Shown here: positions 1-64,000 of the stretch, one piece after another
Numbering within the stretch: the stretch's first letter is position 1
Layout: each line of letters opens with the position of its first letter
Assembly (NCBI RefSeq): GCF_007859305.1
Contig: NZ_VOHE01000002.1
Span: forward strand, 1 to 64,000
DNA from: Luteimonas wenzhouensis
Lineage (GTDB): Bacteria; Pseudomonadota; Gammaproteobacteria; Xanthomonadales; Xanthomonadaceae
Direction of reading: 5' to 3'
Length of the DNA stretch: 64,000 nt
Made by a program: the position numbers and the translations under genes
Notes under the pieces: model-generated
Databases searched by the model: none
The model's input: only the letters and a program-made list of their open reading frames with translations
Told to the model about the DNA's origin: nothing

Positions 1-53
1 CCCTGCTTGAGCACGGCAATGATCTGGGTCTCGGTGAACTTCGACTTCTTCAT
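1..53 (-). CDS. IS3-family transposase OrfA, N-terminal fragment (runs off the left edge)
   Basis: Only the first 17 codons are inside the window. They read MKKSKFTETQIIAVLKQ, the usual opening of an IS3-family OrfA helix-turn-helix protein, which binds the element's ends. A strong ribosome binding site (AGGAGG, rc of 56-64) lies just upstream of the ATG at 53. The sequence differs from the second IS3-type OrfA at 482-745, so it belongs to a different element that abuts or interrupts that one near position 113-125. The family call is firm in type but rests on a short stretch. Confidence 0.7.
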   Translation of the reverse strand, partial: MKKSKFTETQIIAVLKQ

Positions 54-125
54 ACAACCTCCTGGCGGGGAAAAGATGCCAGAAAGTTCTACTTATTGGG
101 TGTCTACCGACCGGGGAAGCTTACG

Positions 126-491
126 CATCGACCAGGTGTGGTTCGGCCCCGACGGCAGCTGCAGCGGACGGCGCTCGACGGCCACGCGATCGCGCTTGCG
201 GCGCTTGCGCACCGCCAGGCCAGCGTTGCGGTACAGCCGGTAGATTCGCTTGTGGTTGGCGATCCAGCCCTCCCGTTCCAGCAGGATGTGCAGCCGTCGG
301 TAGCCGAACCGGCGACGTTCGCCCGCCAACGCAACGAGCCTGGCCTGCAACGGCGCGTTCGCCATGCGCGGCTGGTAGTGCAACACGCTGCGTGACGAGC
401 CCAGTGCCCGGCAGGCCCGCCGCTCCGACAGGCCCAGCTTCGCCCGCACGTCCGCGACGGCAGCCCGTCGCGTCGGCGGGCTCAGTATTTT
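126..491 (-). pseudogene. IS3-family transposase OrfB, 3'-truncated
   Basis: Reading frame homologous to the N-terminal part of IS3 OrfB: the HTH_21-like segment around FGYRRLHILLEREGW and the linker up to NHTWSM just before the integrase core. The reading frame leaves homology at about position 126 and ends after ten unrelated residues at 93, so the DDE catalytic core is gone. In intact elements this product is made by -1 frameshifting from OrfA. The truncation coincides with the neighbouring IS3-type sequence at the left edge, which suggests insertion of one element into the other. Confidence 0.8.
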
Positions 492-745
492 CCCCGCGCC
501 ACGATCCTCAGCGCTTCGTTGTCCAGCATCGACTCGGCCAGCAGCTTCTTGAGCCGCGCGTTCTCCGCTTCCAGTGCCTTCAGGCACTTGGCGTCGGGCA
601 CATCCATGCCGCCGAACTTGCGCCGCCACAGGTAGAACGACGCGTCACTGAAACCGTGCTTGCGGCACAGCTCCTTGACCGGCGTGCCGGCGGCCGTCTG
701 CTTCAGGAAGCCGATGATCTGTTCTTCGGTGTATCGCTTCTTCAT
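482..745 (-). CDS. IS3-family transposase OrfA
   Basis: An 87-residue protein with the N-terminal helix-turn-helix of IS3 OrfA (MKKRYTEEQIIGFLKQ, then CRKHGFSDASFYLWRRKFGG) and a C-terminal leucine-zipper-like helix (LKALEAENARLKKLLAESML). It binds element ends and is normally fused to OrfB by frameshifting. The length is normal for the IS407 group. With OrfB truncated it cannot support transposition alone. Confidence 0.88.
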   Translation of the reverse strand: MKKRYTEEQIIGFLKQTAAGTPVKELCRKHGFSDASFYLWRRKFGGMDVPDAKCLKALEAENARLKKLLAESMLDNEALRIVARGKY

Positions 746-849
746 GTCCGTCCTCTTGTGAGACGGACTCTACTAAGATCAGACTGGCCCGGATATCGGG
801 GGGCAGGTCAGGTCTTCTGGATGCGGATATCGCTCATGCCAGCTTGGTC

Positions 850-1287
850 TCAACAATCAAGCGCAACACCTGGATGAGAGTTCCGCCATCTCTTCGGCCA
901 GCGCTTCCTCCGGAGTTTTCCCTTCAAGGCACATTCCCATACGGTCAACACGCGCCATCCGTCCGCCAGCAGCAGATTCACGTTCCTCTCGTCACGCGCC
1001 CTGTTAGCCGAGAACTTCTCCGCCCAGAACTCCTTTCGGGTCGTTGGTGCCGTCGAATACTTGCAGCCATGCACGTGCCAGAAGCAACCGTGCACGAAAA
1101 CCACGGCATTGAAGCGTGGGAACACCAGATCCGGCGATCCCGGCAGCTTTCGATCATGCAGACGGTATCGCAGGCCCAATCGGTGCATCGCCTTGCGCAG
1201 ACGCATTTCTGGGCCGGTATCACGTTGTCGCACGGACGCCATGATACGAGAGCGCACCGACTTGCTCACCGTGTCCACCACAATCAC
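850..1287 (-). CDS. vsr: Very-short-patch-repair (Vsr) DNA mismatch endonuclease
   Basis: Vsr nicks DNA 5' of the T in T:G mismatches that arise when 5-methylcytosine deaminates, starting very short patch repair. The 145-residue protein keeps the family core: SRIMASVRQRDTGPE near the N-terminus, LPGSPDLVF with the catalytic aspartate, the zinc/active-site stretch FVHGCFWHVHGC, and GWRVLTVWECAL. Its GTG start at 1287 overlaps the drmC stop (GTGA), so it is translationally coupled to the DISARM genes. Vsr is normally paired with a cytosine methyltransferase; the only one here is at 20389-21432, at the other end of the operon. It might alternatively serve as a nuclease effector, but that is speculation. 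Confidence 0.92.
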   Translation of the reverse strand: MIVVDTVSKSVRSRIMASVRQRDTGPEMRLRKAMHRLGLRYRLHDRKLPGSPDLVFPRFNAVVFVHGCFWHVHGCKYSTAPTTRKEFWAEKFSANRARDERNVNLLLADGWRVLTVWECALKGKLRRKRWPKRWRNSHPGVALDC

Positions 1288-2060
1288 ACCCTCTCGACGA
1301 TGCCGGTGGTGACCAACGCGTCAAGATGACGATCGAGGTTGTCGGGGATGGTGCCTCCCCGGATCAGCACACCCAGTTCCATATTGCGTTCCATGGCGGC
1401 GGTGCTGAGGTTGGCACTCGTGATGAACGCCACCGCACCATCGGCCACCGCGCATTTCGCGTGAACGGATCTCGAGGGCCAACCGCTCCCCGCCTTGCCC
1501 GCATCGGGCTTCCACACGAAGATGTTCACTGAAGGCAACGCGTCCTTCATCGCCTTCACCGAATCGAACGTGACGGCTCCACCGTGAGCCGTGGACGACT
1601 CGAGCAAGACGTCCACCTGTACGTGACGACCCACGGCGGTACGCAGGGCCCGCGTTATCGAAGGCATTTCGTACGCGACGAAACTGACCAGGAAGAGCCT
1701 ATAGCGTGCCGAATCGATGACCTCGCAGAGCACCTGCTCCGTATGCCGCACCGGGACCAGTCCGGTGGATGGTCCGGTCCAGACGAGTTCGGTCGAACCA
1801 AGACTCGCCGCCATAGAGGCCGTGGCCGAAGCGGCGACGAGCGCGGCGGCGACTTCTGCCGACGAAACCTTGGACGCTTCTCGCCACGCTTGTTCCAATC
1901 GCGCAGCGAGATTCTCGTCGGTGTTGGGGCCGAAGCTCGTCTTCACGAAACCGAACTCCTCGACCGACTTCAGCGAGCCTATCTTCTTGGCGACGGCCGC
2001 CAGGCGACGAGGATGCAGCTCTAGCCCGAGTTCAGCCACCACCCGCCAGAGCTCATCCAT
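1284..2060 (-). CDS. drmC: DISARM phospholipase D-like protein DrmC
   Basis: A 258-residue phospholipase D superfamily protein with a single HKD motif, HAKCAVAD at about residues 200-207 (H-x-K-x4-D), followed by SANLSTAAMERNMELG, typical of PLD-fold nucleases that dimerise to form one active site. Its place directly after DUF1998 and DrmA genes identifies it as DrmC. DrmC was reported as dispensable for protection in a class 2 system. The ATG at 2060 was chosen because it overlaps the drmB stop by 8 bases; an upstream in-frame start would sit deep inside drmB. The next gene, vsr, begins inside its stop codon. Confidence 0.9.
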   Translation of the reverse strand: MDELWRVVAELGLELHPRRLAAVAKKIGSLKSVEEFGFVKTSFGPNTDENLAARLEQAWREASKVSSAEVAAALVAASATASMAASLGSTELVWTGPSTGLVPVRHTEQVLCEVIDSARYRLFLVSFVAYEMPSITRALRTAVGRHVQVDVLLESSTAHGGAVTFDSVKAMKDALPSVNIFVWKPDAGKAGSGWPSRSVHAKCAVADGAVAFITSANLSTAAMERNMELGVLIRGGTIPDNLDRHLDALVTTGIVERV

Positions 2061-3903
2061 CCCGTTCCCCCTGTAGCGGGAAGAAGGCCGCATCCTTGCA
2101 ATCGAAGGTACCCACCAGCAGTGCTCGGTCGAGATAACGATTTCCACGTTCGCATGACGTTTCCGCTACGAACGCACAAGCATGGCAAGAAGCGGCGTGC
2201 AGAGAACGATCGGCCGCCGGATCGTGCTCCGAGCACAGAGGATCCGACGAACACACCCCGGCACGGACCAGGGCCTGCTCGATCAGCGATCCGAGGTTTT
2301 CCGGCTTGCCCAGTTCGACGAGCCCGCCGAGCGTACCGTCGGAGTCGGCGGCCGCCGTGTAGAGAAGAACGCCCGCCATGGGCGAAGCCGGATCGGCGCT
2401 CGCGTAGATGCGCTCGCGGATGCTCGCCGCGTTGTAGCCACACTCCAAGGCCAGCTCTCGAACGAGGAGGTGGGCGAAGGTATGCAGCATCGCGTAGCGA
2501 ATGCCTGGATATCCTTGGTCCGGCGACAGGCCACGAGCGTTACGCCATCCACGATGCCCTGCAAGAAGCATCCGGTCCCGATCGAGGACTACCTGCTGAC
2601 TTTCCCATGCCCTGACCGCATCCTCGCGAAAACGAATGAAGATCCCTTCGCCATGTACCTCGGTGGCCGGAACCCACTCCGGCTTGCTCCTGCACAAATC
2701 GGCCATGGGAGGGCGCTCGTCGGGATCGGTCGCCTCTTCGGGCGCTTCGACGCGCGTATAACCGACCAGCGCGTTGACCTCACGTAGCCTCTTCAAGAGG
2801 AGGACGTCGTCGATCAGTCCAGCGAAAGCACTTGGAATCTCGGTCTTCTCGCTCATGAAATGAGGCCAGTCCGATGGTGGATTCGGGCTTGCCAACACGT
2901 CCCACTCCGGCCGCTTGATGTCGCCCTCCGAGACGGTGGTCGTACCCGTCTTGCCGGCGCGCTTCTCTTCTATCGCTTTCCATATGTCCCTTGGATCGTA
3001 CCGGTCGATCCCCGGTAGGCTCCCACTGGCCGCCAGGGTATCGACGACGATTTCGACCGCTTCCACCGACTTCACCTTCTCGAAATACTTCCACCCGTCG
3101 GCGACGAGTTGCGACAGCTGATCGCCTTCCATCGGAATCGCCAGCACCGAAAGCGTGATCGGAAACCAGCTGTTGGTCGCCCCGAGGAGTACGGCGCGGG
3201 CAAGCTCTTCGCAGCTGTCGTCGTAGATGTCCAGGTGTGGATTACGGCCACGGCAGGCGGGGAGGTTGTCCTGCCCCTCCTTCCCGAATGCGTGGACGAG
3301 CGAACGCGCGGCGTCGCAACCGTCACACGTCACCCACAGGTTTTCGGTTTGCAAAGACGCCCCGCGTTCGAAGAAGCGAAGCGGCCCCTTGCACTCCGAA
3401 GGACCACCGTGGACGAACCAGCGCCAGGGGAAATCGTCCAGATGGCCGTTCCGACAGGCGAGCAGGAAACGCGCCGGGACGGCATCCGACTTCCCCCCTT
3501 TCTCGCAGTTGGCATGAACGAAATGAGTCTGATCGGGGCGATAGGGGTTAGCCTTGATCTCGAACAACCCGGAATCGTACTCGGCCAGCAGGCCACAACG
3601 GACGCAACGCAGCCAGCGTGGAAACGGCCGGACCGGCACTCCGATACGCCCCTCGGCCGAAAACGGGCTGACGCCTTCCTCGCGCAGGAACGGCGGCATG
3701 CGCAATCGTTCGACCTGGTGCCCGAGAATCCGGCGCACGGCCGCCAGCAATCGCGCCTCCTCCACCGGAGGACAGCGATCCGTGTCCCACCGGTCCAGTC
3801 CCATGGTGATCACGGAAAGATTGGGCAGATCGACGAGTGCGCCGGGGCCGTAGGTCCATAACAATTGACTCGGTCTCACTTGTCCCACCGGAATACCACT
3901 CAT
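2053..3903 (-). CDS. drmB: DISARM protein DrmB (DUF1998)
   Basis: A 616-residue protein beginning MSGIPVGQVRPSQLLWTYGP, a characteristic DrmB N-terminus, with cysteine clusters in the middle (CVRCGLL, CRNGHLDD, CDGCDAARS) and the C-terminal DUF1998 domain containing LHTFAHLLVRELALECGY and the zinc-type cysteines CSSDPLC and CHACAFVAETSCERGN. DrmB forms a complex with the DrmA helicase that recognises incoming DNA with a 5' single-stranded end in studied systems. The ATG at 3903 overlaps the drmA stop (ATGA). Length and domain order match the family. Confidence 0.95.
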   Translation of the reverse strand: MSGIPVGQVRPSQLLWTYGPGALVDLPNLSVITMGLDRWDTDRCPPVEEARLLAAVRRILGHQVERLRMPPFLREEGVSPFSAEGRIGVPVRPFPRWLRCVRCGLLAEYDSGLFEIKANPYRPDQTHFVHANCEKGGKSDAVPARFLLACRNGHLDDFPWRWFVHGGPSECKGPLRFFERGASLQTENLWVTCDGCDAARSLVHAFGKEGQDNLPACRGRNPHLDIYDDSCEELARAVLLGATNSWFPITLSVLAIPMEGDQLSQLVADGWKYFEKVKSVEAVEIVVDTLAASGSLPGIDRYDPRDIWKAIEEKRAGKTGTTTVSEGDIKRPEWDVLASPNPPSDWPHFMSEKTEIPSAFAGLIDDVLLLKRLREVNALVGYTRVEAPEEATDPDERPPMADLCRSKPEWVPATEVHGEGIFIRFREDAVRAWESQQVVLDRDRMLLAGHRGWRNARGLSPDQGYPGIRYAMLHTFAHLLVRELALECGYNAASIRERIYASADPASPMAGVLLYTAAADSDGTLGGLVELGKPENLGSLIEQALVRAGVCSSDPLCSEHDPAADRSLHAASCHACAFVAETSCERGNRYLDRALLVGTFDCKDAAFFPLQGERDG

Positions 3904-6900
3904 GCCGCACCTCCTCGATCCGCGTCTTTCTTGACTCTGACCCTCCATGAGGGCGGCTCTGGCAACTTCATGTCGTCCATCACCAACTGGACGCCGGGCT
4001 CGACCTCGCGCATCGACATCGGAACCGTCAACTCGTCCCACGCCCGAGCTCCGGGCTTCTTGAGAAGACCGGCGACGTCACCCTGGCGTCGTTCGGTCTC
4101 GTAGCCGAGTCGCCGTCCCCCTTTCGTCGCCTCCTTGACCCAGCGGTCGAATCGATCCGCCACCATGGTCGCGGTATGGGTCTCGATCGCCTTCTTGCCG
4201 GTGACCAGCCAGGCACGATCCGCGATCGCCTTTCGAACCGCTCCCACCTCCGGTTTTCCCGTGCTGTCCAATCGCTCCGCGCCGAGGTTCGGGTTCAGTT
4301 CGTCCTTGTCCAATCTCAGCAGGCTCACCATGGTCCCGGTGAGTCCACGATCCATCGCGCGGGGCGCGAATGGTGTCACCGACTGAGCCTCCACGTGCTT
4401 GTAGAAGGTGGCGTGGTAGTGCTCGAACGTCTCGTAGTGCGAGAGGTCGCGGGGCCTCGCCCAAGTCAGCACCGTGCAGACGAGCCCCGGGAAGGCACGC
4501 CCGACGCGACTCGTCGCCTGGATGTATTCGGCTGTGTTCTTGGGTTGGCCGTTGACCACCATCAACCCGAGACGGTTGACGTCCACCCCAACCGAGAGCA
4601 TGTTCGTGGCCAAAACGACGTCGATGGCCCTGGTCTCGTCCTTCTGCCAAACCGCCTTGAATTTCACCTCCAGCTGATCGAGCTTTCTCGGAATGTCCTT
4701 GTTGGACACGCGCGACGTGAGCTCGTCCACGTTCCGCACCGACCGTTGCGCCAGCCCCGGACGCGCGACACGACTCATCTGCACTCGGTAGGCGCGAGTC
4801 TGTACGTCGTCCTCGGCGAGGCGTCGCATGCCGCCCAACTCGCGCAAGGAGTTGAAGTAGCCGACGACCGTCATGTACGGGTCGGCCGCGTGGCCGAAGC
4901 GCTCGAACAGAGCCTGAGCCGCCGTCAGCAGAGCCACGTAGACGCGAATCAGCACGGCGGGCCTCGAACTGCCGGGTGAACATATCCCCAGGTAACGGCG
5001 ACCCGGCTTGCTCTCGATCGGCCGCTGGACGGAGAAGAAGTTGTCTTCCACGTCCAGTCCGTGCGGCGGGAAGACGGCCACCTGGCGCAGGAACACGTTG
5101 TTGACCTGCTCCGCCGCCTTGCGAACGGTCGCCGTGGAGGCGATGACTTTCGGCCGGACGTCCTTGCCGTCCCACTTCCAGGTACAGAGCTCGTCCACGG
5201 CCGTCTCGTAGAGCCCCACCATGGTTCCCAGCGGGCCGCTGATCAGGTGAAATTCGTCCTGGATGACGAGATCGGGCGGTCGGATAGGCGTGATCGTTCG
5301 CGCAGTGGTGGCGGCGAGCGCCCCCTTCTTCTGGTGGTTGCCGGTACAGTCCGCCTCCGGCCAGAGCAGCCCGTGTCGAGGACATTCCGTTGTTGCCCTG
5401 CCGAACAAGGTGCGGACCTGTCCACGCCAGGCCATCATCGCGAACTTGTCCACGGTCGCCACCATCATGCTCGGCGGGCGTCGGTAGATCTCGTCGTCCA
5501 CCACCTTCACGGGCAATCCCTGGTGGTTGGACCTGGCGTGGCTGAAGTCACAACGCCCGAGCTTGTCGCCGCAATAGACGACCGTCCTGCCGCTATCGCG
5601 ATCCACGCGGATGTCACGCCCAGGAGCGATCTCGGAACCGCACCAGGGGCAGAAGGTGAGCTGGGCCGGCGTCGAGCCAGTACCATACTTGCCGGCTCGC
5701 TCCTTCTCGATGGCCGCGTGGCTTTCCTCGGTCGTGTTCGGCGTCACGCGCTGACCGACCCAAAGGCCGATGGTGAAAGGCTCGTCGCCCCATTTCTTCG
5801 GGTCGACCCGTCGCAGCACCTCCATCGCGCAGATCAACGCGGTGGCTCGTTGGAACTGCTGCAGGGTGAGCAGACGCAAGGTGTATCGCATGATCACGGC
5901 CAGACCGCGTCTCGCGTCGTAACCACCGACAGTCCCCTGTAGCCTGCGCACCGCCATGGTGAAAGCCGCCACTCCGAGGTAGGCCTCGGTCTTACCACCA
6001 CCGGTGGGGAACCAAAGCAGATCGGCGTAGGCCTCGAGCGGCTCGGTCCGGTCCCGATGATGGGGATCGGCGAGGGCCGGAATGGAAAGCAGAACGAAAG
6101 CCAACTGGAATGGACGCCATGATGGCTTCTCGCGCTTCTCCAATTCGGAAAGATCGGGCGCTCCGCCACGACGGCGTTCCAGCGAATAGACGCTGCGGAG
6201 GCGCTGCATCGACATGGCCCGATTCGCGAAGCGGAAAGCCTCGAGCGCTCGGTCGTCCGAACCGAGCACCTGTACGCCTTCCCTCAGGCGCTCCAGCACC
6301 GCCTGACACCGGCCCATCGCATCCGACGCCACCTTGTCGTATCCGACGACGTCGCCACCGATCCGGGCACGTTGCTCGGCAATCCAGACGGCATAGTCAT
6401 CGACGAGAGCGGTGAGCGCGTCGACGAGATCGGAGCGATCCATGGTCGCCAGCCGATTCATGTCGAGCCAACCTTCCTCCACCATCCGTCGCATGGCCGG
6501 CCGGTCCTCGGGTCGGGAGCCAGGTGTCTCCGTGACACGAATCTCGTAGCGCGGCAGAACCTCCGTACGTACCTCGACGGCATGCTCGACGTCGTCCGAA
6601 GCAGTCTCGGAATGCACGGAAACGCCGTGTCCAACGGCGAATTCCACCCGGCGCCGGTAAATCATCTCCAACGCCAACCTTTCCTCATCCGGATGGGTGG
6701 CTTGTAGGTTCGGCTTGCGACGAAAGACAGGGCGTCGCTCTGGATCGCGAACGACCAGCTCGGGCTGGAAAATCCACGCTGCATCCTGGTTCTGGTCGGG
6801 AAGCTCCTGGGTGTTGACCAAGAACAGTGTCACCAGGCGGTCCCCGTTCGGGAGTGGCGAACGTACGGTTCCTTGGATCACCACGGCGGGGCACTCGCCG

Positions 6901-7772
6901 TCCGGAGCGATCGGGGCGATTTCGCCATCCCGCATGGGAAGGACCAGCCTGCCGCCCGAGGGGATACGCTTCCAGGCCCTCAGGGGCTTGCTCGTCTTCT
7001 CGTCCAAGTGCCGCTCGCTTTCGCCGCGCTCGTAGCGCCCCCAGCGGGCTTCGACTTCCAGTGCCGTGACGTCCGCGTCGACGCAGAACGTGATGCCGAA
7101 CGACGACGGCACCAGCGACTGGTTGGTGGATGCGTCTATCTCGCGCGGCCCTTCCTCGGCCTCGACACGACCGCTGGTGCCCGCGAGGTCGTCTTCCTCC
7201 TCGACCCGACTGTCGCGGGGCGCGAGTTTCCCCACCAGATAGCGGTCACGCACGCTCATCTCGACGATCTCTTCGCGCGGACCGTCGGCGGGGCCGAGCA
7301 GGTCGTCGGTGACCGCCGCTTCGAGGAGTTCCCGGACATAGGCCTGCTCGTCCGGCGTGTCGCCCACGATCGTGGGAAACGCCGACCAGTCGAGACCGGT
7401 GGTGGTCTTCAAGGCGCTCGCGAAGACCGACCAATCGAGGCGGCCAATCGCACCGGCAGAGGTAGGCAAGGCGACGCCGACGGAAGCGTGGGCGATCGGC
7501 GACGGCAGACGGACCACACCGTCGAAATGGAACACCACCTCGTCGTGCATGGTACGGACGCGATAGACCCTTGCGAAAGCGACGGCATTGCCCATCGGCC
7601 CGTCGGCGATCAGGAAACCGTCACCTTCCCCGATCGCGGCGAAGTCATAGCTCTGCCCCTGCACACGCAGCGAGAACGTCTCGAATCTCGCCTCAGCGCC
7701 GAGGCGAACGAGCCATGCATTCGGAAGCCCACCAGTACCGGCGGTCGTATCGTTCTTGTCCATTTCATCCAT
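3900..7772 (-). CDS. drmA: DISARM helicase DrmA
   Basis: A 1290-residue superfamily 2 helicase, the core of DISARM. After about 580 residues of N-terminal domain come WFPTGGGKTEAYLG (motif I, about 587-600), a zinc-like pair CPWC (708-711) with later cysteines, the unusual Walker B box IQDEFHLISG (837-846) in place of DEAD/DEAH, IASTAT (motif III), ATNMLSVGVDV and QATSRVGR (motif VI, 1085-1092). The DEFH box and SVGVDV segment are typical of DrmA. The ATG at 7772 has GAGG about ten bases upstream. A 70-base gap separates it from the preceding actin-like gene, the second largest gap in the block, and holds an inverted repeat. All helicase motifs look intact. Confidence 0.96.
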   Translation of the reverse strand: MDEMDKNDTTAGTGGLPNAWLVRLGAEARFETFSLRVQGQSYDFAAIGEGDGFLIADGPMGNAVAFARVYRVRTMHDEVVFHFDGVVRLPSPIAHASVGVALPTSAGAIGRLDWSVFASALKTTTGLDWSAFPTIVGDTPDEQAYVRELLEAAVTDDLLGPADGPREEIVEMSVRDRYLVGKLAPRDSRVEEEDDLAGTSGRVEAEEGPREIDASTNQSLVPSSFGITFCVDADVTALEVEARWGRYERGESERHLDEKTSKPLRAWKRIPSGGRLVLPMRDGEIAPIAPDGECPAVVIQGTVRSPLPNGDRLVTLFLVNTQELPDQNQDAAWIFQPELVVRDPERRPVFRRKPNLQATHPDEERLALEMIYRRRVEFAVGHGVSVHSETASDDVEHAVEVRTEVLPRYEIRVTETPGSRPEDRPAMRRMVEEGWLDMNRLATMDRSDLVDALTALVDDYAVWIAEQRARIGGDVVGYDKVASDAMGRCQAVLERLREGVQVLGSDDRALEAFRFANRAMSMQRLRSVYSLERRRGGAPDLSELEKREKPSWRPFQLAFVLLSIPALADPHHRDRTEPLEAYADLLWFPTGGGKTEAYLGVAAFTMAVRRLQGTVGGYDARRGLAVIMRYTLRLLTLQQFQRATALICAMEVLRRVDPKKWGDEPFTIGLWVGQRVTPNTTEESHAAIEKERAGKYGTGSTPAQLTFCPWCGSEIAPGRDIRVDRDSGRTVVYCGDKLGRCDFSHARSNHQGLPVKVVDDEIYRRPPSMMVATVDKFAMMAWRGQVRTLFGRATTECPRHGLLWPEADCTGNHQKKGALAATTARTITPIRPPDLVIQDEFHLISGPLGTMVGLYETAVDELCTWKWDGKDVRPKVIASTATVRKAAEQVNNVFLRQVAVFPPHGLDVEDNFFSVQRPIESKPGRRYLGICSPGSSRPAVLIRVYVALLTAAQALFERFGHAADPYMTVVGYFNSLRELGGMRRLAEDDVQTRAYRVQMSRVARPGLAQRSVRNVDELTSRVSNKDIPRKLDQLEVKFKAVWQKDETRAIDVVLATNMLSVGVDVNRLGLMVVNGQPKNTAEYIQATSRVGRAFPGLVCTVLTWARPRDLSHYETFEHYHATFYKHVEAQSVTPFAPRAMDRGLTGTMVSLLRLDKDELNPNLGAERLDSTGKPEVGAVRKAIADRAWLVTGKKAIETHTATMVADRFDRWVKEATKGGRRLGYETERRQGDVAGLLKKPGARAWDELTVPMSMREVEPGVQLVMDDMKLPEPPSWRVRVKKDADRGGAA

Positions 7773-7800
7773 AAGTCACCAACCTCGTCGGCGTTCGACC

Positions 7801-7822
7801 GAATCGATACGCCTCTCGATTC
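7801..7822. repeat. Inverted repeat upstream of drmA
   Basis: Seven-base perfect inverted repeat GAATCGA-N8-TCGATTC in the 70-base gap between the actin-like gene and drmA. It lacks a downstream T-run on the minus strand, so it is not an ordinary terminator there. It could be a protein-binding site, an attenuating hairpin or a processing site for the downstream drmABC-vsr transcript. No function is proven. Confidence 0.45.
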
Positions 7823-7842
7823 AAAAAGGGTTTCACACCCGC

Positions 7843-9561
7843 TCATCGGTCGCCATAAAGCTCCGTATGGTCGACACGCTCTTTCACGGTTCGCGTTATC
7901 GGTTCAATGTCGCGATGAGGAACGACGCGAGCAATGTTTTCCGCATCCTCTGTCAAGCCGATCGCGACGGTGAGCCTGCCCCCGATTTCGGTACCGAACT
8001 GTGGGAACTTCGCGCCGAGCGGATCCATCTCGATGAACCGGAATCGGCTCGACGAACCGATCCGTCGTAACAGATCGAGCTGTCCCGCTTCGATGGCCCG
8101 GCGATAGAGTTCACAACCGGATCCGCCGCCGGTCACGAATATCGGCAGCCCTTCGCGCCATACAGAACCCTTGGGATACTCCCCAAGCCGAGTGCGCTGC
8201 TCCGTAACTCCTCGTGTATTGGTACGGGTGCCGTCGATCACGTTCGCGATGCATTTCGCGACTTTATTCACGAACTCCGAATCGATGGTGTCTACCTCGT
8301 TCGGACGCCTGCCGTATCGCTTCGCGAAGCCATCGGCAGGCTCGACCGGCGCTGCATCGTCCCATGCGAAATCGAGGTCGAGCTTGGAATGACGATTGTG
8401 GTACAGGTAGTGGGTTCCGAGCAGACGCACGGCGGAGAAAAAGATCGGAACTCGCGGCGAGGAATCCTGATTGTTCGGCAAGACGACGTTGAACGTCGCC
8501 ACGTCGAGAGTCGCCGCACCGATGTCGATCAGCGCGTGCAATCCTTCACTCACCTGGGGCGATACGAGGTAACCGGCGATCTGCGCCACGAACTCCGGCA
8601 CGACACCCGGCTCCGTCTCGAGGCCGACGTCCGCTTCGTCATTCCTCCACGCGGCGGCGATGTTCGACTCGCGGAGATCGTCCACTCCCGCCAGCCGCCA
8701 AGCGATCCGAGCGATGCGTCGGAACAGTTCGACGACCTCCGGTCTCTCGTGTGGCTCGGTGGGGCATCCGAAGTTCAATTCCCAACGAAGCGAACGGGCC
8801 ACCAGTTTCCGCCCGACTTCCGGGTGCCGATACAGGAACGCTCTGGCGTAGCGGATGACCAGGGCGAGATATGCCAGGGTGGCCGTTGGACACTCGTCGG
8901 AGCCGGCCATCTCTATGACCGGGAGCTTGAGATTCCCCCGGATATCGGAATCGGCAAGTCGCCGCCAACAGTACTCGCCATTCGATGTGCGGCAAACGAA
9001 GCCAGGCGTCACGTAGCGCCCGGTCGGCGACTCGTCGCCGGTGACCGCGGACCAATCGACGGGGACCAGATCGACACCCGCTCGAATCGCCACTTTCGTG
9101 AAGGCGGTTCCGAAATCCACGCCGATTCTGACGACCATGGGCGCAGCTCTCCCGCCCTGGTAATCGGGGTGCTGCAATGACCTGCCAGCGTCGCTCCAAT
9201 CCGGCATGACCAGCGAGCGCCCCGCATCGATGCGTGGCCGAAAGACCGGCGTCGGCGCCGTCCGGTTCGAAGGCGTGGGTCGGTTCTCGGAAGAGGAACC
9301 AGCGTGGCTCGGGCCGACCGGTTTTTCGCCATCTACCCGCCCCCTCATCATACTGGCCGTCCCGACACCGGAGCGATTGCTCGCTCCACCGGACGCTCTC
9401 CCACCGGAAGGCGCGGGTTTCGAGTGAAGTGCGTCGTCGCGTCGATCGTGAGCCGGCGCTTCGGGAACGTCGGGTTTTCCATCCTGGCGTACCGTTACCT
9501 TCGACGTCACTCCGAACAGGGCTCGTTTGGCGTCCCGAAGTTGTTCTTTCCAGCTCTTCAC
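7843..9561 (-). CDS. Actin/Hsp70-fold ATPase in the DISARM operon
   Basis: A 572-residue protein. Residues 1-130 are basic and then low in complexity, probably disordered. The rest has the ATPase signatures of the actin/Hsp70/sugar kinase fold: phosphate-1 loop IGVDFGTAFTKVAI (about 146-159), phosphate-2 loop ALIDIGAATLDVATF (343-357) and adenosine loop IFVTGGGSGCEL (474-485). No peptide-binding domain of DnaK is evident, so it is not a normal chaperone. The GTG start at 9561 overlaps the stop of the upstream SNF2 gene (GTGA), which strongly suggests the two proteins work as a pair. It is not one of the defined DISARM core genes. Its role is unknown; a nucleotide switch that controls or assembles the SNF2 partner is a guess. 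Confidence 0.85.
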   Translation of the reverse strand: MKSWKEQLRDAKRALFGVTSKVTVRQDGKPDVPEAPAHDRRDDALHSKPAPSGGRASGGASNRSGVGTASMMRGRVDGEKPVGPSHAGSSSENRPTPSNRTAPTPVFRPRIDAGRSLVMPDWSDAGRSLQHPDYQGGRAAPMVVRIGVDFGTAFTKVAIRAGVDLVPVDWSAVTGDESPTGRYVTPGFVCRTSNGEYCWRRLADSDIRGNLKLPVIEMAGSDECPTATLAYLALVIRYARAFLYRHPEVGRKLVARSLRWELNFGCPTEPHERPEVVELFRRIARIAWRLAGVDDLRESNIAAAWRNDEADVGLETEPGVVPEFVAQIAGYLVSPQVSEGLHALIDIGAATLDVATFNVVLPNNQDSSPRVPIFFSAVRLLGTHYLYHNRHSKLDLDFAWDDAAPVEPADGFAKRYGRRPNEVDTIDSEFVNKVAKCIANVIDGTRTNTRGVTEQRTRLGEYPKGSVWREGLPIFVTGGGSGCELYRRAIEAGQLDLLRRIGSSSRFRFIEMDPLGAKFPQFGTEIGGRLTVAIGLTEDAENIARVVPHRDIEPITRTVKERVDHTELYGDR

Positions 9562-12500
9562 GGCCTTTGCCCCTCCCGCACCACGTCCACGAGCAAGACG
9601 CAGATCTCACGCGTTTCCGCCGAAAAAGACTGGCTCTTCCTGGCCAGCGTCGCCCGGCGCGTCTCCATCCTCGCCAGGAAGTCCTCCAGCTTCTTGCGCT
9701 CCGCGTTCGCCAGCCCCTTGCGTCGCTTGCCATCCGGGCTGTTCCCATACAGCGAAGCGAAGGTCTCGTGACTCGCGATGCGTTTCTCGAATCCTTCACG
9801 TTTCTTGCGGACGTGGTCGTCCAGCAGCTGCGACAGCACGTCGGCACGATCACGGTTTTCGCGCCACTTCTCGTCCTTGAGTGCCCTGTAGCGATCTCTG
9901 AGAAATTCCTCGCATCGCTCCACGGCGGCTACCCCGGCCTCGGAAGCGACATCGACCGCTACCGTCGGCCAGTCGACGCCGGATTGCCTGACCGTGTCGA
10001 GCAGGGTTTCCGCTGCTCGATCGTCGCGGGACAAATCCCGATCGAGCGATACGGCAGCGACAAGAAGATGTTCTTCCTCCTTAACGCCCGAAAAACTCGC
10101 CAATCGGGCCATCAGGACGTATCGGCCCGCCGCGACGCCATTGGTGGCGACTCTGGACGCATAGAGCGGAAAGTGGGCCTCACCGTCTTCGGCCTTGTGC
10201 GACAGGAAGCGGACGATCGGGTGGAAGCGATGGACGATCTCTTCCCCGGGTTTCGGCTTCTCGGTGATCCTGTCGGTGAAGCGGCAACGCCGTGTCTGGC
10301 CGGTGCCCAGGCCGGTCTTCCCGACCAGATTCTCCTTTCGGACGAACTCGTCCAGCTCCGCCGCCAAGCCGGGGCTCAGGCCGATGTCGAAGGTGTCGGG
10401 CTCGCCGCGTGCCGCGACGAACCGGCAGCCTGGAACGCTCTTGAGGTAACCGTCCACGTATCGGATCAGGTCGTGGCGGGTGACGGTCCTTCCCTCTCCA
10501 CGCGCCGCTTCGATCTGCGCCAGCAACTGCTGGCCATGGGCGACCAGTTGGATCGCCTCTCGCTCCAGCTCCTCTTGTTTGCGTTTGGCGTTCTCGATCG
10601 CGAGCGCCACTTCCTCGATCAGGCGCGCTTCTTCCGCAGCTGTCAGATGCTTGGAGAGCAGCACGTCTTCGAGGCGCCTGACCTTGCCCAGGATCTCTTC
10701 CGTTTCACCCAGTGTGCTCTCGAAGACACCGATGCGCTTGGCCAAACGGGTCAAGATCATGGCGTCGATGGTCTCCTTGTGCACGAAGTTCCAGACCAGG
10801 ATGCGGTTCGACCGTTGCCCGATTCGATCGATACGGCCGATACGCTGCTCGATGCGCATCGGGTTCCACGGCAAGTCGTAATTGACCACGAGCCTGCAGA
10901 ACTGCAGATCGACGCCCTCGGCGGCCACGTCGGTGCACACCAACACACGGCAGGTGCGATCTTCCCGAAAGGCGTTGACCACCATTTCCTTGTCGAACTC
11001 TGCGCCCCCCATCAGCAGCCCCGCCTCGACGTTCTCGGCGGAGAGTCGATCGACGAGATAGCGGGCCGTGCCACGGAAGGTCGTGAACACGATCGCCTTG
11101 TCCTCACGATCCTCGGCCAGGAACTTCTTCAAGGCATCCTTCAGCTTCGCGAACTTCGAATCCTGCCGGGTGAGTTCGCCAGGATCGAACTCGCGGAGCA
11201 CCCGATCGGCCAGATACCGCCTGAGCCCCGACGACGCGTCCCTTATCCTGTCTTCGTCCTCGTCCGTCTCGTCCGACGCCACGGCCATGGCGTCCGCGTC
11301 CATCACGTCGTCGCGCCAGGTGCGCAGCAGTGCGGCGGGGCTGGACGCGACCATCCGCTGGGGCGTACTGAGGAGGAAGCCGTGCTCGATGCCGTTGATC
11401 AGCGCGTACTCCCGCGTACCCTCAGTGATCGCCTGGTAAAGCTCCGCTTCGACGGGCGACATCTCCGCCTCGAACACGGTGACGTCACGCAGGACCCGAT
11501 CGGTCTGCACTTCGCGCTTTCGCGTACGGGTGACGATGTGCGCGATCAGGTTGAGCCGCTCGATCTTGGCCGCGAATTCGACGCGCCTCTCGTTCGTCCA
11601 TTCCCCGACCGCCTCGGCTTCCTCGATCAGACGATCGACGCGCTCGGATCTCTCGAAGTAACGCGACGACTTAATCTGCTGAATCGCATCCACGATGCGC
11701 CGGGCGTCGCTCGACGGATTACGGACCACGTCGCTGGCGGCGATCACCGGACGATTGGCGAGGACGACGTTTCGGAAGTCCTCCGGATACTCGAAATGAT
11801 CCGGGTCGAGCAGACGCAATACGTTGAACAGATCGTCCGAGTCGAGGTTGATCGGCGTGGCCGACAGCATCACCTGATGCGTGCTGACGTCGCGCAACAG
11901 GCTTCCGGTTCGCCACGCGCCCGTCTCTTCGTTGCGCATGTAGTGCGCTTCGTCGAAGATCACCAAGTCGAGCAGGGGCTCCCGGTCGGCGTGGCGATAG
12001 AGAAGGTCGGCGAGCCTGGCACGGGCCGACCGGCGCGGGGTGTCGCTCTGGGACGGATCCCAGCCGCTCGGAACACGGATGCCTTGGTAGCTGACGATCC
12101 ATGCCCTTTCCCGGTGCTCGCTCGAATCGAGATCCTGCAAGAGTTCGGCCGCATCGACGACACGCGCGTCGAGACCGAAACGCGACGAGAGTTCGAGTCG
12201 CCACTTCTCCCTCAGCATCGCGGGGCAAACGACGAGCAACCGTCGCATGTCGTAACGGGCTCGCAGTTCGGTCCAGATCAGTCCCGCCTCGATCGTCTTG
12301 CCCAGGCCAACCTCGTCCGCTATCAACAGGCCGTTGACCGGCGAGTCCAGCAGGGTCAGCAACGGCTTGTACTGGTGCGGATAGAAATCCGTCTCCGTCA
12401 ACCCCATGGCGTAGACGACGCTCGACAGCCGACCTGCGAGGTGGACGTGCGTGAGCAGCCGCCGCAGGTCGTCCACCCGCCCGTAGCGCCCCTCCCGGAT

Positions 12501-12689
12501 CAGCTCGTGGACGTCGTCGTCGCCCGACTCGGCCTCGACCAGCTCATCCTCGTAATGCCAATCCAGGCGGCCGTTCCAGTTCACCCGGTACTGGAGGCCG
12601 GAGGCGCGCGGACGGGTCTGGTCGGTAACCGTGCCGATCTTGGCCGGATCGTCGATGTGGCGGACGAGTTGTCCTGGATTCCATGGCAT
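9558..12689 (-). CDS. RapA-like SNF2 family ATPase, second helicase of the DISARM operon
   Basis: A 1043-residue SNF2/SF2 ATPase, distinct from DrmD upstream. Residues 1-50 look like the small Tudor/SH3-like beta domain at the front of RapA-type proteins (LQYRVNWNGRLDWHYEDELV). Helicase motifs are complete: LLIADEVGLGKTIEAGL (about 121-137), VIFDEAHYMRN (243-253), MLSATPIN, VFTTFRGTARYL and EQRIGRIDRIGQR (614-626). The C-terminal 400 residues contain charged helical stretches that may form coiled coils. It begins 15 bases after drmMI with GAGGAA ahead of the ATG and overlaps the actin-like gene by 4 bases. It probably translocates on double-stranded DNA; it is not a core component of class 1 DISARM as I know it. 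Confidence 0.88.
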   Translation of the reverse strand: MPWNPGQLVRHIDDPAKIGTVTDQTRPRASGLQYRVNWNGRLDWHYEDELVEAESGDDDVHELIREGRYGRVDDLRRLLTHVHLAGRLSSVVYAMGLTETDFYPHQYKPLLTLLDSPVNGLLIADEVGLGKTIEAGLIWTELRARYDMRRLLVVCPAMLREKWRLELSSRFGLDARVVDAAELLQDLDSSEHRERAWIVSYQGIRVPSGWDPSQSDTPRRSARARLADLLYRHADREPLLDLVIFDEAHYMRNEETGAWRTGSLLRDVSTHQVMLSATPINLDSDDLFNVLRLLDPDHFEYPEDFRNVVLANRPVIAASDVVRNPSSDARRIVDAIQQIKSSRYFERSERVDRLIEEAEAVGEWTNERRVEFAAKIERLNLIAHIVTRTRKREVQTDRVLRDVTVFEAEMSPVEAELYQAITEGTREYALINGIEHGFLLSTPQRMVASSPAALLRTWRDDVMDADAMAVASDETDEDEDRIRDASSGLRRYLADRVLREFDPGELTRQDSKFAKLKDALKKFLAEDREDKAIVFTTFRGTARYLVDRLSAENVEAGLLMGGAEFDKEMVVNAFREDRTCRVLVCTDVAAEGVDLQFCRLVVNYDLPWNPMRIEQRIGRIDRIGQRSNRILVWNFVHKETIDAMILTRLAKRIGVFESTLGETEEILGKVRRLEDVLLSKHLTAAEEARLIEEVALAIENAKRKQEELEREAIQLVAHGQQLLAQIEAARGEGRTVTRHDLIRYVDGYLKSVPGCRFVAARGEPDTFDIGLSPGLAAELDEFVRKENLVGKTGLGTGQTRRCRFTDRITEKPKPGEEIVHRFHPIVRFLSHKAEDGEAHFPLYASRVATNGVAAGRYVLMARLASFSGVKEEEHLLVAAVSLDRDLSRDDRAAETLLDTVRQSGVDWPTVAVDVASEAGVAAVERCEEFLRDRYRALKDEKWRENRDRADVLSQLLDDHVRKKREGFEKRIASHETFASLYGNSPDGKRRKGLANAERKKLEDFLARMETRRATLARKSQSFSAETREICVLLVDVVREGQRP

Positions 12690-12704
12690 GTCGGGCGTTC
12701 CTCG

Positions 12705-15700
12705 CTATTCAACCAATCGGTACCGGGCACCGCGCCGTTCCCCTTGGCGCTCGACGAGGCCACGCGCAACGAGATCGGCGATGAGGGTGTTCCATTGGCC
12801 ATCGCTGAGTCCGGTGGCGGCGACGATGTCCGACTTGGCGTGCCACCCTGGGGAGGAACTCAGGAAGTCGAGGATGGCGTCCGCAGGCATCGCTGTGTAG
12901 CGAGCGCGTGATTCGGCGGCTTCAAGGTAGTCGCTCTCGTTCGCCGATGCGGCATAGACGACCGAATTGCCAACCGATGCTGTCGCAGCCGAAGGCATGC
13001 CCAAGTCGAGGGTGGCTTGTGTCGCTTCCTCCGCGCCATGACGTACGCGAGGTGCGCGTGCGGAGGAAGGGCGAGTGGCGTTTTCACGCAGCCCACGAGT
13101 GACTTCCTCCTCGTAGCGTTGCCGATTGAGGTCCGACAGGCGGCGCAGGACTTCCAGGCGTGCGGGCTCCGAAATGGTGAAGCGTACGCGGTCGTTCTCG
13201 GGAAGGTACGTGACTGAGTGGAAGCCGTGATCGAGATGAAGATCGTCCCAACCATAGGCAAGGGCGGTCGCCTCGTCGATCCGTACCTGCAGAGTCCGAA
13301 GTTCCTGAATGTGTTGGTCTGCCTCGTCTGGATCGTGAAAGCGTCTGTAGAGTCGGGTCAGGCCAACCCTCTCGGTCCGCATGATTTCAGATCGGAGTGC
13401 GTGGAAGGTATCGCCAAGCTCTTCCAAGCCAGGATCATGCACTCCAGGCAATGGAAACGTCTCGAATGCATCCGATGGGCTGTATCGAAGATCGCTCTTC
13501 AGCTTGGAAGAATGCTGCCAGGCGAACACGCCGTGGAGGCTCGACTGGAACAGCGCGAAGTCAGCGGCACTGCCGAACGCGAACGCCACGATCTGATCGG
13601 AAAATACCGTGGTGGGATCGACGAGCGCGAAAGCGAGGGTCTTGCTTACCCTCGCAACCACCAATACTCGAGCCAGCGGCCGTGCCGCCGGATCCCAATG
13701 GTCGGGATGCTGGCAAAACGTCGCTCCCCGTCCGATAGCGTGATACAGCCCCGGACGCACGTTCCAGTGCTGCCACCACATAGACATGATGTTTCGGTAG
13801 GACTTTTCCTTGCTCTTTTCCAGCCGCTCGGGGTAGACACGTTCCTTGACCCACGCGTAGGGCTCGCGGTAGGTCGCGGCCTTCTCCTCCGGCCAGTCCC
13901 AGAAGTTGATGACCCAACGACTCGCGCGCTGTTCCGGGTCCGAGTTCACGTCTTCGCCGTTGAGGTAGGGGAAGATCACCTCCGCGTTTCGTGGATCGGC
14001 ATCGAGCATCCGCTGGGCTTCGTCGTGCGAAAGGACGAAGCCCATACCATTCACGAAAGAGCCGATAAACGCTTTCCCTTCGTTCGCTTTGAGCTTCTTC
14101 GGGCTCCATTCCTCCTGGTCGGACAGGAAGGCCGAAACGAACGAAACCGATCTACCGGACAGGATTCGTGCTCCAGTCCACTCGCCCCTGTGGACATGAA
14201 CGCGGCTGGTGACCACGGCGGCCTTGCCCGGCCAAGGCTCGTTCGGATACGCCGCGTAGATGGTCGCACCGTTCCGTGTCATCCACTCCAGCCCACCCTG
14301 CCGGGTATCGCCCTCGGCGATGGTGTTGACGGCCAACAACCCGAAGTTGCCGCCGTCGCGGAGCAGCCCGAACGCTCTCCGGAAGAAATGCGCGACGAGA
14401 TCGGTGTTCTTGCTCGCGGGCGGATGGATGGCGGCGAGGAACGTGTTGTACGTCGTGCCCAGCACCGTGCTGATGCGCTTTCCGCCGAGGAACGGCGGAT
14501 TGCCGATGAAAGCGTCGAACCCACCGTTCTCCCGCGCGAACACCTCCGGGAATTCCAGCGGCCAGTGGCACGGCCTGCGGGGCGGTTTGCCCTGCGGCAG
14601 GTCCACCGCCAGGGCGTCCCGAGCTCGACGCACCACCGCGTCTTCTGCGTCCTCGTCGCCGTCGAGATACCCTTGGGCTTCGATTGCCAGTGCCTGCAAC
14701 GCCGCCTCCAGCGCCGCGCCGCCGCCCGTCCGCAGCGCTTCGCCGACGAGGGCGTCGGCCACCCGCTCCGACGCTTCGAGCACCCGTCGCGCTTCGGCGT
14801 CCAATCGCGCCATGGCTTCCACGTCCCGGATGTCCCGGATTGGCGTCTCGCGCAGCCGCCTGCGGATCTCGATCGCGTCGCGCACCGCGCGCTCGACGTT
14901 GCGGCCGAACAGTCGCATCTGGCCCTCCCTACCGGAGGGCGTCATGGTCAGCTCCGTGAGCTGGTCGAGCCGGTGGATGCCGAGCAGGCTGTCGCCGCAG
15001 CGCAGGTTGTGGTCCAGAAAACCGAAGGGCCGGCCCTTGGCCAGGGTCGTGAGCCACAGGGAGAGCTTGGCCAGCTCCACCGCCAGCGGATTCATGTCCA
15101 CGCCGTAGAGGCAGCGCTCGGCGACGAGACGACGGGCGATGGTGAGGCGGTCGTCGAGGCTCGTCGGCATGGGGTCGAGACCGCCCAGGTCGTCCACCGT
15201 CTCGCCGTTCACGGTGATCCGACGACCGGCCGCTTCTGCCTCACCCCAGGCCTCGACCAGCCGTTCCGCGAGCCAGCGGCAGGCCTGTACCAGGAAGGCC
15301 CCCGATCCCATGGCCGGATCGCAGAGCTTCAGTTCGAGCAGTTCGTTGTCGGATTTGAGGCGCCATTCCTCGCGAGGAAACCCCTCGGCCGGCCCGACGT
15401 AGGCGACCGGCTCCAAGGTCGTCTCGACGATGGTCTCGGTGAGCGATTTCGGCGTGTAGTGGGTACCGGTTTCGCGCCGGTCGGTGCCCAGCGTGACCGC
15501 GAACGCCCCCTCCCGGTAGACGAGCGGCTCGCCCCAGTTGTCCGTACGAAGAAGGTTCGCGAACGGACGTACACGACCGGCGAGCTCGGACTCGCCGCCG
15601 CAGGCCTGGAGGAGCTTCCCGAAGAGGGCGTCGTCGGGCTCGCGTGACAGCGCGTTGCGCAACGCGGCTTCCGACCGCCCCGTGGTTTCCAGCAGCAGCG

Positions 15701-17117
15701 CGATCAGCGCGGCTTCGCCGTCCAGCCTGGCGGACTCGAGCTCGGCCAGGGCGACGTTTGGGTTCTTGGCCTTCTGAGACCCCACGAGCCCCAGGGTGAT
15801 CCGGGGGACTCGGCCCACGGTGTATTCGAGCAGGCCTTCGTAGACGTGGCCGATCTGTTCCACGTCCAAGGCCTTGTATGACAGAAGCATGGCGCCGCTT
15901 CGTTGCTCCAGAACCTGCAGGGCCTCCAGCAGCATCAGCACGGTGCGGTTGTCGATGGGGAGCGGTGACGCCGGGGTGTCGCGCCAGTTCGATCCCTTGG
16001 CCCGCCCCTCCAGGAACGGGAAACGGTCCGGGTCGAACAGGGAGCCGCCGAGCGCCGGCAGACGCAGGCTCTCGTGCTCCATCCCACCGTACACGGCTCG
16101 GAACACCGCGAGGAGTCGCGACCATGCGTCGTGGCGTCGTTCCAGCACCTCCGGCCCGTGACGGCCGGCCTCGTCGGCCAACTGCGCGCGCAGCGGGGAG
16201 ACGGCGTAACAGCGGTCGTATACCGGGTCGCCCAGCAGGAGCAGGCCGCGCTCCTCGGCGCAGAGCACGAACACCAACCGCATCATGACCGTGAGGCCGG
16301 CTTCGTAAAGCTCCGCCGGTCGCACGTCGCGCAGCAGTTCGCGGTTGCGGTCCACGTCGGCCCGGTCGAGCGCCTGGACCAGCACCTCCACCGCCCGGCG
16401 CACCTGCTGGCCCAGGGTGTCGGTCACTTCTTCCTGGTACTCGAGCGATTTTTCCAGCAACGCCACGAGGGTCTCGTCCGCCGGACCGAAACAACGGCGG
16501 ACCCCGAGGAGGGAGCTGAACGCCTGGAGCGTCACCGGCTCCTGGAACCAGAGGCGCGCGTACCAGGAGGCGTGTCCCGACGTCGCGCCGACCGGTGCGT
16601 TCACCAGCGTCCACCGCTCGCCATCGGTGACGAGCCCGAGCCGCACGCCCGTCGCGCGGCAAAGCAGCGTCATGCGCTTGATGGCCGATGCGGGCCACCC
16701 GTCGCCGACGAGGGGAGATTCGAGGCCGGTGCCGGGCGGGTGCACGGCGACGAGCAGGCGCGCTTCGCCGTCCGCCAGGACCGCCCAATCCGGCGCGATC
16801 GTGATCCCGTGTTCCGGCGACGTGTAGGAGAAGGAGCCGTCGAACTCCCCACGGGGCTTCAACACCTTGGGGTCGTACTCGAGCAACTCTTCCAGCACGA
16901 GCCGGACCCATTCTCGGTGCAGCGCTTCGAGTTGCGGGTCGGCCTCGTCCACGGCTTCCCGCCACTCCTCGTGGGCGCTCCGCAGGCGCCGACGATCCCT
17001 GGTCTCGACCGCTTCGATACCCTGGGGGAACACCGCGTCGAGGATCGGCACCGCGAGGAACGGGCCGGACCACTCGACGAGCGAGAGCCACTCGGTATGT
17101 CGGGAGACGCCGTTCAT
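12705..17117 (-). CDS. drmMI: DISARM N6-adenine DNA methyltransferase DrmMI
   Basis: A 1470-residue large adenine methyltransferase of the Eco57I/PglX type. The AdoMet motif I is LCDPAMGSGAFLVQA (about 598-612) and the catalytic motif IV is IGNPPFLGGK (871-880, NPPF). The first 550 residues are a helical domain with a nuclease-like segment (FSYTSPEHGITIAPDWAVLADGEARLLVAV). The region after NPPF should hold target recognition. The last 60 residues look like a winged helix (DAILDFLSSSPGWHAKSDIV and on). Its job in class 1 DISARM is to mark host DNA. The ATG at 17117 overlaps the drmD stop (ATGA); upstream in-frame sequence is an open but non-coding frame inside drmD. No inactivating change seen. 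Confidence 0.93.
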   Translation of the reverse strand: MNGVSRHTEWLSLVEWSGPFLAVPILDAVFPQGIEAVETRDRRRLRSAHEEWREAVDEADPQLEALHREWVRLVLEELLEYDPKVLKPRGEFDGSFSYTSPEHGITIAPDWAVLADGEARLLVAVHPPGTGLESPLVGDGWPASAIKRMTLLCRATGVRLGLVTDGERWTLVNAPVGATSGHASWYARLWFQEPVTLQAFSSLLGVRRCFGPADETLVALLEKSLEYQEEVTDTLGQQVRRAVEVLVQALDRADVDRNRELLRDVRPAELYEAGLTVMMRLVFVLCAEERGLLLLGDPVYDRCYAVSPLRAQLADEAGRHGPEVLERRHDAWSRLLAVFRAVYGGMEHESLRLPALGGSLFDPDRFPFLEGRAKGSNWRDTPASPLPIDNRTVLMLLEALQVLEQRSGAMLLSYKALDVEQIGHVYEGLLEYTVGRVPRITLGLVGSQKAKNPNVALAELESARLDGEAALIALLLETTGRSEAALRNALSREPDDALFGKLLQACGGESELAGRVRPFANLLRTDNWGEPLVYREGAFAVTLGTDRRETGTHYTPKSLTETIVETTLEPVAYVGPAEGFPREEWRLKSDNELLELKLCDPAMGSGAFLVQACRWLAERLVEAWGEAEAAGRRITVNGETVDDLGGLDPMPTSLDDRLTIARRLVAERCLYGVDMNPLAVELAKLSLWLTTLAKGRPFGFLDHNLRCGDSLLGIHRLDQLTELTMTPSGREGQMRLFGRNVERAVRDAIEIRRRLRETPIRDIRDVEAMARLDAEARRVLEASERVADALVGEALRTGGGAALEAALQALAIEAQGYLDGDEDAEDAVVRRARDALAVDLPQGKPPRRPCHWPLEFPEVFARENGGFDAFIGNPPFLGGKRISTVLGTTYNTFLAAIHPPASKNTDLVAHFFRRAFGLLRDGGNFGLLAVNTIAEGDTRQGGLEWMTRNGATIYAAYPNEPWPGKAAVVTSRVHVHRGEWTGARILSGRSVSFVSAFLSDQEEWSPKKLKANEGKAFIGSFVNGMGFVLSHDEAQRMLDADPRNAEVIFPYLNGEDVNSDPEQRASRWVINFWDWPEEKAATYREPYAWVKERVYPERLEKSKEKSYRNIMSMWWQHWNVRPGLYHAIGRGATFCQHPDHWDPAARPLARVLVVARVSKTLAFALVDPTTVFSDQIVAFAFGSAADFALFQSSLHGVFAWQHSSKLKSDLRYSPSDAFETFPLPGVHDPGLEELGDTFHALRSEIMRTERVGLTRLYRRFHDPDEADQHIQELRTLQVRIDEATALAYGWDDLHLDHGFHSVTYLPENDRVRFTISEPARLEVLRRLSDLNRQRYEEEVTRGLRENATRPSSARAPRVRHGAEEATQATLDLGMPSAATASVGNSVVYAASANESDYLEAAESRARYTAMPADAILDFLSSSPGWHAKSDIVAATGLSDGQWNTLIADLVARGLVERQGERRGARYRLVE

Positions 17118-20100
17118 GCCGTTCCCCCTCCACGAATCGAAGACCGGGGTACTAGGAACACGACGGCCACCGGGAAAGTCCGATCGACGAGGCCGGCGTA
17201 GCGGGCCTCGATGGCGGCGGTCTCGCGTTCGCGCTCGGCGGGAATGCGCGCCAGCCGTGCGCGCAGTGCGTCGACGTCTCGGCGAAGTTGGTCGCGTTGC
17301 TCCGAGGGCCACAGTTCCATCTGCGCGGGAAGGGGCGCTTCGAGTTCGCGGCGAATGGCGCCTTCCAGCTCGGCGAGGACACCGGTGAGGTCCGCGATCT
17401 CGCCCGCCTTGCGACGCTCCAGGGTGTTCTCCAGATACTTCAGGCGGTCGCGGGAGCGCGCCTCCACGGCCAGTCGTATCGACTCCTCGTGACGGCGGAA
17501 GCGATCGGCCAGCGCCTCGAAGAGGTCCGCGGGGGGGTCGATCGGCCGGGCGTCGTCGAGTAGCTTCTCCAGCCGACCGATCTGGGCGATGCGCCGGAAC
17601 GTTCCGTGTTCGATCTCGCCGCCCGCGAGCGTCAGCTCCTCGTGCAAGCGATGGTGGTTGCCACCCGTGATCACGAGACGCGACCAGACGGCGACGGCGG
17701 GGACGCGCAGGCCAGGATCGGAGACGGCCCGCACGGTCACGCGGTGAAGCTTCTTGAGGTCCTCCAGGGCCCAGATCTCGGCCCTCAGCAGGCGCAGACA
17801 CATCTGTACCAGGCGGTGATTGAGATGCGCGAGCACCACGTCGTCGCGCCCCTTGGCGACCTCGTGGTCGAAGGTGATCGGTCGCCGCGCCCCCGTATGC
17901 GGATGCTCCAAGCCGGCCGTCGCCCGCCCCCAGGAACCGGGCAACCAAGGCACGTCGAACACGCTGCCTTCAGGTGCACCTGGCAAGGATGCGGGTTTCA
18001 GCGCTGGCAGATCGGCCAATTCCATCCCGACCCGCACCGCCCGAGAGATACGGTCGGGGGAGAGATGGAAGTCGTTCCGCGCCTCCAGCAACCGTTCGTG
18101 CAACTTGGCGACTCGCTCCTTCAGCTTGCGTTCGGCAGCGACGAAACGGCGGGCCCGCTCGGCCTTCTCCTCGGCGACTCGGGTATCCAGCCGGTCACGA
18201 CGCCCGAGCATGGCCTCCTCGATCTGTTGCGCGATCACGGGACCGACGCTGCCGAGATCCTCGCGAATGGCGTTCACCTTGAGCACGGCCCGCATGAGGT
18301 ATTCGTGGTCGCCTTCCAGTTCTCCCACGCTCGGATCGGCGGCGACGGTTTCGGCGGCGAACCCCTTGCCGACCGGGTGCCAGACGTAGACCCGGTCGTG
18401 CTTCTGGCCGTGACGGTCGATACGGCCGTTGCGCTGTTCCATCACGTTCGGGTTCCAGGGGATCTCGACGTGAATGAGGTAGTTGCAGTGGTTCTGGAGA
18501 TCAATGCCTTCCGACGCTGCGTCGGTGGCCAGAAGGATTCTCACCGGCGAGACGTCGGGGTGTGCCTGGAACGCCGCCTTGATCCTCTCGCGCTCGTCCC
18601 CGTCCATGCCGCCGTGGAGGATGGCGATGCGGTCGCTCCCGTAACCGTGGCTCGCGAGGATCTGGTGCAGCCAGGCATGGGTGGCGCGATACTCGGTGAA
18701 CAGGATGACGCGGCGGTCGTTCCAGTGACCGTCGGTCTTGAGGTACGCATCCAGCCAATTCAGTATGGCTCGCGCCTTCGAGTCCGGTTTGTTCTTGGCC
18801 GACTCCGCCCAACGTCCTAGCCGATCGAGCATATCGCGCTGCTCGGTCGTCAGGGTCGGGGCAGTCGCGCCCGCTTCGCGGGTAGCGTCATCCAGCGCCA
18901 CTTCCAGCCGGCCGTCGTCGGCCCAGTCCTCTTCCGCGCGCAGGATGGCCTTCCGCAGGATGCGATCCTCCATCGCCTTCCCGCTCTTCGTGGCCGGGCC
19001 TCGCTCCAGACTCTCCCGATGCTTGGAGAGCGTGGCGGCGAAGGCCGCGGGCGAAGAAAACAGTCGTTTCTTGAGGAGTTTGTGGACGAAGTCCGCGCCG
19101 AACTCGGAACGGGTACCCCCCACGCTGCGCGCTCGGCTCTCGGTGTAGTCGCGGAGAAGTCTGTGCATCTCCCGCTCTTCGGGCGTGTACTCGACTTCCA
19201 GCGGCATCAGCTCGCGACGTGGATAGATCGGTTTTCCGTCCGCATCCACCAGATCGGTTTTCAGTCGTCTGACCATGACACGCTGGAGCTGCCGCTCGTC
19301 GGGCATGACGGACCGCGCGAACCTCTGGTCGTCGAGGAGTTCCAGCAGGGAGGTGAACGACACCTGATAGCCGTTGTGCGGCGTGGCGCTCAAGAACAGA
19401 CGATGCTCGAAGTGGGGCGCTATGGCGCGGATCAACCGGGTTCGTTGGCTTTCGAGCGCGTACTGGGCGGCGGCCGCCGGAGCCACGTTGTGCGCCTCGT
19501 CGACGACGAGAACGTCGAACTTGCGCGGATAGGTGGCGTGTGGCGGCAAAACGTCCTTCATGAGCCGCAGCCCTTCGCCGCTCTTCATCCAATCCATCGA
19601 CGTCACCAGACGGGGGAAAGAGGTCCACGGATTGGCGTGGATGCCGCGCTCGCGGCGCAGCCGGCGGATGTAGTCCGTGTCGACGATCCGAAACTCGAGA
19701 CCGAACTTTTCGTGCATCTCCATCTGCCACTTCACCTGGAGCGAGGCGGGGCAGACGATCAGGACCGTCCGAGCGCGGTGGCGTACCAACAGTTCCTGGA
19801 TGACCAAGCCGGCCTCTATGGTCTTGCCTAGACCGACGTCGTCCGCGATCAACAGGTTCACTCTGGCCATGTCGATCGCCCGGACGAGCGGATCGAGCTG
19901 GTAGTCCTCGATGGTCACGCCGCTGCGAAACGGTGCCTGGAGGAACGACCTGTCGGCGTTGGTCGCCGCGCCCCAACTCACCGCGTCGAGAAAGGCCTCC
20001 AGCCGATCGGCGTCGTCGTGCCCCGTGATTCTGGGCAACCCGGCTTTCTCGAGTACGCGCGCACCGGGCTCGATTTCCCAAACGACGTCGAGCTCCTCGC

Positions 20101-20296
20101 CGAGCGCGTCCTCGTCGATGGAGGTGAGGTTGACTAGATGCTGCCAGGAGGCAGCTTCGGTATCGCGATCGATGCTGGCGCCCTGGACGTCACCGACCAC
20201 CCACTGTCGCCGGCGAACTTCCACGAGCTGGCCCGGCTCCGGGACCGCCGAGCTGAAGCCTTGCCGTATCTGGTCTGGTGCGACGATCGCGGACAT
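17114..20296 (-). CDS. drmD: DISARM SNF2-like helicase DrmD
   Basis: A 1060-residue SNF2-type ATPase, the marker gene of class 1 DISARM. Motifs: LLIADDVGLGKTIEAGLV (about 148-165), VLVVDEAHNVAP (262-273), LFLSATPHNGY, ILFTEYRATHAWLH, LLATDAASEGIDLQ and EQRNGRIDRHGQK. The C-terminus is a long charged helical region ending in RTFPVAVVFLVPRSS, as in other DrmD proteins. The ATG at 20296 is preceded by AGGAAAGGT; longer in-frame starts extend into the methyltransferase gene. It lies 92 bases after the cytosine methyltransferase stop and overlaps drmMI by 4 bases. Confidence 0.94.
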   Translation of the reverse strand: MSAIVAPDQIRQGFSSAVPEPGQLVEVRRRQWVVGDVQGASIDRDTEAASWQHLVNLTSIDEDALGEELDVVWEIEPGARVLEKAGLPRITGHDDADRLEAFLDAVSWGAATNADRSFLQAPFRSGVTIEDYQLDPLVRAIDMARVNLLIADDVGLGKTIEAGLVIQELLVRHRARTVLIVCPASLQVKWQMEMHEKFGLEFRIVDTDYIRRLRRERGIHANPWTSFPRLVTSMDWMKSGEGLRLMKDVLPPHATYPRKFDVLVVDEAHNVAPAAAAQYALESQRTRLIRAIAPHFEHRLFLSATPHNGYQVSFTSLLELLDDQRFARSVMPDERQLQRVMVRRLKTDLVDADGKPIYPRRELMPLEVEYTPEEREMHRLLRDYTESRARSVGGTRSEFGADFVHKLLKKRLFSSPAAFAATLSKHRESLERGPATKSGKAMEDRILRKAILRAEEDWADDGRLEVALDDATREAGATAPTLTTEQRDMLDRLGRWAESAKNKPDSKARAILNWLDAYLKTDGHWNDRRVILFTEYRATHAWLHQILASHGYGSDRIAILHGGMDGDERERIKAAFQAHPDVSPVRILLATDAASEGIDLQNHCNYLIHVEIPWNPNVMEQRNGRIDRHGQKHDRVYVWHPVGKGFAAETVAADPSVGELEGDHEYLMRAVLKVNAIREDLGSVGPVIAQQIEEAMLGRRDRLDTRVAEEKAERARRFVAAERKLKERVAKLHERLLEARNDFHLSPDRISRAVRVGMELADLPALKPASLPGAPEGSVFDVPWLPGSWGRATAGLEHPHTGARRPITFDHEVAKGRDDVVLAHLNHRLVQMCLRLLRAEIWALEDLKKLHRVTVRAVSDPGLRVPAVAVWSRLVITGGNHHRLHEELTLAGGEIEHGTFRRIAQIGRLEKLLDDARPIDPPADLFEALADRFRRHEESIRLAVEARSRDRLKYLENTLERRKAGEIADLTGVLAELEGAIRRELEAPLPAQMELWPSEQRDQLRRDVDALRARLARIPAERERETAAIEARYAGLVDRTFPVAVVFLVPRSSIRGGGTA

Positions 20297-20388
20297 ACCT
20301 TTCCTGTCATGTGACGGCGCATCGAAGCGCCGAACGCCACATCGACCATCCGGATGGAATGCTCGACGCGGTTCCTCTAAACCCAACT

Positions 20389-21432
20389 TCAGCCGTATTC
20401 GACGACGTGCCGTAGGACGCTCTTGCCGATGGCTTCGCCCAACTTCACGGGGACGGCATTGCCGATCAGACGACCCACCGTCTTGCGATAGATGGGCTCG
20501 CCCCGTCTCGCGAATTTGTATCCGCGCGGGAAGCTCTGCAGGATCGCCCCCTCTCGCAGCGAGATGGCCCTGTCCTGCTCGGGATGCCCGAAGCGCCCGT
20601 TTCCGAAGCCGTAAAACTGAGTGGTCATCGTCGGCGCCGGTTCGTCCCACGACATCCGCCCGTACACGCTCGGATAGGTCTTGCCGGACCCCTTCTTGTG
20701 GCAGTCGGCCACGAGATCTTCGTCCCAGTCACGCCACGAACCGCCTGGACGCGATGCCTTGATTCGCTTCAGGTTGGTGGGTGATAGCGTGCATGCTTGG
20801 TGCAGCGGATCACGGTCGTGGGTTTCTCCCGCCTCGATCGGGGGAAGGTCGCCAATGGCCTGTCGGACCGTGACATGCCTCGCCGGCATGTGCGTGGGCG
20901 GAATCATTTCGATGGGGCCGAGGCGGGACGCGAGCAGCACGAGCCGTTGGCGCTGCTGCGGAACGCCGTAGTCCGCGCAGTGGACCGCCCGATAGGAAAC
21001 ATGAAATTTCAGTCGGCGCAGTTCTGCGACGAATTCGTCGAATATGTCCTGTTGTGCGAGACGCGGGACATTCTCCATCGTGACCAGATGGGGCTTGGTC
21101 TCGCGAACCAGTCGGGCGAACTGGCGGAGAAGATGCCAACGGTCGTCGGAGGCGTCGGTCTTGCCCTGGCTGTAGGTGGAGAACGGCTGACAGGGGGCGC
21201 ATCCCGCTAGCAACCTGTACGGTGCGCCATTCATCGCGTCTTGCAGCTCCCTCGCGGAAACCCGATCCACAGACTTGAGCTCGAATCGCGCCCCGTTGTT
21301 GGCCTCATAGGGATAAGCGCACGCAGGATCGATATCCACACCCACGCGCACATCTATGCCGGCCTTTTCTAGCCCTCGCGTGAGCCCCCCCGCGCCACAA
21401 AACAAATCGACGGCGGCTATGGTCTTCTTCAT
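20389..21432 (-). CDS. DNA (cytosine-5-)-methyltransferase
   Basis: A 347-residue C5-cytosine methyltransferase with all key motifs: DLFCGAGGLTRGLEKAG (I, residues 9-25), GCAPCQPFS (IV, catalytic Cys in PC), TMENVPRL (VI, ENV), YGVPQQRQRLVLL (VIII) and RLIGNAVPVKLGEAIG (X). The target recognition region between VIII and IX is short. It is the first enzyme gene of the block. Class 2 DISARM uses a C5 methyltransferase (DrmMII), and Vsr genes also go with such enzymes, so this protein may protect DNA within DISARM or be a Dcm-like companion of Vsr. Its recognition sequence cannot be read from the protein. Confidence 0.95.
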   Translation of the reverse strand: MKKTIAAVDLFCGAGGLTRGLEKAGIDVRVGVDIDPACAYPYEANNGARFELKSVDRVSARELQDAMNGAPYRLLAGCAPCQPFSTYSQGKTDASDDRWHLLRQFARLVRETKPHLVTMENVPRLAQQDIFDEFVAELRRLKFHVSYRAVHCADYGVPQQRQRLVLLASRLGPIEMIPPTHMPARHVTVRQAIGDLPPIEAGETHDRDPLHQACTLSPTNLKRIKASRPGGSWRDWDEDLVADCHKKGSGKTYPSVYGRMSWDEPAPTMTTQFYGFGNGRFGHPEQDRAISLREGAILQSFPRGYKFARRGEPIYRKTVGRLIGNAVPVKLGEAIGKSVLRHVVEYG

Positions 21433-21489
21433 GTTCGTTCTTCTCGATTCAATGCCACATCATCGCCCCCAGCCCTCGTTCGACGTGAA

Positions 21490-21693
21490 TCAGCGCGATT
21501 TGCCCGGTTCGCCCTTGACGTCCCGTACATACCGCTCCGCCGCCTGGCGAACCACCCACGCCAGTGAAACCCTGTTGGCTTCGGCGATTCGCTCCAAGTC
21601 CGCATACACGTCGGCCGGAAAGCTGATGGATGCGCGCACGGTCCTAGATTCGTCGTTCCTTCGGCTGGCTCGCTTGGTCATCATGGTGTCCAC
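21490..21693 (-). CDS. Ribbon-helix-helix (CopG/Arc-type) regulator
   Basis: A 67-residue protein with the ribbon-helix-helix pattern: basic N-terminus, beta strand TVRASISFPADVYADL, then helices LERIAEANRVSLAWVVRQ and AAERYV. Such proteins bind DNA as dimers through the strand. GTG at 21693 or the ATG codons at 21684/21681 could be the start. It lies 57 bases before the cytosine methyltransferase gene in the same direction, so it is a good candidate for an autoregulator of the defence operon; this role is inferred from position. It could also be an antitoxin, but no toxin gene is beside it. Confidence 0.8.
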   Translation of the reverse strand: MDTMMTKRASRRNDESRTVRASISFPADVYADLERIAEANRVSLAWVVRQAAERYVRDVKGEPGKSR

Positions 21694-21701
21694 CCAGTTT
21701 T

Positions 21702-21724
21702 CACCACTTTACACCAAGGTGGTG
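21702..21724. promoter_or_regulatory. Dyad upstream of the ribbon-helix-helix gene, possible operator
   Basis: CACCAC and GTGGTG lie 11 bases apart just upstream of the start codon of the small regulator, with a nested CACC-AA-GGTG palindrome at 21712-21721. Small inverted repeats in this position are typical binding sites of ribbon-helix-helix autoregulators. I could not assign a convincing -35/-10 pair. Confidence 0.4.
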
Positions 21725-21760
21725 CATCATGGTAGGCGCAGCCAATGACAGGGGCCTATT

Positions 21761-21786
21761 CGATTCCGGAAGGTGGAATCGAACTG
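21761..21786. repeat. Left copy of an imperfect direct repeat flanking the AlpA-DUF6088-Fic segment
   Basis: CGATTCCGGA-AGGTGGA-ATCGAACTGG here corresponds to CGATTCCGGA-ATCGAACCGG at 24332-24350: seven extra bases in this copy and one mismatch. The reverse complement contains GTTCGATTCC, the shape of a tRNA T-arm. Together with the right copy it could mark the ends of a roughly 2.6 kb inserted segment. Confidence 0.4.
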
Positions 21787-22145
21787 GCTGGCCGATCTGG
21801 GGCATCAGCCAAATGCCGATGTCGACAGGAACTGATAGGATTGCTGCTAACAGAAGCCGGGATTCCGCGCCTTTCCGCAGGAGTTCGCAGCGGCTCTAAG
21901 GCGCTGAGTTGCTGCGGTTTGGCGCAGGGTTCCGCCCCACCGATTCCCCGCAGGAGTCCGAACCATTCCGCACGAACCCGCAGGAACCCTCGCCAGCCCG
22001 CACGGTCTGATGGCAGGTCCTTGATTTTGAACAACCTGCTTGACCAGTCCGCACTTGCGGACTGCGGACTTTCGGTATGCCGGCAATCCGCTTGTAACCG
22101 TGGTCGGATGCCGCCGTGTTTCGAAACGTCGGTACTTGTCGACAT
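21787..22145. other. Gene-free stretch with clustered CCGCA-type motifs
   Basis: No credible gene is seen. Between about 21865 and 22070 the pentamer CCGCA (or its complement TGCGG) with similar flanks occurs repeatedly (around 21875, 21948, 21968, 21978, 21998, 22049, 22056, 22064). It includes the perfect inverted repeat AGTCCGCA-CT-TGCGGACT at 22046-22063, directly followed by another GCGGACT. The cluster resembles an array of protein-binding sites or a degenerate iteron region; the function is unknown. Confidence 0.4.
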
Positions 22146-22763
22146 CTACCGACGAAACGGAACAAGTGCCGACGCGGGAAGACCTTTCTGGATTGCCACT
22201 ACCATCCACGCCGGCAGGTGAGTCCTGGTTTCGAGCACGGCGTTCCAGTCATCCCGCCCGATGCGCCCAACCAACTTGCCGACCGTGGTTTCGGCGAGGT
22301 CCGGGCCAAGCCATTCAAGGGCTCTGACGACATCACCGGCGAGACTATCGCCCAGCACCAACATCCACCTGGGGGCACGGCGGATCTCGATGACCTGCTT
22401 GCCGAGATTGAGCGTCCGCGCGCGGCCGTCGGTCAGGTAGATCTGTCGGGCGGGGACCTGCGTGGTCAGCCCCAGGGCACTGGCCGCAGCCGCGCCATGA
22501 CGGACGATGGCGTGCCCCGTGATGCGCGCGAGGGACTGGACAAGTTTGTCGGCGGGCGGCGGGACTGGACCGAAGCGGCTGGCCGTCACGGCGACGTACA
22601 TGCCGCGCGCCACGCGCCTCAAACGCCCATGCCGTGCCAAGCGAACCAACTGCCGCGACGCTTGATCGCGATTGACCAAGTGCTCCAGGTCCAGGCTCCT
22701 GAGCAAGGCGCCCTCCGGCTGCGCATCGATCCAGCGGCTGACGATCTCAGTTTGTTTGGCCAT
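22146..22763 (-). CDS. AbiEi-like antitoxin-type transcriptional regulator (DUF6088)
   Basis: About 205 residues. The N-terminal winged helix (LVRLARHGRLRRVARGMYVA) is followed by the conserved AbiEi-like C-terminal region with IVRHGAAAASALGLTTQVPA and IYLTDGRARTLNLG. Relatives are antitoxins or autorepressors of type IV toxin-antitoxin (AbiE) loci, whose partner is a nucleotidyltransferase toxin (AbiEii). No such gene follows here; the next 360 bases are non-coding, so this looks like an orphan. The ATG at 22763 overlaps the end of the AlpA-like gene by 17 bases; a TTG two codons upstream is possible. Confidence 0.8.
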   Translation of the reverse strand: MAKQTEIVSRWIDAQPEGALLRSLDLEHLVNRDQASRQLVRLARHGRLRRVARGMYVAVTASRFGPVPPPADKLVQSLARITGHAIVRHGAAAASALGLTTQVPARQIYLTDGRARTLNLGKQVIEIRRAPRWMLVLGDSLAGDVVRALEWLGPDLAETTVGKLVGRIGRDDWNAVLETRTHLPAWMVVAIQKGLPASALVPFRR

Positions 22764-22965
22764 GGGCAACGACCGCAGACTGGCTGGTTGATATCTGCAG
22801 GCACGACTCCTCGTAGGCTTCGATGTCGACTTGGCGGTAAATCACCCGACCACAGAGTTTCAGGAATTTCGGCCCAATTCCCACGCTACGCCAGCGTTCG
22901 AGGGTGGCTTCGCTGATACTCCAGCGGGCGGCCAGTTGTTTTTGATTGAGGTGAACGACGTCCAT
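22747..22965 (-). CDS. AlpA/excisionase-type helix-turn-helix regulator
   Basis: A 72-residue protein with the MerR/AlpA-like winged helix-turn-helix: LNQKQLAARWSISEATLERW, GIGPKFLKLCGRVIYR, VDIEAYEE. Such proteins act as regulators or excisionase-like factors in prophages, integrative elements and islands. The ATG at 22965 is preceded by AAGGAGA at good spacing; a longer frame upstream lacks this. It overlaps the AbiEi-like gene and is probably transcribed with it. Its presence is a sign of mobile DNA, although no integrase is in the window. Confidence 0.82.
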   Translation of the reverse strand: MDVVHLNQKQLAARWSISEATLERWRSVGIGPKFLKLCGRVIYRQVDIEAYEESCLQISTSQSAVVAHGQTN

Positions 22966-23052
22966 CTTGGTCTCCTTCCGCATGAGTTGGCAGGAGTCCA
23001 TGAAGGCGCTGTTCGGTCCGCCAGCCAAGTCAATTCAGAAGACGCGCGGTTA

Positions 23053-24174
23053 CTACGGGAGATCGTTCAGCTCGTAGCTGGTACTGCGCCCGCCCGCATT
23101 CGATTTCCGCAGCACGCCGCGCGCGAGCAGGTCGTTGATGTCGCGCAGCGCCGTGTCTGGCGAGCACTTGGCGATCGCCGCCCACTTGCTGCTGGTGAGC
23201 TTACCTTCAAAGCCATCGAGTAGCCGGTTGAGCAATTTCACCTGTCGCTCGTTCAAAGGTGTGGCTGCCCAGTGCTGCCAGAAGCGTGCCTTGGTCAGCA
23301 CGGCATCGAGGGTGTGCTGCGCCTGATCGACGGCGCGATGCAGGGTGTCGAGGAACCAGGCCAGCCACTCGGTGACGTCCATGGACCGCTTCTGGGTGCG
23401 CTCCAGAATATCGTAGTAGGCCTTGCGCTCCCGCTGGATCTGCGCCGACAGGCTGTAGAAGCGCTGCGGGCTGCCGTCGGCGCGCGCCAACAGCAGGTCG
23501 CCGATGGCCCGGGCGATACGGCCGTTGCCGTCGTCGAACGGGTGCAAGGTCACGAACCACAGATGGGCAAGCCCCGCCTTGACGAGCGGTGGCTCACCCG
23601 AGTCCACATTGACCCATTCGAGGAAACGACCTGTCTCGGTCTCCAGTCGATCGGCGGGCGGCGCCTCGAAATGCACGCGCTGGCGGCCGATGGGGCCGGA
23701 GACCACCTGCATGGGGCCACTGGCGTCGTCGCGCCAACTGCCGACCTTGATCCTGGAGAGGCCGGAGTAACCAGTGGGAAAGAGCGCCGCGTGCCAGCCG
23801 AACAACCGCTCGCGGGTCACCGGCGCCGCGCAGCTGACCGTGGCGTCGAGCACCATCTCCACCACGCCTTCGACATGACGATCGACTGGAGCCAACGCCC
23901 CGATGTCGACGCCCAGCCGGCGAGCGATGCTTGAGCGCACGGACTCGACGTTGAGCTGCTCGCCCTCGATTTCGCTGGTCTTGACCACGTCTTCGGTGAG
24001 CGCCGCCAGGCTGGCCTGATCGCGCAGCGCCATGCCCACGTCGGCCAGACGCCCCAGCAAGAGCCCTTGAGCACGACTCACATCCGCCATAGGGCCAGCG
24101 AGCGCCGCCAGGTCGAAGCGCCAGTCCGGCCAGTCACTGGCCTGCCAGATGTACTTGTAATCGCCGCTGTTCAT
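23053..24174 (-). CDS. Fic family protein with DUF4172 N-terminus and C-terminal winged helix
   Basis: A 373-residue Fic-domain enzyme, which transfers AMP (or another nucleotide part) to target proteins. The catalytic motif HPFDDGNGR is complete at about residues 211-219. The N-terminal domain contains the self-inhibition motif TSEIEGE (about 66-72), where the glutamate blocks ATP positioning, so it is a class II-type Fic with built-in inhibition. The last 70 residues (ERQVKLLNRLL to the end) resemble a winged helix DNA-binding domain. It starts at ATG 24174, close to a palindromic promoter region, which suggests self-regulation. The target is unknown. Confidence 0.9.
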   Translation of the reverse strand: MNSGDYKYIWQASDWPDWRFDLAALAGPMADVSRAQGLLLGRLADVGMALRDQASLAALTEDVVKTSEIEGEQLNVESVRSSIARRLGVDIGALAPVDRHVEGVVEMVLDATVSCAAPVTRERLFGWHAALFPTGYSGLSRIKVGSWRDDASGPMQVVSGPIGRQRVHFEAPPADRLETETGRFLEWVNVDSGEPPLVKAGLAHLWFVTLHPFDDGNGRIARAIGDLLLARADGSPQRFYSLSAQIQRERKAYYDILERTQKRSMDVTEWLAWFLDTLHRAVDQAQHTLDAVLTKARFWQHWAATPLNERQVKLLNRLLDGFEGKLTSSKWAAIAKCSPDTALRDINDLLARGVLRKSNAGGRSTSYELNDLP

Positions 24175-24190
24175 GCGGAGATTATGGGCT

Positions 24191-24233
24191 TCATTCTCCG
24201 CATGCGCAAGTTATTCACCGCATATAATGCGGC
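24191..24233. promoter_or_regulatory. Palindromic promoter/operator of the fic gene
   Basis: Perfect inverted repeat CCGCAT-ATA-ATGCGG at 24219-24233. Read on the minus strand, ATGCGGTGAATAA is followed about 21 bases later by ATGCGGAGAATGA, a near-identical direct repeat, and another CCGCAT lies at the start codon. TATAAT is embedded on the plus strand (24223-24228). The layout fits a multi-site operator for the winged helix at the Fic C-terminus. Confidence 0.5.
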
Positions 24234-24310
24234 GATAGAAGGTGCGATTCCCCGCACCCCGGGCTGCCTTACCCCGGAATGGGTGTGAATGGGTGTGCTC
24301 TTGGTCGGGG

Positions 24311-24350
24311 GACGGACGCGGGTTCAATTCCCGATTCCGGAATCGAACCG
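24311..24350. other. Right copy of the direct repeat with tRNA/tmRNA T-arm-like sequence
   Basis: GGACGCGGGTTCAATTCCCG at 24314-24333 has the stem and loop of a T-arm as found near the 3' end of tmRNA or tRNA genes, but no complete gene surrounds it. It runs into the right copy (24332-24350) of the repeat also found at 21761, which contains the perfect palindrome GATTCCGGAATC. Integrative elements often leave such partial tRNA/tmRNA ends at their junctions, so this may be an attachment-site relic. Confidence 0.4.
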
Positions 24351-24760
24351 GACCAGAGAAGCATACGAACTTGAACGGCCATATCGGTGACCGATCCACG
24401 GGAAAAACCGCTTGATCGTCCGCTGCCTCTGGCCTGTCAACCCCCGCTTTTCGCAGCAGCCAGCAGGACTTATCAACTTGCCGGAACGCCGGTATCGCGT
24501 ACTTTCAACGGTCGTTTGGCGCAGGCTGCCACCCCACCACCATCTTCAGACCGGAAAGGCCCGCGCAAGCGGGCCTTTCCGCGTGTCCGGTCCGGCCACG
24601 GCCGGGATCGCGACGACCCGGTACGATCCGTGACGCACCGCCGGCGGATGCGCCGGCCATCGCCCCCTCCGAACCCGTCTGAGCGAAGACTTGTTGGAGG
24701 CCAACGGGAAAGGCAGGGCCGCCTGCGCGGCCCTGCCCGGTCTGCGACCGGCGGATCCGG
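24351..24760. other. Intergenic stretch between fic and the OmpA-like lipoprotein
   Basis: No gene recognised. The segment contains CCACCCCACCACCA at 24529-24542 followed ten bases later by a strong terminator hairpin. This arrangement would suit the 3' end of a plus-strand tRNA or tmRNA, but the preceding sequence shows no T-arm, so no RNA gene is called. It is the transition from island to backbone. Confidence 0.4.
24553..24580. terminator. Strong bidirectional-type terminator hairpin
   Basis: Perfect 12-base stem GGAAAGGCCCGC / GCGGGCCTTTCC with a GCAA tetraloop. T-runs are short on either side, so it may act in both directions; on the minus strand it would stop transcription coming from the OmpA-like gene. 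Confidence 0.7.
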
Positions 24761-25435
24761 TCAGGAGCGCAGCGGGACGATCCGGATCTCGACGCGGCGG
24801 TTGAGCGCGCGGCCCTGTTCGGTGCTGTTGTCGGCCACCGGGTACTGGTAGCCGAAGCCGGCGACCTCGAAACGCTCGCGGCGCAGGCCCTGTCCGATGA
24901 GGTAGGCGGCAACGTTCTGCGCCCGCTCCTCGGAGATGCGCTGGTTCACGGCGGCGCTGCCGATGTTGTCGGTGTGGCCGCTGACCTCGATGATGGTCTG
25001 GTCGTATTCGCGCAGGGTCGCGGCGACGTTGTTGAGCGCCGGGTAGAACTGCGGCTTGAGTTCGGTACGGTTGAAGTCGAAGGTCACGCCGTCGGGCAGG
25101 TGCAGCTTGATGGTGTCGCCCTCGCGGTCAACCGAGATGCCGGTGCCGGCGGTCTGGCGACGCAGTTCGGCCTCCTGCCGGTCCTGGTAGGCGCCGATCG
25201 CGCCGCCGGCCAGGCCGCCCACGCCGGCGCCCACCAGCGCGCGCTGGCGACGCTCGGTGGCGTCGCTGCCGCTGAGCAGGCCGGCCACCGCGCCGATGCC
25301 GGCGCCGATGAGGGCGTTGTTGCGGGTGCGGTTGGGGTCGTCCGGCGCGTTGGTCTGGCCGGTGTAGGTGGCGCAACCACCCAGCACGAGCGAGCTGGCG
25401 AGGACGGAGGCGATGATCGGGTTCCTGTAACGCAT
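24761..25435 (-). CDS. OmpA-family outer membrane lipoprotein (YiaD-like)
   Basis: A 224-residue lipoprotein precursor. The signal peptide ends at the lipobox LVLGGC (lipidated Cys at residue 21). A glycine-zipper segment follows (GAGIGAVAGLLSG and GAGVGGLAGGAIGAY). The C-terminal 110 residues are an OmpA peptidoglycan-binding domain (FDFNRTELKP, VSGHTDNIGS, NQRISEERAQNVAAYL, NRRVEIRI). It anchors the outer membrane to peptidoglycan. The ATG at 25435 has GGAG eight bases upstream. It reads alone, ending near the terminator at 24553. Confidence 0.9.
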   Translation of the reverse strand: MRYRNPIIASVLASSLVLGGCATYTGQTNAPDDPNRTRNNALIGAGIGAVAGLLSGSDATERRQRALVGAGVGGLAGGAIGAYQDRQEAELRRQTAGTGISVDREGDTIKLHLPDGVTFDFNRTELKPQFYPALNNVAATLREYDQTIIEVSGHTDNIGSAAVNQRISEERAQNVAAYLIGQGLRRERFEVAGFGYQYPVADNSTEQGRALNRRVEIRIVPLRS

Positions 25436-25553
25436 GTGCCACTCCTGGGGGCGGGGACGACCCGCCGGTTGGGTTCGCCGCGCATTCCAGCATGGGATCC
25501 GGCAACGGATGGTGACGGCCGGCGCGGGCGCATCGGACGCGGATCGCCGCCGT

Positions 25554-27023
25554 TCAGGTTGGCGCACCTTCCTCCGGCGCGTCCCCTTGATCCTCCTCCC
25601 GCCGCGATGCCGCCAGCGCGCGCCAAGCCGCGAGCGCCGCCTCCCGCCCCTCCTCCAGCCCCACGACCGGGCGCGCGGGATAGTCCGGCGCCAGCCTGCG
25701 CGCGAGTTGCGGCGCGGTCCACGGCGCGTGCCGGGCGGGCATCGGCAGTCGCGCCAGTTCCGGCAGCCAGCGCGCGACGTAACGGCCCTCGGGATCGAAC
25801 TTCACCGCCTGCGTCACCGGGTTGAACACGCGGAAATACGGGGCCGCGTCCGCGCCGGTGCCGGCCACCCACTGCCAGCCGAGCGTGTTGCTGGCCAGGT
25901 CGGCGTCGACCAGGTGCTGCCAGAACCAGCGCGCGCCCTCGCGCCAGTGCTGGCGCAGGTGCTTGCACAGGTAGCTGGCCGCGAGCATGCGCACGCGGTT
26001 GTGCATCCAGCCGCTCTCGCGCAGTTCGCGCATCCCGGCATCCACGATCGGCACGCCGGTGCGGCCCAGGCGCCAGGCCTGCAGCAGGCGGCGCTGCGGC
26101 GGTGCCCACTCGAACCGGTCGAAGCGCGGATTGAAGTCCGCGTCCGGCGTGTGCGGGAAATGGTGCAGGAGGTGGCAGGCGAACTCGCGCCAGCCCAGCT
26201 CGCGCACGAAGGCGTCGATGTCGGCGGACGTGGCGGCGCTGCGCTGCGTCTCGAGCGCGGCCACGATCCGCCACGGCGCGATCTCGCCGAAGTGCAGGTG
26301 CGGCGACAGGCGCGAGGTGCCGACCTGGTCGGGACGGTCGCGTCCCTGGCGGTATCCGTGCAGCGCACCCTCGATGAAGAGCTCCAGCGCCTCATGGGCA
26401 CCGGCCTCGCCCGGCTTCCAGCCGTGGCGCAGCAGCGCGTCCGGGTCGCGCGCGGGCGGCAGCCGGAGCGTCTCGAGCCGGATGCCGTCAGGATCGCCCT
26501 CCAGGTCGGGGATCGAGGCGGGCGCGTCGAGCAGCCGGTGCGCGCGCCAGTGCGCCAGCGCGGCGCGCCAGAATGGCGTGAACACGCGGTACGGCCCGCC
26601 CTGCTTCGTCGCCAGTTCCCAGGGTTCGAACAGCAGTGCGCCGTTGAAGCTTTCCGCGTGCACGCCCTGTTCGCGCAGCGCGCGCTTGATCGCGGCGTCG
26701 CGGCGCTCGATCGCCGGCTCGTAGCGCCGGGTCCAGTACACGGCCTCGATGTCGCAGGCCGCCACCAGCGCCTCGATCACCGCCCGGCTCGGTCCGCGGA
26801 AAATGCGCAGGCGCGAACCGCGCGCACGCAGCGAGGCGTCCAGCGCCGCCAGGGAATAGTGCCGCCAGGCCTCCGCGGCCGGGCCCGGGGCCCAGTCGCC
26901 CTCCTCCTCCGGCTCGTGGATGTAGACGCAGACCGGCACCTGCCCGGCCGCGAGCGCGGCCGCCAGCGCGGGCTGGTCGGCCAGCCGGAGGTCGTTGCGG
27001 AACCAGACGAGGGCGTTGGCCAT
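25554..27023 (-). CDS. phrB: Deoxyribodipyrimidine photo-lyase
   Basis: A 489-residue photolyase/cryptochrome protein that repairs cyclobutane pyrimidine dimers with blue light. The N-terminal Rossmann antenna domain begins ALVWFRNDLRLADQPAL. The FAD domain shows LSPHLHFGEI, WREFACHLLHHFP, GVPIVDAGMRELRESGWMHN and DADLASNTLGWQWVAGTG, all typical of class I CPD photolyases. The ATG at 27023 gives the normal start. It follows alr by 31 bases in the same direction. The distinction from other photolyase subgroups rests on these motifs. Confidence 0.92.
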   Translation of the reverse strand: MANALVWFRNDLRLADQPALAAALAAGQVPVCVYIHEPEEEGDWAPGPAAEAWRHYSLAALDASLRARGSRLRIFRGPSRAVIEALVAACDIEAVYWTRRYEPAIERRDAAIKRALREQGVHAESFNGALLFEPWELATKQGGPYRVFTPFWRAALAHWRAHRLLDAPASIPDLEGDPDGIRLETLRLPPARDPDALLRHGWKPGEAGAHEALELFIEGALHGYRQGRDRPDQVGTSRLSPHLHFGEIAPWRIVAALETQRSAATSADIDAFVRELGWREFACHLLHHFPHTPDADFNPRFDRFEWAPPQRRLLQAWRLGRTGVPIVDAGMRELRESGWMHNRVRMLAASYLCKHLRQHWREGARWFWQHLVDADLASNTLGWQWVAGTGADAAPYFRVFNPVTQAVKFDPEGRYVARWLPELARLPMPARHAPWTAPQLARRLAPDYPARPVVGLEEGREAALAAWRALAASRREEDQGDAPEEGAPT

Positions 27024-27054
27024 GCGCGATCCCGTGTCCGGTGGGCAGGTGGCG

Positions 27055-28194
27055 TCAGCCGGCGGAGGCATCCGCGCCCACGTACTCGCGCGGGATGCGT
27101 TCGTTGAGCTGGACCAGCACTTCGTAGGGAATGGTACCGGCGGCGGCGGCGACCTCCTCGACCCGGATCTCCTGGTCGCCCTGGCGGCCGATCAGCACCA
27201 CCTCGTCCTCGTTGCAGGCGCTCGACGCGCCGATCGCCACCATGAACTGGTCCATGCACACGCGGCCGACGACGCGATGCCGCTCCCCGCTCACCAGCAC
27301 CTGGCCGTGGGAGGACAGCGCCCGGGGCCAGCCGTCGCCGTAGCCGATCGGGACCGTCACCACGCGGGTGTCCGCCGGCGCGGTCCAGGTGGCGCCGTAG
27401 CTCACCGTGCCACCGGCGCGCACCACCTTGAAGTACACCACCTGCGACACCAGCGACAGCGCCGGGCGCACCGGGACCGCGGGTCGCGACGCCGCGTCGG
27501 GCAGGACGCCGTAGAGCAGGATCCCGGGCCGCACCATGTCCAGGTGGGTGCCGGAGAAATGCAGCACCCCGCCCGAGTTGGCCAGGTGCCGCACCGGCAT
27601 CGGCGCCCCCACCCGCTCGAAGTACGCGCACGCCTGGAGGAAACGCTCGAGCTGGCGTGCGGTCATCGGGGAGTCCGGATCGTCGGCGCAGGCCAGGTGC
27701 GAGTAGATGCCGCGGATCTCGCACCAGCGAGAGGCCAGCGCGGCCTCGACGAACGGACCGGCCGAATCGTGGCGCACGCCGATGCGGCCCATGCCGGTGT
27801 CGATCTTGAGATGGATCGCCGCGCGTCGCCCGAGCGCCTCGGCCGCCGCCTCCACCTGGCGCAGCTTGGCGATGGAGGACACGGTGAGTTCGAGGTCGTG
27901 GTGCAGGAACAGCCCGACCTGCGGTCCGAAGATCCCGCCCAGCACGAGGATGGGCAGGGTGATGCCCGCCTCGCGCAGGGCGATGCCCTCCTCCACGAAC
28001 GCCACGCCCAGGCGGGTCGCGCCCTGCGCCTGCAGGTGCCGCGCCACCGGCACCAGTCCGTGCCCGTAGGCATTGGCCTTGACGATCGGCATCACCGGCA
28101 CGCCCGCGTGCGCTTGAATCGCGCGCAGATTGTCGGAGATCGCATCGAGGTCGACGCGGATTCGGGTCGGGCGCTGGGTGAAGGCGGTGGTCAC
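27055..28194 (-). CDS. alr: Alanine racemase
   Basis: PLP enzyme that makes D-alanine for peptidoglycan. The PLP lysine is in IVKANAYGHG near the N-terminus and the second catalytic residue is the Tyr of VSYGATW; GRVCMDQFMV is also conserved. I chose GTG at 28194 because GAGGAA lies seven bases upstream and the product (379 residues) is close to family length; a TTG nine codons earlier is possible. In relatives alr is next to dnaB; here an unrelated plus-strand gene lies between them. Confidence 0.93.
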   Translation of the reverse strand: MTTAFTQRPTRIRVDLDAISDNLRAIQAHAGVPVMPIVKANAYGHGLVPVARHLQAQGATRLGVAFVEEGIALREAGITLPILVLGGIFGPQVGLFLHHDLELTVSSIAKLRQVEAAAEALGRRAAIHLKIDTGMGRIGVRHDSAGPFVEAALASRWCEIRGIYSHLACADDPDSPMTARQLERFLQACAYFERVGAPMPVRHLANSGGVLHFSGTHLDMVRPGILLYGVLPDAASRPAVPVRPALSLVSQVVYFKVVRAGGTVSYGATWTAPADTRVVTVPIGYGDGWPRALSSHGQVLVSGERHRVVGRVCMDQFMVAIGASSACNEDEVVLIGRQGDQEIRVEEVAAAAGTIPYEVLVQLNERIPREYVGADASAG

Positions 28195-28331
28195 GCGGGG
28201 TTCCTCGACCCCGTCCGGCAACGTGCCGGCGCGGGCATTCAGCCGATTCTAGCGGCCCTGCCAAGGGACTGACTGGCCGCGACTGCGGATTCGCGCTAGG
28301 CTGGATCCGGATCTCAGGACGAGACTCGTGA

Positions 28332-29042
28332 ATGAATGGATTCGACGCGCGCGCCCGCGCGGGCGCCCTGCTGCTCTCCGCCCTCCTGCCCCTGATCGCC
28401 GCCGCCGGGTCCGGGCCGCAGCGCCTGGACGGCTACGCCCACTTCATCGACGGTGCCGCCGTCGATGTCGCTCCCGAAACCTGGGATGGCCGCTTCCGCT
28501 TCGCCGACGTGTACTGCACGACGTTCCCCCTGGCCGGCAAGGCCCGGCAGCGGGTGTCGGCGCTGTTCCACGGCAACGCGGTATCGCTGGTGAGGGTGGC
28601 GTACGACGGACCCTACGAGGTCTACGTGGCCACCTCGACCCTCCCGGCTGGCAGGACTCGCGAGGACGAACACCACCAGCAGTTGGCAGGCCTGCAGGCC
28701 GGCGCCAGTGTGGTCCCGGAACTGCTGCAGTACGACGTGGTCGAGCTCGAGCACGGCCCCGTCATCCGCACGCGGATGACCAACGTCACCTACCCCCGGG
28801 AGGGCGAGGATCCGTTCCCGCTGCAGATGCGCTTCTTCGACTCGCCCGGCGCGGTCCGGAGCATTGCCGAATCCCGGCTGGCGATTCGCGCGTACGACCG
28901 GGTGGAGGTGGTGGCGCTGGCCGCAGTGCCGGAAGGCGCCGGCGAACTCGAAGCCGCCCTCACCCGGGGGCTGATGGCCGGGATCGCCGACGCGGTGCTG
29001 GCATCCCTGCTCGAGTGCAGCGCCACGCTTCCACCGCCATGA
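28332..29042 (+). CDS. Exported protein of unknown function
   Basis: A 236-residue protein with a hydrophobic signal sequence (GALLLSALLPLIAAAG) ending near residue 26, so it is probably periplasmic. No domain recognised. It contains one notable segment VYCTTFPLAGKARQRVSALF and has charged and hydrophobic stretches typical of a globular protein. It is the only plus-strand gene between 1 kb and 63.6 kb, sits between alr and dnaB, and its stop is 15 bases from the dnaB stop. No promoter assigned. Confidence 0.7.
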   Translation: MNGFDARARAGALLLSALLPLIAAAGSGPQRLDGYAHFIDGAAVDVAPETWDGRFRFADVYCTTFPLAGKARQRVSALFHGNAVSLVRVAYDGPYEVYVATSTLPAGRTREDEHHQQLAGLQAGASVVPELLQYDVVELEHGPVIRTRMTNVTYPREGEDPFPLQMRFFDSPGAVRSIAESRLAIRAYDRVEVVALAAVPEGAGELEAALTRGLMAGIADAVLASLLECSATLPPP

Positions 29043-29057
29043 CGCCCGCCCGGGGCG

Positions 29058-30458
29058 CTACTCGAAGCTGCCGACCGAGTCGTGGGCGAGGTTGTCGAAG
29101 CGGGTGTACTCGCCGAAGAAGCGCAGCTTCACCGAGCCGGTCGGGCCGTTACGCTGCTTGCCGATGATGACCTCGGCCAAGCCCTTGTCCGGCGAGTTTT
29201 CCTTGTTGTAGTACTCGTCGCGGTAGATGAAGATGATCACGTCCGCGTCCTGCTCGATGGCGCCCGATTCGCGCAGGTCAGCCATCACCGGGCGCTTGTC
29301 GGTGCGGGTCTCGAGCGAGCGGTTGAGCTGCGAGAGCGCGATCACCGGCACGTTCAGCTCCTTGGCCAGGGCCTTGAGCGAGCGCGAGATCTCCGAGATC
29401 TCGGTGGCGCGGTTCTCGCTGTTGCCCGGCACCTGCATCAGCTGCAGGTAGTCGATCACGATCAGGCCCAGGTCGTGCTCGCGCTTGAGCCGGCGCGCCT
29501 TGGCACGCAGCACGTCGGGCGAGAGCGCCGGGGTGTCGTCGATGAAGATGCGTGCGTCCTTGATCAGCCGGATCGCGCTCGTCACCCGGCTCCAGTCCTC
29601 GTCCTCAAGCTGGCCGGTGCGCAGCCGGGTGGCGTTGACCCGTCCGACCGAGGAGATCAGGCGCAAGGCCAGCTGGCTGGCCGACATTTCCATCGAGAAC
29701 ACCGCCACCGCCTTGCGCGTCTTCATCGCCGCGTACTCGGCCATGTTCAGCGCCAGCGTGGTCTTGCCCATCGACGGGCGCGCGGCGAGGATGACCAGGT
29801 CGGTGGGCTGCAGGCCGGCGGTCATCTCGTCGAATTCGGTGTAGCCGGTCGGCAGGCCGGTGATGCCGCCGCCGCTGGCGAAGCGGGTCTGGAGGACATC
29901 GAAGGCCTCCTGCATCGCCTTGTTGACCGGGGTGAAGTCCTGGCGTCCGCGCGCGCCGGCCTCGGCGATGGCGAACACTTCCTGTTCGGCCTTGGCCAGC
30001 AGTTCGCTGCTGTCGCGGCCGTCGGGCTGGAAGCCGTCGTTTACGATGCCGGTGCCGACCTCGATCAGCTGGCGCAGGATCGCCTTGTCGCGCACGATCT
30101 CGGCATAGGCGCGGATGTTGGCCGCCGAGGGCGTGGTGGTGGCCAGCTCCACGAGGTAGGCGCCGCCGGCGACCTGTTCGCCCAGGCCCTGCGATTCGAA
30201 CCACTCGCCCAGGGTCACCGCGTCGAACGGCCGGTTCTTCTCGGCCAGTTCGCGGATGGCGCGGTAGATCAGCTGGTGGTCGCGGCGGTAGAAGTCGCCA
30301 TCGGCCAGCAGGTCGGCAACCTTGTCGAACGCCTCGGGCGCCAGCATCAGGCCGCCGAGCACGGCCTGTTCGGCCTCGACCGACTGCGGCGGGACGCGCA
30401 GCTGTTCAACGCGATTGTCGATGCGGCCTTCCTGGCGGAAACCGGGGCGTGCGGACAT
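29058..30458 (-). CDS. dnaB: Replicative DNA helicase DnaB
   Basis: The ring helicase of the replication fork. The N-terminal domain (PPQSVEAEQAVLGGLML, DFYRRDHQLIYRAI) is followed by the RecA-like domain with LAARPSMGKTTLALN (Walker A) and LIVIDYLQLMQ (Walker B). Length from the ATG at 30458 is 466 residues; an ATG at 30521 would add 21 residues. The former was preferred because MSARPGFR is the usual start in relatives and GGGAG lies upstream. No intein or insertion is present. Confidence 0.94.
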   Translation of the reverse strand: MSARPGFRQEGRIDNRVEQLRVPPQSVEAEQAVLGGLMLAPEAFDKVADLLADGDFYRRDHQLIYRAIRELAEKNRPFDAVTLGEWFESQGLGEQVAGGAYLVELATTTPSAANIRAYAEIVRDKAILRQLIEVGTGIVNDGFQPDGRDSSELLAKAEQEVFAIAEAGARGRQDFTPVNKAMQEAFDVLQTRFASGGGITGLPTGYTEFDEMTAGLQPTDLVILAARPSMGKTTLALNMAEYAAMKTRKAVAVFSMEMSASQLALRLISSVGRVNATRLRTGQLEDEDWSRVTSAIRLIKDARIFIDDTPALSPDVLRAKARRLKREHDLGLIVIDYLQLMQVPGNSENRATEISEISRSLKALAKELNVPVIALSQLNRSLETRTDKRPVMADLRESGAIEQDADVIIFIYRDEYYNKENSPDKGLAEVIIGKQRNGPTGSVKLRFFGEYTRFDNLAHDSVGSFE

Positions 30459-30830
30459 CAGCGGGGTGACTCCCAGGGACGGGCCGTCGGCGCGGCCGTA
30501 TCGTTGTTGTGTGGCAGTCATCGTAGCGGCGGCGGCTGTGGAGGCGCGACGGAACAAGCTGTGGATAACACCGCCAGTTGTAGGCGCCCGTCGTCTCAGG
30601 CGATGAGATCGCAGCGCTGCACTGGTGTCTCCATCCGGGATGATGCGGATGCTATCCCGCTTCGAAAGCCGGTCCCGATCCGGGGCCATTCGGTCCACCG
30701 ACGCCGCCACCCGTCCACCAGAGCGGGAGACGGCACGCTGCCTGGCCGCCGCGTGGCCGTGGCCCGCTCCGGAGGCGCGAACAGGACAACACGACGGAGC
30801 CGCGAAGGATCACGGTGCCCTGGCCTGCGC

Positions 30831-30854
30831 GGTCGCGGCTGAAGCCGCTCCTAC
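30831..30854. repeat. Xanthomonadaceae-type intergenic repeat, copy 1
   Basis: GGTCGCGGCTGAAGCCGCTC and the next four bases (CTAC) form one copy of the widespread family repeat; GCGGCT-GA-AGCCGC inside it forms a hairpin. A second identical copy lies about 113 bases away. Confidence 0.7.
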
Positions 30855-30942
30855 AGGGCCCGACCAGGAACATCGGCTCGCCTCGCGACGGCTGCGCAGT
30901 CGGGAGGTTCGAGGGAACGCGCGCGATGGCGTGCGACGTCAT

Positions 30943-30967
30943 CGGTCGCGGCTGAAGCCGCTCCTAC
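30943..30967. repeat. Xanthomonadaceae-type intergenic repeat, copy 2
   Basis: Second copy of the same 24-base sequence in the same orientation, ending with CTCCTAC just before the pnp terminator. Such palindromic repeats are common between genes in this family; their function is not settled. Confidence 0.7.
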
Positions 30968-30995
30968 GGGGGGGAACAGTCGGAACCGGGGCAAC

Positions 30996-31019
30996 AAAAA
31001 AGCGGGCCGGGGCCCGCTC
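30996..31019 (-). terminator. Rho-independent terminator of pnp
   Basis: Read on the minus strand, AGAGCGGGCC-CC-GGCCCGCT forms a stem followed by TTTTTT. It lies about 30 bases after the pnp stop and would end the rimP-to-pnp operon. Confidence 0.85.
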
Positions 31020-31049
31020 TTCTGTTGCACTGCCAAGGGTCCGGACGGC

Positions 31050-33158
<2,109 letters not shown>

Positions 33159-33244
33159 TTGGGTTTCCTTGATGACTCTTTCGATGGACCGGCCAGGACC
33201 CCTGTCCCGGTCGGGCGGCCGCGCCCGGCGTGGCCAAGAAAGAG

Positions 33245-33268
33245 CCGCGGCGCATCACTGCGCCGCGG
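33245..33268 (-). terminator. Hairpin between rpsO and pnp
   Basis: Perfect ten-base stem CCGCGGCGCA-N4-TGCGCCGCGG, followed on the minus strand by CTCTTTCTT. It matches the position of the rpsO partial terminator / RNase III processing site known in the rpsO-pnp pair of E. coli. Confidence 0.7.
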
Positions 33269-33280
33269 CGGAGTTCGGCT

Positions 33281-33541
33281 TTATCGGCGCAGGCCGAGTT
33301 TCTCGATCAGGGCCCTGTAGCGCGCCGGGTCCTTGCGATGCAGGTAGTCGAGCAGGCTGCGGCGGCGGTTGACCATCTGCAGCAGGCCGCGCCGGCTGTG
33401 GTGGTCCTTCTTGTGGGTCTTGAAGTGCTCGGTCAGGTGCACGATGCGGGCGGTGAGGAGAGCGACCTGGACTTCCGGCGAGCCGGTGTCGTTGGGACCG
33501 CGCGCGTGTTCCTGGATGATCTTGCTGTTGTCGATGGACAT
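33281..33541 (-). CDS. rpsO: 30S ribosomal protein S15
   Basis: An 86-residue S15 protein, one of the early binders of 16S rRNA. Family signatures: [38 protein letters not shown] and RRRSLLDYL. The ATG at 33541 gives the standard start MSIDNSKI. It stands between truB and pnp in the conserved operon. Confidence 0.97.
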
Positions 33542-33716
33542 GGTTGCCTCGTAGTCGCGAAACCCGCAGACCCGGCGCGGCGTCCTGGACGCTGCGACGC
33601 ACCGCGTGGTTCGTCGTGGATGACCGGGGCGCCACCGTGCGGCGACGGCCTGGCCGGTTCGAAAAGTGCTGGAAAAAGCCGGGGAAGTGTAGCCGCTCCG
33701 GGACGTCCGGACAAGG

Positions 33717-34682
33717 TCAGGCCGGCGAGCGGGCACTCGCCGCGGCCCAGCTGAACAGGCGCTGCGCCCGCAGCGTTCCGTCCTCCACCCGCCCCAGGCC
33801 CAGGGCGCGGCCGTCGGGGCCGTACACCGCCACGCTGCCGGACGGGTGGAACGGGCCGTCCACCGACTGCCCGCGGCCGAGCCGCCGGGCCTGGGCGGCG
33901 TCGAGCTCGACCGGCGGCCACGACGCCATGCCGCGCTCTATCGGCAGCAGGCAGGCCAGCAGGCTGCGCTCGCCCCGCGTCGCCAGCGCCTCGAGCTCCT
34001 CCAGGGTCCACATCCGCGGCTCCCTGAACGGGTCCACCCACAGCCGCCGCAGCTCGGCCACGTGGGCCCCGCAGCCCAGCGCCTCCCCCAGGTCCCGGAC
34101 CAGGGCCCGGACGTAGGTCCCGGAGCCGCACTCCACGTGCAGGCGCAGCTGCGGCGGCACCCCGTGGAGGTCGTCGAGCAGATCGCCGGCCGACTGCAGG
34201 GTGAACTCGTGCACGTCCACCTCCCGCTCCTCCACCTCCACCAGCTCCCCGCGACGGGCCTTGGCATAGAGCGGCTCGCCGCCGCGCTTGAGCGCCGAAT
34301 AGATCGGCGGCCGCTGGCGGATGCGGCCGGTCAGGCCGCGCAGGGCGGCATCGATGTCGGGGATCCGCAGCGGCGGCACCGGCCGCTCGCGCAGCGGTTG
34401 GCCCTCGGCGTCGTCGGTATCGGTCACCACGCCCAGGCGGGCCACCGTGTCGTAGGCCTTGCGCGCGCCGAGCAGGCCGCCGGCGATCTTGGTGGCCTCG
34501 CCGAAGCACACCGGCAGCAGGCCGGTGGCGAGCGGGTCCAGGCTGCCGGTATGGCCGGCCTTCTCGGCCCGGAACAGGTGGCGCACCCGCTGCAGGGCCT
34601 GGTTCGAACTCAGCCCGCGCGGCTTGTCGAGCAGCAGGAGGCCGTCGAGCTTCCTGAATTTCGTCCGGGGTCGTGGGGACAT
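33717..34682 (-). CDS. truB: tRNA pseudouridine(55) synthase TruB
   Basis: Makes pseudouridine at position 55 in the T-loop of tRNAs. The 321-residue protein has the catalytic aspartate in [15 protein letters not shown], plus [24 protein letters not shown] and [15 protein letters not shown]. It lies between rbfA and rpsO in the translation operon, 64 bases after rbfA. Confidence 0.96.
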
Positions 34683-34746
34683 CGGGTCAGTGTACGTGGC
34701 CGCTGCCGGGCCGGGCCGGGCAGCACGCGGCGCGCGCGGCGCGGGC

Positions 34747-35103
34747 TCAGTCGGCCGGCCCGGGCCCCAGGTCGCGCAGCAGGGCGTCGATGCGTTCGCC
34801 GCGGTCGACCGAGTCGTCGTAATGGAAGTGCAGCTCCGGCACGTGCCGGAGCTTGACCAGGCGCGCGAGCCGGAAACGGATCTCCGGCGCGGCCGCCTTC
34901 AGCCCCTCGAGCGCCTCGCTCGCGCGCTCGGACTGCAGCGCGGTCACGAAGACCCTGGCGTGGGCCAGGTCGCGGGTGACCTCGACGTCGGAGACCGAGA
35001 CCGAGGGCAACCCGTGCTCGGCCACCGCCTCGCGCACCAGGGTCCCGAGCTCCCTGCGGAGCTGGGCCGCGACCCGGTCGGTGCGATGGAATGACCTGTT
35101 CAT
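34747..35103 (-). CDS. rbfA: Ribosome-binding factor A
   Basis: A 118-residue KH-like protein needed for late 30S maturation and cold adaptation. Recognised by [14 protein letters not shown] near the start, [20 protein letters not shown] and the C-terminal [19 protein letters not shown]. The ATG at 35103 is the normal start; it follows infB by 89 bases. Confidence 0.95.
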
Positions 35104-35192
35104 CTGGTTCGGCTCCCGGTTGGGCGCGGGGACCGGCCGGCGGGCCGGGTCCCACCGGGACCCACGGCCACGCCCTCCGGTGCCGCCGGCGC

Positions 35193-37781
<2,589 letters not shown>

Positions 37782-37876
37782 TCGGTTCCTATGCTCTGTT
37801 TGGCGCCCCCTCGCCGTGAGCAAGGGAAACGCGGATTCTAAGCCCTGAGCGAAGCAGGGCGGCGTTCATCGGGTGG

Positions 37877-39388
37877 TCATTCGCCGCGCTCCAGGCGTGC
37901 GATCTCCTCGGCGCGCGCGGCCAGGATCAGTGCCGCGGCGCGTTCGGCGTCCAGCCCGTCGATGCCGAATTCGGCCACTTCGTCCGCGCCCAGGTCGGAC
38001 AGTTCCTCGCTGGTGCGCACCCCGTGCGCGGCCAACGCGTAGGCGGTCTCGTCGTCCATGCCCTCCAGCGCCAGCAGGTCCTCGGCGGGCGCGTTTTCGT
38101 CCAGCTCCTCCTCCACCGCGAGCGCGTCGTTGAGCAGCGCGTCGCGGGCGCGGGCGCGCAGCTCCTCGACGATGTCCTCGTCGAAGCCCTCCACCGCCAG
38201 CAGTTCGCCCACCGGCACGTAGGCGATCTCCTCGACCGTGTGGAACCCTTCGGCCACCAGGATGCCGGCGATCTCCTCGTCGACCTCCAGCTTCTCCTGG
38301 AACAGGGCGCGCGCGGCGGCCTGCTCGGCCTCCGACTTGGCGGTGACCTGCTCCTGGGTCATGACGTTGAGCTGCCAGCCGGTCAGGCGGCTGGCCAGGC
38401 GCACGTTCTGGCCGCCCTTGCCGATCGCCTGGGCCAGCTTGTCCTCGGCCACAGCCAGGTCCATCGAGTGCTTGTCCTCGTCGACCACGATCGACTGCAC
38501 CTCGGCCGGCGCCATCGCGTTGATCACGAACTGGGCCGGGTTGTCCGACCACAGCACGATGTCCACGCGCTCGCCGTTGAGTTCGTTGCTCACCGCCTGC
38601 ACGCGCGAGCCGCGCATGCCGATGCACGCGCCGATCGGATCGGTGCGGTTGTCGTAGGCGATCACCGCGATCTTGGCGCGGTCGCCGGGGTCGCGGGCGC
38701 AGGCCTTGATCTCGACCAGGCCCTGGCCGACCTCGGGCACCTCGAGCTTGAACAGCTCCATCATGAACTCGGGGGCGGCGCGGCTGATGAACAGCTGCGG
38801 GCCGCGCGGCTCGCTGCGCACGTCGTAGAGGTAGCCGCGGATGCGGTCGCCGGCGCGCACGATGTCGCGCGGGATCGCCTTGTCCTTGGGGATGAAGCCT
38901 TCGGCGTTGCCGCCGAGGTCAACGTAGACGTTGCCGCGCTCCACGCGCTTGACCACGCCGGTCACCAGCTCGCCGACGCGGTCCTTCCAGGCGTCCACGA
39001 CCTGCTGGCGCTCGGCCTCGCGCACGCGCTGCACGATCACCTGCTTGGCGGCCTGGGCGGCGATGCGGCCGAAGTCGACGTTCTCGATCTGCTCCTCGAT
39101 GTAGTCGCCGACTTCCACGCCCTCGACTTCCTCGATGGCGTCCATCAGGCGGATCTGGCGGTCGGGCGACTCCATGACCGCGTCGTCGGCCACCACTTCC
39201 CAGCGGCGGAAGGTCTCGTAGCTGCCGTCCTTGGGGTCGATCGCGACGCGCGTGAGCACGTCCTGGTCGGGATAGCGCTTCTTGGCGGCGGTGGCCAGCG
39301 CGGCCTCGATCGCCTCCAGGATCACCGATTCGGGTACGCCCTTCTCGTTGGCGACCGCGTCGACCACCAGCAACAACTCTTTGCTCAT
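37877..39388 (-). CDS. nusA: Transcription termination/antitermination factor NusA
   Basis: A 503-residue RNA polymerase-binding factor that controls pausing and termination. N-terminal domain (ELLLVVDAVANEKGV), S1 domain (GELVTGVVKRVERGNVYVDL), two KH domains (DPIGACIGMRGSRVQAV, AQAIGKGGQNVRLA) and two acidic C-terminal repeats (LVAEGFHTVEEIAYV, LAAHGVRTSEELSDLG), the proteobacterial pattern. It follows rimP by 108 bases. Confidence 0.97.
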   Translation of the reverse strand: MSKELLLVVDAVANEKGVPESVILEAIEAALATAAKKRYPDQDVLTRVAIDPKDGSYETFRRWEVVADDAVMESPDRQIRLMDAIEEVEGVEVGDYIEEQIENVDFGRIAAQAAKQVIVQRVREAERQQVVDAWKDRVGELVTGVVKRVERGNVYVDLGGNAEGFIPKDKAIPRDIVRAGDRIRGYLYDVRSEPRGPQLFISRAAPEFMMELFKLEVPEVGQGLVEIKACARDPGDRAKIAVIAYDNRTDPIGACIGMRGSRVQAVSNELNGERVDIVLWSDNPAQFVINAMAPAEVQSIVVDEDKHSMDLAVAEDKLAQAIGKGGQNVRLASRLTGWQLNVMTQEQVTAKSEAEQAAARALFQEKLEVDEEIAGILVAEGFHTVEEIAYVPVGELLAVEGFDEDIVEELRARARDALLNDALAVEEELDENAPAEDLLALEGMDDETAYALAAHGVRTSEELSDLGADEVAEFGIDGLDAERAAALILAARAEEIARLERGE

Positions 39389-39496
39389 CTGTGTCTGACC
39401 TCTGAAATACCGCTCGATCCCATCACCAGGACGGGGCCTGGGCCCCGCCCTTCGGCCGCGCCCGCCGACACCCCGGCCGGCGCGTGCCCCGAATCC

Positions 39497-40054
39497 TCAA
39501 TGCCGCGCCGGCTTCGCCGTGCGGGCCTTGCGCCCCGGCTTCCCGGGCTTCGCCTCGCCGGCCGGCGCCAGCCCCAGCGCCTCCCAGTCCGGCACCAGGC
39601 GCGCCTTGTCGATGTTCCCGGCCTCGACCGCGAACGGCTGGCCGTCGACCTCGAACTCGATCCGCTCGCCCTCGACCGCGACGATGGTGCCGGTCAGCCG
39701 CCGGCGCCCCTCCTGGGGCAGCTTCAGCCCGACCTTGGCCTTCTCGCCGACGAAGCGCGCGAACTGGGCCGGCGTGAACAGCGGCCGGTCCACGCCCGGC
39801 GAGGACACCTCCAGCGTGTAGTTGCCGGAGATCGGATCCTCGACGTCGAGCCGGGCCGACACCTCGCGGCTCACGGCCTCGCAGTCGTCGATCGTCACGT
39901 GGCGTGCACCGGCCTCGGCGTCGGGCACGTCCAGGTACAGCCGCAGCACCGCGCCGCCCGGGGCGGGCAGGTACTCGATGCCAAGCAGCTGCAGCCCCAG
40001 TGACTCCACCGTGGGCGCGAGCAGGGTGCCGATCTGTGTCGCCTTGTCCGTCAC
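39497..40054 (-). CDS. rimP: Ribosome maturation factor RimP
   Basis: A 185-residue protein for 30S assembly. Motifs [49 protein letters not shown] and the C-terminal Sm-like domain [17 protein letters not shown]. The GTG at 40054 was chosen because a longer frame would begin with TTG inside the terminator hairpin just upstream. The lysine/arginine-rich tail is longer than in E. coli. Confidence 0.92.
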
Positions 40055-40086
40055 GTCCTCGTCCGTATCGCGCCCGTGCGGCCCGG

Positions 40087-40117
40087 AAAAAAACAAGGGG
40101 CCCGACGGGCCCCTTGT
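40087..40117 (-). terminator. Rho-independent terminator between tRNA-fMet and rimP
   Basis: Read on the minus strand, ACAAGGGGCCC-GTC-GGGCCCCTTGT has an 11-base stem followed by TTTTTTT. It stands only about 33 bases before the rimP start, so transcripts from the tRNA or nuo side should end here unless they read through. Confidence 0.88.
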
Positions 40118-40232
40118 CCAGAATGTCCGGCCCTGCGGCCGGAGTTCGGCGCCGAGGCGAGCAGCCGCCTCGACAAGCCCGGTTTCCCGGCGCCCACTGG
40201 AAGCCTCAGCGCTTCCGGCGGCCCGGTGAAAC

Positions 40233-40309
40233 TGGTAGCGGGGGCAGGATTTGAACCTGCGACCTTCGGGTTATGAGCCCGACGAGCTGCCAGACTGCTC
40301 CACCCCGCA
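40233..40309 (-). tRNA. tRNA-fMet (CAT), initiator
   Basis: A 77-base tRNA with encoded CCA. The anticodon loop CTCATAA gives CAT, and the anticodon stem has three consecutive G:C pairs (GGG/CCC), the mark of initiator tRNA. The T-arm is GGTTCAAATCC. Position 1 and position 72 are T and T (unpaired), instead of C and A as in E. coli, so the initiator mismatch is kept with different bases. It heads the rimP-nusA-infB region, like metY in E. coli. Confidence 0.95.
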
Positions 40310-40390
40310 GCAGAGACGCGAGATTATGGCGACACTCGGCGGTTTTGACAAGCCCGGTCGCGCCACCGGGCCTGAACCGCCCCCTGGGTC

Positions 40391-41857
40391 TCAGGCGAAC
40401 GCGGCCTGGCACCAGGCCATGATCGGGTTCCACGCCAGGCCCAGGCCAAGCAGGGCCAGGGCGTTGACCGCGAACACCGCCTGCAGGGCGCCGCCGCGCA
40501 CCACGATCGGCTCGCCGGCCGGCTGTTCGAAGTACATCACCTTGATCACGCGCAGGTAGTAGAACGCACCGATCACGGCGAACACCACGCCCACGATCGC
40601 CAGCCACAGCAGGTCGCCAACCAGCGCCGCGCGCAGCACCGCGACCTTGGCCCAGAAGCCCAGCAGCGGTGGCACGCCCGCCAGCGAGGCCATGACCAGC
40701 AGCACCAGCCCGGCCATCCACGGGCTGCGCGCGGCCAGGCCCCGGAAGTCCTCGATCCGGTCGGCCTCGAAGCCGCGGCGCGCCAGCAGCACGATCGCGC
40801 CGAACGCGGCCACCGACATGATCGCGTAGCTGATCGCGTAGAACATGGCCGCCGCGTAGCCCTCCTCCCCGCCCGCGGCCAGGCCCAGGAACAGGAAGCC
40901 GACGTGGGAGATGGTCGAGTAGGCCAGCATCCGCTTGAGGTTGGCCTGGGCGATGGCGAACAGGTTGCCGACCGCCAGCGAAACCGCGGCCAGCGCGGCC
41001 ACCAGCACCTGCACCTGCTCGTGCGCCGGGCCGAGGCCGACGGCCAGCAGGCGCCAGGCCATGCCGAAGGCAGCCAGCTTCGGCGCCGAGCTGATGAACA
41101 CCGTGATCGGCGTGGGCGCGCCGTGGTAGGTGTCGGGCAGCCACATGTGGAACGGCGCCGCGCCGAACTTGAACGCGATCCCCACCACCACGAACACGGT
41201 GCCGGTCAGCAGCAGCACCCGATCCTCGCCGGCCAGGCCGGTGGCCGCCACGCGGATCTGGCCCAGGTCCAGGGTCCCGGTGGCGCCGTAGACCAGGCTC
41301 ATGCCGTAGAGCAGCAGGCCCGAGGCCAGTGAACCGAGCACGAAGTACTTCATTGCTGCCTCGGACGCCAGCGGGCTGTCACGGTCGGTGGCCACCAGCG
41401 CGTACGAACACAGCGCCAGCAGCTCCAGGCCCACGTAGACCATGGTCAGGTTGCCGGCCGAGACCAGCAGCATCATGCCGGCCACCGCGAACAGCACCAG
41501 CACGGCCACTTCGCCCTTGTACAGTCCGCGTTCGCGCAGGAACGGCCAGATGTAGGCCATCGAGGCGGCGCTGATCAGCAGGATGGCGAGCTTGAGCACG
41601 TCGGCGCCGTCGTCGCGCACGAACTTCCCGGCCAGGGTGGTTTCCTGCCCGCTGCCGACCCCGGCCCAGACCATCGCGGCGGCGACCAGCATGATCGCGA
41701 TCGCCAGCGCGTGGGTCACCACCCGGCGGCGGTCGTCCAGGAACAGGTCGAGCATCAGCAGCGCGAACCCGCCGAACACCACCACCAGCTCGGGGGCCAG
41801 CGGCGCGATCTCGGCGAAGGAACGGACGGGTGGCGCGGGAAACATGGCAGCGGTCAT
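40391..41857 (-). CDS. nuoN: NADH-quinone oxidoreductase subunit N
   Basis: A 488-residue membrane subunit of complex I, one of three antiporter-like proton channel proteins. It has about 14 transmembrane helices; conserved parts include VYVGLELLALCSYALVA, KFGAAPFHMWLPDTYHGAP (loop and lysine) and LKRMLAYSTISHVGFLFLGL. Last gene of the nuo operon; 13 bases after nuoM. Confidence 0.96.
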   Translation of the reverse strand: MTAAMFPAPPVRSFAEIAPLAPELVVVFGGFALLMLDLFLDDRRRVVTHALAIAIMLVAAAMVWAGVGSGQETTLAGKFVRDDGADVLKLAILLISAASMAYIWPFLRERGLYKGEVAVLVLFAVAGMMLLVSAGNLTMVYVGLELLALCSYALVATDRDSPLASEAAMKYFVLGSLASGLLLYGMSLVYGATGTLDLGQIRVAATGLAGEDRVLLLTGTVFVVVGIAFKFGAAPFHMWLPDTYHGAPTPITVFISSAPKLAAFGMAWRLLAVGLGPAHEQVQVLVAALAAVSLAVGNLFAIAQANLKRMLAYSTISHVGFLFLGLAAGGEEGYAAAMFYAISYAIMSVAAFGAIVLLARRGFEADRIEDFRGLAARSPWMAGLVLLVMASLAGVPPLLGFWAKVAVLRAALVGDLLWLAIVGVVFAVIGAFYYLRVIKVMYFEQPAGEPIVVRGGALQAVFAVNALALLGLGLAWNPIMAWCQAAFA

Positions 41858-41870
41858 CGCGTGCGGGTCC

Positions 41871-43385
41871 TCAAAGCTTGCTCGCGGCGAGGTGGGTCGC
41901 CAGCTGGGCGATCGCCGGATCCATCAGCTCCACCAGCGGCCTGGGCCAGACGCCGATCAACAGGGTGCCGGCGGCGAACACGCCCAGCACGATCCATTCG
42001 CGGGCGTTGATGTCGCGCAGCTGCGCGACGTGGGCGTTGGCGACTTCGCCGAACATGATCCGCCGCACCATCCACAGCGTGTAGGCCGCGCCGATGATCA
42101 GCGTCAACGCGGCGACGAAGGCGATCAGCGGGTGGTGCTGGAAGCTGGCCAGGACCACCATGAACTCGCCCACGAAGCCGGAGGTGCCCGGAAGGCCCGA
42201 GTTGGCCATCGCGAACAGCACCATGAAGAAGGTGAACCAGGGCATGACGTTGGCGACGCCGCCGTAGTCCTTGATCATGCGCGTGTGCATGCGGTCGTAG
42301 AGCACGCCCACGCAGGAGAACATTGCGCCGGAGATGAAGCCGTGCGAGATCATCTGCACCATCGCGCCCTGCAGGCCGAGGCGCGCGGCGTCCTCGCCGC
42401 CGCTCACGTCGCGGATCAGGGCGAAGGCGATGAAGGTGCCCAGGGTCACGAAGCCCATGTGCGACACCGACGAATAGGCGATCAGCTTCTTCATGTCCTG
42501 CTGGACCAGCGCCACCAGGCCCACGTACACCACCGCGATCAGCGACAGCGCGATCAGCAGCCAGGCCCATTCGTGGCCGGCGTCGGGGGTGATCGGCAGG
42601 CTGAAGCGCAGGAAGCCGTAACCGCCGATCTTGAGCATGATCGCGGCCAGGATCACCGAGCCGCCGGTCGGCGCCTCGACGTGCGCGTCCGGCAACCACG
42701 TGTGCACCGGGAACATCGGGATCTTCACCGCGAACGCGGCGAGGAACGCGAGGAACAGCCACATCTGCTCGGTCGAGGTGAGCGGCAGCGCGTACAGGTC
42801 GGGCAACTGCCAGCTGCCGCCCTTCAGGTACAGGTACACCAGGGCGACCAGCATGAAGATCGAGCCCAGGAACGTGTACAGGAAGAACTTGATCGACGCA
42901 TACACTCGCCGCGGGCCGCCCCAGACGCCGATGATGATGAACATCGGGATCAGCATGGCCTCGAAGAACACGTAGAACAGCAGCGCGTCCACGGCGCAGA
43001 ACACGCCGACCATCAGGCCTTCGAGGATCAGCATCGAGGCGTAGTACTGGTTGACCCGCCGGTCGATGGAGGTCCATGCGCCCACCAGCACCAGCGCCGT
43101 GGTCAACGTGGTCAGGATGATCAGCGCGATCGAGATGCCGTCAACGCCCAGGTGGTACTGGATGTCGTAGGCGGGGATCCACGCGGCGCGCTCGACGAAC
43201 TGCATGCCGGCCACCGCCGGGTCGAACGCGGTGAACAACGGCACGCTGAGCGCGAACACCGCGATCGCGACGATGAGCGAGGTCCAGCGTGCGGCCCGCG
43301 CGCGGTTGTCGCCGAGCGCGAGCACGGCGGCGCCGCCGACGATCGGCAGCCAGATCAGGAGACTGAGAAGAGGCCAGTTCTGCAC
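41871..43385 (-). CDS. nuoM: NADH-quinone oxidoreductase subunit M
   Basis: A 504-residue antiporter-like subunit of complex I. Characteristic segments: FYVFFEAMLIPMFIIIG with the key glutamate, KIPMFPVHTWLPDAHVEAPT, MKKLIAYSSVSHMGFVTLG and HGFISGAMFSCVGVLYDR. It begins 4 bases after nuoL. Confidence 0.96.
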   Translation of the reverse strand: MQNWPLLSLLIWLPIVGGAAVLALGDNRARAARWTSLIVAIAVFALSVPLFTAFDPAVAGMQFVERAAWIPAYDIQYHLGVDGISIALIILTTLTTALVLVGAWTSIDRRVNQYYASMLILEGLMVGVFCAVDALLFYVFFEAMLIPMFIIIGVWGGPRRVYASIKFFLYTFLGSIFMLVALVYLYLKGGSWQLPDLYALPLTSTEQMWLFLAFLAAFAVKIPMFPVHTWLPDAHVEAPTGGSVILAAIMLKIGGYGFLRFSLPITPDAGHEWAWLLIALSLIAVVYVGLVALVQQDMKKLIAYSSVSHMGFVTLGTFIAFALIRDVSGGEDAARLGLQGAMVQMISHGFISGAMFSCVGVLYDRMHTRMIKDYGGVANVMPWFTFFMVLFAMANSGLPGTSGFVGEFMVVLASFQHHPLIAFVAALTLIIGAAYTLWMVRRIMFGEVANAHVAQLRDINAREWIVLGVFAAGTLLIGVWPRPLVELMDPAIAQLATHLAASKL

Positions 43386-43389
43386 GGGG

Positions 43390-45453
43390 TCAGGTCCAAT
43401 GGCGAATCAGCACGGCCAGGAGCACGATCAGGCCGACGATCATCGCGAACGCGTAGTGGTAGAGGTAACCGGTCTGCATGCGCCGCACCAGCCCGGCGGT
43501 GAAGCCGACCAGGCGCGCGGCACCGTTGACGAACAGTCCGTCGATCAACCTGGTATCGACCTCGCGCGAGCCGCGGCCCAGCAGCAGGCCCCCGCCGGCG
43601 AAGCCCTTGATCCACAGGTCGTCCATGCCGTACTTGTTCTCGAGGATGCGGATCGGCAGGCGCAGCGCATGCGCCACCTTCGCCGGCAGCCCCGGGCGCC
43701 AGATGTACATCAGCGTGGCGAGCAGGAAGCCGGCCAGCACCAGCCAGAACGCCGGGGCGACGAAGCCGTGCAGGGCGAACGCGGTCGGTCCGTGCCACAG
43801 CGCTTCCTTCAGGCGCGCCATCACGTCGTGTTCGCCCAGCACCTGGATCGCGTTGCCGAAGAACGGCGCGGCGTCGTGGTGGCCGGTCCAGTCGGTGCCG
43901 AACAGCATCGGCCCGGCGGTGAAGAAGCCGACCAGGATCGAGGGAATCGCCAGCAGCACCAGCGGCACCGTCACCACCCACGGCGACTCGCGGGGCTCGT
44001 GCGGGCCATGGTGACCGTGGGCGTCGCCGGGGTGCGCGTCGTCGCCATGGTCGTCATGCACCGCGTGGCGGAAGCGCTCCTCGCCGAAGTAGGTCAGGTA
44101 CAGCAGGCGGAAGCTGTAGAACGAGGTCACGAACGCACCCAGCAGCACCGCCCAGTAGGCGTAGCTGCCGATCCAGCCGGCGCGCCCGGCGCCGAGCTTG
44201 GCCGCCTCGATGATCACGTCCTTGGAATAGAAGCCGCTGAAGAACGGCGTGCCGACCAGGGCGAGCGTCCCGATCACGCTGGTCCAGAACGTGACCGGCA
44301 TGTACTTGCGCAGGCCGCCCATCTTGCGCATGTCCTGCTCGTGGTGCATGCCGATGATGACCGAGCCGGCGGCCAGGAACAGCAGCGCCTTGAAGAACGC
44401 GTGGGTCATCAGGTGGTAGACCGCGGCCGAGTACGCGGACACGCCGAGCGCGACGGTCATGTAGCCCAGCTGCGACAGCGTGGAGTACGCGACCACCCGC
44501 TTGATGTCGTTCTGCACCATGCCGATCAGGCCGGTGAAGAAGGCAGTGGTGGCGCCGATGAACAGCACGAAGTTGAGCGCGGTCACGCTCAGCTCGAACA
44601 CCGGCGACATGCGCGCGACCATGAAGATGCCCGCGGTCACCATGGTGGCGGCGTGGATCAGCGCCGAGATCGGGGTCGGGCCTTCCATCGAGTCGGGCAG
44701 CCACACGTGCAGCGGCACCTGGGCGGACTTGCCCATCGCGCCGATGAACAGGCAGATGCAGATCAGCGTCGCCGCCGACCATTCAAATCCGTTCACGACC
44801 TGGAGCGTCTTGCCATCGAGCACCTGGCCGGCGCTGGCGAACACGTCGGCGTAGTCGAGCGTGTCGAAGTACCAGAACACGGCGGCGATGCCGAGCAGGA
44901 AGCCGAAGTCGCCGACGCGGTTCACCAGGAACGCCTTGAGGTTGGCGAACACCGCGCTCGGACGCTTGAACCAGAACCCGATCAGCAGGTACGACACCAG
45001 GCCGACCGCTTCCCAGCCGAAGAACAGCTGCAGGAAGTTGTTCGACATCACCAGCATCAGCATCGAAAACGTGAACAGGCTGATGTAGGCGAAGAAGCGC
45101 TGGTAGCCGGGGTCCTCGGCCATGTAGCCGATCGTGTACACGTGCACCAGCAGCGAGACGAAGGTCACCACCACCATCATCATCGCGGTCAGCCGGTCGA
45201 CCATGAAGCCGACGTGCGCGGAGTACTTGCCGACCTCGAAGAACGTGTACACGTTCTGGTTGTACGCGGCCGCGTCCTGGCAGACGAGCTGGTAGAGCAC
45301 GTAGCAGGAGAACGCGCAGCTCAGCGCGACCCCCAGGATGGTCACCGTGTGCGCGCCGGCGCGCCCGACCTGGCGGCCGAAGAAGCCGGCCACGATCGCG
45401 CCCAGCAGCGGTGCCAGCACGATGATCAGCAGGTGGGTTGTGGAAATCGCCAT
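43390..45453 (-). CDS. nuoL: NADH-quinone oxidoreductase subunit L
   Basis: A 687-residue antiporter-like subunit with the long lateral C-terminal helix that braces the membrane arm. Typical segments: FGWEAVGLVSYLLIGFWF, QVPLHVWLPDSMEGPTPISA, DIKRVVAYSTLSQLGYM and THAFFKALLFLAAGSVI. A histidine-rich stretch (HDDHGDDAHPGDAHGHHGPH) lies in the loop near residue 460-480. Confidence 0.96.
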   Translation of the reverse strand: MAISTTHLLIIVLAPLLGAIVAGFFGRQVGRAGAHTVTILGVALSCAFSCYVLYQLVCQDAAAYNQNVYTFFEVGKYSAHVGFMVDRLTAMMMVVVTFVSLLVHVYTIGYMAEDPGYQRFFAYISLFTFSMLMLVMSNNFLQLFFGWEAVGLVSYLLIGFWFKRPSAVFANLKAFLVNRVGDFGFLLGIAAVFWYFDTLDYADVFASAGQVLDGKTLQVVNGFEWSAATLICICLFIGAMGKSAQVPLHVWLPDSMEGPTPISALIHAATMVTAGIFMVARMSPVFELSVTALNFVLFIGATTAFFTGLIGMVQNDIKRVVAYSTLSQLGYMTVALGVSAYSAAVYHLMTHAFFKALLFLAAGSVIIGMHHEQDMRKMGGLRKYMPVTFWTSVIGTLALVGTPFFSGFYSKDVIIEAAKLGAGRAGWIGSYAYWAVLLGAFVTSFYSFRLLYLTYFGEERFRHAVHDDHGDDAHPGDAHGHHGPHEPRESPWVVTVPLVLLAIPSILVGFFTAGPMLFGTDWTGHHDAAPFFGNAIQVLGEHDVMARLKEALWHGPTAFALHGFVAPAFWLVLAGFLLATLMYIWRPGLPAKVAHALRLPIRILENKYGMDDLWIKGFAGGGLLLGRGSREVDTRLIDGLFVNGAARLVGFTAGLVRRMQTGYLYHYAFAMIVGLIVLLAVLIRHWT

Positions 45454-45556
45454 GTCTGGTCCGTTACCTGTCTACGTATGCCGCCCTGTCCGCCTTCCCC
45501 GCCGGGCGTCGCGCTGGCGGCCTGCCGCCGCGCGCGCCCCGGTTCCGGTTGCCACC

Positions 45557-45581
45557 CGCCCGGCCTTGCCGCGGCCGGGCG
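45557..45581. repeat. Hairpin in the nuoK-nuoL gap
   Basis: Perfect nine-base stem CGCCCGGCC-N7-GGCCGGGCG in the 145-base space between nuoK and nuoL, by far the largest gap inside the nuo operon. No T-run follows, so it may be an mRNA processing or stability element. A role is inferred only from the fold. Confidence 0.45.
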
Positions 45582-45598
45582 TCCGCCCCGCGTCGCCA

Positions 45599-45922
45599 TC
45601 ATCCCTTCAGCGTGTCGATCTCGGCGACGTTGATCGTGCTGCGGTTGCGGAACAGCGTCACCAGGATGGCCAGGCCGATCGCGGCCTCGGCCGCGGCCAC
45701 CGTGAGGATGAAGAACACGAAGATCTGCCCCGCCTCGTCGCCGAAGTGCCGCGAGAACGCGATGAAGTTGACGTTCACCGCCAACAGCATCAGCTCGATC
45801 GACATCAACAGGATGATGACGTTCTTGCGGTTGAGGAAGATGCCGGCCACGCTGATGCAGAACAGCACCGCGCCCAGCGCCAGGTAGTGGCCCAGTCCCA
45901 GGCCCTGTCCGAGGAATTCCAT
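45599..45922 (-). CDS. nuoK: NADH-quinone oxidoreductase subunit K
   Basis: A 107-residue, three-helix membrane subunit. [20 protein letters not shown] holds the conserved glutamate of the proton path. It overlaps nuoJ by one base (TAATG). Confidence 0.96.
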
Positions 45923-46554
45923 TACTGTCGCGCCTCCCCGCCGGTTGCGTCGTCGCCGTGCTTCTCGGCCGGCATGCTCACCATGCGCAGGCGGTCGGCC
46001 GCGCGCACCCGCGCCTGCTCGGCCGGGTTCTGGTGCTTGGTCCCGGGCCGGCGGCGCAGGGTCAGCGCCACCGCCGCGATCACCGCCACGGTCAGGATCA
46101 GTGCGGCGACCTCGAACGGGAGCAGGAAATCGGTGAACAGGCGCCGGGCCACCCAGGCCACGTTGTTACCGCCGGACGCGTCGACCGCGTCGACGCCGAA
46201 GGGCACCGTCCGCGCCCTGACCCCGATCAGGGTCAGCATCTCCACCAGCATCACCACCGCCACCAGCAGCCCCACGGGCAGGTAGCGCACGTATCCCTCG
46301 CGCAGCGGCGCCACGTCCACGTCCAGCATCATCACCACGAACAGGAACAGCACCATCACCGCGCCAACGTAGACCAGGATCAGGGCGACCCCGAGGAACT
46401 CGGCGCCGGCCAGGATCCAGGTGCAGGCCACGGTGAAGAACGTCAGCACCAGGAACAGCGCGGCGTGCACCGGGTTCCTGACGCTGATCACCGCGCCGGC
46501 CGAGGCGACGGCCACGGCGGCGAAGGCGAGGAAGGCAAGCAGGGCAAGATCCAT
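45922..46554 (-). CDS. nuoJ: NADH-quinone oxidoreductase subunit J
   Basis: A 210-residue membrane subunit with five helices. [20 protein letters not shown] is the conserved core with the pi-bulge helix. The C-terminal tail is charged. Start at 46554, ten bases after nuoI. Confidence 0.95.
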
Positions 46555-46564
46555 GGTCGGTCGC

Positions 46565-47053
46565 TTATCGGTAGGCGGCGTCGGCCGCGCGGCGCTCGGC
46601 GATCTCCGCCTCGAGGCGGTCGCCGATCGCCAGCAGCTTCGGCTTGGTGAGGATGTTCTCGCCGCGGTTCTCGAAGTGGTATTCGTGGACGTGGGTCTCG
46701 ACGATCGAGTCCACCGGGCACGACTCCTCGCAGAATCCGCAATAGATGCACTTGAACAGGTCGATGTCGTAGCGCGTGGTGCGACGGGTACCGTCCTCGC
46801 GCGGCGCCGAATCGATGGTGATCGCCAGCGCCGGGCACACCGCCTCGCACAGCTTGCAGGCGATGCAGCGCTCTTCCCCGTTGGGGTAGCGGCGCAGCGC
46901 GTGCAGCCCGCGGAAGCGCGGCGACTGCGGCGTCTTCTCCATCGGGTACATCAGCGTGTACTTGGGACGGAACAGGTACTTCAACGTCAGCCCCAGCCCC
47001 CGGAGCATCTCCAGCAGCAACAGGCTGCGCAGCCATGATACGAACTTGCCCAT
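46565..47053 (-). CDS. nuoI: NADH-quinone oxidoreductase subunit I
   Basis: A 162-residue protein with two [4Fe-4S] clusters (N6a and N6b) in [12 protein letters not shown] and [12 protein letters not shown]. It passes electrons from NuoG/D to NuoB. The ATG at 47053 shares one base with the nuoH stop (TGATG); an in-frame upstream extension lies inside nuoH and was rejected. Confidence 0.96.
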
Positions 47054-48156
47054 CACGCGCCCGCCTCGAACAGGCCGAAATACGCCATCAACGCCACCAC
47101 CGCGATCCAGGCGATGCTCAACGGGATGAAGACCTTCCAGCCCAGCCGCATGATCTGGTCGTAGCGGTAGCGCGGGAACGAAGCCCGGAACCAGATGAAG
47201 CAGCTGGCGAAGAAGAACATCTTCAGAAACAGCCACCACCAGCCGTCGCCCAGCACCACCCGCAGCACGGGGACGTCGGGGATCCACGCGGCCGGGACCG
47301 GCGACAGCCAGCCGCCGAGGAAGAAGATCGCGGTCAGGATGCTGACCAGGATCATGTTGGCGTACTCGGCCAGGAAGAACAGCGCGAACGCCGACCCGGA
47401 GTACTCCACCATGTGCCCGGCCACGATCTCCGACTCACCCTCCACCACGTCGAACGGCGCGCGGTTGGTCTCGGCCACGCCGGACACGAAGTAGATGACG
47501 AACAGCGGCAGCATCGGCAGCCAGAACCACTCGAACAGGCCGGCGTCGCCCGACTGCGCCATCACGATCTCGCTCAGGTTCAGGCTGCCCGCGCCGACCA
47601 TCACCCCGACCAGGGCGAAGCCCATCGCGATCTCGTAGCTCACCACCTGGGCAGCCGAGCGCATCGCGCCAAGGAAGGCGTACTTCGAGTTGGAGGCCCA
47701 GCCAGCCAGGACCACGCCGTAGACGCCCAGCGAGGTCATCGCCAGCAGGTACAGCAGGCCCGCGTTGGCGTTGGACAGCACCAGCTTCGCGTCGAACGGC
47801 ACCACCGCCCAGGCGGCGAACGCCGGCGCGAGTGTGATCAGCGGCGCCAGCACGTACAGCGACTTATGCGCGCTGCTGGGGCGGATGACCTCCTTGAACA
47901 GGAGCTTGAACACGTCGGCAAAGGCCTGCAGCACGCCCCAGCCCACGTACATGGGCCCGTGGCGCACGTGCATCCAGCCGATCAGCTTGCGTTCCCAGAC
48001 CACGTAGAAGGCCACCGCCACGATCACCGGCACGGCGATCGCGAGGATCTTCAGCACGATCCACAGCGCCACGCCGACCGGCCCGAGCGAGGCCAGCCAG
48101 TCATGCAGCGGCGCGGTCCAGGCCGACAGCAGCGTCGCGGTATTGGTCGCGCTCAT
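47053..48156 (-). CDS. nuoH: NADH-quinone oxidoreductase subunit H
   Basis: A 367-residue membrane subunit that helps form the quinone chamber. Signature segments: [51 protein letters not shown] and [17 protein letters not shown]. It overlaps nuoG by 4 bases (ATGA). Confidence 0.96.
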
Positions 48157-50414
48157 GCCGCCTCCACCTTGACCCTGCCCGCGCCCAGCGCAGCGGTCGC
48201 GCCGTGCCCGGACTCGACCCAGGCACAGCCCGGCGCCACCCGCGGGTTCACGTTGACCGGCAGCGTGGCGATGCCGGCGGCGCCGGCCACCTTCGCCATC
48301 GCGCCGTCACCCACGCCGGCGGCGGCGGCATCATCCGGATGCAGGCTGACCCGCGGGCCCACGTTCAGCGGGTGGGCCTGCAGCGCCTGCGCGCGGCGCA
48401 CCAGCGCGTCGACCCGGTAGATCGCCTGCGACACGGCCAGCTCCAGGCCTTCGCCGGACGCCTGCGCTGCGGCCTGGCCCGGCCGCGGCGACGGGGTGCG
48501 CGCCTGCATGCCCTGGCGCACGCCGGCCAGGTCGGTGAAATCGAACCCGGGCAGCTGCAGCGCACCGCCAAGGGCGCGCAGCACCGCCCAGCCCTGGCGC
48601 GCCTCGCCCGGAAGCCGGCCCGCGGCTACCGCGCGCTGGTCGCGGCCATCGAGGTTGGTCATCGTCGCGTCGTTCTCGAACAGGGTGGCGATCGGCAGGA
48701 TCACGTCGGCCACGCGCCGGGTCGACTGGCAGGCGAAGTGGCTGAACGCCACTACCTGGGCCGCGCCCAGCGCCCTCATCGCGGCAGCCTGGTCGGCGAA
48801 GTCCAGTCCCGGCTCGATGCCGTACACCAGGTAGGCGCCGCGCGGCTGGGCCAGCATCGCCGCGGCGTCGAGCCCCGAGGGCAGCACGCCGTGGCGGGCC
48901 AGGCCGAGCGCGTTGGCGCCCTGCGGGATGCGGCACAGCGCCGCGCCGGTGGCGCGGGCGAAGGCGGCCGCCGCGGCGCGGACCGCGCTCGCGTGCGGGC
49001 CGTTCTCGGCCACCGCGCCCACGATCACGGCGACGCTGCCGGCGCCGCGCACGGCATCGGCCAGCTCCGCCGAGGCGAGCGCGTCGGCCATCCCCGACGG
49101 CGGCACGATCGCCTTGCTGGCGATGTCGAAGGTGAACTCGAAATCGACCGGGCCGACCACGTGCACCTTCGCGCCGCGGCGCCAGGCCTTGCGCACGCGC
49201 TGGTGCAGCAGCGGCACCTCGTGGCGCAGGTTGGAGCCGACGATCACGATCGCATCGGCGTTCTCGATGTCCGCCACCGGCATCGCGAACGGCTCGGCCA
49301 CGGCGCCGTCGGACAGGTCGTGCTGGCCGATGCGGTGGTCGATGTTGCCGGTGCCCAGGCCCTCGGCCAGGCGCGCCAGCAGCGCACCCTCTTCGTTCGA
49401 GGTCGCCGGGTGGACCAGCACGCCGAGGTTGTCGGCGCCGTTCTCGCGCAGGATCTGCGCCGCCTTGGCCAGCGCCTCGTCCCAGCTCGCCTCGCGCCAG
49501 TCGCCGTCGTCGCCGTTGGAGGCCACGCGCAGCAACGGCTTGAGCGCGCGGTCGGCGGCGTACAGGCCCTGGTGCGAGTAGCGGTCGCGGTCGGACAGCC
49601 AGCACTCGTTGACCGCGTCGTTGTCGCGCGGCACCGCGCGCATCACCTCGCCGCGGCGCATGTGCAGGAACAGGTTGCTGCCGAGCGCGTCGTGGACGCC
49701 CAGCGACTCGCGCGCGATCAGCTCCCACGGGCGGGCGCGGAAGCGGAACACCTTGTTGGTGAGCGCGCCCACCGGGCACACGTCGATCACGTTGCCCGAC
49801 AGCTCGGTGGTCAGCGGCTTGCCGTCGTAGGTGCCGATCTGCAGGTTCTCGCCGCGCCACATGCCGCCCAGCTCGTAGGTCCCGGCGATCTCGGCGGTCA
49901 CGCGGATGCAGCGCGTGCAGTGGATGCAGCGCGTCATCTCGGTGGCCACCAGCGGCCCGAGATCCTCGTCGGCGACCACCCGCTTGCGCTCCACGAAGCG
50001 GCTGACCGAGCGGCCGTAGCCCAGCGACAGGTCCTGCAGTTCGCACTCGCCGCCCTGGTCGCAGATCGGGCAGTCGAGCGGATGGTTGATCAGCAGGAAC
50101 TCCATCACGTTGCGCTGCGCCTGCAGGGCCTTGTCGTTGCGGGTGAAGACCTTCAGGCCGTCCATGACCGGGGTCGCGCAGGCCGGCGACGGCTTGGGCG
50201 CCGGACGGCCACCCACCTCGGTGTCGACCAGGCACATGCGGCAGTTGGCCGCGATCGACAGCTTGTCGTGGTAGCAGAAGCGCGGGATCGGGATGCCGGC
50301 CTTGTCCGCGGCCTGGATGATCATCGACCCCTTGGGCGCCGCCAGCTCGACCCCGTCGATGAAGACGGTGACGTGGTCGGGCGGCAGGTTCGGGTTCACC
50401 GGTTGCGCGCTCAT
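48153..50414 (-). CDS. nuoG: NADH-quinone oxidoreductase subunit G
   Basis: A 753-residue peripheral subunit with a ferredoxin-like N-terminus. The [2Fe-2S] and [4Fe-4S] ligands lie in [20 protein letters not shown] and [16 protein letters not shown]. Next come [11 protein letters not shown] and a molybdopterin-oxidoreductase-like region. The ATG at 50414 overlaps nuoF by 4 bases. Confidence 0.96.
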
Positions 50415-51778
50415 GCCAGCGCCTCCGCGGGCCGGGCCAGCGTGCCTGCGAGCTCGTCGTCGACGTAGAAGCGCTTGTTCACGATGGCGTATTCGAATTC
50501 ATGCCAGAAGTGGCGCAGGAAGCCCTGCACCGGCCAGGCCGCCGCCTCGCCGAAGGCGCAGATGGTGTGGCCCTCGATCTGCCCGGCCGCGGCGCGCAGC
50601 ATGTGCAGGTCGTCGAGCGTCGCCTCCATGTTCGCGATGCGGGTGAGCATGCGGTACATCCAGCCGGTGCCCTCGCGGCACGGGGTGCACTGGCCGCAGC
50701 TTTCCTTGAAGTAGAAGCGCGCGATGCGCTGGCAGGCGCGCACCATGCAGGTGGTGTGGTCCATGACGATGACCGCGCCCGAGCCCAGGCCGGAACCGGC
50801 CTTCTGGATCGCGTCGTAGTCCATGGTCAGGCCCATCATCACCTCGCCCGGCAGCACCGGCATCGACGATCCGCCGGGGATCACGCCCTTGATGCGGTTG
50901 CCGTCGCGCATGCCGCCGGCCATCTCCAGCAGCTCGGAGAATGGGGTGCCCAGGCGGATCTCGTAGTTGCCCGGGCGGTTCACGTGGCCGGACACCGAGA
51001 AGATCTTGCAGCCGCCGTTGTTGGGCTTGCCCAGGTTCATGAACCACTCGGGCCCGTTGCGCACGATCGCCGGCACCGAGGCGAAGGTCTCGGTATTGTT
51101 GATCGTGGTCGGCTTGCCGTAGAGGCCGAAGTTGGCCGGGAACGGCGGCTTGTAGCGCGGCTGCCCCTTCTTGCCCTCCAGCGACTCCATCAGCGCGGTT
51201 TCCTCGCCGCAGATGTAGGCGCCGGCGCCCAGGGCGTTGTAGATGTCGATGTCCACGCCCGAACCGAGGATGTTCTTGCCCAGCCAGCCGTGCTTGTAGG
51301 CCTCGGCCAGGGCTTCCTCGATGTGCTCGAACGGCTCGTGGTGGAACTCGCCGCGCAGGTAGTTGTAGCCCACGCTCGCGCCGGTGGCGTAGCAGGCGAT
51401 CGCCATGCCCTCGATCACCGCGTGCGGGTTGTAGCGCAGGATGTCGCGGTCCTTGCAGGTGCCCGGCTCGGACTCGTCGGAGTTGCAGAGGATGTACTTC
51501 TGCATCTCGCCCTTGGGCATGAAGCTCCACTTCAGCCCGGTCGGGAAGCCCGCGCCGCCGCGGCCGCGCAAGCCCGACTGCTTGACCATCTCGATCACGT
51601 CGGCCGGCGGGATCTTCTCCGTCAGCACCTTGCGCAGCGCCTGGTAGCCGCCGGTCTTGAGGTAGTTCTCATACGACCACGGCTTGTCGAAATGCAGCGT
51701 GGTGTAGACGGCCTGGTGTTCCTTCGGCGCGGGGCCGACGGGGCCGTAGCCTTCCGAGTAGTGCGAATGACCCGCCAT
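50411..51778 (-). CDS. nuoF: NADH-quinone oxidoreductase subunit F
   Basis: A 455-residue subunit that binds NADH and [21 protein letters not shown] is the nucleotide loop, and [20 protein letters not shown] holds the [4Fe-4S] cluster N3 cysteines. The start at 51778 directly abuts the nuoE stop. Confidence 0.96.
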
Positions 51779-52306
51779 TTACTTCAGCCCGTCCAGCAGC
51801 TCGTCCACCTTCTCGGGGGTGAGCTTCTCGTGGTAATGCCCGTTGATCACGACCACCGGCGCGCCGCAGCAGGCGGCCACGCACTCCTCCTCGCGCTTGA
51901 GGTAGACGCGCCCGTCGGCGGTCGACTCGCCGAGCTTGCAGCCCAGCTTCCTCTCGGCGTGCGCGACCAGCTCCTCGGCGCCGTTGAGCCAGCAGCTGAT
52001 GTTGGTGCAGAAGGCGACGTTGTTGCGGCCGACCTCGCGGGTCTCGAACATCGTGTAGAAGGTCGCGACCTCGTACGCCCACACCGGCGGCAGGTCGAGG
52101 TACCTGGCGACCGCCGCGATCAGCTCGTCGGTCAGGTAGCCCTGGTTCTGCTGCTGCGCGGCGTGCAGCGCCTGGATCACGGCCGAGCGCTTGCGGTCCG
52201 GCGGGAACTTGGCCACCCAGTGGTCGATGTGCGCGCGGGTCGCGTCGCTCAGCACGACCATCGGGTCGACGTTGCGCGCGTTCTCGAAGTTGCCTGTCGC
52301 TTTCAT
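51779..52306 (-). CDS. nuoE: NADH-quinone oxidoreductase subunit E
   Basis: A 175-residue thioredoxin-like subunit with the [2Fe-2S] cluster N1a; cysteines in FCTNISCWLNG and ECVAACCGAP. The ATG at 52306 was chosen because the longer reading frame upstream only shadows nuoD. It follows nuoD by 8 bases. Confidence 0.95.
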   Translation of the reverse strand: MKATGNFENARNVDPMVVLSDATRAHIDHWVAKFPPDRKRSAVIQALHAAQQQNQGYLTDELIAAVARYLDLPPVWAYEVATFYTMFETREVGRNNVAFCTNISCWLNGAEELVAHAERKLGCKLGESTADGRVYLKREEECVAACCGAPVVVINGHYHEKLTPEKVDELLDGLK

Positions 52307-52314
52307 CGCCTGCC

Positions 52315-53610
52315 TTACCTGTCGATTTCGCCGAACACGATGTCGTAGGTGCCGATCATCGCCACCACGTCCGACAGCATGTGCCCCTTCACGATCTCGT
52401 CCATGGAAGACAGGTGCGCGAAGCCGGGCGCGCGCAGGTGCACGCGGAACGGCTTGTTGGCGCCGTCGCTGACCAGATAGCAGCCAAACTCGCCCTTGGG
52501 CGCCTCGACCGCGGCGTAGGTCTCGCCGGCGGGCACGCAGTAACCTTCCGAGAACAGCTTGAAGTGGTGGATCAGCGCTTCCATGTCGGTCTTCATCTCC
52601 TCGCGCGAGGGAGGAGCGACCTTGTAGTTGTCCACCATCACCGGGCCGGGGTTGGCCCGCAGCCACTTCACGCACTGCTCGATGATCCTGGTGGATTCGC
52701 GCATCTCGGCCATGCGCACCAGGTAGCGGTCGTAGCAGTCGCCGTTGACGCCGACCGGGATGTCGAACTCGACCTGGTCGTACTTCGCGTACGGCTGCTT
52801 CTTGCGCAGGTCCCAGGCGACGCCCGAGCCGCGCAGCATCGGCCCGGTCATGCCCCAGGCCAGCGCCTGCTCCGGCGGGATCACGCCGATGCCGACGGTG
52901 CGCTGCTTCCAGATGCGGTTGTCCGTGAGCAGGGTCTCGTACTCGTCGATGCGGGACGGGAAGTCCCTGGCGAACGCCTCGAGGTAGTCGAGCATCGAGC
53001 CCTCGCGCCACTCGTTGAAGCGCTTGAGCTTCGCACCCTTGCGCCACGGCGACTCGCGGTACTTCGGCATGCGTTCGGGCAGGTCGCGGTAGACGCCGCC
53101 CGGGCGGTAGTAGGTCGCGTGCATGCGCGCGCCCGACACCGCCTCGTACACGTCCATCAGCTCCTCGCGCTCGCGGAAGGCGTACAGGAACACCGCCATC
53201 GCGCCCAGGTCGAGGGCGTTGGACCCGACCCACATCAGGTGATTCAGGATCCGCGTCACCTCGTCGAAGAGCGTGCGGATCCACTGCGCGCGCTCCGGCG
53301 CCTCGATCCCCATCAGGGTCTCGATCGCGCGCACGTAGGCGTGCTCGTTGCACATCATCGACACGTAGTCGAGGCGGTCCATGTAGCCGATCGACTGGTT
53401 GAACGGCTTGGACTCGGCCAGCTTCTCGGTGCCGCGGTGGAGCAGGCCCACGTGCGGGTCGGCGCGACGCACCACCTCGCCTTCCATCTCCAGGATCAGC
53501 CGCAGCACGCCGTGCGCGGACGGATGCTGGGGCCCGAAGTTCATCGTGTAGCTGCGGATCTCCTGACCGGCACCAGCCTGCTGCTGGGGATCCTGCGGTA
53601 CTGCGTTCAT
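52315..53610 (-). CDS. nuoD: NADH-quinone oxidoreductase subunit D
   Basis: A 431-residue subunit that lines the quinone site with NuoB. Conserved [34 protein letters not shown] and [18 protein letters not shown]. The ATG at 53610 overlaps the nuoC stop by 4 bases. Confidence 0.96.
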
Positions 53611-54380
53611 CGGTCGCCTCCGGCGCGGCGCGCCATCTGCTCGGCGGCCGCGGTCAGGTAGCGCGCGTCGTCGCGGATCACGCGCGGCACGTTCACGCGC
53701 GGCTCCACCGAGGTCACCGGCTCGTAGACCACGCGCTTTTTCTCCGCGTCGTAGCGCACCTCGACGTTGCCGATCAGCGGGAAGTCCTTGCGGAACGGAT
53801 GGCCGATGAAGCCGTAGTCGGTGAGGATCCGGCGCAGGTCGGGGTGGCCCTCGAACACGATGCCGTACAGGTCGAACGCCTCGCGCTCGAACCAGTTGGC
53901 GACCGGCCACACGGGAGTGAGCGAGGACACCGCCGGCAGGTCGTCTGCGGGCGCGAAGCAGGTCACGCGCAGGCGCCGGTTGTGCTGCACCGAGAGCAGC
54001 TGGGCGACCGCGGCGAAGCGCCGCTGCGGCACCGGGATCGCGCCCACGCCGTCCGGATCGTCGAGCTGCTGCGAAGGCGACTCGCCGAAGCGGAAGCGGC
54101 CCGGGCCCTTGCCCTCGACGCCGCGACTGAAGCCTTCGGACGAGGCCTCGGTATCCCACTCGTCGGTGCCGTAGCCCAGGTAGTCGACACCGCACAGGTC
54201 GATCAGCGACTCGAACCCGAACTCGTCACGCAGCGCGCGGCAGGTGTCGAGCCAGTCCCCGGCAGTGGTGATGCCCACTTCGCCGCGCGGCATCGCGACG
54301 GTGACGTCCGCGCCGGGGAAGCGTTCGCGCAGCCGGTCGGCGAACGCGGTGGCGGTTTCCCTGGAGACCTGCTCAGCCAT
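53607..54380 (-). CDS. nuoC: NADH-quinone oxidoreductase subunit C
   Basis: A 257-residue peripheral subunit (30 kDa family). Motif [20 protein letters not shown] and [17 protein letters not shown]. The ATG at 54380 overlaps nuoB by 8 bases. Confidence 0.95.
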
Positions 54381-54960
54381 TGCGCAGCCCCGTCTTCTCA
54401 TCGCCGAAGTTGGTCGCGCGGCGGATCTTCTTCTGCAGCTGCAGGATGCCGTAGACCAGGGCCTCGGCCGTGGGCGGGCACCCCGGCACGTAGACGTCCA
54501 CCGGCACCACGCGGTCGCAGCCGCGCACCACCGCGTAGGAGTAGTGGTAGTAGCCGCCGCCGTTGGCGCAGCTGCCCATCGAGATCACCCACTTCGGGTC
54601 GGGCATCTGGTCGTAGACCTTGCGCAACGCCGGGGCCATCTTGTTGACCAGGGTGCCGGCCACGATCATCACGTCGGCCTGGCGCGGCGACGGGCGGAAC
54701 ACCACGCCGTAGCGGTCCAGGTCCAGGCGCGCCGCGCCGGCATGCATCATCTCGACCGCGCAGCAGGCCAAGCCGAAGGTCACCGGCCACATCGAGCCGG
54801 TCCGCGCCCAGTTCAGGAGCACGTCGGTGCTCGTGGTGAGGAAGCCGTGCTCGAGCAGCGGGTTCTCGCCCTCGGGGCGCAGGATGTCGTCGAGCCGGCC
54901 TTCCGGCAGCGGGTTGCTCGCCGAGTCGGCCAGGCCGCGGATCGCCCGGATCACTCCCAT
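54373..54960 (-). CDS. nuoB: NADH-quinone oxidoreductase subunit B
   Basis: A 195-residue subunit holding the terminal [4Fe-4S] cluster N2. Ligands in [25 protein letters not shown] and [11 protein letters not shown]. It overlaps nuoA by ten bases. Confidence 0.96.
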
Positions 54961-55307
54961 TCAAGCGCTCCCTTCTTCCACACGTAGATGAACCCGAGCA
55001 GCAGCATGCCGACGAAGATGCCCATCTCGATCAGGCCCAGCGGCCCGAGCTCGCGGAACACCGTCGCCCACGGCACGATGAAGATGATCTCGAGGTCGAA
55101 GATGATGAACTGGATCGCGATCAGGTAGTAACGCACGTCGAAGCGCATGCGCGCGTCTTCGAACTCGGAGAAGCCGCACTCGTACGGCGAGAGCTTCTCG
55201 GGCGTGGGGCGCTTGGGGCCCAGCAGGTTTCCGAGGATCAGCAGGGCGATGCCGATACCGGAAGCCACGATCAGGAACAGCAGGGTCGGCAGGTATTCGG
55301 CCAGCAC
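54951..55307 (-). CDS. nuoA: NADH-quinone oxidoreductase subunit A
   Basis: A 118-residue membrane subunit with three helices; [20 protein letters not shown] is the conserved loop. GTG start at 55307. First gene of a complete nuoA-N operon, 81 bases after tRNA-Leu. Confidence 0.95.
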
Positions 55308-55388
55308 TCGTTGTTCTCTCGACTACTTGCCGCGTCGCCGCGGCCGTTGCTGGCGCGCCGCCGGGGCGACGCGCCGGAAAAAAAGGAT

Positions 55389-55473
55389 TGGTGCCCAAGG
55401 GGGGACTCGAACCCCCACGACCGAAGCCGCTACCACCTCAAGGTAGTGCGTCTACCAATTCCGCCACCTGGGC
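55389..55473 (-). tRNA. tRNA-Leu (GAG)
   Basis: An 85-base class II tRNA with encoded CCA and a long variable arm (GCGGCTTCGGTCGT). The anticodon loop TTGAGGT between CTACC and GGTAG gives GAG, reading CTC/CTT leucine codons. T-arm GGGGGTTCGAGTCCCCC. It lies between secG and nuoA; a T-run follows its 3' end. Confidence 0.95.
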
Positions 55474-55532
55474 AAAAAATCCAATGCCGCCGCATGCATG
55501 CGCTTCGCGGCAGCGCGCAATTGTAAGCCTTC

Positions 55533-55985
55533 CTACGGCGTTTGAGCAGCAGGGTCGGACTCGCCTTCGCCTGCAACCGGCTCACTTTCGGAAGGCGCGG
55601 CCGGAACGGCCTGTTCCTGCGCCGGAACAGCCGGCACATCGGGCGCGGCGGCCTCCGGCACGGCGGGCACCGCCAGCGCGCCCGGCGCCGCCGGCGCGGC
55701 CGGCACCTGGGACATCACGCCCAGGTCGGCCCCGGCCGTCGGGTCGGTGGCCTGACGGGTCGCGTACCAGGCCATGAACAGCGTAATCCCGAAGAACGCG
55801 ATCGCGAGCCACTTGGTGGCCTTGGTCAGGAAGCTGGCCGACCCGCGCGCCCCGAACACGGTGGCCGATGCGCCACCGCCGAAGCCCGAGCCGGCGGCGG
55901 CCCCGGCGCCGCGCTGCATGAGGATCAGCGCGATCATCGCGATCGCGACCAGGACGAAGAGGACGTTGAGGGTGACCAGCAGCAT
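55533..55985 (-). CDS. secG: Preprotein translocase subunit SecG
   Basis: A 150-residue inner membrane protein that assists SecYEG export. Two helices (NVLFVLVAIAMIALILMQRG and WLAIAFFGITLFMAW) flank the conserved glycine-rich GFGGGASATVFGARG. The tail of about 70 residues is rich in Ala, Pro and acidic residues, longer than in E. coli. It follows tpiA by 35 bases. Confidence 0.94.
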   Translation of the reverse strand: MLLVTLNVLFVLVAIAMIALILMQRGAGAAAGSGFGGGASATVFGARGSASFLTKATKWLAIAFFGITLFMAWYATRQATDPTAGADLGVMSQVPAAPAAPGALAVPAVPEAAAPDVPAVPAQEQAVPAAPSESEPVAGEGESDPAAQTP

Positions 55986-56020
55986 TGCGACGTACTCGGG
56001 GGAAGGCTTGCGGGTCCGGC

Positions 56021-56773
56021 TCAGCGGGCCGCCGCGCGGACGATGCCGAGGAAATCCCCGGCCACCAGCGAGGCGCCGCCGATCAGGCCACCGTCGATGT
56101 CCGCCTGGGCGAACAGTTCGGCGGCGTTGGCCGGCTTCACGCTGCCGCCGTAGAGGATCGGCAACGAATCCGCGATTCTAGCATCCCGCCCGGCCACCTG
56201 GCCACGGATGAAGGCGTGCACCTCCTGGGCCTGCTCCGGGGTGGCAGTGCGGCCGGTGCCGATCGCCCAGACCGGCTCGTAGGCCACCACCGCGCCGGCG
56301 AACCGGGCCACGCCCGCCAGCTCGAGGACCGGCTCCAGCTGCGAGGCGATGACCTCGCAGGTCCGCCCGGCCTCGCGCTCCTCCAGGGTCTCGCCCAGGC
56401 ACAGGATCGGCACCAGCCCGGCGTTGGAGGCGGCGAGGAACTTCCGGGCCACCAGCTCGCTGCTCTCGTGGTGGTAGCGGCGGCGCTCGGAATGGCCGAC
56501 CAGGCCGTAGCGCGCGCCCACGTCCACGAGCATGCGCGCCGACACCTCGCCGGTGTAGGCGCCCTCCTCGTTGTGGCTGACGTCCTGCGAGCCGAACGAG
56601 ACCGGATAGGCCTCGAAGTCCTCGATCAGGTCGCCCAGGTAAGGCAGCGGCGGCAGCACCACGACGTCCACGCCGTCCACCGGCAGCGCCGCGACCACCT
56701 CGGTGAGCAGCGACGTCGCGAAATCGCGGGTTCCGTGCAGCTTCCAGTTTCCGGCGACGATCCTGCGGCGCAT
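56021..56773 (-). CDS. tpiA: Triosephosphate isomerase
   Basis: A 250-residue TIM-barrel enzyme of glycolysis. Active-site residues: Lys in GNWKLHG, His in VGHSERRRY, Glu in AYEPVWAIGTG, and the phosphate loop LYGGSVKP. Standard length. Confidence 0.97.
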   Translation of the reverse strand: MRRRIVAGNWKLHGTRDFATSLLTEVVAALPVDGVDVVVLPPLPYLGDLIEDFEAYPVSFGSQDVSHNEEGAYTGEVSARMLVDVGARYGLVGHSERRRYHHESSELVARKFLAASNAGLVPILCLGETLEEREAGRTCEVIASQLEPVLELAGVARFAGAVVAYEPVWAIGTGRTATPEQAQEVHAFIRGQVAGRDARIADSLPILYGGSVKPANAAELFAQADIDGGLIGGASLVAGDFLGIVRAAAR

Positions 56774-56846
56774 CCACCGACTCCGTAATCAAGGACGAGG
56801 CGCGGAGGATAGCCGATCCGCTCCCTGCCCGGCCTGTGTGGCGAGT

Positions 56847-58064
56847 TCAGTCCAGGGCCGGCGCGGACCAGGCGCGGTGGTCGTCGAGCCGCGCGGCATG
56901 TCCGGCCGCGGCGCGCAGCGGCAGGTCGGCGGCCTCGCGCCGCAGCAGGTGCCGGCGCAGCGCATCGCGCGCCGGGCCGGTCCACTCCTCGCGCCAGGCG
57001 CAGTGGCGGCCGTCGGCGACATCGCCGTGGTAGCCCAGGTTCCCGGCCGCGCCCAGCGCCGCGTAGACCTCGGCCGCCGCCAGCGCCGAGAGCTGGCCGT
57101 GGCGGGCCCCGAGCCAGTCGACGTGGGGGTTGTCGAGCACCAGCAGGCCGCGCGGGGCGACCAGCGCGAGCACCGCGTGCTGATCGATCGCCAGCCGCCA
57201 GGGGGCCTGCGCGAACGGCGCGAAGCCGTCGCCCAGCCAGGGCTGTTCGCCCCAGGCGCTGGCCGGCGACTGCGCCCCGCCCTCGCCCGCGGCACGCCAG
57301 ACCGGCACCCCGCCGGTCCCGGACTCGATCGGGATGGTGAGCGCGATGCGCGGGTCGAACGCGCCCGCCGCCAGCGCGCCCTTGCCCCAGCGCGAGCAGC
57401 CGGTCACCGCCACCGCGTCCGCGCGCAGCAGCGCATCGTGGGCGGCGATCACGTCGACCAGGCGGCTCACGCCCCAGGCCCAGGCCATGAGCGTGCCCGT
57501 GGCGTCCATCGCCCCGTCATGGAGCGTGTAGAAGGCGCCGCGGCGCTCGCGCGAGGTGCCGGTTTCCGCGCCCACCTGGGTGGCATCGAAATCGATCCGG
57601 GCGATGCCCTCGGCCTCGAGCAGGGCGTCGTCGACGCCCGCCACGCCGCCGACCACGATGATGGCCGGATGCGGGCCCGGGCCCGGTGGCAGGCGCAGCC
57701 GGGCCCCGAACTCGGCTTCGCGCCCGCCCTGCACCACCCGGACCGTGATCCGGCCGCCCTCGATCCGGCCCTCGACCCGCTCCGGTCCGGGCCCGCGCGT
57801 GCCGTACACCTGGGCCTGCGCGGTGGCCTGGAGCGTGCGCCGCTGGCACGGCCACTGCGCGCGCGACGCCACCCGGCTGCCGTCGGGCCGCAGGAACGGG
57901 TCGGGGAGCCCGGCCTGGTCCACGGGCGCCAGCACCGCGCCGCAGCCGGGGTCATCCATGGCGTCGGCGCCCGTGGCCATGCCCGCTCCGGAGCCGCCCG
58001 CGACGGCCGGCGGCACCAGGGCCAGCAGGACCACCAGCGCCGGAAGGGTTCGGAACCTGGCCAT
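56847..58064 (-). CDS. CE15-like glucuronoyl (4-O-methyl) methylesterase
   Basis: A 405-residue exported hydrolase with a signal peptide (LPALVVLLALVPPAVAGG). The nucleophile motif VTGCSRWGKGAL matches the GCSR-x-G-K signature of CE15 esterases, which cleave ester links between glucuronic acid in xylan and lignin alcohols. The catalytic His and acid are probably in the C-terminal part (around NPHVDWLGARHG). The ATG at 58064 has GGAG upstream. It lies between tpiA and an oxygenase gene, with no other carbohydrate genes nearby, so the natural substrate is uncertain. Confidence 0.8.
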   Translation of the reverse strand: MARFRTLPALVVLLALVPPAVAGGSGAGMATGADAMDDPGCGAVLAPVDQAGLPDPFLRPDGSRVASRAQWPCQRRTLQATAQAQVYGTRGPGPERVEGRIEGGRITVRVVQGGREAEFGARLRLPPGPGPHPAIIVVGGVAGVDDALLEAEGIARIDFDATQVGAETGTSRERRGAFYTLHDGAMDATGTLMAWAWGVSRLVDVIAAHDALLRADAVAVTGCSRWGKGALAAGAFDPRIALTIPIESGTGGVPVWRAAGEGGAQSPASAWGEQPWLGDGFAPFAQAPWRLAIDQHAVLALVAPRGLLVLDNPHVDWLGARHGQLSALAAAEVYAALGAAGNLGYHGDVADGRHCAWREEWTGPARDALRRHLLRREAADLPLRAAAGHAARLDDHRAWSAPALD

Positions 58065-58136
58065 CGCGTCGTCTCCCTCGGGCATGCAGGCCGGCATCAT
58101 GCCAGCCCGCACGCCATGCGACGCAACGCTCCGTGC

Positions 58137-59075
58137 CTATTTCAGCTTGATCTCGCGCAGCCGCTGCTCGAGGAACGCGTGCGCGGTGATCGGCTCGGGA
58201 TACCGGCTCGGGTTGTCCGGTGTGATGCACGAGGGCAGCACGTCGATCAGGAAGTCCGGGTTCGGGTGCAGGAAGAACGGCACCGAGTAGCGCGGCTTGC
58301 GCGCTTCCTCGCCCGGCGGATTCACCACCCGGTGGATCGTCGACGGATACACGTGGTTGGTCAGGCGCTCGAGCATGTCGCCGATGTTGACCACGATGGT
58401 GTCGCCCTCTGAGGTGAACGGCACCCACTCGCCCTTGTGCGACTGCACCTCCAGGCCCGCGGTGGAGGCGCCCACCAGCAGGGTGATGAAGTTGATGTCG
58501 CCGTGCGCGCCGGCGCGCACGTTGGGGATGTCGTCGGCGGTGATCGGCGGATAGTGGATCGGGCGCAGGATCGAGTTGCCGAAGTCGGTCTTGTCGGCGA
58601 AGTAGTCCGCCGGCAGGCCGATGTGCAGCGCCAGCGCCGACAGCACCCGCGAGCCGAGCGCGTCGAGCGCGTTGTACAGCGCCAGGCCGTGCTCGCGGAA
58701 CTCCGGCACCTCGGCCGGCCACACGTTCGGCGGCATCACGTCGCGGTACTTCGAGTCGCGCGGCAGCTCGCGGCCGATGTGGTAGAACTCCTTGAGGTCG
58801 TAGTGCTTCGAGCCCTTCGCCGTCTCCACGCCGAACGGCGTGTAGCCGCGGGCGCCGCCCTGGCCGGGGATGTGGTAGCGGTGCTTGACCTCCTCGGGCA
58901 GCGCGAAGAAGCGCCGGAACGCCTCGTAGGCGTCGTCGATCAGCGACTGGGGGATGCCGTGGTGGCTGATGCCCGCGAAACCCCACTCGCGGTAGGCGGC
59001 GCCCAGCTCGGCCACGAAGGCGTCGCGGTCGCTGTCGTAGCGGCGGATGTCGAGGGTCGGGATCCTGGAACTCAT
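58137..59075 (-). CDS. 2-oxoglutarate/Fe(II)-dependent dioxygenase (isopenicillin N synthase-like)
   Basis: A 312-residue enzyme of the plant-type/IPNS-like oxygenase group. Iron ligands: His and Asp in GAHGDINFITLL and His in STIHRVVNP; the 2-oxoglutarate arginine is in RYSVPFF. The N-terminal DIOX_N region reads YREWGFAGISHHGIP. Reaction and substrate unknown. The ATG at 59075 is preferred; a longer frame upstream overlaps glmM. Confidence 0.87.
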   Translation of the reverse strand: MSSRIPTLDIRRYDSDRDAFVAELGAAYREWGFAGISHHGIPQSLIDDAYEAFRRFFALPEEVKHRYHIPGQGGARGYTPFGVETAKGSKHYDLKEFYHIGRELPRDSKYRDVMPPNVWPAEVPEFREHGLALYNALDALGSRVLSALALHIGLPADYFADKTDFGNSILRPIHYPPITADDIPNVRAGAHGDINFITLLVGASTAGLEVQSHKGEWVPFTSEGDTIVVNIGDMLERLTNHVYPSTIHRVVNPPGEEARKPRYSVPFFLHPNPDFLIDVLPSCITPDNPSRYPEPITAHAFLEQRLREIKLK

Positions 59076-59152
59076 GGTGGTGTCCTGCAACTGCCGGCGC
59101 GCATGCCAATTGGGCCACGGCGCCGCGCCGGACGCCGTGAAAACGTGCCCGC

Positions 59153-60514
59153 TCAGGCTTCGGCGGCGGCCCTCACCGCGGCGGCCAGCTGGTCGAGGGT
59201 CGACTGCATCAGCGCCTCGTCGTCGGCTTCCACCGTCACCCGCACCACCGGCTCGGTGCCCGACGGGCGCAGGAAGGCGCGCCCGTGCCCGTCCACCGCC
59301 GCCTCGGCCCGCGCCAGCGCTTCCAGCACGGCCGCCGACTCGGCCGGCCGCGCGCCGTTGGCATAGCGCACGTTCACCGTCCTCTGCGGCAGCTTGCGCA
59401 CGCCGGCCAGCGCCTGCTGCAGCGTGGTGCGGCGCCGGCGCAGCACTTCGAGCACCTGCAGCGCGCTGATGATGCCGTCGCCGGTGGTGGCCCGGTCCAG
59501 GCACAGCAGGTGGCCGGACGCCTCGCCGCCGAGGATGCCGCCATGCTCGAGCAGGGCCTGGTGCACGTAGCGGTCGCCGACCCGGGTGCGCAGGAACCCG
59601 ATCCCGGCCTGGCCGAGCGCCAGTTCCAGGCCGTAGTTGCTCATCAGCGTGCCCACCACCGGCCCGCGCAGGCGGCCGGTCTCCTTCCAGTCGGTGGCCA
59701 GCACGTAGAGCAGGTCGTCGCCATCGCGGACCACGCCGTCGCTGTCGACGAACAGCAGCCGGTCGCCGTCGCCGTCGAAGGCGATGCCGCAGTCGGCGCC
59801 GGTGGCGCGGACGTGTTCGCACAGGCCTTCCGGGTGCATCGAACCGACGCCGGCGTTGATGTTGGTGCCGTTGGGCTCCACCCCGATGGTGTCGACCTGG
59901 GCGTCGAGTTCGCGCAGCACCAGCGGGGCGATCTGGTAGGTGGCGCCATGGGCGCAGTCGACCACGATCCGCATGCCGGTGAGGTTGAAGCTGCGCGGCA
60001 CCGAGTTCTTGCATGCCTCGACGTAGCGCCCGACCGCGTCGCGGGTGCGCACCGCCTTGCCCAGGCGTTCGGACGCCACGGTGGTGAACGGCCGGTCCAG
60101 CGCCGCCTCGATCGCGAGCTCGGTGGCGTCGTCGAGCTTCTCGCCCTCGGCGGAGAAGAACTTGATGCCGTTGTCGTAGTGCGGGTTGTGCGAGGCCGAG
60201 ATCACGATGCCGCCGTCGGCGCGCATCGAGCGGGTCATGTGCGCCACCGCCGGGGTCGGCATCGGGCCCATCAGCTGCACGTGCACGCCGGCCGCGACCA
60301 GTCCCGCCTCGAGCGCGGCTTCGAACATGTAGTTGGAGATGCGCGTGTCCTTGCCGATCACCACCAGCGGCTTGCGGCGGTCGCCGCGCGCCTCGGCGGC
60401 CTCGCGTAGGGTGTGGCCGTAGGCATTGCCCAGGCGCAGCACGAAGTCGGCCGAGATCGGGCCCTCGCCCACCCGGCCGCGGATGCCGTCGGTTCCGAAC
60501 CAGCGCCTGCTCAT
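59153..60514 (-). CDS. glmM: Phosphoglucosamine mutase
   Basis: A 453-residue enzyme that converts glucosamine-6-P to glucosamine-1-P for cell wall precursors. Active serine in [16 protein letters not shown], metal loop [10 protein letters not shown], and the phosphate loop [11 protein letters not shown] near the end. It overlaps accD by 4 bases (ATGA), so they are coupled. Confidence 0.96.
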
Positions 60515-61392
60515 GCGGCCTCGTCCCTGGGCATCGGCTGGCGCAGCATCATCGCCATCAGGGTGGCGATGCGGTCGCGCAGCTGGCGGCGGTCGCAGAT
60601 CTGGTCGATCGCCCCGTGCTCGAGCAGGAACTCCGAGCGCTGGAAGCCCTCGGGCAGGGTCTCGCGCACGGTCTGTTCGATCACGCGCGGGCCGGCGAAG
60701 CCGATCAGGGCATCAGGCTCGGCGATGTTGACGTCGCCCAGCATCGCGAACGAGGCCGAGACGCCGCCGGTGGTGGGATGGGTCATCACCGAGATGTAGG
60801 GCAGCCCGGCCGCGCGCAGCTTGCCCAGCGCGGCCGAAGTCTTGGCCATCTGCAGCAGCGAGAACAGGCTCTCCTGCATCCGCGCGCCGCCGCTGGCCGA
60901 GAAGCACACGTAGCCGGCACCCAGCTCCAGCGCGCGTTCGGCGCCGCGGGCGAAGCGCTCGCCGACCACCGAGCCCATCGACCCGCCCATGAAGGCGAAG
61001 TCGAACGCGGCCGCCACCATCGGCATCCGCTTCAGGCTGCCTTCCATCACCACCAGCGCGTCGCGTTCGCCGGTGGCCTTCTGCGCGGCGCGGATGCGGT
61101 CGGAGTACTTCTTCTGGTCGCGGAACCGGAGCACGTCGGTCGGGGCCAGCTCGCCGCCGATCTCGCGCAGCCCGTCCGGATCCAGGAAGGCCGCGAGCCT
61201 GGCCCGCGCCCGGATCGGGCGGTGGAACGCGCACTTCGGGCAGACCTCGAGGTTCTCTTCCAGTTCCGGTCCGTACAGGACCGCGCCGCAGCGCTCGCAC
61301 TTCTCCCACAGCCCCTCGGGCACGCTGCGCTTGCGGGTCGCGGCGCTGTCGGTGCGGATGCGCGGTGGCACCAGTTTCTTCAGCCAGCTCAT
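60511..61392 (-). CDS. accD: Acetyl-CoA carboxylase carboxyltransferase subunit beta
   Basis: A 293-residue subunit for fatty acid synthesis. N-terminal zinc ribbon with CERCGAVLY and CPKC; core [18 protein letters not shown] and [15 protein letters not shown]. The ATG at 61392 lies 86 bases after trpA. Confidence 0.96.
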
Positions 61393-61478
61393 GCCAGGTC
61401 GGCTCCCATCGCGGCAAGGGCCGCCAAAGCGGCGCAGTTTAGCGCACGGGACGCCGGGCGCTGCGCGCGGCTGCGGGC

Positions 61479-62320
61479 TCAGTCCAGCGCGGCACGCAGC
61501 GGCGCCAGGAATGCCGCCGCACGGCGCGCCGCCTCGGCGGCATCGGGCGCCTGGGCCATCGCCGCCACCAGGGCGCTGCCGACCACCACGCCGTCGGCGT
61601 CGCGGGCCATGGCCGCGGCGCTGGCGGCGTCGCGGATGCCGAACCCGGCGACCACCGGAACCGGGCTGTCGGCCCGGATCCGGCGCATGTGCGTGGCGGC
61701 GGCGGCCGGGTCGAGCCGCTCCGACGCACCGGTCACCCCGGCGAAGCTGACGTAGTAGAGGTAGCCGCGGGCGTTGGCCAGGAGCAGCGCCAGGCGCGCG
61801 TCGGGGGTGGTCGGCGAGGCCAGCAGGACCAGGGCCACGCCGTGCGCGGCGAAGGCCTCGCGGAACTCCGGCGCCTCCTCCGGCGGCAGGTCGACCAGCA
61901 GCATGCCGTCCACCCCGGCGTCCGCCGCCTGGCGGGCGAAGCCCGCCGCGCCGCGGATCTCGACCGGGTTGAGATAGCCCATCAGCACCACCGGCGTGTC
62001 GCCGTCGCGGTCGCGGAACCTGCGCACCGCCTCCAGCACCCAGGCCATCCCGGCCCCGCGCGCCAGGGCGCGCTCGGAGCTGCGCTGGATGGTGGGGCCG
62101 TCGGCCATCGGGTCGGAGAACGGCACCCCCAGCTCGATGACGTCGGCGCCGGCCCCGACCAGCGCATGCATCACCGGCACCGTGGCCTCGAGCGACGGGT
62201 CGCCGGCGGTAATGAACGGGATCAGCGCCTTGCGCCCGGCGGACGCCAGCGCGGCGAAAGTGCGCTCGAGCCGGCCCGTCGCCGGGCCCGCGCTGGTGGC
62301 AGGGGGGATGGCGCCGGCGG

Positions 62321-62324
<4 letters not shown>
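61479..62324 (-). CDS. trpA: Tryptophan synthase alpha chain
   Basis: A 281-residue TIM-barrel enzyme that cleaves indole-3-glycerol phosphate. Catalytic Glu in [16 protein letters not shown] and Asp in [14 protein letters not shown] start at 62324 overlaps the trpB stop (GTGA). Confidence 0.96.
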
Positions 62325-63538
<1,214 letters not shown>

Positions 63539-63615
63539 GGAACGTCCGGGGCTGCGGTTATTGCCAGCTTATCGCACATCGACCCCCCTTAAAATCGATA
63601 TTATCTGACATCAAT

Positions 63616-63632
63616 TGTGATCTGGAATCACA
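63616..63632. promoter_or_regulatory. Inverted repeat in the trpB-LysR gap, probable LysR-type binding site
   Basis: TGTGAT-N5-ATCACA ends one base before the LysR start codon. The T-Nx-A dyad fits a LysR-type site that could repress its own gene and control the divergent trpBA promoter; GATAAT on the minus strand (rc of 63600-63605) may be its -10 box. It differs from a CRP site, which needs six bases between half sites. Confidence 0.5.
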
Positions 63633-63633
63633 T

Positions 63634-64000
63634 ATGGCCGACCCCGGACTGCCGTCGCTCAACGCCCTGCGCGCCTTCGAGGCGGCGGCCCGCCGGGGCA
63701 ACCTGTCGCGGGCGGCCGACGAGCTCCACGTCACCCATGGCGCGGTCAGCCGCCAGGTGCGGCTGCTGGAAGAAGAGCTGGGCGTGGCGCTGTTCCACCG
63801 CGACGGGCGGCGCCTGCGCCTGACCGCCGCCGGGCGGCGCCTGGCCGAGGCGGCCGGCAGTGCGTTCGCCGGGATCCAGGCCACGGTGCGCGCGCTGCGA
63901 CGCGCCGGCGAGTCCGGTACCCGCGTCATCGGCTGCCCGGGAAGCCTGCTCGCGCGCTGGATGATCCCGCGGCTGGAGCGGCTGCGCGCCGAGCTGCCCG
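63634..64000 (+). CDS. LysR-type transcriptional regulator, TrpI-like (partial, cut by the right edge)
   Basis: The first 122 codons read MADPGLPSLNALRAFEAAAR with the winged helix NLSRAADELHVTHGAVSRQ and VALFHRDGRRLRLTAAGRR, typical of the LysR family. Divergent position to trpB suggests a regulator of trpBA like TrpI of pseudomonads, which responds to indoleglycerol phosphate. The effector domain lies outside the window, so this role is inferred. Confidence 0.85.
   Translation, partial: MADPGLPSLNALRAFEAAARRGNLSRAADELHVTHGAVSRQVRLLEEELGVALFHRDGRRLRLTAAGRRLAEAAGSAFAGIQATVRALRRAGESGTRVIGCPGSLLARWMIPRLERLRAELP

Follow-up and report, generated by a model that had tools for sequence, protein, structure and literature searches.

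The first 64,000 nucleotides of Luteimonas wenzhouensis contig NZ_VOHE01000002.1 (the window) contain a compact block of ten genes. The question raised by this locus is whether all ten belong to one expanded hybrid DISARM system, as a preliminary description had inferred, or whether a DISARM operon has taken up genes with a history of their own.

The DISARM operon and its accompanying methylase and Vsr genes

All ten genes lie on the minus strand between positions 850 and 21693, each in an open frame and where the preliminary description had placed it. In gene order they are:

21490..21693, minus strand: ribbon-helix-helix (RHH) protein (PF07878, 28.5 over 26, 1.3e-6)
20389..21432, minus strand: C5 cytosine methyltransferase, DrmMII-like/type II (PF00145, 5e-54; PADLOC DrmMII, 311.8 bits, and MTase_II, 302.9 bits)
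17114..20296, minus strand: drmD, SNF2-like DISARM helicase (NF038317, 1426 bits, cut-off 610; frame open from 20650, start 20296 chosen by alignment)
12705..17117, minus strand: drmMI, adenine methyltransferase of MmeI/Eco57I type (PADLOC DrmMI, 1888 bits; Pfam Eco57I and MmeI_Mtase)
9558..12689, minus strand: SNF2 ATPase, RapA-like, 1043 aa, first gene of the putative cassette (NF038317, 651 bits, cut-off 610; tree, RapA profile, and structure match)
7843..9561, minus strand: predicted ASKHA (actin/Hsp70-fold) ATPase, 572 aa, second gene of the putative cassette (predicted fold)
3900..7772, minus strand: drmA, short-form DISARM helicase (NF038325, 1464 bits, cut-off 950; PADLOC DrmA, 1680 bits)
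2053..3903, minus strand: drmB, MZB/DUF1998-type protein (NF038324, 749 bits, cut-off 240; frame open from 4041, start 3903 chosen by alignment)
1284..2060, minus strand: drmC, PLD-type nuclease (NF038319, 242 bits, cut-off 133; frame open from 2147, start 2060 chosen by alignment)
850..1287, minus strand: vsr, very-short-patch-repair endonuclease, last gene (TIGR00632, 144 bits, cut-off 98; Pfam Vsr, 1e-29)

Recomputed with start codons chosen by alignment and upstream sequence, overlaps of 4 to 8 bases were confirmed at five of the seven junctions from drmD to vsr: 4 bases each for drmD/drmMI, SNF2/ASKHA, drmA/drmB, and drmC/vsr and 8 bases for drmB/drmC. The two other junctions are gaps, of 15 bases between drmMI and the SNF2 gene and 70 bases between the ASKHA gene and drmA. 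The window begins at contig base 1, and the view past vsr covers 849 bases only. We consider the block to be beyond chance, since several family E values were 0 and the core order, together with the SNF2-ASKHA pair, recurs in three other genomes: Rhodanobacteraceae SCNH_5 (locus L027), Proteobacteria SB0662_bin_53 (L028), and Haliea sp. EAC94 (L029).

By sequence models, drmA, drmB, and drmC occur together with drmD and drmMI, and the block appears to be an intact class 1 DISARM operon. The five class 1 core genes of the preliminary description were thus recovered, with drmA, drmB, drmC, and drmD passing their NCBIfam cut-offs and drmMI matching its PADLOC model. The further claim was that the locus is a class 1/class 2 hybrid. 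Class 2 DISARM is defined by the presence of drmE. No DrmE match was detected among the ten proteins with PADLOC and NCBIfam (for five proteins, among the 25 PADLOC families listed, in which the best families were others), and the C5 methylase fits DrmMII and the generic type II methyltransferase about equally; the hybrid designation is therefore not supported. The wording "DrmMI and/or DrmMII" is already used in a DISARM paper (PMC9142583).

The C5 methylase and vsr accompany all seven loci of the drmAB clade to which the window belongs. They are not confined to it: outside the clade, a Nocardioides locus (L133) carries an annotated C5 methylase, and in L125 (genome G657), vsr and a weak methylase match lie beside drmA and drmB without drmMI or drmD. 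Ahead of the methylase, the RHH protein is probably a regulator; in L027 and L029, a small HTH gene takes its place. An HTH_17 match was also found in L144.

Two ATPase genes that occur as a couple

The first of the two genes between drmMI and drmA encodes an SNF2 protein that not only passes the DrmD model NF038317 but also matches the PADLOC DrmD model PDLC02623 along its length. An origin by duplication of drmD was considered and rejected: the protein is 45 to 46% identical to pair proteins from outside DISARM over most of its length, scores ∼95 bits against DrmD, and lies outside the DrmD clade. In the tree, it fell within the pair family (48 rows), which was separated from the five DrmD rows with an SH-aLRT of 100; this tree was built by a quick method without bootstrap, included long rows, and left out 42 of the 89 SNF2 loci. 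Since the SNF2 protein of L030, a pair outside DISARM, scores 1064 bits on PDLC02623, annotation tools may over-call DrmD. The best profile match of the window protein was RapA (1.4e-52), and among structure matches taken from VIA-align, RapA (8spg, 8t0l, and 6bog) was the sole listed family aligned over 746 to 780 residues.

The second gene encodes a 572-aa protein with no match at E ≤ 0.001 in Pfam, NCBIfam, PADLOC, or PHROGs. Its predicted fold, for which DnaK was the top match, together with phosphate-1, connect, phosphate-2, and adenosine motifs, points to an ASKHA ATPase, in agreement with an earlier reading of the gene as actin-like. Its ATP-site motifs are conserved and intact; in the model, pLDDT is under 50 at residues 17 to 97. 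The nucleotide-binding domain match spans model residues 142 to 550 of 572, the protein ends ∼20 residues past the last such match, and no Hsp70 substrate-binding domain was found in it. Neither the SNF2 nor the ASKHA protein was found to contain a nuclease or a recognizable effector domain.

When the SNF2 and ASKHA proteins were queried separately by tblastn, the same 6 of 72,556 plasmids were matched, and the two genes adjoined in all six loci. In the 80 best named-genome loci, the ASKHA gene adjoins SNF2 in 70, including one (L065) in which it is only a 102-aa fragment (28 bits); it is split over two frames in L064, L081, and L100. Of the ten others, L034, L095, and L101 are truncated by contig ends, and in L092 the ASKHA gene follows a short SNF2 frame at a distance of about 880 bases. 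The remaining six have sufficient sequence and no adjoining ASKHA gene: L054 has only a weak match, on the opposite strand at a distance of 8 kb, and no ASKHA gene was found near SNF2 in L059, L097, L103, L105, or L106. Across 89 loci, the ASKHA family was near SNF2 in 79 and the next most common neighbor family in 6, with L015 and L018 (near-duplicates of L012 and L038) and L021 left out of this count. Weak ASKHA-query matches in G050 (whose surroundings, L021, contain no SNF2 gene) and G311 (56 residues) were dropped, the class-draw SNF2 matches G494, G532, G629, and G756 were left out of the ASKHA-neighbor check, and carrier counts from the genome-contig scan are to be read as "at least."

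Tree distances of the two proteins agree closely (Mantel r, 0.93 over 69 long-frame pairs including that of the window; 0 of 2000 permutations as high), and adjacency is kept in three cyanobacterial loci in which the gene order is reversed. SNF2-ASKHA is a near-obligate couple, conserved in its own right; the two-gene ATPase module of the preliminary description stands. As named in the records, its carriers include Pseudomonadota, cyanobacteria, spirochaetes, Acidobacteria, Planctomycetes, and one archaeon. We found no description of the pair in the part of the literature covered. A phage-borne module was also considered and rejected, with 0 matches in 50,697 phage records and five weak IMG/VR matches (25 to 32%).

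The drmMI-drmA junction and the separate history of the pair

The pair occupies the same drmMI-drmA position in L027, L028, and L029 as in the window, which excludes a one-off insertion; two DISARM lineages hold it. These three loci share the core, C5 methylase, Vsr, and pair with the window. Unlike the window, however, they carry an extra GHKL ATPase gene before the pair and have vsr after the methylase rather than at the block end, and L027 has a PifA-like KAP NTPase as a further slot gene. Deinococcus sp. AJ005 p96k and Microvirga terrae pR24_2 share the drmD-drmMI-drmA-drmB-drmC order and the adjoining C5 methylase and Vsr and lack the pair; the slot is empty in the former and holds a GHKL ATPase and an O-methyltransferase in the latter. 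In other class 1 loci, GHKL, O-methyltransferase, RT-like, XisI/H, GIY-YIG, or PIN genes were found there.

Relative to its neighbors, the pair has diverged differently. The ratio of window-to-sibling to sibling-to-sibling distance was 1.09 for SNF2 and 0.92 for ASKHA versus 1.63 to 3.28 for dcm, vsr, drmD, drmMI, drmA, drmB, and drmC. A drmAB tree, from which five of the 16 DISARM loci (L125, L130, L132, L133, and L134) were left out, was incompatible with a single clade of the four pair carriers (AU p, 7.8e-33), and the SNF2 and ASKHA trees united them (100/100). Because the divergence of the pair disagrees with that of all seven other genes compared, the pair is probably a separate mobile cassette exchanged as a unit, with four carriers as the basis for cassette exchange. 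Vertical descent of all ten genes together is disfavored by these distance ratios and by the drmAB tree. Tree shapes alone would allow an ancestral pair with three losses (Deinococcus, Microvirga, and genome G692); the SNF2 and ASKHA trees permit the window to be outermost.

These comparisons divide the four extra genes, which had been treated as one set: the methylase and Vsr have diverged in the manner of the DISARM core, unlike the two ATPases. The former two appear to belong to this DISARM clade, with the ATPase pair plugged into it. A true class 1/class 2 hybrid machine, enlarged to include the products of all ten genes as subunits, is in our view very improbable. The tight packing with overlaps and the presence of the methylase and Vsr throughout the clade are as such a machine would have them, but no DrmE match was detected among the ten, the pair and core differ in history, and other clade members lack the pair.

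It had been suggested that the extra genes are passengers if most closely related DISARM loci lack them and their deletion leaves protection unchanged. This absence was not observed for the methylase and vsr; it was observed for the pair, which is missing from the three pairless clade members (Deinococcus, Microvirga, and G692, with drmA 60 to 63% identical to that of the window) and from each of the 34 plasmids found to carry drmA, and which is therefore optional. Optional status does not make it a passenger, as the pair is conserved in its own right. We consider it improbable that the pair consists of unrelated genes that were trapped in the operon and contribute nothing to defense. Such trapping would fit the pairless loci and the variable slot content; against it, slot and order are identical in four genomes and the ATP-site residues of the pair are invariant. 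In addition, the SNF2 protein is 80 to 84% identical to its L027-L029 siblings (drmA, 62 to 63%), although identity at fourfold-degenerate sites between window and siblings is 38 to 55% for SNF2 and 31 to 41% for drmA, a sign of strong selection at the protein level. Conservation of the SNF2 protein beyond that of the DISARM core could also mean a more general role in the cell.

Proposed function and comparison with known systems

In 76 of the 80 best named-genome SNF2 loci, there was no drmA, drmB, or drmMI match above 250 bits. A restriction or defense family (McrBC, type I, type III-like, Hma, DISARM, or similar) was near the pair in 25 of 79 loci by raw count, with neighbor families identified through one or a few representatives each; in a congener (G003, L016), the pair has a type III-like N6/N4 methylase as its neighbor. 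Since kindred pairs recur with McrBC, type I, type III-like, and Hma genes, we propose that the pair is a portable accessory rather than a DISARM part. Taken as one composite explanation, which we favor with moderate confidence, the DISARM operon was acquired horizontally (of 52 genomes in the genus, only that of the window has drmA, and block GC is 64.1% against 69.8%) and belongs to a subclade in which a C5 methyltransferase and its repair partner Vsr are also encoded; the junction between drmMI and drmA serves as a cargo slot, and the pair within it is a portable, probably defensive SNF2-ASKHA accessory of DNA-targeting systems.

Following the general published DISARM scheme, DrmMI, probably with the C5 enzyme, would mark host DNA, DrmAB would sense unmarked DNA, and DrmC and others would act on it. 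We infer that the SNF2 and ASKHA proteins form a physical complex that acts on DNA and helps DISARM: the SNF2 motor would move along invading duplex DNA and strip or shift bound proteins, with the ASKHA protein as its ATP-switched partner, and the cleared DNA could then be read or cut by the host defense system. More broadly and more tentatively, by analogy, the pair may be a general antiviral remodeler, built like the unit of motor and actin-related protein in eukaryotic chromatin remodelers and recruited independently by DISARM, McrBC, type I, type III-like, and Hma systems to free invading DNA of proteins so that it can be read or cut.

A possible though less favored alternative is that the pair works as an antiphage system by itself, complete without DISARM and sharing with it only the transcript and slot, like other cargo. 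The 76 loci without DISARM matches, the varied neighbors of the pair, and the probable defense genes held by the slot elsewhere (e.g., the PifA-like KAP NTPase and an RT-like protein) are consistent with this alternative. However, neither protein has a nuclease or recognizable effector domain, and siting within or beside restriction genes, together with the 4-base overlap in the pair and 15-base gap to drmMI in the window, suggests co-function.

With the accessory reading, the drmMI-drmA junction becomes a place to look for undescribed defense genes, and the locus exposes an unnamed gene pair of which standard models label one half "DrmD" and leave the other unnamed. If the pair does help several unrelated restriction systems, proteins on invader DNA would be an obstacle shared by restriction systems, and a bacterial counterpart of SNF2-actin remodelers would be indicated.

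RapA, an Escherichia coli SWI2/SNF2 ATPase and housekeeping RNA polymerase factor, has a fold like that of the SNF2 protein over most of its length, and we know of no ASKHA partner of RapA. The pair might accordingly act on transcription, either by remodeling RNA polymerase on phage DNA or by recycling polymerase that has stalled; the ASKHA protein would then serve as a chaperone-like cofactor. RapA as best profile match and closest full-length structural relative, and DnaK as top fold match of the partner, speak for this role. We nonetheless consider it unlikely: RapA-type motors are common in defense, the PADLOC models for DrmD, BrxHI, and DpdE all score on the SNF2 protein, and the recurrent neighbors, as identified through representatives, included no conspicuous transcription-gene family. 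In the eukaryotic INO80, SWR1/SRCAP, and SWI/SNF complexes, an SNF2 motor is associated with an actin-related (actin-fold) protein. Motors of eukaryotic SNF2 remodelers were among the top fold matches of the SNF2 core, but any SNF2 core matches them, and the likeness is an analogy only.

Two bacterial defense families invite comparison. In ARMADA, a YprA helicase carries a fused C-terminal Vsr domain (PMC12458937). Assignment of the window locus to ARMADA was rejected, since Pfam finds only Helicase_C in drmA and vsr is a separate gene; relative to ARMADA, BRIGADE, and TALON as described in the accessible part of that source, where Vsr is fused to the helicase and no actin-like partner is mentioned, the drmA of the window is the DISARM short form. 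CoCoNuT/McrBC superoperons, in the accessible part of their description (PMC11090510), include Hsp70-like nucleotide-binding domain proteins (CnuD) and SNF2 ATPases near McrBC. These Hsp70-like proteins consist of NBD/SBD units, have degenerate Walker A-like motifs, and are tied to McrB/McrC homologs. In contrast, the ASKHA protein of the window has no SBD, its conserved motifs are intact, and its association is with SNF2.

Gene content and origin of the block

The window covers bases 1-64000 of a 660-kb contig in a 3.44-Mb genome. The block comprises ten open genes, from 21693 down to 850:

850..21693 (minus strand): class 1 DISARM operon, in the order RHH, C5 methyltransferase (dcm), drmD, drmMI, SNF2 ATPase, 572-aa protein, drmA, drmB, drmC, vsr
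9558..12689 (minus strand): SNF2 ATPase gene
7843..9561 (minus strand): gene for the 572-aa ATPase of the ASKHA (actin/Hsp70) fold

Models from PADLOC, Pfam, and NCBIfam together confirmed drmD, drmMI, drmA, drmB, and drmC, the class 1 DISARM set, along with the Vsr, C5 methylase, and RHH assignments. The ten-gene DISARM block of the preliminary description is borne out, and its interpretation is supported in part. Its class 1 core also stood, as did the overlaps: with alignment-based start choices, five of the seven drmD-to-vsr junctions overlap, by 4, 4, 4, 8, and 4 bases. GC content is 64.1% in the block versus 69.8% in window bases 22001-64000, and among 52 genomes of the genus the window's is the only one with drmA; the block was therefore probably acquired. 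Because GC remains low to about 24 kb, where a photolyase gene comes next, the island may extend that far. Two genes lie upstream of the block on the same strand (22146-24174), one DUF6088/AbiEi-like and one of the Fic family.

In a drmA-plus-drmB tree of 11 loci, seven formed one fully supported clade: the window, a Deinococcus plasmid (L126), a Microvirga plasmid (L127), genome G692 (L123), and three sibling loci that carry the SNF2-ASKHA pair (L027, Rhodanobacteraceae; L028, Proteobacteria bin SB0662_53; L029, Haliea). C5 methylase and Vsr genes adjoin DISARM in all seven, and neither was detected (E ≤ 1e-8) in the stretches examined for the tree's other four loci, L124, L128, L129, and L131. 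Outside this tree, a C5 methylase is annotated in Nocardioides locus L133 and a vsr is present in L125; the two genes thus accompany the clade but are not confined to it. Vsr enzymes repair T:G mismatches that arise from deaminated 5-methylcytosine, so Vsr is best read as the partner of the methylase. The window's vsr, at the 3' end of the block, resembles an additional vsr in the L027 genome (57%) more closely than the siblings' DISARM vsr (46 to 48%) and may therefore be a replacement.

Pairing of the SNF2 and ASKHA genes

The SNF2 and ASKHA genes are an almost obligate pair. Separate tblastn searches of 72,556 plasmids with ASKHA (E ≤ 1e-3) and SNF2 (E ≤ 1e-60) matched the same six plasmids; the genes adjoin in all six loci, none of which was matched by drmMI, drmA, drmB, drmC, vsr, or C5 methylase queries (E ≤ 1e-4). 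In the SNF2 profile scan of named genomes, an ASKHA gene adjoins SNF2 in 70 of the best 80 of 496 confirmed loci, a few of these neighbors being fragments; among the remaining ten, three lie at contig ends and one has an ASKHA gene about 880 bases off. When neighbors were clustered across 89 loci, the ASKHA family occurred in 79 and the next commonest family in 6. Where both genes have long frames (68 loci), SNF2 precedes ASKHA in 65, and the opposite order is seen in three loci, each of them cyanobacterial; a 4-base overlap is the commonest spacing. The SNF2 and ASKHA proteins have correlated tree distances (r = 0.93; 69 pairs), perhaps in part because both follow their organisms.

In a 55-row tree, the 48 rows of the pair's SNF2 family clustered together, separate from five DrmD proteins. 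The SNF2 protein at L030:10001-13135, whose surroundings gave no DISARM hit, scored 1064 bits on the PADLOC "DrmD" model PDLC02623; DrmD may thus be over-called by annotation tools.

The drmMI-drmA junction and the history of the pair

The junction between drmMI and drmA in class 1 DISARM is a recurrent cargo slot and a place to search for new defense genes. Extra genes occupied it in 10 of the 14 class 1 loci with both genes traceable (L130, with drmMI elsewhere, and L125, without drmMI, were left out).

Table. Contents of the drmMI-drmA junction
Window: SNF2-ASKHA pair
L028, L029: GHKL ATPase and pair
L027: KAP NTPase, GHKL ATPase, and pair
L127: GHKL ATPase and O-methyltransferase
L123: RT-like protein (RVT_1 3e-5, below Pfam's cutoff)
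L128: XisI/XisH
L129: GIY-YIG
L134: hypothetical and PIN protein
L133: three opposite-strand genes
L124, L126, L131, L132: empty

The GHKL (HATPase_c_3) ATPases are encoded at L029:8112-9989, L028:4503-6383, L027:7963-9990, and L127:13483-14898, that of L028 being assigned by clustering with the others and the rest by Pfam. Further matches of the L029 protein are to a type II REase model (5e-32) and to SpbK (4e-15). In G692, the RT-like protein has 1060 aa (L123:8440-11622), and drmMI is in two frames with another frame between them (L123:11638-17593).

All three siblings have the order drmMI-...-SNF2-ASKHA-drmA-drmB-drmC, with the GHKL ATPase ahead of the pair and the PifA-like KAP NTPase added in L027. 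In L027 and L029, drmD precedes drmMI; in all three genomes, C5 methylase and vsr are directly before drmD (for L028, on another contig). The full combination, for which the preliminary description knew no precedent, is therefore not unique, as DISARM, methylase, Vsr, and the pair occur together in four genomes, but it is rare. A draw of 369 genomes of the class contained 11 with drmA (E ≤ 1e-50) and 5 with this SNF2 (E ≤ 1e-60), the window's genome being the only one with both. On plasmids, drmA (E ≤ 1e-100) occurred in 34 records and the pair in six, with no record holding both.

For each gene, the mean window-to-three-siblings distance was divided by the mean distance among siblings. This ratio was 1.63 to 3.28 for the seven other genes compared (dcm, 3.28; vsr, 2.65; drmA, 2.52; drmB, 2.48; drmC, 2.45; drmD, 2.21; drmMI, 1.63). 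The values for SNF2 (1.09; bootstrap, 0.98 to 1.22) and ASKHA (0.92; 0.84 to 1.01) fell outside the intervals of all seven. The drmAB data rejected a clade of the four pair carriers (AU P = 7.8e-33), with pairless G692 and Microvirga placed between carriers; the SNF2 and ASKHA trees each united the four (100/100). The shapes of these two trees alone would allow ancestral presence with losses, since within that group both are compatible with the window as outermost carrier (84/80 in favor for SNF2; AU P = 0.47 for ASKHA). The distance ratios instead favor the view that the pair was exchanged later, as a single cassette.

Proposed action and other systems beside the pair

SNF2 motors are able to travel along duplex DNA, displacing proteins. 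The pair could shift or clear proteins bound to an invader's DNA, the ASKHA protein serving as an ATP-dependent switch, and would thereby broaden the reach of whichever system it joins. The best explanation, an acquired DISARM operon whose slot holds a mobile, portable accessory of this kind, we regard as somewhat probable, our confidence being slightly lowered by the C5 methylase and vsr found outside the clade and by the fragmentary ASKHA neighbors. Alternatively, the pair might be a stand-alone system, or it might act on RNA polymerase in the manner of RapA. It might also be a passenger; against this, SNF2 is 80 to 84% identical between window and siblings, whereas fourfold-degenerate sites are only 38 to 55% identical (drmA, 62 to 63% and 31 to 41%, respectively). 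For DISARM itself, PMC9142583 describes marking of self DNA through methylation and a DrmAB complex that binds 5' overhangs, with an ATPase stimulated by unmethylated DNA.

In the best 80 of 496 loci, three have drmMI, drmA, and drmB each above 250 bits. Another of these 80, L072 (Qipengyuania), in which drmA/drmB-like genes lie on the strand opposite to the pair, may represent a second link to a DISARM-like system. Along L072:1-14634, one strand carries distant drmA/drmB and vsr, and the other a weak C5 methylase match and SNF2-ASKHA.

Table. Gene families beside the pair, identified from one or a few representatives each
McrB/McrC: L010, L017, L019, L078
Type III-like methylase: L016, L056, L074, L085 (restriction subunit also in L016, L056, L074)
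HsdM and/or HsdS: L057, L086, L090, L098, L100
HmaB/HmaC: L052, L075, L079, L083, L099
PADLOC candidate PDC-S68: L020, L042, L075, L079, L083

Within about 10 kb, 25 of 79 pair loci have a member of these families, of a PLD/ResIII helicase family, or of DISARM; this is a raw count in which many loci are truncated by contig ends. In a congener of the window (L016; G003:C1:256500-276400), the pair follows an N6/N4 methylase of the type III-like kind in place of DISARM, and its ASKHA protein is 31% identical. As far as our searches reach, no description of the SNF2-ASKHA module was found in the literature. The block represents a DISARM clade into which an SNF2-ASKHA module has been inserted, and the same module also stands beside other systems.
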